DNA of 64,000 nucleotides, from NCBI GenBank assembly GCA_947561395.2, contig OX387192.1, forward strand, positions 2,480,001-2,544,000, given 5' to 3'. Below, in pieces: positions 1-64,000 of the stretch (positions within the stretch are counted from its first letter, which is position 1; each line of letters begins with the position of its first letter). The notes under the pieces are model-generated. The model did no database searches and had not been told where the DNA came from. It saw only the letters and a program-made list of their open reading frames with translations. Source of the stretch: Buxus sempervirens. Lineage: Eukaryota > Streptophyta > Magnoliopsida > Buxales > Buxaceae. Position numbers and translations under genes: made by a program.

Positions 1-925
1 CAATTGTTATAAATGTTTCATGTGGGGCCTACTTAAAAAAATCATTTACCGTGAGATGCTCCATATGATAGCATCTCACTGCTATAGCAATAAGCAATGC
101 ATTAAAGTATTACAGAAAATTTGATCTCTGTTACACCACATGCAACTAATTGAACTAGTTGTCTTATACTATGTTAAGTAGGGGAACACAATTTTTTGAA
201 TAACTTATTGTTAAACAATTTAAAATAGTTTGTGTACTCTGGGTATGTTGAAGTTGGAAAACAAAAAAGTTAATTTTCTTTTTAAATAGTGTAACATACT
301 AAAACCAAGCACTGTTAATTCCCTTAAAACATAACTTTATTATATTTGAGAATGCGGAAAATTACTATAGAGAGGCTAAGACGCCTAAGAAAATGATTAC
401 TTATTAATTAAAAAAATTGTCTGTTTTTAAAGATGGCTAATTAATCTCTACATAATATAATAATAATTAGTTGACATAATATAATCCCAATATATGAAAA
501 TTATATTAGTGTAGGAAATTAATTGGATGAAATTTTATGTGTAAGAAGCTTATAGGATTTAAAATATGTAGTTGTAACTGAATAAAAAGGACGTAGATGG
601 AAATCTTTTTGGGACAAGGAAGTCATTAATAATAGTTGGATAATTAGTCATCATCATGAAGTTGGAACATTTGTTAAAGCTCATAAAAAGTAGAATATTT
701 TTCTCTATCGAATAATAAACAACAATACAACAATACAACAATAACAAAATGCCTTATCTTAGTAAGTTAGAGTTGGCAACATGAATCTATTCCTCCATTC
801 TAATTTGTCAAAGACCACAATTTGAGTCAGATTATAATCACCTAAATCCTTTTTGATTGACTCGATCTATGTTCTCTTTGGTCTTCCTTTAATCCTCTTA
901 GATTGATTTATAAGATGCTGATATT
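1..925 (-). repeat. Dispersed repeat copy 1 (LINE-like tail)
   Basis: This block matches 16215-17250 in the same orientation over nearly its whole length, with scattered substitutions and small indels. On the minus strand, about 780-905 translates to residues of the type GRPKRT..IESIKKDLGDYN, followed by a W.NR.-like stretch, which resembles the extreme C-terminus of plant LINE reverse transcriptases. No long reading frame survives. It is either a decayed LINE 3' end or a segmental duplication containing one. Confidence 0.5.
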
Positions 926-1482
926 ACCTTCCATGGATGCTCAGATATAGTGTCAACCATATTTTACCTAGGCATGTAAGATTTCGGAATGGGCCCCGTG
1001 TCTATGTGTTGAGAGCTTATGTCTTGAGTAGCAATGTTGTAAGGTTTTTGGCCTTGTTTCTTATATCTGGATGGCTTCTTATGTCCTATGCGACTAAAAA
1101 TCGTTTTGATTCTTTGTAGTATGTGATAAGATTACTAATGCATATGTAACTGCTGTAAAATTAATGATATAAAAGAAACTGCTACATGTGTATACGACGA
1201 AATTGGAGAAAATTGGAGCCTTTTATTTGGCTTTGTAGATGTATGTCTAGTCCTTGACAAGGAAAACATCTCTAATAAAAGTTATTTAATTAGTTATTTA
1301 GCTCCTCTGGTGTTTTATTTTATTTTTTTGACAGAATTATGTGTACAGATGTCCAAGCTGGTTGCTTTTGCCAATATCACTTGTGACTTCAAGATGCTTT
1401 CATTTCATAAAATCTGGTTTTGGTCGTTGAAAGAGGGATCTTTTGGAATGACTCTGACAGTATGACTGATTGCCATTACAAA
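926..1482. other. Intergenic, 3' flank of the UGT gene
   Basis: I see no gene, structured RNA or recognisable repeat here. It lies immediately downstream of the UGT stop codon (the gene is on the minus strand), so it should hold that gene's 3' UTR and polyadenylation region. Confidence 0.5.
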
Positions 1483-2970
1483 CTAATTAACTAGACACAG
1501 AAGATCTGCAACAAATTCGTTGATGTTCTTATCCGAGCTTCCCCCTTCATCCATTGCCTCCTTGGCCAACTCCTTCCACTTAATTGCATTCCTTCTGAAC
1601 TCTTTCCCTTTCTCTCCTTCCATAACTTCATTAATGCAGAGCTCTATTTCCTCTCTCCTAACAATCTCCTCACCATTCACTCCAATCCTCAATCCCATTT
1701 TCCAAACGTCTGCAATATATTTCGCATTAGTCGTTTGATCTGACCACTGGGGCATTGCCACCATTGGCACTCCTAAGCTTAATGCCTCTAATGTCGAGTT
1801 CCACCCACAGTGAGTCACAAAACATCCCACTGAGTCATGAGCCAGTACATCCAGTTGAGGGCACCATGTCACTACCAGTCCTTTCTCTGATGTCTCCTCT
1901 TTGAAGTTGGTCGGAAGCTTGTTCTGCTCCGACTCCCTCACCACCCACAAGAAGTAGCTGTTGCTCCTCTTCAGTCCCCACGACAGTTCCTCCATTTGCT
2001 CTTTCCCCAGCTTTGCCAAGCTTCCAAATGAAACATAACAGACGTAACCGCTTCCCTTTGTGTTCAACCACTTGATGCAATCCTCAGAATTCGGCTTAAA
2101 CAGATTGCATCCATAGTCTTTGTCATCTTCCATCCGCTTGTCCAAGATCATAGACGGCACGGTTGGTCCGATCGTCTTGATCTTCCATTGCTTTGCCATC
2201 CATTTCAGTACCTAATGAAGTTCAAAACATGTTCATTAAATTTAGATTCAAAAACTATAGTAGCTAGCATTAATAAAGAAACCAATATAAATTAGATCAA
2301 TGGAGACTTGAAACCAGACCTCTTCCTCCAACTTGTCAAACGTGTTGAACAAGAGCCAATCTGCTCTCTCAAAGTTGGAGAATTGCTTCAAGAGGAGGCT
2401 CAACAATGGTGGATACGACTCCGGCTTATAAACAAAAGACGGTAAGTCATGAATTCCCAGCAATGGCAACCCAGGAATTGAAATCATAGGCTCTTGGATG
2501 GGAGTACTTAACAGTCCCCGTTGCACATGGTAGTAGATGACATCCACAGCACAGGACTGAGTGAAGAAAGCAGCACAAGGTAAACCCAGCTGCTTCGCTA
2601 CATCGACCGGCCATGAGGAAAACGGGTCATAAACCAGGCATGTTACAGGATTGCCACTTCTGTCTAATCTTTCAATGAGCTCAGCTAATGCTTGTGAACC
2701 CACAGCTTCGAATCCCTCAAGATAGGCGTCGATGCTTTCAGCTTCTGCTCGACCACCTTCGTCGAAGCCATCAGAAATGTACTCCACACTTACTGGTGAT
2801 CCAGCTTGGGCTTGCATGGACTTGGAGATGAAGATGGTGGTGACTAGTGTGACTTTGAGTCCTGTAGAAACCAAGCGCTTGGAGAATTGAAGCATGGGAC
2901 TTATGTGGCCTTGGGCGGGATAAGGAAAGACAAGAACATGAGGTCTTACCTTGCTCTCATTCCTCTCCAT
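1483..2970 (-). CDS. UDP-glycosyltransferase, UGT74 (group L) type
   Basis: Cytosolic family-1 glycosyltransferase that would move glucose from UDP-glucose to a small acceptor such as a hormone, phenolic or thiohydroximate; the acceptor cannot be told from sequence. Two exons, 2970-2320 and 2211-1483, are joined across a 108-bp GT-AG intron (2319-2212) at the position usual for UGT74 genes, giving 459 aa, full length for the family. The N-terminal PYPAQGH motif supplies catalytic His22, and Asp115 (VYDP) is the expected charge-relay partner. The C-terminal PSPG box is exactly 44 residues (Trp333-Gln376), contains HCGWNS and ends in DQ; the final Gln fits UDP-glucose use. No frameshift or stop is seen, so the gene looks intact. 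A TATA box lies about 50 bp upstream of the ATG. UGT74 membership is well supported; subfamily and substrate are not. Confidence 0.93.
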
Positions 2971-3020
2971 TTTTTCTTCTGTTCAGTAGGAATTCTTGCT
3001 ATATTTGATTGCAAGGGAAG

Positions 3021-3030
3021 CTATTTATAG
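3021..3030 (-). promoter_or_regulatory. TATA box of the UGT gene
   Basis: Reads CTATAAATAG on the minus strand, 51 bp upstream of the UGT start codon at 2970. This spacing predicts a short 5' UTR of roughly 20-30 nt. Confidence 0.7.
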
Positions 3031-3297
3031 GATGAGAATGACTGGGAGAATTGTATTCGTTCAAGGAAACAAAAAAGGGGACGGAAAGATGAAGAAGACA
3101 ATACGAATTTGATTAGGAACTGACATCTTGTTTGTGCTGCTGCTGCGTTGTCTCCAGAAGAGAGAGAGTTGCTTTCTTGTGCAAAGACACTGACAAGAGA
3201 CAGAAGGGACAATATTGTATCACAGGATCGCGAGTGCGGGACATCATTGCATACGTAATCAATGTGAATGGAAAAGGATAAGGATTTGGAATCATTA

Positions 3298-3298
<1 letters not shown>

Positions 3299-3329
<31 letters not shown>
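3299..3329. repeat. Poly-A tract (31 A)
   Basis: Uninterrupted run of 31 A residues. The flanks 'ataaggat..ggaat' occur on both sides, suggesting a short local duplication around the run. A reading frame through it giving a phenylalanine run on the minus strand is an artefact. Confidence 0.9.
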
Positions 3330-3331
<2 letters not shown>

Positions 3332-3375
3332 TAAGGATCTGGAATGCTATGTACCACTGTTTCGTTTGAATCTTT

Positions 3376-4382
3376 GGAGAGCGTTCGGCGGGCATTATAG
3401 AATTTGAATTTTAGTAGAATCCGATTCCATAATCTAAAAGGTAGTTTTGGTTGGGATTTTAAGTCTGGATTCTACTATCCGGTTGTATAATCAAGCCCAT
3501 AATCAAAACTACTTTTTTGGTGATTATAGCGATTATGAACATTGGTGCTTATATTTCCAAAATCTATGATTCTAGAGATTACGTATAACATATTATAATA
3601 AATAATAACATTATAAATATAATAATATAATATATTCTGTTATATGATATATAATTGATAATACAATTATAAATTATATTACACGTAATATAAATATCAT
3701 TAAAATAATAATATTATATATTATTATATTATATTTAATAATATATATAATAAATTATAAATTTTAATATAATGTGCATTATAATTAATTATTAGTATAA
3801 TATAATTTATATACTATTTATATTATAATATGTTATTATTATAATAATAACATATTACAATATAACTTATATTAGAATTTATGTTATAATAAACATATTA
3901 TTATATCATAAAATATATGTATATATATTATAATATAATAAATGTAATAAATTTAATATTATAATATATATATATATATATATATATTTAATATAATAAT
4001 ATTCTATAAATTATAATATAACTTATATTAGAATTTATGCTATAATAAACATAAATTATAATATAGTATTATTATAATAAATATATTAATATTAATAATA
4101 TTATATTATTATAATAAACATATTATAATAATATTATATACATATATATTTTAATATTTAATGTATTAATATATTATATTTAATATAATAATATCCAAAT
4201 CTAATCTCAATAATTGGTGTCAACCAAACAAGATTCCAAATTCTAATTCAAAAATCTGAGTTCACAATCCAACTTATCCAAATAGGATTTTGGTTTTTTT
4301 AAATCAAGGAAATATAATTTGGGTTATAGAATCTAGGATTAGAATCCTAATCTAGATTCTATAATGCCCACCAAACGCCACC
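3376..4382. mobile_element. Non-autonomous TIR element, copy 1 (about 1.0 kb)
   Basis: The left end (GCATTATAGAAT) and right end (ATTCTATAATGCCCACC) are inverted repeats, and both ends match the element at 4566-6098. The core is almost pure AT with TA-rich palindromes and no reading frame. The left terminus is diverged and its target duplication is not clear (TTA follows the right end). It is an older relative of the next element. Confidence 0.7.
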
Positions 4383-4565
4383 TTAGTTTAGTATTTTAAA
4401 CATTAAAATTTCTCCATGTCACGGGAAAGTGCCCATCATAGTCAGGTTAGTAAAATTTTGGCAGTATATATATAGTATGATTAGATTTGAAATCCAATTC
4501 GTCAGTGCAGGAATTACTTGGAATTCAAGGTCCGCTAAAGTTTTACATGGTTGTGATTAAATTAA

Positions 4566-5145
4566 GGGGGTGTTTGGTGTGCATTATAGAATCTGGATTC
4601 TAGTAGAATCCGATTCCATAATCCAAAAGGTGTGTTTGGTTGAGATTTTAAGGTCGGATTCTACTATCTGGTTATATAATCAAGCCCATAATCAGAATCT
4701 ATTTTTCTTTTGGTGATTATAGGGATTATGGACATTGGTACTTATATTTCCAAAATCGGTGATTCTAGAGATTATGTATAATATATTATGTTATATGATA
4801 TATAATTGATAATACAATATTAAATTATATGACACGTAATATAAATATCATTATTATAATAATATTATACATTATTATATTATACATAATCATATGTATA
4901 ATAAATTATAAATTTCAATATAACGTACATTATAATTAATTATTATTATAATAATAACAAATTATAATATAACTAATATTAGAATTTATGTTATAATAAA
5001 TATAAATTTTATTATAGCGTTATTATAGTAAACATATTATTATATCATAAAATATATACATATATATGTATATTATAATATTATGATGTTATAATATAAT
5101 AAATTTATTATAATAATATGTTCATAATATCATAGTAAATTTAAT

Positions 5146-5191
<46 letters not shown>

Positions 5192-5796
5192 TATATATTA
5201 TAATATAACTTCTATTAAAATTTATGTTATAATAAACATAAAATTATATTATAGTATTATTATAATACTATTATATATTATATTATTATCACAAACATAT
5301 TATTATATTAATAATATTATATTGTTATAATAACAGTATTATAATCATATTATATACATATATATTTTAATATTTAATATAATAATATTTAAATTTAATA
5401 TTATATTAATATTAGCATATTAATATATATTAATATATTTAAAAAATTTAATATTGTAACATATTATATTTTAATAAATTTATTATAATATTACATATAA
5501 TATACGTAAAATTTTATTTATAATAAACTTAAATTATATTATTATAAAATTATATATTATGATATTTTAAAATAATATAGTAAATTATAATATAATTTAT
5601 ATTATAAATTATAATATAGTTTATATTATAAATTATAATATATTTTATATTATAATATATATAAAATTTTATTATTATATTATTATAATATAAAGTATGA
5701 TACTATTATTATTATTACATATATTATATAATATCAAATAATAATATTATTATATTATATATAAATTTATATATTAAATAAAAATATACATATTAC

Positions 5797-5840
<44 letters not shown>

Positions 5841-6098
5841 ATTTTAAATAAGACTTTAGTTTTTCTATATATATTATATTATTTTAATGCAATCTTTAAT
5901 AGAAAAAACTCTAAATTTAATTTCAATAATCGGTGTCAACCAAACAAGATTCCAAATTCTAATTTAAAAACCCGAGTAAACAATCCAACTTATCCAAATA
6001 GGATTTTGGTTTTCTAAAATCGGGGAAATATATTCTGAGTTATAGAATCTAGGATTAGAATCCTAATCCAGATTCTATAATGCCCACCAAACGCCACC
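4566..6098. mobile_element. Non-autonomous TIR element, copy 2 (Tourist/PIF-Harbinger-like)
   Basis: Termini GGGGGTGTTTGGTG and, as reverse complement of the right end, GGTGGCGTTTGGTG continue into a longer inverted repeat containing GCATTATAGAATCTGGATT. The element is flanked by TAA on both sides (4563-4565 and 6099-6101), which fits the 3-bp TWA duplication of PIF/Harbinger elements. The interior is AT-rich, with (TA)n runs near 5150-5190 and 5800-5840, and encodes nothing. At 1.5 kb it is long for a MITE. The superfamily is inferred from ends and duplication only. Confidence 0.75.
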
Positions 6099-6244
6099 TA
6101 AGTTTGAAATCCAACTCCACCAACTAAACTATTATTTTTTAATTATTATTATTGTTGACATGATAAATTTTAAATAATTATGAGTTAAATAATAAAGGAT
6201 CCTAACTTTGAGTTATGTAGTTGTAATATAGAATAGGTCAATTT

Positions 6245-6410
6245 TGTGAGCCTTAGCGAATGGTAAGATTGCTTCATTATAGCTTAAAAATTACAAGGTC
6301 GAGTCACAGGAAATAGCCTTTCAGCTTATAGGGGTAATGTTGCGTACATAAGATCCTCCTCAAACCCCGCACAGTGGTCGGAGCCTCACTCACTAGGCTA
6401 GCCTTTCTTT
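6245..6410 (+). mobile_element. Au-type SINE (degenerate)
   Basis: tRNA-derived head with an A-box-like sequence (TAGCGAATGGTAA, 6254-6266) and a B box (GGTCGAGTCAC, 6297-6307), then the characteristic body: AACAGCCT-like, GGGTAA.G.TGCGTACA, an ACCCCGC stretch, a GGAGCCT.A..CACTAGGCT-like end, and a T-rich tail. The order and spacing match the Au SINE family of angiosperms. It is diverged and probably inactive. Confidence 0.75.
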
Positions 6411-6454
6411 TTTCTTTTTTTAAAAACGCCTTTCTTTTTTCTTTTTTTAAAAAC
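6401..6454. repeat. 27-bp tandem duplication in the SINE tail
   Basis: Two perfect adjacent copies of a 27-bp unit (6401-6427 and 6428-6454), pyrimidine-rich and ending in TTTAAAAAC, at the T-rich end of the SINE. Confidence 0.85.
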
Positions 6455-6801
6455 TTGAGAGATTGACATCTAAAATGAATGTAGACGATGTTTCAATAAA
6501 GTGGGGTTTTCGTTTAATATTTCCTCCACAATCATTGCATAGCTATATCTATTACCCTTATAAAAGTAGGAATCGCATTAAACATTTTGTTTGATTTTTG
6601 TCCTTTAGTCAATTTTAAATTACATAAATATATTGTAAAATTCTTTCTTTTGTAAAATGCACCGATTCAAACTTGGGAAAATTAATTTTTAGTGGTGCTT
6701 TATCAAATTATTAAAGATTTAGTCAGCAAAGTTTTGAGTTTTAACTTTTAGTGCACCTTTATCAAAATAATTAATTTTTAGTGCCATTTTACTATTGACG
6801 A
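6455..6801. other. AT-rich spacer before the hAT relic
   Basis: No gene seen. The sequence 'ttagtg.ccttttatcaaa' occurs in two or three imperfect copies between 6680 and 6790. The hAT homology begins abruptly at 6802 inside the BED finger, so the transposon's true 5' end and left terminal repeat are missing. Confidence 0.5.
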
Positions 6802-7539
6802 ATGGAGCTTAGAGGGGGTGGAGTTACTAGATTGAAGCATCATCTTGCTGGTGGGAATCCGAATGTAGAGAAGTGCTACAGTTGTCCTGTAGAAGTTTCC
6901 AGGGCTATGAGTGAGCATCTTAGAGCTACAAGGAAGGAGAATGAGGAAATTACTATAGAGAGGGATGCTTTAAGAGATAGGTTAGCTGGGAGGGCAGCAC
7001 AGATGGATAGGGGAAATGGCATCTATGTTGATGATAATGATGATTTTGATCGAGAAGATGCTATGACAAGAGAGGAAAGAGAACATGTTGATGAAGCAAT
7101 GAGAAGATCAATTGTAGACATTCATTACAGAGAGCAAGGAGGGACAAGAAGTGTAGATTCTATAGATGTTGGTTGCACACCAGGTATAGACCTCAGAGCC
7201 AGTTCTGGGGGGTGTCATCATGGAGCTAGTTTGATGCGCAGTACAAGTGTCAGAGAAGCTTTTGACAAAATGGTTGGGAGGCCGAAGCAGCCAAGAAAGA
7301 AGTCAAGGGGATCTACTATAGAGGAGATGGATCCTTCAATTTATCAAAATAGAGATGCAAAGCAAAGTAGGTTGAAGGATGCTTGGCATCCAGGAAAATG
7401 GGCAAAGAATGTGTAAGCACCTCATTTTTGCGCCCCCCGAAAGAGCCGGAAATGCAAACCCTGGTCAAAAAGTCAAAACCTGATGGGTCAAAATTTGACC
7501 TTTTGATCAGGTAATAATCTGGCCACCTTGCTTTATCTC

Positions 7540-7880
7540 AATGGATAGAGAATCTCGACACGATTCCAACGCAACTAAGTTTGCTGGAATCGGAGTCCGG
7601 ATGAGGGTTCTGCGGGCGGTCAAACTTGAGGATGAGCTGAAAGTTGACTTTTCCTTGATTTCCGTACCAAGTACCTTGCCCTATACCATTGGATATAGAA
7701 TCTCGACATGGTTCCAACGCAACTGAGTTTGCTGGAATCGGAGTCCGGATGAGGGTTCTGCGGGCGGTCAAACTTGAGGATGAACCGAAAGTTGACTTTT
7801 CCTCGAACCCCGTGCCAAGTACTTAACCCTATGTCATTGAATAGAGGGCTTCGATACGAGTTCAAAGCAATTGAGTTTGC
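7540..7880. repeat. Three imperfect ~150-bp tandem units
   Basis: Units begin near 7541, 7691 and 7838 with 'ggatagagaatctcgac'-like sequence and share 'ttgctggaatcggagtccgg' and 'tcaaacttgaggatga'. Units 1 and 2 are very similar; unit 3 is more diverged. Confidence 0.85.
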
Positions 7881-8136
7881 TCAAATCGAAGATCAGATGA
7901 AAAAGATATGGGCTGTCGAGGTTTCTGGGCAGAAAAAGCCGGAAACTGCACACGTGGCGCAGGAACTGCACACGTGGCTGCCAACACAGCAAAATATCTC
8001 GGGGACTAAATCTTGAATATCCAAAAATCTCAAGGACTAAACAAAAATTCGTACGGGGCAATCCGTAGATATCCAAAAGCGTCAAATCGGTCGAATCGGT
8101 CAAGTCGAAGGGCAAATCCGTAATTTTTTGATTTGT

Positions 8137-8392
8137 ATCCGGTCAAATATACCGGATACACATACCCTTATGTATATCCGGACTCCAAGGCCGGATACAA
8201 AGATTTGCTCGGCGAGATTCGCGCCGATTCCCCGACAAATTCGCGGCGGAATTAATTTTTGTCAATTATTATGTTTTGTATCCGGACTCCAAGACCGGAT
8301 ACAAAGGCAGCTTAGTGTATCCGGACTTGGAGTCCGGATACACTATATACCTAGTGTATCCGGACTCCAAGTCCGGATACATTAAAATTGTT
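8137..8392. promoter_or_regulatory. TATCCGG/CCGGATA palindrome cluster in the 3.5-kb LTR
   Basis: About five imperfect palindromes of the form TATCCGGACTC..GTCCGGATAC, with a gap near 8205-8275, placed in the first third of the LTR. The core word is identical to the one repeated in element 1. A related pair with a GATCCGG core (9815-9835) and a GGCCGGATAC half-site (near 9870) lies further in. Confidence 0.8.
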
Positions 8393-11300
8393 ATAAAAGG
8401 GGGCAGCAGCCCCCTTTCCAATGGTTGGTTGATTCCACTGTGCTTAGGCCTCCTTGCCCGACCTTTGCTCATCTGAACCCTCCCTTTCAAGCACCCATTG
8501 ACCCCCACCACCTTCCCACCACCACCCCAAGGCAGCTCCACCCCTTCTCCTCCTCCTTCCTCCTCACCTCTCACCCACCAAGTGTCAAGAAGGAGAGGTT
8601 GCTTGCTGTTGCTACTGTGGGAGGACTTACCAGCTGCTGTCCATCTTCAAGGGAGTGTCTCCACCTCCTCTAAAGAGCCTAGAACCTCCAGGTAAGATCC
8701 CTAATCATGTTTTGTTACTCATATATTAAAATCAGATTTTTCTAATGATTTTCCTACTTTTGTTTTCCTTCTTTCCATGAGGCTGATTTCTATGGCACTT
8801 TATGCATGCATTTGATTTCCTTCTCTTGGCATGAAGTCACCACCAATAATAGGGCCACGTAGGGTCCTTTGAGAGTAGGAGAGCTCATCTTTTTTATACT
8901 TTTGTGGGTGTTTATAAACTGCCATGTTAGCCTACTGTTTTGAGTATTTTGAGGAGGAGGGTGTTCCTCCCATTCTAATCTCATGTACCCTTATAATACC
9001 CCCCACTTCCCTTCTTCATTTTCTCTTTTTTCTCAATTTTTCTTGTGATTTTTCTGGATATTCTGCTGCTAGTCATACCCTGTGTTGTTTGCTGTTGAGA
9101 TGATGCGATGAGCATGCTCCCTTCACCCCCAACCCCCTTTGCAAGGATGTATATGGGAAGCTGCCGGGAACAGCAGCATGCCTTGGTGTCACTGCTGTTC
9201 CCAGCAGATTTGTCGCCCCATCCGACTCCCCCTAGCTATCATGCATGCATGTTCCCTTTTGCATGAAGCCCTTTGCTTGCCTACTTGTTTGCCATTGTTA
9301 TGAGGAATGAATATATGCTTTTTTAGAGCTTGCTGTGTTCTCCATGTACCAAGGCATGTTTTCTATGCCAGATGGTCTCCATGTTGCTGTCCTAGCATAT
9401 TGATGCGTGCTCCCCCACCCCATACCTCCTTAAGTTGCTGTTTTGCCTCCTTTGAGTGAATCTATGTGAGCCAAACCAACTACTGCTGTGTTTTTCTTTT
9501 TGAGGACCTCCTAGCATGCTTGAAACCACCTGGGACAGCAGCTGTCCCAGTAAGATTGGCCTCCCAGTCTTCATCCCTAAGACCTCCCACTGTGTTGCTA
9601 CAATTGTCGAAAAAGAAGAAAGAGATGGAGGGTAGCAAGCCCCAATGCCACCCTTCCCTTTGCTGGAAAATCACAAAAAGTGACCAAGGGGATACCTCCC
9701 CAAATCTGAACCAACGTGGGCCTGCCTAAGGGCCCACATGACTTGTGAAAACCCATAGGAACCCCTTTGAAACAACCCCCATGGCATAACCCCAAAAAAG
9801 GGCATTTTTAAGGTGATCCGGCAACTCAGGCCGGATCACCTAGGGCCTGTGTGCATCCGACAACCAAGGCCGGATACATGATAAAAAATATAATTTTTAC
9901 GATTTTGTGTTCTTGGCCGGATTTTGTGATGATTTTTGCTAAACCAAGCAAGCCAACAGGGTTTCCGGGTCACCTAGAAACCCAACTTGGGACCTGGACC
10001 ACCGGTCCAATCTGGTACATCTGTGGGCCTTCCAACGGGGCCCACCAAGCCCAACAAACTTCTTATGCATGCAACTAAGCAACTTAGAGTAATTAATTGA
10101 ACCAAGTGGGCCAAGCTTAATGTGGCCCACCCCGAACCCATTTTGTGCAGCAATGATACGTTTGAATTTGCATGGTTTGGCCGAGACCTAGGGCTAGAGC
10201 CTATCGGGCCCGCCAAAGCCCATTAACCTAACCAAGGAAGGGTGCAAACCCTAAGCCTCAAGGAACTGGGCTTTTTAAGCCCAAATTTGGACTATGGGCC
10301 CCAAGCCCAACATCCAACCCACCTGGGTGAATTTAAATAAGATAAATTAAAGACGTTTTGGCAACCAACACGGGGGCCCACCCAGGGGCCCGCAAATCAA
10401 TGCCGGCCCGCTTCTTGCATGGAAATCACTTAAGTATCCAACTTGAACAAACTAAATAAAACTAACACACTTAACCAAAGCCCACAGGGCCTCCTAGGCT
10501 TAGACAGAGGCCCACAGGGGCACATGGGCTTACCCAAGCCCGTCAAGGACACAGTGGGCCTTCCAACGGGGCCCACCCAATCAGACTCAGATCATCTAAA
10601 CTAAGCAAGATAAAATCAGTTAAAGGGACCCACACCACTCAGGTGGTCCCGCTAGACTTAAACAAATGGCATGCTGGATTAGCACTCGGGTGAGAAACCA
10701 AGGTAAGCTGACTCAAACCAAGGAACCCACGGGACCCGTCATCCAACGGGGTGGACTGGGGTGTCTACGGACTTCCCCAGACCACAACCGAGAATCGACT
10801 TAGAATCTCAAGCATCAGACCAAAGCCCAAAATGGACAAGATTAGGCACCCAGGTGTCCGCCTGCACCCCATCAGGCGGTGGCGACTCCGAAATTACCCC
10901 GTGCCGTGTTTCCCACGCGCGCATAGAATGTAAAGCAAGCCATTGGTAGGTGGTTTAGTTACAGCAATATCGCACCAAATGCTGCAAATAACCCCTACTA
11001 TTAGACGATGATTGATGAGATCGCTAGGGCTGGACCAGGGATTAAAGGTCCCACTCCATATGAGATCACAGGGCCTATACTGGATACAGAAGTGGATGAG
11101 ATACAGACATACATAAAGTCGTTTATGAAGAAATGGGATACTTATGGTGTAAACTTGATGTGTGGTGGTTGGATTGGGCCTACCAGGCTATCAATCATTA
11201 ACTTTTTGGTCTACTGTGATGGAAGAGCAATTTTTCACAAGTCAGTTAATGCTTCTGACAAAATCAAGGACCATCAGTATTTGTTCAAATTGATGGATGA

Positions 11301-13604
11301 TGTTGTAGAGGAGATTGGTGAGAAATACATTGTACAGATTGGTACTGACAACCAATCTTCATACAAGAAAGCAAGGGAGTTGTTGATGGAGAAAAGGAAA
11401 CATCTGTATTGGACCCCGTGTGCGGCACATTGTATTGATCTTATGCTCCATGATTTTGGTCAGAAGAAGATGGTGAAAGGTGTGATTGAAAAAGCAAGGA
11501 GATTAACAAACTTTATTTACAACCACAACTGGGTACTCAGCCTAATGAGAGAACACACCAAAGGGGAGCTGCTTAGGCCTGGTCTTACAAGATTTGTCAC
11601 AAATTTCATTGCAATTAATAGTATTATGTCTGAGAAGGCTGGATTGAGAAGAATGTTTTTATCAGATAAGTGGTAAGGATGTCGACCAAGACAGGATGTT
11701 ATTGGAAAAAAGGTTGAGGATATTGTTCTAAGTAACACTTTTTGGAGGAATGGACGATTGGTGGCTGAAATAAATGATCCTCTTGTGAAGGTGTTGAGAG
11801 TTATTGATGGAGAGAAGCAAAGCACAATAGGTTATCTGTATGAAGCTATTAGAAGGTCTAAGCTTGCTATTGCTGAAGCTGCTCTTGATCATCAAGAGAT
11901 GTATTGTGCAATTATTGATAAAAGATGTAAGAAGCAGCTTATTCAGGACATCCACCGTGCAGGTAATATACGTAAATTTGTTGCCAATTGTCTACTTCCT
12001 ATCTTGAATCTTGATTAAGTTACTAATTTTTTTTATTGAATTAGCATTTTACCTCAACTTGGCGTATCATTACACTAAAATTCTTGGGGACGATACGGAA
12101 TTAATGAGTTCATTCAGAAAGGTGATGTTGAGATTGGAAAGGGATCCAGAGCGTGCCAGTAAAACACTTAGTGAGGTGATTTAGGAATTAGGAATTTTAA
12201 GAATTATTTACTTATTATTTTTTGTAATGGACAATCACTAACAGTGTTTTTTTTAATAGGAAAAAATGTTTAGAGATGCTATGTATGGCTATGGAGATCC
12301 AGCCGCTATTAGGGCACGGACTACATGTGAGCCAGGTAATAGAAATTAAACAACGAAAATACTTATTTTCATTGTTCAAGTAAATTATATAATTTGCATG
12401 TGGCCCTGTGGAAGGGATTCATTTCATTTTTCTTTTGTTATTTCTGCAGCTGAGTGGTGGTTCTTGTATGGAACTGATGCATCAAATTTGAGAAGAATTG
12501 CACTAAGACTTTTATCACAGACGGCTTCATCCAGTGGATGTGAAAGAAACTGGAGCACTTTTTCTTTCATCCACACTAAAATGCAGAACCGTTTGAGTTA
12601 TGCAAAGTTGGATAAGCTAGTTTTTGTGCACTACAGCATGAGGCTAAAGATACGACATCTTCAAAAGCAAAGCAGAAGGGGGGAGGGTGAGTTTAGGTCG
12701 ATTGACCTTGCACACATATTTGATGAAGATGCAGATGAGCTATTCACGGAGTGGTTGGATAATCCAGAGGAGGTAGTGCTCGATGAATTAGATGATGAGG
12801 GGAGGCCTACAAGACCAAGTAGCTATGTGGCAAACTTGGTCAATGGATTTAGTGATGATGAAGGAGGAGGAAATACTAGAGCTGCAAGGAGTAGCCGAGC
12901 TGGGGTGAGCAGTAGTTGTATTGGAGTGGGTCGTGATCCTCCTAATGCTGGTGTGACGACGACGATGATGGAGATGATGGCGATGAAGATGACGACGATG
13001 ATGATGTTGGACGTCGTGAGAGTCCTTCATCACCACCAAGTCAACCACAGGGTGGTATTGGTAGTGGCTATGGTGGTGGTATTCACATTACAGAGGAGGC
13101 TGAGGAGGAGCAGCAGTAGTATGATCATGGTAGTGGCCATGGGGGACGTCCTCCTTCTGTTCATAATCTTTACCATCGGAAACAATGTGGAGGCCATCCA
13201 GCACCAGGATCAGAACACAATGATGTGATGAGGCCATGTGGACATGATTTAGATGCCATTACACAAGGAATAGACTTGATTAATGTGGGTCTTTCAGGCA
13301 TATTTGGAGGTGGACCACATTCAGGGTCGAGGTTGTTGTCTTTTGGGCATACCCAGGAGAGGTCATCTTCTTTGTATGATTATGGTTATGGCCAGGGGAG
13401 ATCATCTTATCAGTCTAGTTATGGATATGGTTATGAGCATACAGGCTATGGGTATGGCTAAGAGGGATCATCATCTTATGGGCAGCAGATGGATCAGTAT
13501 GGTCATTATGGTGGTAATGTTGGGGGTTACTATAGGCCTACTTCAGCACAGTATCAGCAATTTAGAAGGGAGTATGAAGCATGGTATCGAAATTATATGG
13601 ATTG

Positions 13605-14180
13605 AAATTATATGGATTGGGTTTCTTATTGTCAGCATGTTCAGCGCATGCATAACGTGCCATTGGCCGATTATGCAGAAGCTGAAGATGAACCTGCACG
13701 TCACTCCTTCTAGCATTGAAGAAGATAGGGACCATGAGGTAGCTTTGTATGTTTGGATTTTGAAACCACCTATTTGTATGTAATGAATTATGGAGAATGT
13801 TGTGTTATGAATCATGATAGTAATTTATTGTTGATTTTGATGTTTTAAGTGTTAATAACTTAGTGTGTTACTTATATTACTTGAATGAATTTTCTAACCT
13901 TATTTATTGGTTTATTAAACCTTTTATAGCTTTTATTATAATTTTCATTCATTTTCGCATGTGCCTATTTGCTTCTAAAATGCATAGATATTCTTTTTAT
14001 AGCCCTATAATGCTAGAAACATGTTTATTTAACTTATTTTTCTATCTAGATAGGTTTTAATCTATGTATCCACCGTATCCACCCGTATCCACCATTTTAA
14101 TGCGTATCCGTGCATATCCTCGATACGTTTCCATTTTTAGATCGTCTGATACGGCACGTCAATACGATACTTTGAACCAT
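13605..14180 (+). other. hAT 3' flank and probable right terminus
   Basis: Downstream of the transposase tail. Between 14060 and 14150 the word GTATCC occurs repeatedly (sub-terminal repeats are usual in hAT elements), and 14157-14180 reads TACGATACTTTGAACCATG, a plausible hAT right end. No left partner is found, so no target duplication can be assigned. Confidence 0.45.
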
Positions 14181-16214
14181 GCTTGCAATCCTTTTTTTTT
14201 TTACAAACCAAAAACAAAAGGTTTAGAAATTTCTTGAGAGTATTTTTTAATGAAATTTTTTGCACACTAAAATAACACTCATTTTTAATTATTTAAAAAA
14301 AATCACTGTTTCTTTGGTTAAATATTTTTTTTTTGGTAAAAAGTTTCTTGGTTAAATGAGGATTGAACGACTGACAAACGCATTTAATGCGCCGTTTTCT
14401 TTGACTTTTTATCGGAATATTGTTTCTTAGCGATATGTTTTTAATATATTTTAGATTCAGTCGAACATTTCTTGGTAATTGAGAATTAGTTATACTTTTT
14501 ATAATAATTGAAAATAAGAGCCATTTTAATGTTGATAAACTATTTTTTCCGTAAGTACCCTCAAAAAGACTTGCAAACTTCATTTGTCTTCTTTGTCAAG
14601 ACAAAAAAGTAAACTATTTTATACCAATCGCCTTCTCTTTTTATGGCCGTGAATGCTATGTAAGCTTTAACTAACAACCTAATTTCCATCTTCACAGCGG
14701 TGACAGAAGTGCATATAAATGTTTATGCAAAATTGTTCATTAATTATTTAATTTTTTTTGGTAGAAATAGATGAATATATATAATACTAAACATGTAAGG
14801 TTTGTAAGCATATAAAGTTTTGTTTAAATACTTAATTAGTCATCATTGTAAGTGATAAGGGAGTCGGGATTAATGCCATAGCCCTTCAAATTTATGAAAA
14901 CTTATTTAATGATCACTAAGAAGATAAATGATAGATAATAAACGTGGACTTTAAAGAAAGTTTGGGTAAAGAAAATCATTCTTTTTCTTTTTTTCTTATA
15001 TTGTTAAATTTTGTGAATAGTGTGACTTAAGTCTTAATTCTTACTCTTAACAAAAATCTTTTCCTTTCAAAATTTTTTTTGTAGTACCATAAGTCCACCT
15101 GTGATCCTACCACATGTAATGCAGTCATTATAACTCTATTTTTTTTAACTTCTCCCAATATTATAATGTGCACGTGCCTTGCACGTGCCCGCACTCGACA
15201 TAGTATATATATATTACTATTATAAAGCGAATATCAGGTTTTCTGGCTAACATTCTGTACCCAATATGCCCTCCAACTCTTCCTTTTTTTACAAGTTTGT
15301 TATCACTACATTAGCATCATCATAACTAACTAAATGAAATCGGAGATTTGGGCTCTTGCTAAGCATCCCATAGTTAATGCTTTTCTAAGTGGCCTTACAT
15401 AAAACGTTTACAAAAAGTGAAAAACATTAACCGTGGATTGCTCCACGTAGAAGCATCAAACTTCAAAGCATAAGCTTTCTAATTTTCTATGCGCATAGCT
15501 TGTCCATTCCCCTAGTATATTTATATGGGCCTTGGATCACCGCATTGGGTATAGGTGCTGACATTGATCATTAAGGTTATGGGCAACAACAAATCATCCC
15601 TTGGACGAGTTTACATATTTTATAATATGACCTTATGATGCGAGGCATGTAGGATCTAGATCCGTGACTTGTTTTTCTGGTCACCAATTTATTACCAGTC
15701 AATAACATAAGAAATATGTGGTGACAGAATAAATGATTTGCATTCTTTATTTTGTTGTTCGAGTACGTAATGTTCAATATTAGGAATGCACGGGACTACA
15801 CTGTTGAGAATAAACTTTTTTCAAAAAATGGAACAACCTTACGTGAATTTACTCGACCAAAATGGACCTAACTAAACGACATACAATATAAGTCCATTAT
15901 TTGGTGTTTACTACACTTAAAATCTCATACTTTGCTTTACTTCATGTGTTTGAGGAAAGAAGGAAATTTGAATATGATTGGAAGTTGACATGGCTTTTCT
16001 CGTCGAAGAAAGAAACAAAATAGAATAGGGAAAAAGCATGACATCACTGCGTTTGTAATCAAAGAGAAAAAGAGCATGTTACCTACAATATTCTGGACGT
16101 ATCTTCTTAAGCGAAAGTAAGTCGGACAGGTTGTTCCAACAGGATGATATCTTCCTCAATGTTTTATTGCATTTCTTATTGTTGTGGATGTGAGATTTTG
16201 TCATGTGGAGCATC
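14181..16214. other. AT-rich intergenic sequence
   Basis: I see no gene, RNA or recognisable element on either strand. Short homopolymers and TA-rich words only. Confidence 0.5.
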
Positions 16215-17250
16215 TCATAGGCAGTATTTTTTCAATGATTATAAATGTTTCGTGTGAGGCCCACTTGAAAAGACGTTGACCGTGAGATGCTCCATATGAT
16301 AACATCTCACTTCTATAGCAGTAAGCAATGCATTAAAGCATTGCCGAAAATTTGATCCCTGTTACAACACAAGCAATTGGTTTACATGTACCTGGATATA
16401 TATCATTAATGTCATGAATCTTTGTTATATGTTTCATGATCGCTTTTAGTTGATGTGTGAGGGATGACACTAATTGAACTTGTTGTCTTACAGCATTCTA
16501 AGTAGGGGAACACAATTTTTTGAATAACTTATTGTTAGACAATTTAAAATAGCTTTTATTATGGGTATGTTGAAGTTGGAAAATGAAAAAGTTAATTTTC
16601 ATTTTAAATAGTGTAACATACTAAAACCAATCACATGTTAAGTTAAATTTTAAATTTTAATTCCCTTAAAACAGAACTTTATTATATTTGAGAAAGTAGA
16701 AAATTACTATAGAGAGGCTAAGATGCCTAAGAAAATGATTATCTATTAATTAAAAAAAAATTCTGTTTTTAAAGATGGCTAATTAATCTCTACATAATAT
16801 AATAATAATTAGTTGACATAATATAATCCCATTATATGAAAATTATATTAGTGTTGGAAATTAGTTGGATGAAATTTTGTTTATGTAAGAAACTTATAGG
16901 ATTTAAAATATGCAGTTGTAACTGAATAAAAAGGACGTGGATGGAAATCTTTGGGACAAGGAAGTCATTAATAATAGTTGGATAATTAGTCATCGTCATG
17001 AAGTTGCAACATTTGTTAAAGCTCATAAAATGTAGAATATTTTTCTCTATTGAATAATAAACAACAATGCAACAATGACAAAATGCCTTATCTTAGCAAG
17101 TTAGAATTGGCAACATGAATCTATTCTTCCATTCTAATTTGTCAAAAACCATACTTTGAGTTAGATTATAATCACCTAAATCCTTTTTGATTGACTCGAT
17201 CTAGGTTCTCTTTGGTCTTCCTTTAATCCTCTTAGATTGATTTATAAGAC
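16215..17250 (-). repeat. Dispersed repeat copy 2 (LINE-like tail)
   Basis: Second copy of the sequence at 1-925, in direct orientation about 16 kb away. The shared start is 'ttataaatgttt'; the shared end is 'cttagattgatttataaga'. The minus strand of about 17100-17220 keeps the LINE C-terminal signature (GRPKRTWIESIKKDLGDYN) more legibly than copy 1. It has about 100 bp more sequence near 16380-16470 than copy 1. Confidence 0.55.
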
Positions 17251-18577
17251 ATTCACTTCTTTTCCTAATTGCTCCTTGGGTCTTTCCTTTACATATATAA
17301 ATCAAATTTTCCTTTTCATCTTATCTTATATTTGTGCAACACTAAAGCACCTTTGGGTATGATCCTTTCTTATTGTATCTTTCTTAGATTTTTCCTAGTT
17401 GATTGTCTTCATAATAGAATCTCATACTTGCTATGATATTTCAAGGAACATAGCATTGGAACTAAACGATGGTATTGTGTTAGGTTTAGTAGGTTATGTT
17501 GGCTTAATTCTGTGCCAAAAAGTCTGTTTAGATTGAGTCTAAGAAGTTGTGGTTCAAATGGTGTAGAAATTGGAGCAGAGATAAGGTTTTTATGCTCAAC
17601 GTGAGACAAGGTTCGAGGGAGTGTTTGAACACACTTTTTAAAACAGAGAGACAGTCAAACCCGAGGCTGGTGTTAGAGAACATTTGATCTAGCATTTTAG
17701 TGATGATAAGTTAAATTGAACGTGAGACTTGCATGAGTTGCAATGCTCAAGCGGTCAATTTCTGCAATTTCTGAAAATTTATGAAAAATTGCATAACTTG
17801 CTCGTTTCAATTTGGATTGACTTCAAACTTTTTGGGGAACCTTTAAATAGGATTAGGGTTTGTTCAAACTCAAAAGAGATGTTTTAGAAGCCCTAAAAAT
17901 CCTTTTCTCTTCTGGAAAGCCTTCTTCATGGTTTTCCTATTTTGAGCCATTAAACCTTTTTAATTCTTCTTTTTTCTTCTACCTTGGGGTTCCGGGTTGG
18001 GGAAATTGCATCATGGGAGTTCCTATAATACCATATGAGTTCGTTTGAGTGATCGTGTGAGAAGATCTTTGGAGTTCTGAAGTGTTGCTGTGGAGCAAAT
18101 TTGAAGAGTTCTTTAGATACTTTTAGGTCTATGAGTTGCAGAGTCTAGCGTAGGAATGTTGAGTCGTTTAAACTATAGATTGTAAGTCTTCTTTTCATAG
18201 TGGATCTTTTAGGTGGCTCCTGCATGGCCCTGAGCATTTTTCTCTAGTGAGAGTTCTCCTAGAGTTTTCCCTTCGTCACCAAATTGCTTATCTCTTTTTA
18301 TTGCACTAATTATTATTTGTAATTTGTGTGGCTTGCTATTAGATTTATGATGTTACTTTGAGGACTTGTGCATGCCTATTAATTAAGGACTTGTCTTTGA
18401 TTAATAGAGAATTTAAAATTTTTGTGTGCTGCACCTATTCACCCCCCTTTAGGTGCATTGGAGTCTAAACCCTGTTTTTTTTTCTTTTTCATATTGTACT
18501 ATTCCATAGCCATGACATCATAACATGGTTATATGAAGCAATATTTTTTTATCCATCACAAGTGGAATGTTAGCTGT
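17251..18577. other. Unassigned repeat-derived sequence, possibly Ty1/copia
   Basis: No open gene. Around 18440-18470 the sequence CTATTCACCCCCCTTTAGG resembles a phrase found next to the LTR of many plant copia elements, so 17640-18490 may be a copia LTR or leader remnant. No domain supports this. Confidence 0.3.
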
Positions 18578-20511
18578 TGTGAGATATGGGGAAAATCAAC
18601 CAAATGACTTCCTAATCATCACACGGGCTCAATAAAAAAACATGGAGTCACCACCATTCCCTTTTAGGGTGTGAATGGACACCAAAATAATCAAATAAAA
18701 TAAATAATAAAAAAACAAAATTAGAATAAAAATAACTCTACTTAAAAAATAAACCAGAGATGGGTAAGGAGATTAGGTTATGAATAGGGGAAGGTGTTAG
18801 GCACCCCTATTTATCCACACAAGGTGGTTGCCAAGTGTTTGTTCGTGTTAGAAAAATGCTTGCTAATAAAAACCAAATTAAAAGTAAAAGAAAAAGCATA
18901 AAAATGTATGGCTTTTTCTATATGAATGATCCAATTAATTCTGGATCCTTCTTGTGAGACATGGGGGAAAAATTGATCCAGTGACTTTCCAGTCATCACA
19001 CGGGATTTATTAAAATTGGGAGAGTCGCCACCAGTCTTTTTAGGTGTGAATGGACACCAAGATCATCAAAATAAACAAAACGGCAAATCTAGAGTAAAAA
19101 TTACCCTACATTAAAATAAAAATCTAGAGATGGGTAAGGGGATTAGATTATGAACGGGGGAGGGTGTTAGGCACCCCCATTCACCCACACAAGGTGGTTG
19201 CCAAGTGTTGTTCATGCTCAAAATAAAGAAGGCTTGCTAAAGTAATAAAAAAAGCTTGAAAAAGATTAAATATATGTATGATCCCTCCACATGAGAAGTC
19301 CAATGAATCTTAGACTTCTTTTATGGAAGTATCACTTCTGGGACATCTCCATTTAAATGGAAATCAAAACAAGACTTGAACACAAACAAGCTAAGACAAA
19401 TTCGGAAAATTCGGCGAAAGATAGGGCCATTTGACCATAAATCATTCAAAACCAAATTCAAATTGATTCAAACCAAATCCATTTGAAAGATTATGATAAA
19501 TAGAAGACTTATGAAAATTTTCAATTAAATCCAGTTAAAACCCTAAGAGTTACACTCCTTTGAAATCTGCTGTTGGAAATCGGTAAAAGTAACAAGTGGG
19601 CAACTTTGGAAATTCATTTTGGAAAATTGGCTCCGTATAAATCCGTGAAATATGGCATGAATGAAGTATGTAGGGCCATATTTCAAATGAAACTAGCTTC
19701 ATACAAAACTTCATCCGGATGTGCCTTGGGTGACCTTTCAAAGAGGCCCCGAAGATCATAGATTAGCCCAGAAATATGCTGTTGAGCAGTTCTGGGTAAA
19801 TCAGCCACACAAGACACAAATGAAATCAAAAAATTGTGAAACGAATTGGATTTGAAATTAAACTCCCAAAGGAAAACACAGAAACAAAAATCACTCAAAT
19901 CGGACTTAAATCGAGCAGATGGTGCTCATTCGAAGTAACAGGTTCAGCAATTTGGCCTGAACTGACTTGTCAACTTCGATTGAATGGTATCAAAAATCCA
20001 CTTCATAAAAATGGCTGACATTTTACAGACATGAACTAGACAGTCTCACCTTTCACATGTCTTTGGAATCACTCCAAAATTCATCCGGACGATGAAGTTA
20101 TGAGTGTCCGAAGTTAAGTTATAGATGCTGTCAAGTTTTGCCTTTTTAAAGTAAAATTAACCCAAAATAGTGATCAAGTATGTGTAATCCGTGGAATCCA
20201 AATCAAAATCATTTGAAAAAAAGTATTGAAAAACCTATAGGAAGAAATAGGGCATAAGTTTGGCTCACCATTCTCTTCGATTGGAGAGAATATGCCAAAA
20301 ACCCTAGAATGGAGCAAAAAATGCCCAAAACCGAGAGGTTAGACCATGAGGTCTTCAATATTCAAAGATAACTTGCTTGAAATCATTTTTAAAAATCATG
20401 AATAGATGTCCCAGAACTGTTTAGGGCCGTTTATTTCAGATCTATCACAATGAATACGATAGATTCGAAATACAAGCCGATTCCGACAAAACGAGTGCTA
20501 TGTGTGCAAGT

Positions 20512-22179
20512 TGTAGACACCCCAAATTGCACTACAAAATGAGAAAATAATAAAAACATGTAATTAAAGCTTAAAACAGGTAAAAAATGCATAAAAATTG
20601 ACTAAGCAGACTTTGCCCGTATTTCCTTCACGGGCCTGTCGCGCCCGAAAATTCTCTACGGTCAGGCGCGCCCGTAGTAACTATACGGTCACCATTGGAC
20701 CGTAGTGCATTTACGGTCACTAAAGACACGTGCGAGTTTTGTCCTTCTCTCGATTTCTGAGCTTTATCTTCAGTCCAATATATCTTTAAATGAGCGAATT
20801 ACGTATTTTATTCGCTGAAGCCACCTTGGTTGGCTATGGATGGGCATTATCTCCAATTTTCACTCTATCCTGAGGATCAGGATATATCCTTCTGGACCAG
20901 CCTTGCCCCTGTGCTTGCCTATAAATAAAGGTGAGATTCTTAAGCTAAAGGCCCATGAAAATTTGAAGTCCAAGGAATTCTAAGAAGCTCCAAGAGAAGA
21001 GAAGAACTCCTGCTGCCTGCCTGCTCAATCCAGGTAAGTCCCCTATCCCTTTTTATTTTCTGTCTTCAATTCTAGACGTAATCTATTCTTATCCATTGCA
21101 GTAGAATAAGGCCATATCTGTTTTTGTCCTCCTAAACTTGTCTCTAAGTACCTCAAGAGTCTCTCTAGCCGTAAAACGTGAAGAGAGAACTAGGGGAAAG
21201 GGGAACAGGTGGATCTGTAGGGTAGACCCCCATGTGCTCAAATCTGTGAGATGTGGCTATTTTGAATATCCTGATCATGTTTAATGGTTTTTATAATGAA
21301 TCTGAATGAATAACATGAATCTATGATGTTTATAGCATGAGATCCCCACTTTTTTCCAAAATTTGGATTTTCCACATATTTGCACGTACAGCACTGTTTT
21401 CGTGATTTTTGTGGTTTTAGGCTAAGATCTTGGATTTATCATGATCAATATGATAGATCTGGATCCAGAAGCCTGAAAGTAAATTCTAGGGTTTCATGAT
21501 GTGGTTTTTAAATTGTTTTTCATTATTGAGAGAAGACCCTACGGTCTAAGTTCTCCCCTTTTGATGTTCTTCATCAACGTGGGTATTCTTTGTTTTGATT
21601 TTCAGATTTAATGTGAAATATGGGCTTTATCTATGTCCTGGACTATTCAATTTAAATTTTGAAATATTTTATAAAAATCATATTTTTCCAGATTTCTAGA
21701 ATTTGACTTGAAGCCAGATTTTTGGATTTTTCACTTTAAATTGATTTCATTTGATTTTATCTTAATTTTGTTTTGATCATGAAACCCTAGGAATGGTATG
21801 ATCATATTTGAAAGATCTGGATCAATCAGACTATTCATATGAAAAAACCATATAATTTTGCCTTTTTATGTGATTTTTCATGAATTTTATAGCAAGCTTT
21901 TTCCTTTAATTTAACATGAACAATACCTGGCAACCACCTTGTGTGGATGAATAGGGGTGCCTAACACCTTCCCCTGTTCATAACTTAATCCCCTTACCCA
22001 TCTTTGGTTGTTTTTTTTAGGAGGGTTATTTTTACCCTAAAATTGCCTTTTGTGCTTATTTAATATTTTGGTGTCCATTCACACCTAAATTGAATGGTGG
22101 CGACTCTTTGTTCTATTTGATCCCGTGTGATGATTGGATGAAATCAAAAGAGGATTCGATTTTTTTCCCATGTATCACA
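20512..22179 (+). mobile_element. Solo LTR C, element-2 family, nested in solo LTR B
   Basis: 1668 bp, TGTAGACACC to CATGTATCACA, with a perfect 5-bp target duplication CAAGT at 20507-20511 and 22180-22184. Its sequence matches the element 2 LTR, including the region where element 1 is inserted in that copy. In order: an ACGGGC/ACGGTC motif cluster (20618-20727), TATA (CTATAAATA, 20919-20927), a splice donor CCAG/GTAAGT at 21033/21034, a conserved 'tagccgtaaaacgtgaag' block near 21165, and TGGCGACTC (22098-22106). It formed by recombination between LTRs after insertion into LTR B. Confidence 0.9.
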
Positions 22180-23001
22180 CAAGTGTAAAAATCATCTCCA
22201 CATATCATGACATATAGCATTCAAAGCATATCAATAAAGTGGGGGTTTTAGAACTAGGGTTCCATTCTATTCTCGTTTCCCTTAGTTATTTCTCCCCGTT
22301 TTAACAGTTTCGAGATAGTCTTGGGGTACTTTGAGTAGGAAATGGGTTTTCACACAACAAAAGGCCATTAAAGAAGGTTCTATGACTAAGGATCAATTCC
22401 CAGTCTCGTTTCCCCTAGATCCCTCTTCACGTTTTACGGCTAGAGGGAGTCTCGAGGTACTTTGAGTAGGGAAAGGGGTTGTATATACAAAGAGTAGGCC
22501 ATTATTCTACAGAAAGGTAGAAGAAGGGTCTAATCCTAGAATGTAAAGACTGAAAAATAAAGAAGTTCCAGGCTTACCTGGGTTCTGGAAGCAATGCGGC
22601 AGCGGTTCCCTTCTTCACTTGGAGCTCTTCAATCTCCAATTCTTCTCAAAAATTCTTGGTCATTTGCTTGAGGAGGAGCCTCCTATTTATAGGCAAAGGT
22701 TAGGGTAAAGGGGAATCCTAATGGTAGACACAAACATATGTCTAGAATCCCCCACATTTAACCCTGAGGCTATTTCCGAGATTTCCACTCCTTAAACAAA
22801 GGATATGATGGTAAAAAGTGAAAACTTTCAGAAAACCCTAATTTTGAGCAAAATCCTTGTATTCGACAACTCAGGTCGGATACAAACAAAACTCTTTGTA
22901 TCTGACATTATCTGTTGGATACAATAAAGATGTTTTGTGTCCGACATTATCTGTGGGATACAAGGAAAGAAGCTTTTCTCCGAATTTTAACACCAACAAT
23001 A

Positions 23002-23107
23002 CTTATTTACATGTAATATCATTTAAGTAAATGTCCTCGTATTTTTTAATCTCCATTTACTTAAGATATTACATGTAAATAAGCAAACACCCCCCCCCCC
23101 CCCCCCC
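23002..23107. repeat. 31-bp inverted repeat followed by poly-C (18 C)
   Basis: Arms 23002-23033 and 23054-23083 are almost perfect reverse complements with a 20-nt loop and would form a strong hairpin. An 18-C run follows at 23090-23107. It could be a tiny foldback element. The C run is prone to assembly error. Confidence 0.8.
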
Positions 23108-25052
23108 ATTTGAATCCATTAAAAATATTTCAGACCCAAATTCCAAGTGAATAAAAAGTCAACTTTCCAGTTCAAGGCAAAATTCTGGTTTTTTAGGTCT
23201 GGTAAAAAGGTTCAATATGTTAATACCAAAGTATTCGTCAAGATTTAAAATCTTAAAAAATTCATTTATGCAATAACATTGCTAAAAACCTGATTACCGG
23301 GAAAAATTATCGTGAAATCTTGCTTTAAAAAATATTTCATTTTCTGGGGTCAAAAGTCAACAAAATTCAACCGGAAAAAGTTTGACTTTGCACAAAAGAT
23401 TGAACTTGGGCCTTTTCCTTTGCGGTTTTGGATTCAAATTGGTTAAGGATCTCAAACCCAATGCAAATATTTGAAAATTCCAATAAAATATTTCTCTCCT
23501 TTAAGATTTATCAAAAATTGTGCAATTTTGGTGTGTCTACACTTCCTACGAATACACCATTCCTTGGGCTTCATGATTGACTAAAATCAAGACAAAGAAA
23601 ACAAATCCAAAGTAAGGACTCCAAAAATTAATTCTAAGTCAAATCCTTGAAATCTAAGAATTACATAATAATAAAAAAAAATTATTTTTACAAAATATTG
23701 AAGAATTGAATCTGAACAATCTAGGGTACAGATCTAACTCAAATATCTCATTAATTAAGAAATCTAAGTCAAATACACCCACGTTGATGAAAAACATCAA
23801 AAGGGGAAAGTTTAGACCATAGGGTCTTCTCTCAAAATTGAAAATAAACCAAAAATTAATTTGAAAAGTTGAAGAATAAATCAAAACCATCTAGGATACA
23901 GATCTGATCCATGTTTCACATTAATTAAGAGATTTGAACCAGAATCACCCACATTGATGAAAAACATCCAAAAAGGAGAGTTTAGACCATAGATCTTCTC
24001 TCAAAAATAAAAAATAACTCAAAAATTACCTCATGAAACCCTGAAGGTTATTTTAAGGCTTCTGATCCCAGATCTACCACATTGACAATGGAAGATCCAA
24101 GATCTTAGCCTAAATGATTAAAAACATCAAAAAACATAAAAATGGAGAAAACAATGTGAAAAATAAAATCTAGAAGGAAAATGAGATCTAATGCTATGAA
24201 AAGCATAGATCTATAGTATTCCTCCATATTTCATTAATAAATCATCACAAAACTTAAACAAAATATTATAACTACACATTTCTAAGATTACAGCATATGG
24301 GGGTCTGCTCTACGGATCAATTCCTGTCCTCCTTTCCCCTAGAACTCTCTTCACGTTTTACGGCTAGAGAAGATACTCGAGGTACTTGGATTTTGGTTTG
24401 GGGTTACAATCACACACAGGCCTTATACTACAAAAATGGAGAAAATTAGAATAATCCTAAAAATTAAATCTAGAAAATAAAGGGGTAGAGAAGCTTACCT
24501 GGACTTGAGAAAGCACAGAGGCAGGGGTTCTCTTCTTCACTTGGAGCTCTTCCAATTCTCAGCACAATTCTTAGACACAATTCTCTTTCTTAATTCTCAG
24601 CTCTAACTTCCAGCTCTAACTTCCAGCCATTTGCTTGAGGAGAGGCCTCCTATTTATAAGCAGGAGCAAGGGTAGGGTGGTCCCAAGAGGTTCTAGAATG
24701 TTCCAATTCAGTTTTAGAAACATGAGTTGGAGTAAATATGAGAACCAATGAGGGCAAAACGGTATGGACGTAACCCTATAGAGATATAGAAATAGTAGCA
24801 AGGCTCAAAAATCGAGATTTTACGAAAACACCCAAAAACACGCGCGTCCACATTTGGTTTGCGGACACGCTTTGTCCGCATTTTGTTTGCGGTCAAGGTT
24901 TGTCCGCATATCAAATGCGGTCAAGGCTCGTCCGCATATCAAATGCAGACAAAATAGGTTTGACCAATTTTTCATTTTTTTGACCTGTTTCAAATCCAAT
25001 TAAATATTTTTCTTTATTTTCTCATCTTGTAGTGCAATTTGGGGTGTTTACA

Positions 25053-25330
25053 TCTGCCCCCTCTTTTCTGGAATTGGAACCAATTATCAGCAGAGAACCC
25101 AAAGACCCACAAATTGCACTTTTTTGAGATTAGTCCAATTAATTGCAATTTGCAAGGATTAAAAGGTAATTTTTTGAAAAAAGAAGTTGTTTGGAGAATT
25201 TGCTGAAAAGTCCCTAACTTTAAGGGGCAAATCTCCTCTCTAGTCTCACTGAGCACTTGTGGCTATGAAGTGAGATTTGAGAAAACTTTTAAAAGGGGAA
25301 CTTGAGAAGTTTATAAAAGGGGAGGTCTAG
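25053..25330 (-). mobile_element. Element 3 internal remnant: polypurine tract and 3' conserved block
   Basis: Directly after the LTR, the minus strand reads a purine tract (AAAAGAGGGGGCAGA, 25053-25067), as in elements 1 and 2. A block shared with both continues to about 25285, including TTAAGGGGCAAATCTCC and the ACTGAGCAC..GTGGCTATGAAGTGA hairpin. Homology then stops; the rest of element 3 is missing. Confidence 0.75.
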
Positions 25331-26826
25331 GAAAGGTTTAGGGTTTTTAGCAAGTCAAAAATAAGGAGGAAAGAGAGGGGAATTCGTGCTAGGGCTTGGA
25401 GAAAAATAAGGGAAAGAAGAGAATGAGAGAATAGAAAAGGGAGGTGCTGCAAAGGTCCGACCAGCAGACTTTGAACGACGATCCCCAGAGATCCAGTCGT
25501 TGGATCGTCATGAAATTTGGAGGTTATGATCTATACATGAGATAATTTAATTTGAAAGGTAGAGATTGGATATGGGGGAGTCTAAGGTGGTGCGAATTAA
25601 CCCAGAAGTTGGTGGAAAATCCAATTTTGAAAGAAAAAAGAGTTGCAGAGATGGCCGACTAGCCAACTTTGAACGAAGAGATAGGAAGATCCAACCGTTG
25701 GAATGGGCTAAAATTTTAGGGTTTTGATATACTCATGGAGGACTTCAAACTGAACGGTGGAGATTCTAAATTGGAGAAGTATAGAGGGGTACGGTCGAGC
25801 TCCAAAAGCGGGCACGGAATAAGTTCTGAAAAATCTGGGTTCATCAAAAAGGCAAGTAGCAAACCCTTGAAACTGAAGGAACTGCATGTTTTCTTGTGAT
25901 TTTGATGTCTGATCGTATTGGTTTTTAAGTTGGATTTCATTGGAAAAGTCGGATGATTATAAAGTTTTGATTTGGTGATTTAAATCTCTCTTTAAGAATC
26001 AATAAAAGTGTTGCTTATGGGTGGTTTAATTTAGAAAGAAATCTTAGATAAATTTTATTCACCAAGATTTGATTAGGATTGTCTTAGAAGTAATTTGGAA
26101 TGAAATTTAGATGTTTAGAAACAATTTAAAACCATAGGAATTTGAGAAGTTTCGGAAATTATGAAAAACCTAGAAAAACTGAGTTTTGGGCAGAACGTTA
26201 GAATAGTCGCTCCAGCGCCCTATCGGTATACCTTAAACCAGAACATCGAAAACAAGTTGCTTGATACACCGTTCGAGCGCAGCCATGGGTGAATAGCCAG
26301 ACTGCAGGGCGGCTGGTCCATTTGTAATTCAGAAGGTAGCATATTGGCACATGTCTGTAGGACTCTGTTTACGATTCCATTAGTCCTGTGATTTCACAGA
26401 CGTGGTATGCTATGTGCTGTGATTTCTCTATATTATCATTTTTCTTGTTGATGTTGTTGTTGGTTTAATCGTACACCTCATGACTTATTTTATATAAACA
26501 TGGACTGATTTCATGCATGCACCTTGCTATTTGTTGAGATTTGTTCTCACTCCGGTTTCTCTCATTTTTCAGGTTCTCTTGGTGAGGACGTCAAGTTGTG
26601 GGCTAGTTGTAGCTGGGTAGTCTATATAGATGTAAGATTGTTCATGTAATTGAAATCCTTGTATATCATAATTGTTGATTAATAAAGAAAATTTGAATTC
26701 AAGTTTCCGCATTTACTCTGATTATAAAGTTAGAAAAAGTTTCAAATTATTCCATATTTTAGTTGCTTTTGTTACTTACCATAACACCTCGGGTTTTGGG
26801 AATTGGACTCGGAACCGGGTCGTTAC
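25331..26826 (+). mobile_element. Chromovirus-like gypsy LTR remnant
   Basis: Ends AACCGGGTCGTTACA, typical of plant chromovirus (Tekay/Reina-like) LTRs, preceded by an AATAAAG signal (about 26680) and 'ccgcatttactctg', also usual there. Around 25450-25760 two stretches repeat 'gacca.cagactttgaacga' and 'gatccaacgttgga'-like text. The left boundary and any target duplication are not defined, and no coding region is attached. Confidence 0.45.
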
Positions 26827-27058
26827 ATAAGCCAACAAAAACTTTGATCAAATTGGAAGGAGAAACCCCAGGAAGCATTTAGGTGTGACAGAGATACGGA
26901 GCGAGAGAACCTGTTGTATTAATCTCTTGTTTTTTCTTTTTTTTTTTCCGCATATTCTCATTTCTGCTACTGTGTTTCTGATTTTTCATAGGTGCAGTGA
27001 CGTTTGTAACTTAGCCTTTAGAATTTGGTTTCAAGGACGACTTGGATGCTGTGTTAAT

Positions 27059-30000
27059 CCTTTTTTTTTTGTTGGGATTAAAGAAGAAATTATATTATAG
27101 GATTAACCTGGTATACAACGTGAGGACAACCTCCCAAGGAAATCATCTAATACAACTTGCTAATAGGTCTGAAACCTGATTGGCTTCTCGGTAGATGTCG
27201 TTAACTTTAACAGCAACAAATAAATTGCAAAGATGTTTGGCTTCTCCCATGAAATGAGAAATTTTCCAGGGGATTGAAATCATTTTCAGTAGGCAATCAA
27301 CCACTATCTGAGATTCACTCTCAATGATGATTTGATGAAAGTTCATTGCAAGCGCAAGTTTGACCCCTTCCACTAGAGCATAGGCCTTAGCCAAAATAGC
27401 ACTTGCAACTCCAAATTTGTGCGCAATAGCCCCAACAACTCGGTTGTCTTCATTCCTTACAATTGCTTCGATGGCTGCAGCGCCTTGGCACCCTCTTGCT
27501 ACCCTATAAATGGTCATTTTCTTCCAGCTACCACTTGGTTTGGTCCAACTAAGATAGCTGCAGCGCCTAGGCACCCTCTTGTTGCCCCATAAAATGGTTA
27601 GTTTCTTCCAGCTGCCACTTGGTTTGGTCCAACTAATGAAGTGCTTTTTCTTCCTTGAACAATATTTGCTTGAAGTCTTGGACAAAATAGCTTTGTTGTC
27701 TTCCTGTAGCCCACGGAAATGAGAAGAGGATTGTAGAATACTTGGTTTCAGATTCTCGAATATGGCGTTGTTCCTTGCTTTCTAGACAGTCTAACATAAA
27801 TTTGCCCATGCCGCTAGCACTTGATCTCTGTCCAGCTCTCCTTCATCTCCCATTTGAGTTAGAGTCTTGTTCCTTATGGCATAGAACATACATTTCAGTT
27901 GGAGTTCCTATCTTGCTTTGCAGCAGTTCATTGGTTACATTTCCCCCTGTAAGAGTTTCCAAAGAAAAACCTGATTTTCTGGGCACAAGGGATTTTCCAA
28001 ATCTTTAACCACTTTCTTTCCTCTACCATATTTTCTTCCATTTTGCTAATCATACGATAAGTGGAGGCAACAGAAAACATACCTGAAGGGGTCCTACTCA
28101 AAACCATTCTATCTTTACATGCACACCTAAATATTAGAATCTTGCTTATTTTTTCAGTCACCTGCTGTGTCCACCAACCTCAACTTTCAAGTCTTCTAAC
28201 TGCTTGTGTTCTAATTTATTAACTCAGCTACTTTATTGAATCTTGTCTCCTCATTGCCATCACTTGCCGACTGCCCAAATTGAAGTTTTCATACCTTATC
28301 ATTAGGGTCAATGCTTTCCCCATTAGCAATGCACCATCTTCTACCCATATTGAGAACCTCCCTAGTTTGGTACATTTGTTTCTAGACCCATGAAGAGTTG
28401 CTCTTGCATTTAGCTCGAAAAAATTCCCCATTCGGAAAATACTTTGCTTTCAGCAGCTTAGTCCAAAATTTATCCTCCCCCACTGCAAGAGACCAAGCCG
28501 CTTTGGCCAACATAGCCGTGTTGAACCTTTTGCTGTCTTTGATATTTAGTCCCCCCACTCTCTTTGGAAGACATAGCAATTGCGAACACATAGTATGAAT
28601 GGATCTCTTTTTATTTGGTTGAAACTAGAAAAATTTACGAGCTTCCTTATCAATTTTTTCCGTGTCAGTAGTAGGGATTTTAATGCATCGCATGTAGAAC
28701 TGGGAGGTACTCAGCAGTACAGAGTTGATTAAGGTTAACCTCCCTGCATAAGTGAGGAGCTTAGCCTTCCATCTGGTAAGCTTCTTGTTGATCCTATCCA
28801 ACTGGTCCTTGAAGTGATTGATCTTTGGGGCATTGATAAAGGTGGGTATGCCCAAATATTTTCTAGGCTTTTTGGTAGGCTTGATGCCAAAAATCCAGCC
28901 AAATTGTCTTTTTTTAACCCTTGATACAAGGGCTCAAAAACAACTTAGATTTACACCTTTTTGGCACTCATGTCATTTGCTCTACCAAACAAGAAGTCAT
29001 CAGCATATAAGAGATGGTAATGGGCTCAGCAATACGACTAGCTTTGATGCCAAAGATGAAGTTTTCCTACTCAGCTCTACCTAGAGCATAAGACAATATT
29101 TTTTGGGTAAGAACGAAAATGTATGGGGACAAAAGGTCCCCTTGTATTATGCCTCTAGTGGGCTTGATAAACCCACAGGGTTTGCCATTCACAAGCACAC
29201 TATATGAGATAGAAGTTATACAATACATTATTAACTCAACAAATCTTTGATCAAATCCAAACACAAGCAGAAGTTTTTTTTAATAAAATTCAAATCAAGT
29301 CTGTCATAGGCCTTGGCAAGGTCAAATTTGGCAGCAAATAGACCTTGTTTGTAGTTATTTATTTATTTTTGCCTTTTATAGTGTGATAAAATTCCTGGGC
29401 CATAGTTATATTTTTATGTGTCACCCTTCCTCGGACAAAGGCACATTGGTGGGAGGAGACAAGCTTGGAAATGAGGGTTCTGAGCCTATTGAACAACAGT
29501 CTTGAGATTATCTTATAATAGAAATTGCAAAGAGTAATAGGTCTATACTCAGTAAATCTTCTAGGGTTCTCATTCTTGGGGATTTTATTTTTTCATCCAA
29601 CCAACCATATTGGAAAAAGTCCTTAACCATCTTACACAACTTATCCTTGACAATTTCCCAGTATGTTTGGTAGAAAATCCCCTGAAACCCGTTAGGCCCT
29701 AGGCTTTTAAGGGCGCCTAACTTCTTAACAGTACCCCATATTTCCTCATCATTCGTAGGTTTCAGTAGCTGGTTATTTTCCATATCAGTCATAGTAGGGG
29801 GGATTTGGCTAAAGATAGAGAGGTCCTTAAGACTGTTATCCGAGGTGAATATATCAGTGAAGTAATCTATAACAGTTTCTTCAATTTCGTTAGTTTCAAT
29901 GATCTCCTCATTGTTTTCATTCTTTAAGAAATTAATTTTGTTTTTATGCCCCATATGAATGGTTGAGATATGGAAGAACTTGGTATTCAGATCTCCATCC

Positions 30001-31182
30001 TTCAGCCATTTCACTCTAGATCTCTGATACCAAAGCTCTTCCTAAGCTTTAAGAGCAAATAAATACTCCTTCTGGGCATTTTGCTCTCTACTCACCAACA
30101 TAGGGTCATCCCTTGTCTCCAAGGCTTTTGGATATCTTTCAATTTATTATATTTTTCAAACACTCTTTTATTGATGTCCCCAAATAGAATTTTTGTTCCA
30201 ATTACTTAAGCAACCTTTGAGATGAGCCATTTCACTAGAAAGGATTCCTCTACTCCCCTCCCAACTCTCCTTAATCACATTTTCACAGTTTGGTTCCTCT
30301 ATCCAAAACTTCTCAAAGTGAAACACTTTATGTCTCTTGATTTTCTTGCATTTAAGATCAAGACATAGGGGTGCATGATCAGACCCAACGATAGGATCTT
30401 GCCAGATTACAGTATTAGGAAAAAAGTTACACCATTTAGTGTAGCTTAACACTCTATCAATTTTCCCCCTAATATTCTCATTCCCTGACCTACCATTATT
30501 CCAGTTATATCTCATACCCTTGCAAGGATGATCAATCAAACTACATTCATTCAAAAAATTTTGGAAACGTTCAGCCTATCGTACTTGGATTTGAGCACCT
30601 CCTCGCTTTTCATGACTATAGAGAACCACGTTAAAATCCCCCATTGTTGACAAAGGATGCACAGTATCAGTAGCAATTTTCTTAAGTTCTTTCCACTAAG
30701 CAGCTTGCTTGTTAAGTACGAGCTAGCATGAACAAAAGTCAGCTCAAAATTTTTGCCCGTCTTCATTATGATTCTCATATGGATGCACCAGTTTAAGACT
30801 TTATCCATTGTAATCTGGCATGCTTGGTCCCACAAGACCCAAAAAACTTATGTTCTATCATGAGCAACTTGCCACCTAAAATTCGGAAACCCCATTTTGC
30901 TTATCATTCTAGTGGATTTTTTTCATTCATAAGGGTTTCTGAAATCAAAATAACATTGGGTTGATTTATGCGTATAAGGTTACACAAATGTAGCCTTGCC
31001 GGGGTCCGACGCAGACCCCGAAAAAACCAGGCAACTATTTTCATTTCGTGAGAGCAAGCTAGGAAGACCGAACAGCAGACTCAGAAGAATAAGGTAAGAG
31101 GTTCCCCTTAGTGCTGGTTTCTTTAGCAGTAGAGATAGAAGAAGAATTCCATTTTTTCTATGGCTTGAGGCTAGCCTCTCCC
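27059..31182 (-). mobile_element. L1-like LINE, lacking ORF1, cut at its 5' side by element 2
   Basis: The 3' end is a poly-T run on the plus strand (27059-27070), i.e. a poly-A tail on the element. The body carries endonuclease, reverse transcriptase and RNase H coding sequence. Sequence upstream of the endonuclease start (31045-31182) has no ORF1 and ends where the element 2 LTR begins at 31183. Confidence 0.8.
27143..31044 (-). pseudogene. LINE ORF2 (endonuclease, reverse transcriptase, RNase H), decayed
   Basis: Reading from 31044: AP-endonuclease start (KIVAWF.RGLR, ISETLMNE), later endonuclease text (WNNGR, KIDRVL, SDHAPL near 30380), RT fingers (LGPNGFQ..FYQTYW near 29690), IIQGDLLSPY (near 29130), the catalytic YADD box (about 28996-29010), the YLGIP..WKAKLLTYAGR thumb region, and a C-terminal RNase H ending EANQVSDLLA (27143-27500). 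Many frame changes and stops separate these pieces, so it is dead. Near 27500-27640 a tandem duplication repeats the segment coding SWTKPSGSWKK.TI. ORF1 is absent. Confidence 0.88.
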
Positions 31183-31566
31183 TGTGAGACATGGAAAAAA
31201 TTCAAATCTAATTGACTTCCTCAATCATCACACGGGATTAAATTAAACAAAGAGTCGCCACCATTCAATTTAGGTGTGAATGGACACCAAAATATCAAAT
31301 AAGCACAAAAGACAATTTTAGGGTAAAAATAACCCTCCTAAAAAAACCAACCAGAGATGGGTAAGGGGATTAAGTTATGAACAGGGGAAGGTGTTAGGCA
31401 CCCTTATTCATCCACACAAGGTGGTTGCCAGGTATTGTTCATGTTTAAAATAAAGGAAAAAGCTTGCTATAAAAATCACACAAAATCACAAAAAAGGCAA
31501 AAATATATGGTTTTTTCATATGAATAGTCTGATTGATCCAGAACTATCAAATATGATCATACCATT
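31183..31566 (-). repeat. Element 2 3' LTR, outer part
   Basis: Begins TGTGAGACATGG; GAGTCGCCA lies at 31252-31260 and the block conserved across all LTRs here at about 31356-31430. It is cut at the target site CCATT (31562-31566) and resumes at 54076. The join recreates the matching segment of solo LTR C, confirming the insertion. Confidence 0.92.
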
Positions 31567-33840
31567 TGTGAGACATGGGAAAAAATCACCGGAGTGATCG
31601 TCCCTCCGTCAACACACGGGCTCAACGCAAAAATTGGGAGAGTCGCCACCATTCATGATTTTGGGGTGAGAATGGACACCAAAGATTCAAAAGTAAGCAA
31701 AAATAGCCAAAAGACAAATTCTAGGGTAAAAATAACCCTATTTGAAAATCAAATCCAGAGATGGGTAAGGGGATTAGATTATGAACGGGGGAAGGTGTTA
31801 GGCACCCCCATTCATCCACACGAAGTGGTTGCCAAGTGTATATTTATGCAAAAAACAAAGTAAGAAAGCTTGCTAAAAATCATGAGAAACCTTGAAAAAG
31901 GAACAATGTATGATATTTTCACATGAAGATCCAAATGGATTTTAGACCTTCTCTTATGTCAATATCACTTCTGGAGTATTTCAAAAGATGGAAATCAAAG
32001 TAGAGGTTGCATAAAACCAAGTTAAATCAAATCCGGAAAATTCGGTAAAAAGTATGCCATTTGCCTTAAAATCATTCAAATCCAATTCTGAATTGACCCA
32101 AACCAAATCCATTTGAAAGATTAGGGTAAATAAGAATCTCATGCAAAATTTCACTTCATTCCAATGAAAAATCTAGGAGTTATGCTCCTTTGAAGTTGCT
32201 GTTGGGGATTTTTAAAAGTAGTAAGTGGGCAACTTTGGAAAATTGTCTAGAAAAATCCACTACATAGAAATCCACGAAATTTGGTGTGATTGAAGTCTGT
32301 ATGGCCATCTTTCCAGAGAAACTAGCCTCATACAAAAATCCCTTCGGACGTGCCTTGGGTGGTCTCCCGAACAGGCCCCGAAGATCACAGATTTACCCAG
32401 AAAAATGCAAATGAGCAGTTCTGAGTAAATCGGCTACCAATAATTCAAATGGAATCCAAAAATTATGAAACCAACTGGATTTGAAAATAGACTCAAAAAG
32501 GAGTACTCAGAAATAAAAACCGCTCGAATCGGACTTAAAACGAACACATGGCGGCCCGTCGAAGTGACAAGTTCTGTACTTGGACCTGAACTGTCCACTT
32601 AATTTCGACAGAGAGGTGTCAAAAATCGGCTAGATAGAAATTCATGAAATTTGGTGGACATAAACTAGACAGCCTCACCTTTCCCATGGTTCTGGAATTG
32701 CCCCAAAATTCATCCGGATGATGAAGTTACGGACGTCCGAAGTAAGGGTACAGGTGCTGTCAAGCTAAGCCATTTTTTTGAGTAAAAACCAAATCCGAAA
32801 ATTGATAAAAATGAAATTCGTGCAAGATGAACACAAATACTTTAAAATCATCCGAAAAGCATTCCAGAATTGATTGAGGCCATTTATTTGAGATTTATCA
32901 CAATAAATGCAATAAACCCCAAATATGAGCCTATCCCGCCAAAATAGTGATATGTGTGCAAAAGTGAAAAAAACCTAGCAAGATCCATACACATGCATAT
33001 AGATTCAATAAAATAGGTTCTAGCATAGCCTAGGGTGCCGTTCCATTATCGTTTCCCTCTGTTCTCTTTAAGATAATCAAGGGTACTTTGAATATGGAAC
33101 GGTTTTCAATCAATCAAAAGCCTTACGCTACATGGGTTCTAGCACTAGGGTCAATCCCTAGTCTCGTTTCTCCTAGATCCGCCTTCACGTTTTACGGCTA
33201 GGGGAGTCTTGAGATACTTTGAGCCGGGGAAGGATTTCCACACATACAAACAAGGCTTTACACTACAGAAAGGTAGAAGAAGAGATCTAGATCTAGGAAT
33301 GTAAAGACAGAAAATAAAAAGAAAAGTTGAGGCTTACCTGAGTGCTGGAGGCGATTCCACAGCGGTTTTCTTCTTCTCTTGGAGTTCTTCTTTGCGAGAA
33401 TTCAAAACAAGAGTTGTGTCCCATTTACTCAAGGAGGAGGCTCCTATTTATAGGCAAGGGCTAAGGTCATTGGTAGACACAACTTAATGTCTAGAACCCC
33501 TCCAACCTAAACCCTAAGGTTATTTCCGCGATTTCCCCTCATTTAATGAGGGACATGATGGTAAAAGTGAAAAGCTCTCGGAAAACCCTAATTTTGAGCA
33601 AACTTAAGGTATCCGGTATATCAGGCCGGATAACAAAGGACTTTAAGGTATCCGGTAGATGGTACCGGATACATTAAGGCTCACATGTATCCGGATAATC
33701 ATTCCGGATACATGAAGGAGTACTTGTATCCGGATTGAGCATCCGGATATAGGTAAAAAATTATTTTCTTCAAATTCTGTGCTGGCTTTCCAGGAGATAA
33801 TGATTTTTGATGATTGTTTGTGCAATTTGGGGTGTCTACA
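31567..33840 (-). repeat. Element 1 3' LTR
   Basis: 2274 bp, in element orientation TGTAGACACC to CATGTCTCACA. It contains the TATCCGG motif cluster (33609-33757), TATA (33444-33453), a splice donor (33336/33337), and GAGTCGCCA (31640-31648, plus strand). Confidence 0.97.
33609..33757. promoter_or_regulatory. TATCCGG/CCGGATA cluster in the 3' LTR U3
   Basis: Four successive imperfect palindromes of the form TATCCGG-N8to12-CCGGATA in 150 bp, upstream of the TATA box in element orientation. The spacers differ between units while the 7-bp arms are kept. Confidence 0.85.
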
Positions 33841-33855
33841 ACTGCCCCTCTTTGC
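33841..33855 (-). other. Polypurine tract of element 1
   Basis: The minus strand reads GCAAAGAGGGGCAGT immediately before the 3' LTR start TGTAGACACC; it is the plus-strand primer for reverse transcription. The same purine tract sits at 55513 (element 2) and 25053 (element 3). Confidence 0.9.
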
Positions 33856-34431
33856 GGGAGCTGCGAAGCAGTGAGCTGCAAAGAGTAGACAAGCCCAAAT
33901 TGCATTCCCTTGAGCATGATTTGCTCGGTTTAATTCAATTTCTGTAGAAAACCATTTTTGAGTGGAGATTTGCCAAAAAGCCCTCACTTTAAGGGGGCAT
34001 CTCTCCAAGAGTTCTTAAATTCCACTGAGCCCTTTGTGGCTGTGAAGTGGATTTTAAGCCCAAAAATAGGATTTTTGAAAAACTGATTTTTTATCAAACC
34101 AAGTTGAAAATTGAGTGGATATCATCCTTTTGACCAGGCACATTTCCCAAAGTTGTCCTAAATTCCACAGAGCCCTCGTGGCTGTGAGGTGGATTTCAAG
34201 ACAAAAATAGGATTTTGAGAAAATAGAAGTTGTAGCACAAGTTTGCTTTTTCTTTTCTTTTCCTTTTTTCTTTTCTTTTTTTTCTTTTTCTTTTTTTTCT
34301 TTTTTTTTTTTTTCTTTCCTTTTTTTTTCTTTTCTTTTTCCTTTTCTTCTTTTTTCTATTTTTCCCTGTTTTTTTCCTCTATTTTTCTATTTTTTCTGCT
34401 TTTTTCTATTTTTTTTTCCTTTTTTTCTTTG
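33856..34431. other. Element 1 3' untranslated region with conserved hairpin blocks
   Basis: Holds TTAAGGGGGCATCTCTCC (near 33990) and two copies of the CCACTGAGCCC..GTGGCTGTGAAGTGG hairpin (34021-34057 and 34163-34200), also present singly in elements 2 and 3. From 34240 to 34431 it is a C/T-only low-complexity tract. Confidence 0.75.
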
Positions 34432-34530
34432 GTATCCGGTAAATGTATCCGGATAATAAAGGGCCTGCGGGTATCCGGCCTGAGTATCCGGATCCCGCAG
34501 GTTTACTTAAGTCGCGCGCGACCGCGACTT
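34432..34530 (+). promoter_or_regulatory. Putative gene A promoter: motif cluster and GC palindrome
   Basis: Two TATCCGG/CCGGATA-type pairs (34432-34495) followed by an imperfect palindrome AAGTCGCG..CGCGACTT (34509-34530). Element 2 has a cluster of its own motif and a GC-rich AAGCCCGCGACTGCGGCTT in the same place (55862-56000). No clear TATA box. Confidence 0.55.
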
Positions 34531-35714
34531 TTCATTTCTTCTCTTCCTTCTCCGATAACTCAGACCGGCTATCCTCCTCTTCTTCTTCACCCGACGGTTG
34601 CTCCCTTCTTCTCCGGCGATTCCCTGAGCTTCGGTGGCTCCTGTTGCTGCCGGCGAGAGTCTGCAACTCCGGCGACCTTCCTTGTTCGATCATTCAAAGC
34701 AGCAGTCGAGCCCTAGCTCGATTTTCTTTTGGATTTCTTGTCCATTCACCTGTTCTTCTCCAACTCGACTCAATCCGACCAGGTCAGTGAGCATCTTAGC
34801 ATGCATTCTTCTCATTTTAATTTGCTGTTTCAAACATTGGACGAGCATGTATGCTTTTTGTATTGATTCCTTTAGAAACCGAATGCTTGCTGTGTTATTG
34901 CCTTGGCTGTCAAGCCTTGATTCTGAATAGCTATGCCTTGGATTTCTTTTGATTGTGGTAAATTCCCAATTGCTTGAATTTCTGCCAATTCTGAATTGCT
35001 GCCAATTGCCTGAATTTCTGAATTTCTGCCAAGTTTGAGCTTGAATTTCTGAATTGATGCTTTAATGAATCCAATCTTGCCATTGCCTTGGTTGTTTTGG
35101 ACAAACCATGCTGGATTACAATGCTTCAAAATTTTTTGTGATGCCATGACTTTTATTTGCACTGATTGGGATTGCCTTTCCCACTGAATGGCATGATTTT
35201 GCATTTCCCATATAGCTTATTGATAGAATTTTCAGACTTCATGATATGTGATTCTTGACTTTCAATTACCACTTTTTGGAGCTGCCCATGTGACTGTTGC
35301 TTGTGCAATCCTTGACTTGATAGTGTCCAAAACTTAGGACTGCCTTGCTGCTACTTCTTGATATGCTGGGATTCTCAATCCGCCCGGTGTTAATGTTGTG
35401 CTCCAACTGCCAGGACCATTCTGTGGTTGGTTTTTGTACTCCTTAGTTTTATTCAGATCCTTGATTTAGCTCAGACCCTTTGCTTTTGCACAATTGTAGA
35501 AATCCTGTAGTAAATTATCAGTTAGTAGTCTTTGTGAAAAAAAATATAGAAATATTCTCTAAAGACTTTGAACCGAACCACAATTCCTGAGCATAAGATT
35601 CCTGATGAACTAGAGTTGAAATCTCTGATAAATTTGAACTAAATCCAGATTAAAAGCAAGGTAGGATTTTAGATAAATTTGTACTGAAATTCATAGGATA
35701 CTTCCCTGTTGTAG
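34531..35714 (+). other. Gene A leader: 5' UTR exon and intron
   Basis: 34531-34780 is pyrimidine-rich with repeated CTCCGGCGA-type words. A donor CCAG/GTCAGTGAG lies at about 34781, and an acceptor (TTCCCTGTTGTAG) ends at 35714, directly against the ATG. Element 2 has the same arrangement (donor near 56329, acceptor AACCGTAG ending at 57549), which supports a real leader intron. Confidence 0.6.
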
Positions 35715-38402
35715 ATGGCTAGGAGTCGTTCTCGGGTTAGAGAGGAGGTTGACCCAGCTGATCAGCCCTCCAGTTCGCGGGCTCGGACAGAGGCGAGCTC
35801 CAGTGCTACCTTGTCTGAGCCATTGGATGTCTCTCGAGAGAGCTCTGCTGAGGTAGACTTTCAAGAATTTTTCTTTCTTTTCTTTCTTCTATTCTCCTTT
35901 CCCACACAATCTTCACACTGCCCTTGGATTTTAGCCCGTGGTTGCACCAGCTCGGGGTCGAGGTAGAGGCAGAGGCAGAGTCCAGGATCAGGCCCCTGAG
36001 GGCGAGAGAGGCCGTGGTAGAGGCCGAGGCAGAGCCAGAGATATGGCTCCGGAGGGGGTTGCTGTAGCTTTGGCAGGGGTCTCTGAGGAGTTGAGGGCTT
36101 CTGTGCATGATACAGAGCTCCTCCATGGCTTGGATAGCCACCCCTCCATGTGCATCAGGGCCGATGTGCCGCTTCCCTACTACTCTTCCCACCTGCGCGG
36201 CAGCTGGGGGAGATTCAGCGAGTTGGCACGGTCACTTTCTCCGGCACTCAGGCGGGAGTTTGGGAGATGTCATCTGGATCACTTCCTCAGCATTCCATCG
36301 TTCAGAGCCGACCGTCCACTCATCTTTGCCATGATGGAGAGATACTTCCCAGAGACACAGTCGTTCCACCTGCCGGACGTGGAGCTGGGGATCCGCCCCT
36401 CCGATTTTGTGATGATTACTGGCATTCCTCTGACGGGGCGGACCATCGTCTTGGAGCGGCCCTCTGCGGAGGATATGGGCCTCCTTCTGGGGTATCAGGC
36501 CCTGCCACCTACTGCCTGGGATGGGAGGAGTGGCCGGCTCTCCATTAGCTGGCTGCGGGAGAGTCTGGCTCGACATTTCGAGAGGAGGCATGAGACCATC
36601 TCCGTGGAGGATGCAGCCTTTGTGCCTATCTTCCGGCACGTATTCCTGTTGATGCTTGGGAGCTGCTTTTTCCCGGAGGATACGACCGGCGTCAGCCCAC
36701 TTTTCCTGGATGCTTTGAGAGATCTCCATCAGACCCGCCAGCTAGCATGGGGTCGGCTCATTTATGGGACCATCTTGGCCGGGCTGTGCCGTGCAGTTCG
36801 AGGTCTGGCATCCCCGAGAGGCGATGGAGTTAGCAGCCGGTTCTTCTGGCAGATTCTGCAGGTATTGAATTCATCTGTCTGGCTTAATTCCTTAGGCTAT
36901 ATCTTTTCTTGACTGATTTTTCTTTTGCTAGGTGTTCATGTACACCTACATGACCTTCTTCCGACCCTCCCCGGTACCTGAGGTTGCGGATTTCCCTGTG
37001 GCCCTGCGATGGTCGGCCCAGGTTCGAGATGCCGATAGGAGCCAGCCTCGTACCGCTCGGGTGCACTTAGACCGTGCACGCCGATCTGATGTAAGTCCTC
37101 TATCTTTTTTTCTTTTATTTTCTTTCCTGTACCTTGACTGTATCTGACCACTTTGCTTCTTTGCAGCTCATTCTATCCCGTCCAGATGACGTGGATGTCG
37201 GAGTCGCCCGTGAGATGGCCGTACAGGATGCTTTCGAGAGAGATCTCCGACGTCAGCCCTACCAGTGCTTCCTTGGGAGGCTTGGTAGGGTGATGTACTT
37301 GGGAGAGCGCCTGTACTACCAGCACACTGGCGCACTTCGCATCCCCGTCCCTCCTCCTGCTGTAGGTCCCGACACACTCCTCCCGGGCTTTGATGTTGAT
37401 CAGTTCGATCACTTCTTGGATGCGGAGGGGCTTACAGTAGCTGGAGATTATGACGAGTGGTTCCAGCGGGTGTCTATTGGATGCTTGATGGATCGACCCA
37501 CTCGTGCTGGGGTGACAGAGATTGGCGGGATCCGCATCCGGATTCATGAGGACACAGTAAGTCTTGTACTTTTCATATCTTCATCTTTTCTTTCTTTATG
37601 TATTTCTTATCCTGCTTCTGTTCTTGCTGGCAGGTACACGAGCTGAATTCCATTCGGGACCGGTTCGAGAGCCAGCGGGCTGCGATCGATGATATGATCG
37701 CGGAGCACGATGCGGTCGTGGCCCAGCGGGATGCTCGGATCAGGGAGCTGGAGGCCCTAGTTGCTGAGCTCCAGTCTAGACAGGTATCTGGTCTTCTCAT
37801 ATGTTCATTTCTTTCATTATTTTCTGTTTCTGCTATTCTGATATGCTTGTTTGACTTGTGCAGGGCCCGGTCCATGATCAGGATGCCTTCTTTGAGCATG
37901 ATTTCCTGATTCCTGACCCATCTCCTGCTCGGGCCTCTGATCCCGAGGATGTCCCAGCTGCTGATCCTGACGAGCCGGATCCTCCTGCTCCTTCTGCAGA
38001 CATTCCTGGTATGATCTTCTTTTCATCCTCTTCTTTTATTCTTCCTTATATCTGAATCTTCTGATTTTTCTCTTTTCTGTGGACTCAGCTACTTCTGATC
38101 CTGGCCCCTCTGCTGCTGATGCTGGGCCTTCTGGAGCTACGGGAGCAGAGGATGCTTTGGATGAGGGCCCAGTTGGGCCGGTTGCTGCTGAGCCCGAGGC
38201 TTCTTCCCCAGATTCTACTCCTGCTCCTCCTCCAGATCTCGAGGATTATTGCTTGGAGTATCATCTTCAGCAGGTGGTAGGTCGGCATCCTCGCCATGCG
38301 GCCGAGCGGATTCTTGCATACTCTAGAGGCCGAGCCCTTTGGGGGAGACGCCGTAGAGGTGGACGTGGCCGAGGACTCGGGGATGATCCTGCACAGGAGT
38401 AG
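35715..38402 (+). CDS. Gene A: plant-mobile-domain protein, antisense gene of element 1
   Basis: Seven exons with GT-AG junctions keep one frame of 740 aa: 35715-35852, 35935-36861, 36932-37090, 37167-37556, 37634-37783, 37864-38008, 38089-38402. An N-terminal RG-rich, AT-hook-like tract (GRGRGRGR, twice) is followed by a plant mobile domain in exons 2-4 (HGLDSHP, YFPETQSFHLP..ELGIRPSDF.MITGIPLTG, LLMLGSCFFP, AWGRLIYGTILAGL, IGCLMDRP). Exon 5 is a coiled coil, then an acidic Pro/Ala region and a basic GRRRRGGRGRG end. No stop is found. It lies between pol and the 3' LTR on the opposite strand, so its introns survive reverse transcription. Element 2 carries the same gene. The domain is known from plants and transposons; a regulatory, DNA-binding role here is inference. 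Confidence 0.82.
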
Positions 38403-38855
38403 ATTAGGATTATATTTTTCATTTTCATGTATTTTTATCATCCCTGTACAAAAACTTTCAGATATATATGAAAAAAAACTTTTTATTCATTCTATTATGT
38501 CTTGCACATCTCCTGCTCTCAATTCTATGCAATTATGACTTGTAAGCAGGTAAAACAGGTAAAAATTCGGATTTTTTCATCCTTAGCCCTTTTTTTTGCA
38601 TTTTTTCTCGGTATCCGGTCTGACATACCGGTATGTTATACCGGATATTCATGGAATCCTTTGTATCCGGTATACTTATCCGGATATTACCAAAGCCTTT
38701 GTATCCGGTCTGAGTTACCGGATATGTTAAAAGATGCTATAAATGCAACCAGTCTCGGGATTTGGGCATTTTTTACGAGTTTTTGAGTTTAAAAAACCCC
38801 CTTTTTCGCCTTTTTCTTCCTCCTCTTGAGTTCTAGCTTGCTCCCGTCAAATCCA
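38403..38855 (+). promoter_or_regulatory. Gene B promoter: motif cluster plus TATA box
   Basis: 38611-38727 holds three TATCCGG..CCGGATA palindromes, and a TATA box (CTATAAAT, 38737-38744) follows 10 bp later, about 110 bp before the gene B ATG. Element 2 has its own motif cluster (60650-60780) and TATA (CTATATAAA, 60802-60810) at the same place. 38403-38610 is the gene A 3' end, with no other feature. Confidence 0.7.
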
Positions 38856-40513
38856 ATGGAATCTGGATCATCTTCTGCCCCACTATTGTCTGTCCATACT
38901 GCCTCCCCTGCAAAACAGCCTTTTAGATCAAAACCCCCAAATCTCACTAGGTACAACCCTGTGGATTCCTTTTACACCAGGTGGGTTAACTCTATGACTC
39001 TAGATGAGGAGAGGAGATGGGGTACTACCAATCTAGGTCATACCCTGCTCATTCCCAAGGTTCCCTTCAAGTGGGAGATTATAGAGGCCATGATTGGTCA
39101 TTGGGTTCCTGATCTCAACTTGTTCCGTTTTGGGACCCATGAGATGACCCCAACCATTGAAGAGGTGGAAATCATCCTGGGCCTGAGGTTTGATGAGAAG
39201 GTGGTGAATCCACCTCTTAGGCCCAGTTATAAGAAGGAAGCTTCTACTTTTTTGGGCATAGGGAAGAAGGACTTGGGGGATTCTGACACCCTTTTGACCC
39301 TATCTAAGGCTTTTTTGACTGAGAAGCTTTTGAGGGGAGAAGATAAGGAGGCCCGATTCAATGCCTTGACCTTGATTGTGGTCAACCAATTACTTTTCCC
39401 ACGGGAGGATGACGAGGTGGACTTGGCCTTGATTTCCGTGATATGCCAGGTCAGGGAGCGGGAGAGGTTGGCCCCTATGATTTTAGCTGGGATATATCAG
39501 GCCTTGACTGACTGCTACAACAGGAAGTCGAAACGCTTCTTAGCATGTGCCCAGATCCTGCAGGTAAACAAGTTTTTTTTTTTTTTTTTTTTTTTTTTTG
39601 TACAATGTGCTGACACCTCTCTCTTCCTTTGCAGCTTTGGCTACTTGATCATTTGAGCCAGATTGAAGAGATCAATCGACACTTCTTCCCGAGTCTGAAA
39701 GTCCCTTTGTTGATGAGCAACAGGGAGTGCCCCGATATTTCAGGGGGCAAACAGGGCTGGTTCACCTTCTTGGGCTCGCTTCAGGATGACCAGGTGAGAT
39801 GGCCTGGTACTTATCAACCCAATGCGGAGACAGTGATTAGCTTCCGTGACCGCAACTTTCTGATCCTAGCTGGCCTAAAGCATGCAGTGCTGTATCTTCC
39901 TCTGCGGGTCCTTCGTCAGTTCCGAGCGACCCAGGGGATTATCATCCCATGTGGATATGAGGATCGTCTTGGGCCTCTTTCTATGAAGCTGAATGCCTGG
40001 TTGATGAAGGAGTGGTCTTATGTCCGCTTTATGCATGGTCCAGTCTTCTCGGAAACCCATGTGAAGGATTATCTCTTCTGGATCAAGGAGCAGATACAGA
40101 CTCAGGCCCCAGTACCCGAAGATCCTCCTGTAGTCTTGGCTCCCACCTATGAGGACATTCTAGAGTCTGAGCGGGCTTCTCATAAGCGGCTTCAGCAGAT
40201 ATGGGTACGGGAGGCCCAGGAGCTCAGGATACAGGGCGCTTATCTGGAGAGGCAGCTTGATGAGCAGACCTCACGCCGTATTGCCGTGGAAGAGAAGCTG
40301 GAGGAGCAGAGGCAGGCCCGTCGCTTCGAGGTCCGTATGATCCGGCAGAAGTACCAGGATACTTTGGCCAGCCTTAGGAGTATGAGGATCCAGCAGGCCC
40401 TTTCAGATGAGGTCATTTCCTTCCTGAGTGATCCCACTGCAGAGGGGGCTTCAGGAGTCATTGCAGCTCAGGCAGCTCGGATTCGGGAGCTTGAGGAGCG
40501 GCTAGGATACTAG
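38856..40513 (+). CDS. Gene B: DUF7745-like protein, antisense gene of element 1
   Basis: Two exons, 38856-39563 and 39635-40513, join in frame to 528 aa across an intron made almost wholly of T. I take the ATG at 38856; upstream in-frame codons are TTG only. Residues about 40-110 (TRWVNSMTLDEE, EAMIGHWVPDLNLFRFG, MTPTIEEVEIILGLRF) and the later LPLRVLRQFRATQGIIIP match the DUF7745 family found across plant genomes. From about residue 400 it is a long coiled coil ending IRELEERL. No stop is found. It has its own TATA and motif cluster, follows gene A, and converges on pol. Function is unknown; the coiled coil suggests oligomerisation or a partner, possibly gene A, whose exon 5 is also coiled coil. 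The element 2 copy keeps the same intron site. Confidence 0.8.
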
Positions 40514-41467
40514 CTTTATTTCCTGCACATTTTTCATACCTTTGTACAAAATTGAACTCCAATAGTGGAAATACAAAGGTTTTAATTCAAAATAAAGTTT
40601 TTATATTATTGGCCTCAGAATGCTCAGATGCTTGTAAAAACAAAGGTTTTATGAAAAGTATTTGATTTCTCATCACTGGCCAAAGTATAATTTTTCCTTT
40701 TTATATTTTTTTTGTATATTTTTTTTTTTTTGAAATTTGGTCCATGCACTTAATCACCTATAATTAAAGGAATTAGAACCAGATTAAATAATGAAAAGGG
40801 TAGTTCACAAAATACTGAGGGATCAGAACCGTCCATCTTAGGACCTTTAGAGTCATTCCCAACTGCCAAAACTGCCCCATTCTGCTCATGCCAACTTTGC
40901 TTGAAGCTCGGATCCCCATGATCAACTCAACCTCTGATTTTCTTTCATTTTTCTTATTTTTTTTCTTTTTACCTTTTCGCCAATATTGCCCCTAGCGCCA
41001 GTTACGGTTTTCACTAGGGCCGGCTTCTGAATTCCGTCATCACCCATCTTACTCTGACATTTGAATGAACAAACTAAGATCACCGAGGGCTTAAAAATAG
41101 GACGAAATAAAGGCTAGGCTCAGTTTATGAAAGAACGGGTATTAAAGGCCCAAAATTTTTCAAGTGTGGAAATAGGTCAACCGGACTTACAGTCATGATG
41201 AATTTAACCCTTTTCCCCCAAATTGCATTTTTTGCATTTTCCTTTTTTTCACACTTGGCTTTCATTTGCCATTTCCATTGCTTTTCCTCTCTTTTTCTTT
41301 TTCTTTCCTTACTTTGCCCCAATTTGTTTTGCCCCTATTTAAGACTGTAAATCCGGTTTGGGTTTATCAAAGAAACGAACCGGCTCAACTTGGCTAGACT
41401 AGGGATTAGAATTTTTTTGAAGGAAATAAAGAAAAATGGCCTCGGATCATTTCCTAGAAATATTCAC
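40514..41467. other. Convergent spacer between gene B and pol
   Basis: Non-coding, but clearly homologous to 62722-63662 in element 2, including 'ttggcctcagaat.ctcagatgctt', 'tttgatttctcatcactggccaaagtata', 'attacggttttcactaggg' and 'aataggacgaaa.aaaggcta'. It must contain 3' UTR and polyadenylation signals for gene B. Confidence 0.6.
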
Positions 41468-41587
41468 TCAAGGAAAATACCTTTTTACCGCATCAGAGTT
41501 AATGGGCTCAGGAAAATCTGACCCATCCATTTCTGCTAAGATGAGTGCACCCCCTGACAGTACTTTCTTGACGACATATGGGCCTTC

Positions 41588-44500
41588 TCAATTGGGTTTG
41601 AACTTACCACGAGGATCTTCCAAAAATGGTAGAATTTTCTTTAGCACTAAGTTTCCTTCTTGGAAAGTTCTGGGCCTCACTTTCTTATTGTAAGCCCGGG
41701 CCATTCTCTTCTGGTACAACTGTCCATGGCAAAGCGCTTTCAATCGCTTTTCTTCTATCAGGTTAAGTTGATCATGTCTTGACTGGACCCATTCGGCTTC
41801 TTCTAGTTCTGCTTCCATGAGCACTCGGAGTGATGGGATCTCCACTTCCACGGGCAAGACTGCTTCCATCCCATAGACTAGGGAGTACGGGGTTGCCCCA
41901 GTTGAAGTCCGGATCGAGGTTCTGTAGGCATGTAGAGCAAGTGGCAGCATTTCATGCCAATCCTTGTAGCTCACTACCATCTTCTGAATGATTTTCTTTA
42001 TGTTTTTGTTTGCTGCTTCTACTGCCCCATTCATCTTTGGCCTGTACGGAGCTGACTTATGATGGGTGATCTGAAACTGCTCACACATTTTCTTCATGTC
42101 CTTGTTCTTAATATTTGAAGCATTGTCTGATACTATAGCACTTGGCAGTCCATAGCGACAAATAATATTGTGCTTCAAAAATTTGATCACATGGTTGCTT
42201 GTGATATTTGCATATGAGGCTGCTTCCACCCACTTAGTGAAGTAGTCAATCGCCACCAGGATGAATCTGTGCCCATTCGATGCCTTAGGTGAGATCATGC
42301 CAATAACATCTATGCCCCACATAGAGAAGGGCCAGGGTGATGTCATGTTGTGCAGCTCACCTGGGGGTGCATGCTTATTATCTGCATATATCTGGCATTG
42401 GTGGCACCTCCTGACATGTATACAGCAATCATGCTCCATGGTTGTCCAGTAGTATCCCAGCCTCAGGATCTTCTTAGCCAGCATGTGTCCACTCATATGA
42501 GGCCCACAGACTCCTCCATGTACAGTCTCAATCAGCCTTTCCGATTCCGCCTTGGCAACACATCTTAGCAGAATGTCATTATGTGACCTCTTGTACACAT
42601 GTCCACCGCTTAGCAGAAATTGACCAGCCAATCTCTGTATTGTCCTCTTCTCAGTAGCAGTGGCATTTTCTGGCAAACTCCGATTATTCAAGAAGTTCTT
42701 GATATCCTGAAACCATGGTGTTTCTTCTTCTGGTGCTCCCTCTAGAATGAGACAGTAAGCCGGTTCATCTCGGACTTCAATTTCCAGCGGTCTGATGTCT
42801 ACTCCTTCTGATATGCTGACCATTGAAGCCAAGGTTGCTAAAGCATCCGCAAACTGATTCTTAGCCCTTGGCATATAGTTGAAGGAAATTCGAGTGAAAT
42901 TTGTGCTTATTTCTTCCAAGTACTGGTGATAGGGGATCAATTTGTGATCCTTGGTTTTCCACTCACCAGTTGTTTGGAAGATGATAAGACTCGAATCCCC
43001 ATATACGTCAAGTTCCTCTACTCCATGATCCATGGCTGCTTGCAATCCAATTATGCATGCTTCATATTCTGCTATGTTATTGGTGCACTGGAATCTCAGC
43101 TTTACTGCAATTGGGATGTGTGAACCATCTGGTTTAACCAAGACTGCCCCTATTCCGTTCCCATTCATGTTGGCGGCCCCATCGAAGAACATCTGCCAAG
43201 AACTCTCACTGTCCTCCTCTTCAGTGTACAGAATAGCCTCATCGGGAAAGTTGGTCTTCAAGGGTTGATATTCTGGCAGAGGATGTGCAGCCAGGTGATC
43301 AGCTATGGCTTGACCCTTGATCGCCTTCTGGGTGATGTATGTGAGGTCAAACTCGGACAATAGTAGTTGCCACTTTGCCGTCCTGCCAGTCAGTGCCGGT
43401 TTCTCAAATAAATACTTCAGCGGGTCCATCCGGGATATCAATAGTGTGGAGTGACTAAGGAAATAATGCCTTAGCCTCTGAGTGGCCCACACTAGAGCAC
43501 AGCAAGTCTTTTCCAATGGTGAGTATTTAGCTTCATATTCTGTGAATTTTTTACTCAGATAGTAAATTGCCCTTTCTTTTCTACCAGTCTCATCATGTTG
43601 CCCCAAGACACATCCCATCGACGTTTCCAACACTGACAAGTACAGGATCAGCGGTCTTCCTGGAGTTGGTGGCACTAGTACCGGTGGGTTCAGCAAATAC
43701 CTCTTTATGGTGTCAAATGCCTGCTGGCAGTCCTCATTCCAGACCGTAGGGTTATCTTTCCTTAGAAGTTTGAAAATTGGTTCACAGATAGCAGTGAGCT
43801 GTGCTATGAACCGGCTTATGTATTGAATCCTTCCAAGAAAGCCCCTGACCTCCTTCTCAGTTCTGGGTGCTGGCATTTCAATTATGGCCTTGGCTTTAGC
43901 CGGGTCGATTTCAATTCCTCTCCGGCTCACTATAAACCCCAGTAATTTCCCTGATGTAGCCCCAAAGACGCATTTAGCCGGGTTAAGCCGTAAACTGTAT
44001 TTCCTGAGCCGATCAAACACTTTCTTCAGATTGATCAAGTGGTCCTCCTCTTTGCATGATTTGGCAATCATATCGTCCACGTAGACCTCCATCTCCTTAT
44101 GGATCATGTCATGAAATAGTGCAGTCATGGCCCGCTGGTATGTTGCCCCAGCGTTTTTAAGCCCAAATGGCATGACTGTATAGTGGAATGTGCCCCAAGG
44201 CGTGATGAATGCTGTTTTCTCTTGATCCTCCTTAGCCATCTTGATCTGATTATATCCTGAGAAACCATCCATGAAGGAGAACAGGCTATGTACCGCAGTA
44301 TTATCGACCAGAATGTCGATGTGTGGAAGCGGAAAATCATCCTTTGGGCTTGCCCTGTTTAAGTCTCTATAATCCACGCACATTCGGACCTTCCCGTCCT
44401 TCTTTGGTACTGGCACTATGTTTGCGAGCCACTCTGGGTACGTAGAGACTGCCAGAAATCCAGCTTGGAACTGCTTGACCACTTCGTCCTTGACCTTTAA

Positions 44501-45082
44501 GGTCCATTCAGGTTTCAATCTTCTCAGCTTTTGCTTAATCGGCTTAACCCCTGGTAAAATTGGCAACTTATGCACCACCATGTCCGTGTCCAACCCTGGC
44601 ATGTCCCGATATGACCAAGCAAACACATCCTTGTAATCTGCCAAGAACTGTGACATTTCATTTTTCTGCACATCAGACAAGCATGACCCGATTTTCACAA
44701 TTTTTGGGTCCTCTTCGGTCCCAAGATTTATGGATATGGTCTCCTCAATATTAGGTTGGACCCCCTTTTCATGACGTTCCAATTGGTATTCAATTTCTTT
44801 TGGAACGTCTTCTTCTTCGACCTCGGTCTCTTCTTCGACCCCCATGAGATCAAAGTCGAGCTCAAGATCGAAGTCATATTCAACCTGGTCCAATTCGGTT
44901 TGATTATATGGTTCATAAGTGGTTTGGACTTTTTTGAAAAATTTAAATTTTCTAGAAAAAATAGAAAAATCTTTTTGGGTTTTTTGTGGGCCTTCTAAAC
45001 ATAATTCCCCTGAAGACGAAGGCCCATTAGAACCTTCAGGGAAATGGCATTCCACTATTGGAGTTTTTTTTTGGAAGCCGCG
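41588..45082 (-). CDS. Pol of element 1: RT, two RNase H domains, integrase
   Basis: Open from 45082, with no ATG at its start; translation should enter by -1 shift from pro at 45064. Numbering from the GTG at 45053-45055: RT about 180-400 with FMDG (Asp263) and YVDD (325-328); a first RNase H about 460-590 whose expected catalytic Asp is replaced (LYLSVLETSMG); a second, archaeal-like RNase H about 615-745 with Asp625, Glu663, Asp687 and Asp737; integrase with a zinc-binding region (CHQC) and catalytic Asp916, Asp977 and Glu1013 spaced D35E. A TGA at 41588-41590 truncates it where element 2 has Trp in WEGPYVV. The next 40 codons remain open to 41468, so the loss is recent. The dual RNase H is the hallmark of the Tat group. 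Confidence 0.95.
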   Translation of the reverse strand, partial: RGFQKKTPIVECHFPEGSNGPSSSGELCLEGPQKTQKDFSIFSRKFKFFKKVQTTYEPYNQTELDQVEYDFDLELDFDLMGVEEETEVEEEDVPKEIEYQLERHEKGVQPNIEETISINLGTEEDPKIVKIGSCLSDVQKNEMSQFLADYKDVFAWSYRDMPGLDTDMVVHKLPILPGVKPIKQKLRRLKPEWTLKVKDEVVKQFQAGFLAVSTYPEWLANIVPVPKKDGKVRMCVDYRDLNRASPKDDFPLPHIDILVDNTAVHSLFSFMDGFSGYNQIKMAKEDQEKTAFITPWGTFHYTVMPFGLKNAGATYQRAMTALFHDMIHKEMEVYVDDMIAKSCKEEDHLINLKKVFDRLRKYSLRLNPAKCVFGATSGKLLGFIVSRRGIEIDPAKAKAIIEMPAPRTEKEVRGFLGRIQYISRFIAQLTAICEPIFKLLRKDNPTVWNEDCQQAFDTIKRYLLNPPVLVPPTPGRPLILYLSVLETSMGCVLGQHDETGRKERAIYYLSKKFTEYEAKYSPLEKTCCALVWATQRLRHYFLSHSTLLISRMDPLKYLFEKPALTGRTAKWQLLLSEFDLTYITQKAIKGQAIADHLAAHPLPEYQPLKTNFPDEAILYTEEEDSESSWQMFFDGAANMNGNGIGAVLVKPDGSHIPIAVKLRFQCTNNIAEYEACIIGLQAAMDHGVEELDVYGDSSLIIFQTTGEWKTKDHKLIPYHQYLEEISTNFTRISFNYMPRAKNQFADALATLASMVSISEGVDIRPLEIEVRDEPAYCLILEGAPEEETPWFQDIKNFLNNRSLPENATATEKRTIQRLAGQFLLSGGHVYKRSHNDILLRCVAKAESERLIETVHGGVCGPHMSGHMLAKKILRLGYYWTTMEHDCCIHVRRCHQCQIYADNKHAPPGELHNMTSPWPFSMWGIDVIGMISPKASNGHRFILVAIDYFTKWVEAASYANITSNHVIKFLKHNIICRYGLPSAIVSDNASNIKNKDMKKMCEQFQITHHKSAPYRPKMNGAVEAANKNIKKIIQKMVVSYKDWHEMLPLALHAYRTSIRTSTGATPYSLVYGMEAVLPVEVEIPSLRVLMEAELEEAEWVQSRHDQLNLIEEKRLKALCHGQLYQKRMARAYNKKVRPRTFQEGNLVLKKILPFLEDPRGKFKPN

Positions 45083-47040
45083 TCAGTTTGCCGAACTAAC
45101 GCTGCTTCAAAAGTAAGGGGAGTTTCCTCCCAGTTGTTCAGTACAAAATTTTGGGGAGCAGGGGAAATAGGGAAAGTCTGCTCCTCAAGCCCAGCATCCG
45201 ATGCCATCATCACCGGGTGGGTACTGCCCTTTTCTGCTACGGGGCCCAGTTCAGAAATGACCTTGTCTGGAACCTTTACTGCGGCCCAGTCAATAAACGG
45301 CAGTTCCATGTCTGCCCCTGTCTTTTCGCCTTCAGTCATGGCAAAGAATGCACCAACATCTTCAGAAAAGTCCACCTGCTGCTCGGGCTGTGGACCAGGC
45401 TCATCCACCGCTTCTAGTATCGGAGAGGGGTTATATGGTTGCAAAGCCGAAACAGAAGGCTTTTGAAATGGGTTGACATTGTAGTAGGGAGGTTTGGATT
45501 GGTCCATAGGAGGAGAAATTTGGATTATATAAGCGGGTTTTGGAAAGTTCACCCTCAGATGTGGGAGTTTTCCTTTGCTTCTGCTCTCCCCTTCTTCATG
45601 TTTCATTCTTCTCCAGCCTCTGGGCTTGAAGCCCAACCCTACTTTGGGGATCAGTTTCTTAGCCGTGATTGGCTCAACCATCCCCTGCAGATTGATCCCC
45701 AGGCCTTTCCCTGGGTGAAAGTGGTATTTCTCCATCACTTTCTTGACCATCTTTTCTGCAGTGGTCCCCTTTTCCTTCTTTTTCTCACACCCCCCAGGTA
45801 TGTAATTGACCGCCTCAAATTGAAATGAGTGGAATGCAATCTTGTCGACAGTTAGGTCCACATTGATCAAGGGTACATCAGGTGACACAATGGGTGGCAC
45901 CAAGTTTTCAGCTAGGACTGTTATCACCCTTTGCCCTCTTACATATTTCGCCCTTTGGTGGAGCGTGGATGGTATTGCCCTAGCCGAATGTATCCACGGC
46001 CTTCCTAGGAGCAGATTGAAGGCTGCGGGTATATCCATCACCTCAAATGTGATGTTAAAGATATTCGGCCCAATTGTGACCGGCAGTTCAATCTCCCCTA
46101 GGGAGTGGGTCTTGGAACTATCAAAAGCTCTCACTATCCGCCCATTCCGTTTGATCCTTGACTGGTCCAGGCCCAGCTTGGTAAAAGTGATTAACGGGCA
46201 AACGTTTAACGCCGACCCGTTGTCAATTAAAACCCGTGCAACCATGCAGCCCTTACAAAGCACAGTGATGTGCAAAGGGTCCACATGACAACACCCACCT
46301 GGGCTGATCTCACCCTCTGAGAAACTTATCACATTATGTGACAAGATTTGACCAACCATTTTACCAAGCTGGTCCGGATCAATGGTCTGGGATACGTGTG
46401 CACTCTGTAGCACCCTTAACAATGCATCCCTGTGCTTTTCGGAATTCAGCAAAAGGCCCAGTATTGAAATTTGGGCCGGGACCTTGTTTAGCTGATCCAC
46501 AAGATTGAATTCACTCTTTTTTATTATTTTTATGAGGTCTGCTGCCTCATTTTCTGCACCCTGGGGGGTGTCTTCTCCTACTTTATTTTTTCCCTTCTGT
46601 TTTCTTTTTTCTTCATTTTCTTTTTCTGTTTTTTCTTTTTCTACCTCTGTCTCCTTTTCTTTCTCTTCACCCCCTGCACATCTCCCCGACCTCGTCATGA
46701 GGTTCACCTCCTCCTGGTTCTGGTCCTTGACCATTGGAACCGTAGCCGTGATTCCCTCGCTGTAATTCCATGGTACAGCGGCCTCTGAATAGGCTAATTT
46801 AGGGATGTCAACCACTAGTGGCTGGAGTCTGGACCGGGATGTATGGGCCGGTTTAGGGATAGTTTGGGCCGGCTGCACATTTACAACCAGGGGTTGAAGT
46901 TTAGATTTGGTGGGGACAGAAGAAGTGATGGAAGCAGTAGTGGGGTCAAGATTGATGACCAGTGGAGCCTTAGACGGCTTGGATGGGGAATAAGTGGGTG
47001 GACTGCAATTGAAGACCAATGGGGGTCTTGCAGTATTCAT
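45055..47040 (-). CDS. Protease-region protein of element 1
   Basis: 661 aa, starting at an ATG directly after the gag stop and in the same frame as gag. Residues 1-85 hold four spaced PLV[F/I/V][N/D] repeats; 120-155 is a highly charged Glu/Lys tract. The retroviral-type aspartic protease domain follows, with the active-site loop LIDNGSALNV (Asp273) and the flap-side NLLLGRPWIH. A G-patch-like segment comes after (PGKGLGINLQG, GLGFKPRG). It would cleave the Gag-Pol polyprotein. It ends TAG at 45055, overlapping pol in the -1 frame at an A9 run (45064-45072). Confidence 0.9.
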   Translation of the reverse strand: MNTARPPLVFNCSPPTYSPSKPSKAPLVINLDPTTASITSSVPTKSKLQPLVVNVQPAQTIPKPAHTSRSRLQPLVVDIPKLAYSEAAVPWNYSEGITATVPMVKDQNQEEVNLMTRSGRCAGGEEKEKETEVEKEKTEKENEEKRKQKGKNKVGEDTPQGAENEAADLIKIIKKSEFNLVDQLNKVPAQISILGLLLNSEKHRDALLRVLQSAHVSQTIDPDQLGKMVGQILSHNVISFSEGEISPGGCCHVDPLHITVLCKGCMVARVLIDNGSALNVCPLITFTKLGLDQSRIKRNGRIVRAFDSSKTHSLGEIELPVTIGPNIFNITFEVMDIPAAFNLLLGRPWIHSARAIPSTLHQRAKYVRGQRVITVLAENLVPPIVSPDVPLINVDLTVDKIAFHSFQFEAVNYIPGGCEKKKEKGTTAEKMVKKVMEKYHFHPGKGLGINLQGMVEPITAKKLIPKVGLGFKPRGWRRMKHEEGESRSKGKLPHLRVNFPKPAYIIQISPPMDQSKPPYYNVNPFQKPSVSALQPYNPSPILEAVDEPGPQPEQQVDFSEDVGAFFAMTEGEKTGADMELPFIDWAAVKVPDKVISELGPVAEKGSTHPVMMASDAGLEEQTFPISPAPQNFVLNNWEETPLTFEAALVRQTDAASKKKLQ

Positions 47041-48768
47041 CTAGGCCATGAGTGAAGAGACCCGGTTTAGAGAGGAACTTATGTCCTCAGCAGCAAGATT
47101 ATTATTTTTTTGGGAGACCATGTTGATCTCCTCCTCTTCCTCCTCTGGGAAAAATCGGACCTGGACTGTGGTCCCCACAGGGGCTATGAGCTGTGATGGG
47201 TCAAAGGCCCTTCTGGTGGTGGATATGGCAGAGATGGAGTTGGATGGGCCTGCCCCATTGTGGTACGGCAGAGGGTTCTGCCCAATATCATTCCCGGACG
47301 GGGCCGGTGCAGCAGTGTTAAAGACCAAAGCCTTCTGGTCCAACAAATCTTGAACTGCATGCTTCAATACCCAGCAGGTATCTGTAGAATGCCCCGGTGC
47401 ACCCATGTGGAAGTCACAGGTGACCGACGTGTCAAAATTTCTCCCCCTGGTGGCATTCGGGTTGGGCTCTTTCAGAGTCAAATATTCCCCTTTCAGCAGG
47501 GTTGGCAATAGTTGGGAAAGAGATATGGGTAGAGGGGTGAAAACCCGGTTCTTTCTTGCTGCGAACCAGGCATCCCGCTCCTCCTTAGAAAAAGTCCTCC
47601 TTGTGTTACTTGGCACAGACGGAGAGAAGTTGACATTCATCGGTGTCTGGTACGACTGCTGGGCCTGCTGGGCCTGTTGGGGTGCCGAGATGTTGACGTG
47701 CAGTGGCTTCTTGGCTGGAGGAGCCTGGACCAGGTTCACCTCCCCTTCTTTTCGGGCCCCCGTCTTTTTAAACCCGGCCCCTTTCTTCTGGGCCATAGAG
47801 GCAGAGGAATCAGACTGCCCAGTCAGAGTAGAGTAGTCTATTAGCCGTCCTGACCTGACCCCTTCCTCGATCCGGTCCGCTACCTGTACTAGGGCTGCAA
47901 AGTTGGTGGTTATCTGACCCACCAGATGGTTGTAGAAGGGCTGGCCCAGTGTGCCCATAAAGGTGGAGATCATCTCCGGCTCTTGCATAGGTGGCCTGAC
48001 CTGGGAGGCGGCCTCTCTCCATCTCTTGGCGTACTGCCGTACCGGTTCATCCTTCCCCTTGGTCATCCTCATCATGTCGTACCGGTCTGGCACGATCTCA
48101 GAGTTGAACTTGTACTGGTCCAGGAAAGCATCGGCCAAGTCCTTCCACCTTCTAATCCTTCCATGGTCCACTGTAGCGAACCACCGAAGGGCTGACCCGG
48201 TCAGACTCCTCTGGAAGAGCTGGATCAGTATTCCATCGTCCCGGCCAAATTGGCACAGGGCCCCGCAGTATAGTTTCAGATGGCTTAATGGGCAGCCCGT
48301 GCCATCAAACTTGTCAAAATCCGGGCACCTGAACTTAGCCGGTAGACAGACGTCCGGGTACATGCACAGGTCCTCGAAGGTGGTGCCTGCATGGCTGCCT
48401 CCCCCCTTCACTTCCTTCAGCTCTGCTTGGATCCTCTCTATCCTCAGCAGCATTTTCTTCTCCATCTCATCTCGGGCCTTTTCTTTCTCCAACTCTTTCT
48501 CAGACTCAGCTGTATTTTCCCTGATCAGAATGGGCTCAGGGACCGGTTCAGAAATGGGCTCAGGCATGGGCTGAACCGGAGGCGGTATGTAGGCCTGAGG
48601 TGGTGGTGCCTGATGGGAGGTAGAGGCCTGGTTTTGGGCTTGGGCCTGTTGGGCCTGCGCCGCCAGTAAGTCCCCCAGCATCTTGGCCAGACCGGCCACT
48701 TGCTCCTGCAGTTGAGTAAAGTCCTGAGCAGGGACGGTAGCTTGGGCTTGGTTCTCTTCAGTATTCAT
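47041..48768 (-). CDS. Gag of element 1
   Basis: Capsid/nucleocapsid protein of 575 aa from the ATG at 48768. The frame is open further up to 48876, but the predicted splice acceptor at 48841 makes 48768 the first ATG of the spliced message. The N-terminus is Gln/Ala-rich with a coiled-coil-like stretch (DFTQLQEQVAGLAKMLGDLL), then a Glu/Lys helix. The retrotransposon gag domain follows (LCMYPDVCLPAKFRCPDFDKF, LTGSALRWFATVD, FNSEIVPDRYDM). Near the C-terminus an unusual C-x2-H-x5-H-x4-C motif (CDFHMGAPGHSTDTC) replaces the canonical zinc knuckle, as is common in this lineage. It stops at a single TAG, with pro continuing in frame. Confidence 0.93.
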   Translation of the reverse strand: MNTEENQAQATVPAQDFTQLQEQVAGLAKMLGDLLAAQAQQAQAQNQASTSHQAPPPQAYIPPPVQPMPEPISEPVPEPILIRENTAESEKELEKEKARDEMEKKMLLRIERIQAELKEVKGGGSHAGTTFEDLCMYPDVCLPAKFRCPDFDKFDGTGCPLSHLKLYCGALCQFGRDDGILIQLFQRSLTGSALRWFATVDHGRIRRWKDLADAFLDQYKFNSEIVPDRYDMMRMTKGKDEPVRQYAKRWREAASQVRPPMQEPEMISTFMGTLGQPFYNHLVGQITTNFAALVQVADRIEEGVRSGRLIDYSTLTGQSDSSASMAQKKGAGFKKTGARKEGEVNLVQAPPAKKPLHVNISAPQQAQQAQQSYQTPMNVNFSPSVPSNTRRTFSKEERDAWFAARKNRVFTPLPISLSQLLPTLLKGEYLTLKEPNPNATRGRNFDTSVTCDFHMGAPGHSTDTCWVLKHAVQDLLDQKALVFNTAAPAPSGNDIGQNPLPYHNGAGPSNSISAISTTRRAFDPSQLIAPVGTTVQVRFFPEEEEEEINMVSQKNNNLAAEDISSSLNRVSSLMA

Positions 48769-48839
48769 TGTTCTTGCTTTGGATCTGGTCACGGGAGCAA
48801 TGATTGCCAATAAGTGTAAATGTACCTGGGTTGAATGTA

Positions 48840-48862
48840 CCTGAGGAAAAAATGAATAAAAC
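48840..48862 (-). promoter_or_regulatory. Predicted splice acceptor before gag
   Basis: The minus strand reads a pyrimidine tract TTTTTTCCTCAG ending at 48841, then exon sequence from 48840 with no ATG until the gag start at 48768. It pairs with the LTR donor at 53567 to define a 4.7-kb leader intron. Confidence 0.6.
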
Positions 48863-48949
48863 ATGTTAGCTTCCATTTATCTTGAGTCACACCCCTATAC
48901 ATGTAAACCAGTAGGTTAGGTGAACACCAATCCAGATATTTTTTTTTGT

Positions 48950-49853
48950 TTTGTTTTGAGTTGGAATATTCTAGGGCTTCCAAGGGTCCCAAATTTTTTA
49001 TTTGATTGATAAAAATAACCAACCAAGGTTTTCATTTTTTTTTTTTTTTGATTTGATTGATAAAAATAACCAACCAAAGGTGTCTTGGACTACTCTATCC
49101 AAGTATCCCACAAATGTTTTGATTTGATTGATAAAAATAATCAACCAAAGGTGTCTTGGACTACTCTATCCAAGTATCCCACAAATGTTTGGATTTGATT
49201 GATAAAAATAACCAATCAAAGGTGTCTTGGAATATTCTAGGGCTTCCAAGTATCCCACAAATGTTTTGATTTGATTGATAAAAATAACCAACCAAAGGTG
49301 TCTTGGACTACTCTATCCAAGTATCCCACAAATGTTTTGATTTGATTGATAAAAATAACCAACCAAAGGTGTCTTGGACTACTCTATCCAAGTATCCCAC
49401 AAATGTTTGGATTTGATTGATAAAAATAACCAATCAAAGGTGTCTTGGACTACTCTATCCAAGTATCCCACAAATGTTTTGATTTGATTGATAAAAATAA
49501 CCAACCAAAGGTGTCTTGGAATATTCTAGGGCTTCCAAGTATCCCACAAATGTTTTGATTTGATTGATAAAAATAACCAACCAAAGGTGTCTTGGACTAC
49601 TCTATCCAAGTATCCCACAAATGTTTTGATTTGATTGATAAAAATAACCAACCAAAGGTGTCTTGGACTACTCTATCCAAGTATCCCACAAATGTTTTGA
49701 TTTGATTGATAAAAATAACCAACCAAAGGTTTTCATTTTTTTTTTTGATTTGATTGATAAAAATAACCAACCAAGGTTTTCATGGAATATTCTAGGGCTT
49801 CCAAGTGTCCCACTTTTTTTGATTTGATTGATAAAAATAACCAACCAAAGGTT
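48950..49853. repeat. Tandem repeat, about 13 copies of a 71/76-bp unit
   Basis: Each unit contains TTTGATTTGATTGATAAAAA and 'ccaaccaaaggtgtcttgga'. Starts fall near 49001, 49050, 49121, 49192, 49268, 49339, 49410, 49481, 49557, 49628, 49699, 49747 and 49821. Two unit types alternate: a 71-bp form with 'ctactctatccaag' and a 76-bp form with 'atattctagggcttccaag'. The array lies inside the predicted leader intron. Confidence 0.95.
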
Positions 49854-50131
49854 TTTTTTCTTCTTCAAATTTGCTGAATTTTCTCAGTTTTCAAGTTCCA
49901 GAGTTTGACTGACCCATGTTTGAGTTGAGTTGGTGTCAAAAAATATGACACCTTGGTTTCCTCTTTGATTTTCAAACTTAGGTTAAATCCTGAAAGAATA
50001 TTTTATTTTATTCTTTTTTTTTGTTTTTCTTTCTGTATGCTCTTTTCGGGGTGCCTAAGGATTATCCACAGTGTTTTAGGCATTTTATTCTGAAAATTTG
50101 GGCTGAAAAGCCAATTTGTGCAATTTTTGAA

Positions 50132-50279
50132 TGTATCCGGTATAACATTCCGGATAATAATATGCCTTAATGTATCCGGTTACCATAACCGGATTCACGC
50201 ATATGCCTTTTTATCCGGAAATATATACCGGATATGAGCAGGGTTGTTATTAACCGGCCTGAGTTGCCGGTTATTGCCG
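50132..50279. promoter_or_regulatory. TATCCGG/CCGGATA cluster in the element 1 leader
   Basis: Four degenerate palindromes (TATCCGG..CCGGATA, TATCCGGTT..AACCGGAT, TATCCGG..CCGGATA, TAACCGG..CCGGTTA). Same core as the LTR and gene A/B clusters. It sits inside the leader intron, upstream of gag. Confidence 0.85.
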
Positions 50280-51776
50280 AAATGGCCCTTTTTGACTCAT
50301 TTTTTTCCCCAGATTTGATTTTTTTTCATTCCCAATTGATGTTCACCTTAATTTGACCTTCAAAACTTGCCCCAAATTGGGCTTGGACATCATACTTGCA
50401 AAATTCCCCAAATTTTAAGAAAAGGACATGGCTTTACCTTGCCACCTTGTATTACCTTCATTCAATATGGTATTCACATTATACCTTGGCCTGTAAAACA
50501 TGCAAACGGCCTTCCCACATTTACACCCAATTCCCCAAACGCAATTGTGTGCTTTTAGCTGAAAACGTGTTTCTCCACCTTCAAGCGTATGGTTTTTGGG
50601 TTTTGGCTTAATTGGCAACTTAGAACTCAAGTCTAGTGATGCCCGGAATCGAATCACAGATCCCATTGTCATCACATCATTGACCCAAATTCTAAGGTAA
50701 ATGTTTTCACTTTCGCTTTCCGAAGTCACGACCTCGGTGCGCCAAGCTACACACATTCATGGTTCAACTTCCTAATAGGTAAAGGGTAGGCTGTGCAAAT
50801 TGTTTCAAGTGCTCAAGTGCAATTTTAAAATTGTGGTAACATTCATAACGTCCCAGCCCCTTGCCACTCTTTTTCGTAGCCATGCATTCAATTTCAAGCC
50901 AAGGTACAAATGACAAAGATAATGAAGCTAAATACAAGCAAGCAAGCTCCAAAACAACTAAACATGCACAAAAAATATTACATGCCCAAAAAGTGTTATA
51001 CAAAACATGTTATTTGCACAAACAACAATTAAATCATGTAAACATGCTTGAAACCCAAAAGCATTCCTAAAATTCCATATTTTCATGCTCTTTTTCATGC
51101 TCAAAGTGTACCATTTACCCCAAATTGAAGCCTAAAATTTTAGCACTTACTTGGCATGGTTCAAAAGTGTTTCAATGAGGTAAAACATGCTTGAAATCCC
51201 CCAAATATACACTGAAATTTCCAGAATTTTCATGCTCAAAAGTGCTTCCCTTATATCCCAAATTAATGCCTAAAAGTTTAGCAACTACTTGACATGGTAT
51301 ATTGGTGAACATACTAAAAAAAATCTACAATGTGCACTAAAATTCCAGATTTCATGCTCTTGGTTTTCATGCTCAAATCAAATCCCCCTATACCCCAAAT
51401 CAAAGGCATAGCATAACAAAAAATTTTTAAGCACAAAAAGCATGCTTTATGAGAATCATGTTTGAATACCCCAAAAATTCTGAACTCCTAGATTTCATAC
51501 TTCTAATTCTCATGTTCAAACCATGGTACTCAAAATCCAAATTAGAGCATGTTATCACCAAATGCATCAAAATCATGCTTCAAGATAGGCTTCTCCTAAA
51601 TCAATCTCTAGGCAACATCAATCAAAACATACATGACTTGATCCATATAACATTCAAAAGCATCTCAATCTGATTTGAAATACAAGAATATACACAAATA
51701 AAGTAAACAAAATAGCAAGCATTCAAAAAGTAAAGAAAAAGCATGAACATACAAAAAAAAGGCTTAAATCCACAAG
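50280..51776 (-). other. Element 1 leader, no gene recognised
   Basis: Between the primer binding site and the motif cluster. A 113-codon minus-strand frame at 50415-50756 has no recognisable domain. From 50900 to 51720 short phrases such as 'catgcttgaaa.cc.aaa' and 'ccccaaat.ga.gcctaaaa.tttagca' recur at about 110-140-bp spacing, an old decayed tandem array. Confidence 0.5.
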
Positions 51777-51794
51777 TCCCCAGCAGAGTCGCCA
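51777..51794 (-). other. Primer binding site, tRNA-Arg
   Basis: The minus strand reads TGGCGACTCTGCTGGGGA, complementary to the 3' end of a plant tRNA-Arg including CCA, two bases inside the 5' LTR. Ogre-type elements use this primer. It lies inside the predicted leader intron, so spliced transcripts would lack it. Confidence 0.88.
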
Positions 51795-51869
51795 GTTGTG
51801 AGACATGGGAAAAAATCACCGGAGTGATCGTCCCTCCGTCAACACACGGGCTCAACGCAAAAATTGGGA

Positions 51870-51878
51870 GAGTCGCCA
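51870..51878 (-). promoter_or_regulatory. PBS-like sequence in U5
   Basis: The minus strand reads TGGCGACTC, the first nine bases of the primer binding site, 76 nt upstream of it. The same word sits near the 3' end of every LTR in the window (31640, 31252, 19022, 22098 and 10880; one mismatch at 18645). Confidence 0.7.
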
Positions 51879-53565
51879 CCATTCATGATTTTGGGGTGAG
51901 AATGGACACCAAAGATTCAAAAGTAAGCAAAAATAGCCAAAAGACAAATTCTAGGGTAAAAATAACCCTATTTGAAAATCAAATCCAGAGATGGGTAAGG
52001 GGATTAGATTATGAACGGGGGAAGGTGTTAGGCACCCCCATTCATCCACACGAAGTGGTTGCCAAGTGTATATTTATGCAAAAAACAAAGTAAGAAAGCT
52101 TGCTAAAAATCATGAGAAACCTTGAAAAAGGAACAATGTATGATATTTTCACATGAAGATCCAAATGGATTTTAGACCTTCTCTTATGTCAATATCACTT
52201 CTGGAGTATTTCAAAAGATGGAAATCAAAGTAGAGGTTGCATAAAACCAAGTTAAATCAAATCCGGAAAATTCGGTAAAAAGTATGCCATTTGCCTTAAA
52301 ATCATTCAAATCCAATTCTGAATTGACCCAAACCAAATCCATTTGAAAGATTAGGGTAAATAAGAATCTCATGCAAAATTTCACTTCATTCCAATGAAAA
52401 ATCTAGGAGTTATGCTCCTTTGAAGTTGCTGTTGGGGATTTTTAAAAGTAGTAAGTGGGCAACTTTGGAAAATTGTCTAGAAAAATCCACTACATAGAAA
52501 TCCACGAAATTTGGTGTGATTGAAGTCTGTATGGCCATCTTTCCAGAGAAACTAGCCTCATACAAAAATCCCTTCGGACGTGCCTTGGGTGGTCTCCCGA
52601 ACAGGCCCCGAAGATCACAGATTTACCCAGAAAAATGCAAATGAGCAGTTCTGAGTAAATCGGCTACCAATAATTCAAATGGAATCCAAAAATTATGAAA
52701 CCAACTGGATTTGAAAATAGACTCAAAAAGGAGTACTCAGAAATAAAAACCGCTCGAATCGGACTTAAAACGAACACATGGCGGCCCGTCGAAGTGACAA
52801 GTTCTGTACTTGGACCTGAACTGTCCACTTAATTTCGACAGAGAGGTGTCAAAAATCGGCTAGATAGAAATTCATGAAATTTGGTGGACATAAACTAGAC
52901 AGCCTCACCTTTCCCATGGTTCTGGAATCGCCCCAAAATTCATCCGGATGATGAAGTTACGGACGTCCGAAGTAAGGGTACAGGTGCTGTCAAGCTAAGC
53001 CATTTTTTTGAGTAAAAACCAAATCCGAAAATTGATAAAAATGAAATTCGTGCAAGATGAACACAAATACTTTAAAATCATCCGAAAAGCATTCCAGAAT
53101 TGATTGAGGCCATTTATTTGAGATTTATCACAATAAATGCAATAAACCCCAAATATGAGCCTATCCCGCCAAAATAGTGATATGTGTGCAAAAGTGAAAA
53201 AAACCTAGCAAGATCCATACACATGCATATAGATTCAATAAAATAGGTTCTAGCATAGCCTAGGGTGCCGTTCCATTATCGTTTCCCTCTGTTCTCTTTA
53301 AGATAATCAAGGGTACTTTGAATATGGAACGGTTTTCAATCAATCAAAAGCCTTACGCTACATGGGTTCTAGCACTAGGGTCAATCCCTAGTCTCGTTTC
53401 TCCTAGATCCGCCTTCACGTTTTACGGCTAGGGGAGTCTTGAGATACTTTGAGCCGGGGAAGGATTTCCACACATACAAACAAGGCTTTACACTACAGAA
53501 AGGTAGAAGAAGAGATCTAGATCTAGGAATGTAAAGACAGAAAATAAAAAGAAAAGTTGAGGCTT

Positions 53566-53571
53566 ACCTGA
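53566..53571 (-). promoter_or_regulatory. Splice donor in the LTR R region
   Basis: The minus strand reads CTCAG/GTAAGCC with the junction at 53568/53567, about 110 nt after TATA. The same CAG/GTAAG lies at matching places in the LTRs of element 2 (54988/54987), solo LTR C (21033/21034), solo LTR B (about 22573) and element 3 (about 24497). Confidence 0.7.
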
Positions 53572-53673
53572 GTGCTGGAGGCGATTCCACAGCGGTTTTC
53601 TTCTTCTCTTGGAGTTCTTCTTTGCGAGAATTCAAAACAAGAGTTGTGTCCCATTTACTCAAGGAGGAGGCTC

Positions 53674-53683
53674 CTATTTATAG
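53674..53683 (-). promoter_or_regulatory. TATA box of the element 1 5' LTR
   Basis: CTATAAATAG on the minus strand within GCCTATAAATAGGAGCC. The other LTRs have a TATA box at the same place. It predicts transcription start near 53645. Confidence 0.8.
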
Positions 53684-53838
53684 GCAAGGGCTAAGGTCAT
53701 TGGTAGACACAACTTAATGTCTAGAACCCCTCCAACCTAAACCCTAAGGTTATTTCCGCGATTTCCCCTCATTTAATGAGGGACATGATGGTAAAAGTGA
53801 AAAGCTCTCGGAAAACCCTAATTTTGAGCAAACTTAAG

Positions 53839-53987
53839 GTATCCGGTATATCAGGCCGGATAACAAAGGACTTTAAGGTATCCGGTAGATGGTACCGGAT
53901 ACATTAAGGCTCACATGTATCCGGATAATCATTCCGGATACATGAAGGAGTACTTGTATCCGGATTGAGCATCCGGATATAGGTAAA
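53839..53987. promoter_or_regulatory. TATCCGG/CCGGATA cluster in the 5' LTR U3
   Basis: Same four palindromes as in the 3' LTR, placed about 160-310 bp upstream of TATA, where enhancer or activator sites would be expected. Confidence 0.85.
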
Positions 53988-54075
53988 AAATTATTTTCTT
54001 CAAATTCTGTGCTGGCTTTCCAGGAGATAATGATTTTTGATGATTGTTTGTGCAATTTGGGGTGTCTACACCATT

Positions 54076-55512
54076 CCTAGGGTTTCATGATCAAAACAAA
54101 ATTGAGATAAAATCAAATAAAATCAATTTAAAGTGAAAAATCCAAAAATCTGGCTTCAAGTCAAAATTCTAGAAATCTGGAAAAATATGATTTTTATAAA
54201 ATATTTCAAAATTTAACTTGAACAGTCCAGGACATAGATAAAGCTCAAATTTCACATTAAATCAGAAAATAAAAACCAAAATACCCACATTGATGAAAAA
54301 CACCAAAAGGGGAGAATTTAGACCGTAGGGTCTTCTCTCAATAATGAAAAACGATTTAAAAACCATATCATGAAACCCTAGAATTTACTTTCAGGCTTCT
54401 GGATTCAAATCTATCATATTGATCATGATAAATCCAAGATCCTAGCCTAAAACCACAAAAATCACGAAAACAGTGCTGTAGGTGCAAATATGTGGAAAAT
54501 CCAAATTTTATCAAAAAGTGGGGATCTCATGCTATAAACATCATAGATTCATGTGATTCATTCAGATTCATCATAAAAACAATTAAACATGATCAGGATA
54601 TTCAAAATAGCCACATTTCACAGATTTGAGCACATGGGAGTCTACCCTACGGATCCACCTGTTCTCTTTTCCCCTAGTTCTCTCTTCACGTTTTACGGCT
54701 AGAGAGACTCTTGAGGTACTTAGAGATAGGTTTGGGTATACAAACACAATCACAGGCCTTATTCTATGAAAAAAAGAAAAAAAAAGATATGGGGTTCTAT
54801 TCTAGGGATCCACCTGTTCCCCTTTCCCCTAGTTCTCTCTTTACGTTTTACGGCTAGAGAGACTCTTGAGGTACTTAGAGACAAGTTTAGGAATACGAAA
54901 ACAGATATGGCCTTATTCTACAGCAATAGAGATGATCCTATTACTTCTAGAATTGAAGACAGAAATAAAAAGGGATAGGGGACTTACCTGGATTGAGCAG
55001 GCAAGCAGCAGGAGTTCTTCTCTTCTCTTGGAGCTTCTTAGAATTCCTTGGACTTCAAATTTTCGTGGCCTTTTGCTTGAGGAAAGACCTTCTATTTATA
55101 TGCAAACACAGGGGTATGGTTGGTCCAAGGTTTGGCAAGATAGAGTTTCAGTTTGAGTTAAACACAAGATCATGCCAATCCTTTATCCACAAGGATAAAT
55201 GAGATAATTCGAACAGATGAATAAGAGAATTCGCTTATCCAAGAGAGATATTTGGGTGCAGATAAGGCTCAAAAATCAAAAAGGTAAAATTCGCACAAAG
55301 ACCCCGTGCCCGTATATATATTACGGTCGCGCCCTGCCCGTATTATTAATACGGGCACGCCGTGACCGTATATCAACTGCAGGTATGACCAGTCCGTAAA
55401 CAAAATACGGTCATGACCAGTTTGGCCAGATTTTACACTTTTTTTACTTGTTTCAAATCCCAATTAATGTTTTCATTATTTTCTCATTTTAGTGCAATTT
55501 GGGGTGTCTACC
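54076..55512 (-). repeat. Element 2 3' LTR, inner part
   Basis: Continues from 31566. It holds an internal tandem duplication of about 140 bp (54640-54775 and 54785-54922) that includes the CGTTTTACGGCTAGAGAGA block, a splice donor at 54987, TATA near 55092-55100 (TATAAATAGA), and an ACGGGC/ACGGTC motif cluster at 55305-55420. The terminal base pair has decayed (TCTACC instead of TCTACA). Confidence 0.9.
55305..55420. promoter_or_regulatory. Element 2 motif cluster in the LTR
   Basis: Repeated half-sites ACGGGC, ACGGTC and their complements GCCCGT and GACCGT in palindromic pairs (for example CCCGTATTATTAATACGGGC). It occupies the same U3 place as the TATCCGG cluster of element 1. Confidence 0.8.
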
Positions 55513-55861
55513 GCTGCCCCCTCTTTGCTGGTAATTGGAACCAATTACAAGCAAAGAGCAAAAAAGACCCACCAATTGCACTTTTTGAGATCTTTGTTTA
55601 ACAAATTGCATTTTGCAAGGATTAAATGGATGATTTTGGAAAAAAAGAATTCATTGTGGAAGATTTGCTAAAAGTCCCTCAGCTTAAGGGGCAAATCCTC
55701 CTCTCTCCTCTAACTGAGCACTCATGGCTATGAAGTGAGATTTGAGACAAAATTTTTAAACAAAAGTGGGTAAGGTGGTAATCCTTGCAACTTACAACTA
55801 ATACAAACATTAATCTTTTAAAAAATGTGGAGAAAATGATAAAATACGCAATTTTTGGCTT
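55513..55861 (-). other. Element 2 polypurine tract and 3' conserved block
   Basis: Purine tract on the minus strand at 55513-55528, then the block shared with elements 1 and 3, including TTAAGGGGCAAATCCTCC (near 55685) and the ACTGAGCACTCATGGCTATGAAGTGA hairpin (55711-55750). Confidence 0.8.
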
Positions 55862-57549
55862 CGCCCGTATTTGGCTTACGGACCAATGCTAACCGTAGAT
55901 TATTGACGGGCGGACGGGACCGTATTGCCTTCGCGGTCGTCTGAAGCCATACTGAGTTTACGGATTTTATGATCTTCTTAAGCCCGCGACTGCGGCTTTT
56001 TTCATTTCTGCTCATATTCCAAGCCCTAACTTCTTGCGATCGTAGTTTTCTCTGCGGTCTTCCTTCTTCTTCTTTCAATCCCCGACGAACACTGTTCTTC
56101 TCCGGCGAGCTTCTCATTTTTCCGGCGATTCTCACTGTTCTCCGGCAACTCTCTTGCGCGACCACTGCTCTCCATTAATTTCGGCGCCTGTTCCCATTGC
56201 CGCGACTGTGATCAAGTCTTTGGCGTGCTTCACCCTTCCTCAATCAACTGTGGACACTCCTTGAAGTTTCGGTAGTGTAAGAACTCCTCATTTGATTGCC
56301 GATTTTCCTCTATCTCGACTGAATCCAGTAAGTGGCCGCAATCCCCAACCATTTTGCAATTTGAGCTGCTGATTATTCTCTACCATGTTCATTGTATTCC
56401 ATGCTCATTGCTTGCTCTTGATTGATATGAATTCCTCATGAATTGCTAGTTTATATTGAATCCATGCCCAATTTTTTCATCCTCAGTTTATGCTAAACAG
56501 TGATATATCCAGACGAATTTGGTTCAGGCACTAGCCTCTTGAGTGACCGAAATTCTCCTTATTTCTCAATTTCTTGTTATTTTGCTCTTGACTTCTGTTT
56601 CCACACTTAAGTAACAATTTCTGTTTCCACACTTAAGTAACCATCTGAATCATGCTGAGATTTCCTACCTGTATTGAGAATCCCATTGCTGGTATTACTA
56701 TGCTTTGCACAATTTCTCAATCCTTGACATTTTTGCTCTTGATAGAACCACATGCTTGCTTTGTCAAGTCTTCAAATTTTGTCTAATTCTTGATTGATTT
56801 TCTGCAATTTTATTCTTGAGCTGAATGAATGCTTGCTTGCTAATCTGAAGACTTGTTACTTGCATTGATGCTTTGGTACCAATCAACACTTTTATATAAA
56901 TCTCTTAATTTCTATGTTTTGATTTGGCGATTTTCCTTGATTTATTTAATCTCCCTTAATCTTCTGCTTCTTTAGCTTGATAATCAGCATAAACCACTTG
57001 ACTTTGAATGGTGCTTTTAAAAACCAGATACTTAAATGTCACTCTACTGATCTTGAACATTTAGCTTGAAATGATCACTCTTGAACTGACTTATGGTTTC
57101 TCCATGAATCTTCAGATTTTCACTTGAATAAGCTTAGATTTGTAAGCTTTAAACTTTGATTCCAGCCATTTTAACATGCTCTGAAGGCCCTGAAAGTAAT
57201 CAAGATACTACAATTAGGGATTATAAGATTTTAACCCTTAATACACCCTTTTTCTCTTTTTTTTTTCAGTCATATAAAAAGAATATACAAGTAGCCTTAA
57301 CTCCTTGTATATAATTTTTTTATATGTTTTCTTAATTGAAACAAAGACAATAAAAAGATGCAATAATTTTCTCAAGATATCTTTGAAGAAAGAAACTCCT
57401 TTAGTTGACTTTTGATTTGATTGAGAGCTCTTTCCCTCATTCTTCATTTTCCTTTTCCCTACAAACCAATTAAACATTGTTAGAATGAAAATTAAGCAAT
57501 CAAAGTTTTTAACAAGAATAATTAACTAACTCCCTAGTTTGAACCGTAG
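55862..57549 (+). promoter_or_regulatory. Element 2 gene A promoter and leader
   Basis: 55862-55968 is an ACGGGC/ACGGTC-type cluster; 55980-56000 a GC-rich palindrome-like word; 56010-56330 a pyrimidine-rich 5' UTR with CTCCGGCGA words. A leader intron (donor CCA/GTAAGTGG near 56329, acceptor ending at 57549) abuts the ATG. The rest of the intron is AT-rich without other features. Confidence 0.55.
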
Positions 57550-60430
57550 ATGGCCCGTCTTCGATCAGCTTCCCGGGATCCTGCAGATGAGCCTTCCTCT
57601 TCGAGGGTTAGGCGTGATCCTGCTGATGTGGCCTCGTCTTCGAGGGCCGAGAGGGATTCGGATTCTGATATCCCAGATCTCCCTTCTGGGGATTCGCGTG
57701 AGGCGACCCCAGAGGTATACTCTAATCTTTCTGAAATTTCATATCCTTTCCCAAAATACATCTTCCTGATTCTTTCCTCCCTTTAATTATTTTCTTTTAG
57801 CCGGCTGTTGAGGCTTCTGGCAGAGATAGGAGCCGTAGCAGGCGCAGAGCTGGAGGCAGAGATGGAGGCCATGATGAGGGCCATAGAGGAGGCCACAGAG
57901 GGGGCCGTGGCAGAGATGAGGCTAGGACCAGGGTTGAGATCCCTGAGGAGGTGGTTGCCCAGATTAGGGATACCGACCTTTTGCATGGCTTGAGGACTCA
58001 TCCCTCAGCGTGTATTAGGGCGGATATCCCTTTGGAGTATCCTATGTCCCACTATAGAGGGAGCTGGGCCAGCTTCACTAGATTTTTGGGAGCCTGCAGT
58101 TCAGCCTACCGCCGGGAGCTAGGCTTATATGGCTTCGGCCTGTTTATCACCATTCCGGACGTTCGCTTGGATCGAGCCCTCATTGCTGCACTGCTCGAGA
58201 GATTCTTCCCGGAGACTTTGTGCTTCCACTTCCCAGATATTGAGATTGGGATCCGGCCTTCTGATTTCACGCTCATCACCGGGATTAGGATGATCGGTGA
58301 TGTTATTCTTGAGATGGCGATGCCAGAGGCTGATGAGGTTGTAGCTTATCTTGGATATATCGTGCTGCCTCCAGAGGCCTGGGATCGGGGGAGAGCGAGA
58401 TTGTCTCTGACATGGTTGAGAGAGACCTTCAGGAGGAGGCAGTTTGGCCAGCTTGCTGCCGGTGATCATGTTTTCCCATTCGCCTTCCGGTTTCTTTTTT
58501 TGTATATGATGGGATCTTGTTTCTTCCCAGAGGACACGACTTCAGTTAGTCCTCATTTCCTGAGCTTACTGGGAGATCTTCAGCGGGCGAGGAGGTATGC
58601 ATGGGGCCCGCTTATTTTTGGCACTATATTGGCCGGCCTTCGCCGATCAGTGAGCGGCCTCTCTACTTCCAGAGGGGCTGGAGTTGGGTGCAGATTTTTC
58701 TAGCCTTTTCTGCAGGTGACATGTCTATTTCTCTTCTCTTTCTTTCTCTTTCTCTTTTTCTTACCTCTCCTTTTCTATTCCTCTAACTCTTTTCTTCTTT
58801 TTGCAGTTTTTTGCTAGGGTTTATATACCCTATTTCCGTCCTACCTCTACGATGTCTGAGGAGACATATCCCATGGCACGTAGATGGTGTCATGTAGAGC
58901 ACGACTCTGAAAAGAGTTGTCCCAGGTCCGCCCGGGCCCACTTGGACAGGTTGTACCGGTCTGAGGTAATCTTCTTTAATTTCTCTACTTTCTTCTTTTC
59001 TTTTCTTCCTGAATCACATATTTGATGTCCTGTTCTGTTTGTCAGCTATTTGTCCCCAGGATGGAGGACATTCATGAGGTGCTGGCCCTGCAGGCAGCCA
59101 GAGATGATGCATTTGTCCCTGACCAGAGACGACAGAGATACCAGTTCTTTATTGGTCAGCTGGGCAGCATCTGGTACTGCGGCGAGCGCTTCTTCTTTCA
59201 GCATGTGGGAGAGCCGCGGATTCCTGCCATCCCGCCAGATACTACTCCTTCCTACCCTCCTATGCCTGTTGATCCTGCCCAGTTCCTAGATTGGACTGAG
59301 GCAGAGACATTATTGGAGGAGGGTGACTATGATGCCTGGTTCAGGCGAGCTTCTGTTGGGTGCCTCATGCCACCTATGCCTGTCCGTGGCGGAGTCACTG
59401 AGATTGGAGGGGTAGTGATTAGGGCCTATGACACTACGGTATGCCTTCTTCCTTTTTACCTTTTCATTTCATCTGACCTTAGCATTTTTCTGACTTCTTT
59501 CTTTTCTATTTTCAGGAGGCTCAATTGGCAGAGATCCGGTCTCGATATGCTGATCTGGAGCGCCAGCGAGATGCTGCGATCGCCGAGTGGGATGCCCTCT
59601 ATATCACCATTTCAGACCTCCAGGGGCAGCTAGCCATAGCACAGGGCCAGGAAGGTCCATCTGATGCACAAGACCAGGCGGGTCCATCTTATACTCAGGT
59701 TAATTTCTTCTTTTATTTCCATTCCTGCTCTTGCATTTGTTTGTCTTGTTCTGACTGAAATTCCTTTTCTTAGTTTCAGGAGGACACAGCCGGCCCTTCT
59801 TCACCTGCTTCAGCCGTGCCCATGCATTTTCGAGATGAGGTATTTTCTGTGGCACGGGTGGAGTTCGTGATGTCTCCCAGTCCAGTAGAGGTTCCTGCAG
59901 CAGAGCCCAAGGTCGAGGCTGATATTGTACCTGCTGCTGAGGATGTGCCAGAGTCTGCCCCAGTAGCTGAGACTGCTCCTGCTGCATCTGCTGATGTAGA
60001 TATGGATTCGGCTATGGACGCCGCTGTGGTAGAGCCTACCGTGGAGACTGTGGTGATGGAGGAGGCTACAGCTGATCCTGTAGAGCCTGGTCCTGATGCT
60101 GATGTACCTGGGACCTCCGCTCCTGCTGGTCCTGCTATGGAGGATGCCGAGGAGACGCATGCTGCTGTTGATACGTCAGCGGATTCTTCCCGTACTGATT
60201 CTAATCCTGAGTCTACGGGATATGTAGATACTTCAGGGTACGTTCCTCCTGATCATCCCACTGCTGGCCTTGTGCCTTTATATATGTGGCATGATATTCA
60301 GTCTGTTTTGAGCAGGATGACTCGTAGCACAGCCCGCAATGTTGTGCGGCATGTCTTTGAGCGCAGGCGATCTTCAGGCCGTGGTCGAGGCAGAGGACGA
60401 GGCCGTGGCCGTAGGGGTGGACCTGCATAG
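57550..60430 (+). pseudogene. Gene A of element 2: plant-mobile-domain protein with one nonsense codon
   Basis: Six in-phase exons, 57550-57714, 57801-58715, 58807-58965, 59046-59438, 59516-59698 and 59780-60430, with GT-AG borders. Exons 1-5 match gene A of element 1 in position; exon 3 is 159 bp in both. The last intron of element 1 is absent here. The mobile domain is clear (HGLRTHP, FFPETLCFHFPDIEIGIRPSDF, LYMMGSCFFPED, IGCLMPPMP -like). RG-rich stretches again flank it (GRDGGHDEGHRGGHRGGRG at the start, GRGRGRGRGRR at the end). A TAG at 58701-58703, where element 1 has Trp, would stop translation at the end of exon 2. Otherwise the frame is open for 822 codons, so the break is recent. 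Confidence 0.8.
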
Positions 60431-60913
60431 ACAGTAGATTAGGATTCCTTTATGTACTTTGTATTTTTGACAAAAGTGATGTAAACATTCTCATATATAT
60501 AAAAGAAATTTAATTTTCATTCATTTGTGCTCATTCCTTCTTTCTTTTCAGTTTTTATTACATCATGAATGTTAAAGCAGGGACAGGTGAAGCTTAGGGA
60601 AACAAGGAAATTAAAAATTCTCATTTTTTTTTGCATTTTTTTCGAAGGAACCGTATTTAATCTACGAGTAAGCCGTGCCCATAAAGTTACTACGGGCGCA
60701 CTTTGCCCATAAAGTTTTCACGGTCAGGGGTGTCCATAGTTCCTATACGGGCGAGCTTTGCCCGTAGTATAATTACGGATTTTACTGCCTTACGATTTTT
60801 TCTATATAAACTCATAGGGAATGTCATTGTGACACTTTTACTAGTTGGAAAACTCCCTGAGCACGTCTTTTCTCGCTTTCCTTGGCTTCTTTGGCGCTTC
60901 CATTGCTTCCCCT
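60431..60913 (+). promoter_or_regulatory. Element 2 gene B promoter
   Basis: 60650-60780 carries repeated ACGGGC, ACGGTC, GCCCGT and similar half-sites. TATA (CTATATAAA) is at 60802-60810 and the gene B ATG about 104 bp later. Element 1 has the same layout with its own motif. Confidence 0.7.
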
Positions 60914-62721
60914 ATGCCGCTTTCTCCTGCCGTTGAATCTCCTCCTACAAGACAACCTGTTAGATCAAAACCTCCTAATCTCACCAGGTATAACATTGTG
61001 GACTCTTTCTATGACAGGTGGATTAACTCCATGACCCTTGATGAGGAGATTCGTTGGGATTCCATCCACTTAGGGCATATCCTACACCTCCCTAAAATTC
61101 CCTTTAAGTGGGAAATTATTGAAGCTCTGATTGGTCACTGGGTACCTGAACTGAATCTTTTTCGGTTTGATGATAAAGAGATGACTCCTACCCTAGAAGA
61201 AATTGAAACCATCCTTGGCCTAAGATTTTCTGAAAAAGTTGTGAACCCACCCCTAAAGCTTAGTTATAAAAAAGAGGCTTCCACTTTCTTGGGTATAGGG
61301 AAGAAGGACCTAGGAAATTTTGATGCACTATTGACCTTGTCCAAGACCTTTTGGACTGAAAAACTTCTGAGGAGTGAAGACAAGGATGCCAGGTTTAATG
61401 CTTTGACTTTGGTAGTGGTCAATCAGCTGCTTTTTCCACGGGGTGATGACCAGGTTGACTTGGCTCTCATCTTAGTTATCTGCCAGGTTAGGGAACGCGA
61501 GAGGTTGGCCTCTATGATCTTAGCAGAGATATACCAGGCCCTTACTGACTGTTATTTCAGGAAGAAGAAGCGCTTCCTTGCTTGCGCCCCTATCCTACAG
61601 GTAAAAAATGTACATATATTTTTTTCTTTTCTTCTTCTTTTTTTTTTCTTCTCTTCTTTTTTTTTTTTTCTTTTCTTCTTCTTCTTCTCTTTTTTTTTTC
61701 TTCTTTTTTCCTTTTTCCTTTTTCTTTCTCTCTTTTTTTTCTTTTTCTTTCTCTTTTTTTTCTTTTTTTTTTCTTTTTCCTTTTTTTTCTTTTTTTGGAA
61801 ATAAATTGAAATACCCCTTTTCTGCAGCTTTGGTTGCTTGACCACCTTAGCCAGGTTGAAGAAATAACTCGCCGCTTCTTTCCAAGATTGAAAGTTCCTG
61901 TTTTGATGAGCAATAGGGGATGTCCTAACATCCAAGGTGGCAAGCAAGGCTGGTTCACTTTTTTGGGTACTCTCCAGGATGATCAAGTGAGATGGCCTGG
62001 CACTTATCAGCCCACACCAGAGACAGTGATCAGCTTTAGAGATAAAAACTTTCTGGTCCTAGCAGGCTTGAAATCTGTTGTTCTCTATCTTCCTTTGAGG
62101 GTTCTTCGGCAGTTTAGAGCGATCCAGGGGATTATGATCCCTACTGGATATGAGAAGCTTTTAGGGCCACTTACACCAGCCTCCATGGGGCTAATTGCTC
62201 AATTAATGAAAGAGTGGTCCTACGTCCGTTTTCTGCAGGGTCCTGTCTTTTCAGAGTCCCGTGTGAAGGATTATCAATTCTGGATCAAAGAGCAGGTGCA
62301 GAGTCATGCCCCAGTACCAGAGGATCCTCCTGCAGTTCTTCCTCCTACCTATGAAGATATTCTGGAGTCAGAAAGGGCAACCCATAAGCGGCTTCAACAA
62401 ATATGGGTACGGGAGGCTCAAGAACTTAGGATAAAAGTCCTTGTTCTGGAGAGAAAGCTTGAAGAGCAGAAGTCTGGCCGCATTGCCATGGAAAAGAAAC
62501 TTGAAGAACAAAGGCAGGCTCGTCGCTTTGAAGTCCGAGTGATGCGGAAGAAGTATTAGGATTCCTTGGCCGACCTTAGGGCGTTGAAGATCAAGCATTC
62601 TCTTTCTGATGAGATCATCTCTTTTTTTAGCGACCATGATGCGGAGGGAGCTTCTGGAATCATTGCAACTCAGGCAGCTAGGATTAGGGAGCTTGAAGAG
62701 CAATTAGGAAATAGGGCTTAG
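60914..62721 (+). pseudogene. Gene B of element 2: DUF7745-like protein with one nonsense codon
   Basis: Exons 60914-61600 and 61828-62721 match gene B of element 1 closely (MTLDEE, GHWVPELNLFRF, MTPTLEEIETILGLRF, LPLRVLRQFRAIQGI, C-terminal coiled coil ending IRELEEQL). The intron lies at the same codon and is an expanded C/T tract. A TAG at 62557-62559 replaces the Gln codon of element 1 and would remove the last 54 residues of the coiled coil; the frame is open beyond it to 62719. The ATG at 60914 is chosen because the open frame further up has none. Confidence 0.8.
61612..61797. repeat. Pyrimidine tract in the gene B intron
   Basis: About 185 bp of T and C only. Frames through it give Phe/Ser/Leu or, on the minus strand, Lys/Glu/Arg runs and are not genes. 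In element 1 the same intron is only 71 bp. Confidence 0.9.
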
Positions 62722-63662
62722 ATTCTTTTATTCTTCTTTTTTTCATACTTTTATACAAAAGCAAACTCCATTAGTGGAAAGACAATAGATTTAATTCAAA
62801 ATTAGGTTTTATATTATTGGCCTCAGAATTCTCAGATGCTTATAAAAACAGAAGTTTATTGAAAAAGTATTTGATTTCTCATCACTGGCCAAAGTATAGT
62901 TTTTTTTTTTTTGAAAGCTGATCCAAAACACTTAATCACATATAATTAAAGGAATTAAAATCATGTTGAATAATGAAAAGGGTAGTCCAAGCAATAGGGA
63001 GAGACCAAATCTGTCTACCCCGTGACCTTTAGAATCATCCCCTAATGGTTTTACCTTCATGATGGACCCTGCTAATCTGCTCAGTTTCCAGTGCTCATGC
63101 TGATTAAATTTAGACCACATGATCAACTCAACCTTTGATGATTTTTTTTTCTTTTTTTTTTTTCTATTCTCTTCTTTCTTTTCTTTTTGCCCTTGTTGTC
63201 CCTAGTGCCAATTACGGTTTTCACTAGGGTTGCCCTCTGCATTCCGTCATCACTAATCTTACTCTGAAAGTTGAATGAATATGCTAAAATCACCGAGGTC
63301 TTAATAATAGGACGAAACAAAGGCTAAGCTCGGTTTATGAAAGAAAGGTATTAAAGGCTCAAAATTTTCTAAGTGTGAAAAATGGGTCAACTGGACTTAC
63401 AGTCATGGTGAATTCAATCCCATTCCCCTTCCTTTGTATTTGGTTTTCATTTGCCCTTATTTTTTCTTTTCTTTCTTTTTTTCTCATTTTTTTCTTTTTG
63501 CCCCTATTGGCTTTGCCCTTATTGGCTTTGCCCCAGTATAAGACTGTAAGTCCAGTTTAGGTTTAACAAAAAAGACGAACAGGCTCAAATTGGCTTGACT
63601 AGGGATGCAAATTTTGGGATATAAGGAAAAATGGCCTCAGATCATTTCCTAGTAATATTCAT
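62722..63662. other. Convergent spacer between gene B and pol, element 2
   Basis: Homologous to 40514-41467 throughout. No gene. Confidence 0.6.
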
Positions 63663-64000
63663 TCATGGAAAATATCTCTTTACTGTATCAGAGTTAATTG
63701 GCTCAGGAAAATCCTTCCCATCCATTTCTGCTAAGATGAGAGCACCCCTTGATAGGATCTTCTTAACCACATAAGGTCCTTCCCAATTTGGTTTAAACTT
63801 TCCACGAGGATCTTCCAAAAAGGGTAAAATTTTCTTCAATACTAAATTTCCTTCTTGGAAAATTCTGGGCTTTACCTTCTTATTGTAAGCCCTGGCCATT
63901 TTCTTCTGATACAATTGGCCATGACAAAGCGCTTTTAATCGCTTTTCCTCTATTAGATTGAGTTGATCATGTCTTGATTGTATCCATTCAGCTTCTTCTA
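63663..64000 (-). CDS. Pol C-terminus (integrase end) of element 2, partial
   Basis: The last part of pol, running off the right edge: AYNKKVKPRIFQEGNLVL, LPFLEDPRGKFKPNWEGPYVVK, DGKDFPEPINSDTVKRYFP, stop TGA at 63663-63665. It is open across the window edge. It retains Trp at the codon that is TGA in element 1, showing what element 1 lost. It is about 0.9 kb beyond gene B, in the same arrangement as element 1. Confidence 0.9.
   Translation of the reverse strand, partial: EEAEWIQSRHDQLNLIEEKRLKALCHGQLYQKKMARAYNKKVKPRIFQEGNLVLKKILPFLEDPRGKFKPNWEGPYVVKKILSRGALILAEMDGKDFPEPINSDTVKRYFP

Follow-up and report, generated by a model that had tools for sequence, protein, structure and literature searches.

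A stretch of 64,000 nucleotides from Buxus sempervirens (here referred to as the window), which is plant DNA with abundant Ty3 elements, raises the question of why related LTR retrotransposons carry arrays of short palindromic motifs at the same promoter positions and yet a different motif in each element, and of what recognizes these arrays. The features on which the answer draws are listed in Table 1.

Element 1 is flanked at both ends by the target site duplication CCATT, its two LTRs are 99.9% identical, and a related copy in inverted orientation at 21.8 kb shows its uninterrupted target site. The frames of gag, the G-patch ORF, pol, A and B are all open. The order within pol is RT, RNase H, second RNase H and integrase (RNase H at residues 439-569, RVT_3 at 624-742 and rve at 909-1006), which is the arrangement of Ogre/Tat elements; a second RNase H between RNase H and integrase is described for both Ogre and Retand (PMC6317226, excerpt). 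Genes A and B lie between pol and the 3' LTR, antisense to gag-pol, and both contain the PMD (PF10536), while PF04195 (TRP28) is absent from their Pfam matches. Because of these PMD genes in extra ORFs, we assigned element 1 to Ogre rather than Retand. It resembles Ogre elements, 57% of which contain a PMD, in its length, its second RNase H and the PMD in its extra ORFs (excerpt of PMC6317226). Antisense ORFs between pol and the 3' LTR are also known from Retand, where their products have been suggested to be DNA-binding and regulatory, but Retand has TRP28 (PF04195) instead of PMD, and the accessible part of that source (PMC11963269) makes no mention of promoter motif arrays. We found no report of element-specific promoter arrays in Ogre elements in the open-licence literature. 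The gag leader of element 1 also contains about ten 71-bp tandem repeats (48975-49852).

Table 1. Elements, genes and motif arrays in the window
Feature	Position	Strand	Details
Element 1, complete Ogre-type Ty3 (Tat clade) LTR retrotransposon	31567..54070	-	22.5 kb
Element 1 3' LTR	31567..33840	-	start TGTAGACACC, end CTCACA
Element 1 5' LTR	51797..54070	-	then ACTGGCGACTCTGCTGGGG
Element 1 gag	47041..48876	-	PF03732
Element 1 ORF with G-patch	45055..47040	-	PF01585
Element 1 pol	41588..45055	-	RT, RNase H, second RNase H, integrase (Pfam domains)
Element 1 gene A (PMD)	35715..38402	+	740 aa; 7 predicted exons with splice consensus: 35715-35852, 35935-36861, 36932-37090, 37167-37556, 37634-37783, 37864-38008, 38089-38402; PF10536 53.6 bits
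Element 1 gene B (DUF7745 + PMD)	38856..40513	+	528 aa; predicted exons 38856-39563, 39635-40513
Element 2 gene A (PMD)	57550..60430	+	one in-frame stop; PF10536 63.8 bits
Element 2 gene B (DUF7745/PMD)	60914..62720	+	one in-frame stop; end approximate; PF10536 48.0 bits
Array, element 1 3' LTR U3	33605..33755		9 TATCCGG half-sites, 4 units of 39 bp
Array, element 1 5' LTR U3	53835..53985		9 TATCCGG; copy of 3' LTR array
Array upstream of element 1 gene A	34428..34500		5 TATCCGG
Array upstream of element 1 gene B	38606..38730		7 TATCCGG; also upstream of TATA-like TATAAATG (38738)
Array, element 1 gag leader	50128..50275		5 TATCCGG + symmetric TAACCGG-N9-CCGGTTA variant
Array, element 2 LTR	55303..55420		6 TACGG(G/T)C, 14-bp lattice
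Array, element 2 gene A	55858..55970		2 TACGG(G/T)C
Array, element 2 gene B	60644..60785		3 TACGG(G/T)C
Array, inverted LTR of element-2 family (sister LTR)	20610..20725		6 TACGG(G/T)C, 8 slots
Array, element-1-like LTR (E4)	22855..22990		half-site TGTATCCGA, 39-bp period, partly decayed
Array, element 3 LTR	24840..24955		6 TGCGG(A/T)C, 14-bp lattice
Solo LTR	7412..10925	+	3.5 kb; inserted in hAT transposase ORF; TSD GAATG
Array, solo LTR U3	8134..8381		10 TATCCGG, N9 + 39-bp geometry; adjoins downstream TATAAAAG (8392)
Second array, solo LTR	9813..9878		GATCCGG-N9-CCGGATC + one more unit

The preliminary description of this locus had reported five clusters of TATCCGG/CCGGATA in element 1, and all of them are present. 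TATCCGG occurs 47 times in the window (mean 3.6 and maximum 9 in 100 shuffles), and 46 of these occurrences fall inside arrays, with one outside. The arrays of element 1 hold 35 of them, both LTRs counted, and none of the motifs of elements 2 and 3. Half-sites are paired as TATCCGG-N9-CCGGATA: when up to two mismatches were allowed, 24 pairs (23 in arrays, counting both LTR copies, and one at 40339) have the 9-base spacer, and at most two have any other spacer from 0 to 25. Beyond what had been described, the arrays follow exact lattices, a 13-bp one in element 1 and a 14-bp one in elements 2 and 3; further arrays are present in the sister LTR, E4 and the solo LTR. In element 1 the pair centres stand on the 13-bp lattice with every third slot mostly empty, which gives a 39-bp period. 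Centre distances of up to 150 bp number 118 over all arrays of the TATCCGG motif, and 110 of them are multiples of 13; the remaining 8 are 1 bp below such a multiple, as the loss of one base in the gene B array would give. For five arrays, 96 of 104 distances are on the lattice, against a maximum of 21 in 20,000 trials of random placement. In the 39-bp-period slots, 178 of 182 letters match across 26 slots of element 1 and the solo U3, with one half-site per array serving as anchor and the array extents set by the analyst. A scan that assumed no motif returned 9 clusters in the window, each of which is one of these arrays, whereas 5 Markov-simulated windows gave none; it missed the weaker arrays (element 2 genes A and B, E4 and the second solo-LTR array). 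Scanning viral contigs for the lattice gave no match. Of the two loci that a scan of prokaryote genomes gave, we interpreted one as a chance match and the other as a simple repeat that lacks the 39-bp geometry. We also sought a coding reason for the gag leader array and found none, nor any coding gene behind the array.

The other elements carry different motif sets. Element 2 is a related copy, in whose 3' LTR element 1 sits inserted, and it ends within pol at the window edge. Its clusters at the LTR, gene A and gene B, noted earlier, amount to 11 TACGG(G/T)C in total with no TATCCGG, and the element 3 LTR, as claimed, has a motif of its own and none of the other three counted motifs. Outside the arrays, the window holds only 4 TACGG(G/T)C and 3 TGCGG(A/T)C. 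The motifs are mutually exclusive between element 1, element 2 with its sister LTR, and element 3. The set of each element is uniform, and conserved positions with replaced motifs hold for the promoters of the LTR, A and B, the leader of element 2 being beyond the window. In element 2, element 3 and the sister LTR, half-sites alternate on the 14-bp lattice with few 1-bp slips, each equidistant from its two neighbours; with up to three mismatches, 16 GACCGTA-N-TACGGTC pairs have a 7-base spacer and at most three have any other. Among the listed half-sites, the final A of E4 is found in 6 of 6 and the G at position 2 of element 3 in 8 of 8, a uniformity that can come partly from tandem duplication, to judge from the sequence, because some spacers repeat. 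No gene A or B remnant of element 3 was found in the window (tblastn, E up to 1), where this element is represented by its LTR and about 240 bp of internal part aligned to element 2, which makes no test of gene absence.

Such symmetric units could act as hairpins or other nucleic-acid secondary structure and not as protein sites, which we regard as very improbable. RNA folding is far better than that of shuffles in 6 of 8 arrays tested (z from -3.8 to -10.0), two units have matching changes in both arms, and 11 of 19 units have a complementary pair at the outermost spacer positions, where 6.5 are expected. However, the gene A arrays reach z of only -1.3 and -1.7, and units 9854, 34472 and 50173 have arm changes unmatched in the other arm. 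Moreover, hairpins would form without any 13-bp register from one palindrome to the next, and the equal distance of a half-site from both its neighbours on the 14-bp lattice likewise speaks against them.

The sequences between the half-sites bear on how the arrays arose. When the element-1 loci are compared with one another, identity is 36% in spacers and 29% in linkers, and between the solo LTR and element 1 it is 27% and 28%. This comparison covers 19 units, 7 of them from the solo LTR, chosen with at most two mismatches in 14 arm letters, so that their arm identity of 95% is partly built in. The 5' LTR copies and the E4 units are left out of it, as are the gene B unit at 38612, whose arms stand 22 bases from each other, and a chance match at 40339. 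In the element-2 family, half-sites (chosen by match) are 73-88% and spacers 23-32% identical. That neutral tandem duplication built the arrays, with motif uniformity reflecting recent copying, is scarcely credible to us: spacers are indeed repeated among some units of the solo U3, E4 and element 3, but since the element-1 between-locus spacers are near random while nearly all lattice-slot letters match, recent copying does not explain the uniformity. When element 1 was aligned with the E4 LTR, the array was 45-54% identical and the next four bins 72-79%. Between element 2 and the sister LTR the array is 58-73% identical, the sequence downstream 78% and then 43-49%, and the R region 98-100%; the mixed identity downstream means that here the whole U3 varies, not the array alone. 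The CpG observed/expected ratio is 1.1-1.8 in arrays, against 0-0.34 in other measured LTR stretches and 0.64 in the whole element-1 LTR, which fits selected or unmethylated sites within otherwise CpG-poor LTRs.

The solo LTR extends the TATCCGG motif beyond element 1. It splits a hAT-type transposase gene (6799-13783, with DUF659 and hAT dimerisation domains), whose frame is open for about 25 codons across the joined flanks. Around the hAT region, 1-915 and 16233-17249 are direct copies about 87-90% identical and 16.3 kb apart, and a strongly AT-rich segment (3584-5850), self-similar in both orientations, lies beside a UDP-glycosyltransferase fragment (1483-2199). In the solo LTR U3, 148-bp tandem repeats (7525-7888) stand upstream of the TATCCGG array. 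Between the solo LTR and element 1 there is no blastn match of at least 120 bp at E 1e-10; TATCCGG is nevertheless common to both, and therefore not private to element 1 within the window. One 9-base spacer, CCTGAGTTG, is identical in the element 1 leader array, E4 and the solo LTR, and the 3 exact between-locus matches found among 22 spacers were reached in none of 2,000 shuffles. The likeness may reflect either shared ancestry of the arrays or use of the same factor by the solo family. The motif had been called element-specific; this stands for elements 1, 2 and 3, which exclude one another, but not for the solo LTR, which carries TATCCGG at the same spacing. In the leader array and the second solo-LTR array, the way the CCTGAGTTG unit is oriented suggests promoters directed against gag-pol or against the sense of the LTR itself.

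Reliance of elements on host factors is ordinary, and the main rival explanation is that host transcription factors bind the arrays, with one factor per family and families having switched factors. The solo LTR, which has the motif and spacing of element 1 and no other blastn similarity to it, would be explained in this way. CTGAGT is present 38 times in the window, and each of six arrays has a single copy of it (9824, 22869, 34480, 38710, 50259 and 55952), as a second, shared factor site possibly would; in the arrays of gene A, gene B and E4 this copy belongs to the unit closest to the core promoter, and the element 2 gene A array keeps it despite the changed motif. We nevertheless consider host factors unlikely as the explanation, for a fixed factor should hold one motif among close relatives, whereas related LTRs have at the same promoter position TATCCGG, TATCCGA, TACGG(G/T)C or TGCGG(A/T)C, each uniformly, and every switch would need all arrays of an element to be re-motifed.

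We then consider the genes of the elements themselves as the source of the factor. Both A and both B proteins score above the PF10536 gathering score of 34.9, and gene B of element 1 has 63.4 bits for PF24924 and 54.5 bits for PF10536. By eye, the PMD in A and B is followed by a coiled-coil-like stretch, and the gene A protein ends RG-rich. Compared over aligned codons, elements 1 and 2 have 46.5% identity in A, 78.6% in B and 94.4% in the last 71 integrase residues, with dN of 0.51, 0.135 and 0.024, respectively, so gene A is the most diverged of the three comparable genes. It is under constraint, to judge from pN of 0.37 and pS of 0.75; its dS is saturated, and its rate is therefore indistinguishable from exchange of the gene. 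The window holds one pair of elements with A and B, and the co-variation is accordingly one contrast and not a phylogenetic test. The proposal that a self-encoded factor co-evolves with its sites gains from the uniformly replaced sets and the divergence of gene A, but loses its strict privacy with the solo LTR. Database relatives are few, one for A (Euphorbia, 27% identical) and two for B, in searches whose scoring was confined to the 7,993 and 7,998 candidates with the most words in common. The search from P0002 gave 62 rows, the query included, and all named rows are from Solanaceae.

A parallel with the VANC proteins of VANDAL elements, DNA transposons of Arabidopsis, had been guessed, and structure prediction may favour it: in its predicted fold, a protein of the gene B (PMD/DUF7745) family resembles the DNA-bound domain of VANC21. 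No link between PMD and VANC21 was found by sequence, the weak matches there (a scaffold protein at E 1.1 and piggyBat transposase at E 0.26) being put down to chance, and the VANC domains DUF1985 and DUF287 are absent from the A and B Pfam matches (E at most 0.1; part of the pieces E at most 5). For the Euphorbia relative of gene A, the AlphaFold model (pLDDT 48.9) is too low to inform, and its fold search did not list VANC21; a viral fold library gave no credible match. As in VANDAL/VANC, where it is more variable than the transposase, the element encodes an extra protein, and clustered short non-coding motifs differ between related families (excerpts of PMC5735166). According to the same excerpts, Hosaka et al. 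found the VANC6 motif also in the unrelated AT9TSD1, a case resembling TATCCGG in the solo LTR without blastn similarity to element 1. Unlike VANC, the system described here belongs to an LTR retrotransposon with two antisense PMD genes, and consists of inverted half-sites at promoters on a strict 13- or 14-bp lattice. Functional parallels exist elsewhere. Foamy virus Tas is an element protein active on both the LTR and an internal promoter, and TnpA of Spm is an element protein that acts on arrayed motifs with demethylation; to our knowledge, neither is related to PMD proteins. TnpA is mentioned in PMC10398659 (excerpt).

We put at about 60% the probability that Ogre-type elements each carry their own recognition system, made up of arrays in cis and a PMD factor in trans. 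The cis part is formed by half-sites with a CGG/CCG core, inverted and set on a rigid lattice of either 13 or 14 bp, which lies upstream of the putative promoters of gene A, gene B and the LTR. The trans part would be one or both of the antisense PMD proteins, which would bind the arrays through the PMD fold; the gene A protein is more likely the binder than that of gene B, and PMD dimers or oligomers may be bound at the fixed 13- or 14-bp pitch. Binding would keep the promoters of the element active or free of silencing, those of A and B included, and would thus form a positive loop. Protein and site would drift together and leave a private motif set in each lineage, which fits the data. The broader claim, that PMD proteins of plant Ty3 elements are sequence-specific DNA binders of the VANC fold superfamily and that each lineage has a private self-recognition code, with a PMD factor of its own and a site lattice of its own at the LTR and the internal antisense promoters, seems to us evenly poised.

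In the host, PMD proteins play a part in gene silencing (PMC5418596 and PMC7156037, excerpts), and a host protein of the MAIN/MAIL1 type might instead recognize the arrays, which it would either target for silencing or serve as a co-opted activator. MAIN and MAIL1 act on silencing, the genes dependent on them share a promoter 'DOWN' motif (excerpt of PMC7156037), and the PMD is the domain in common. We hold this to be improbable, because motif drift poses the same difficulty as for any fixed host factor, and loss, not retention as arrays at several promoters, would be the expected fate of a silencing target.

The self-encoded PMD factor would have consequences beyond this locus. A survey of unusual domains in plant LTR retrotransposons found the PMD to be the commonest of 15 (PMC9289625, excerpt). 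Ikeda et al. placed two PMD clades in Gypsy elements and speculated on an anti-silencing role for the PMD proteins that MULEs have captured (accessible part of PMC5418596), and the arrays are candidate sites for the PMD proteins of that proposal. If the PMD binds the arrays of its own promoters, these would provide an immediate assay for the function of the domain and give a reason for the elements to keep their antisense genes. Element-specific anti-silencing or self-activation would then have arisen in retrotransposons as well as in DNA transposons. The host silencing proteins MAIN and MAIL1 would in that case be relatives of a PMD DNA-binding domain, and their recognition would become directly testable.
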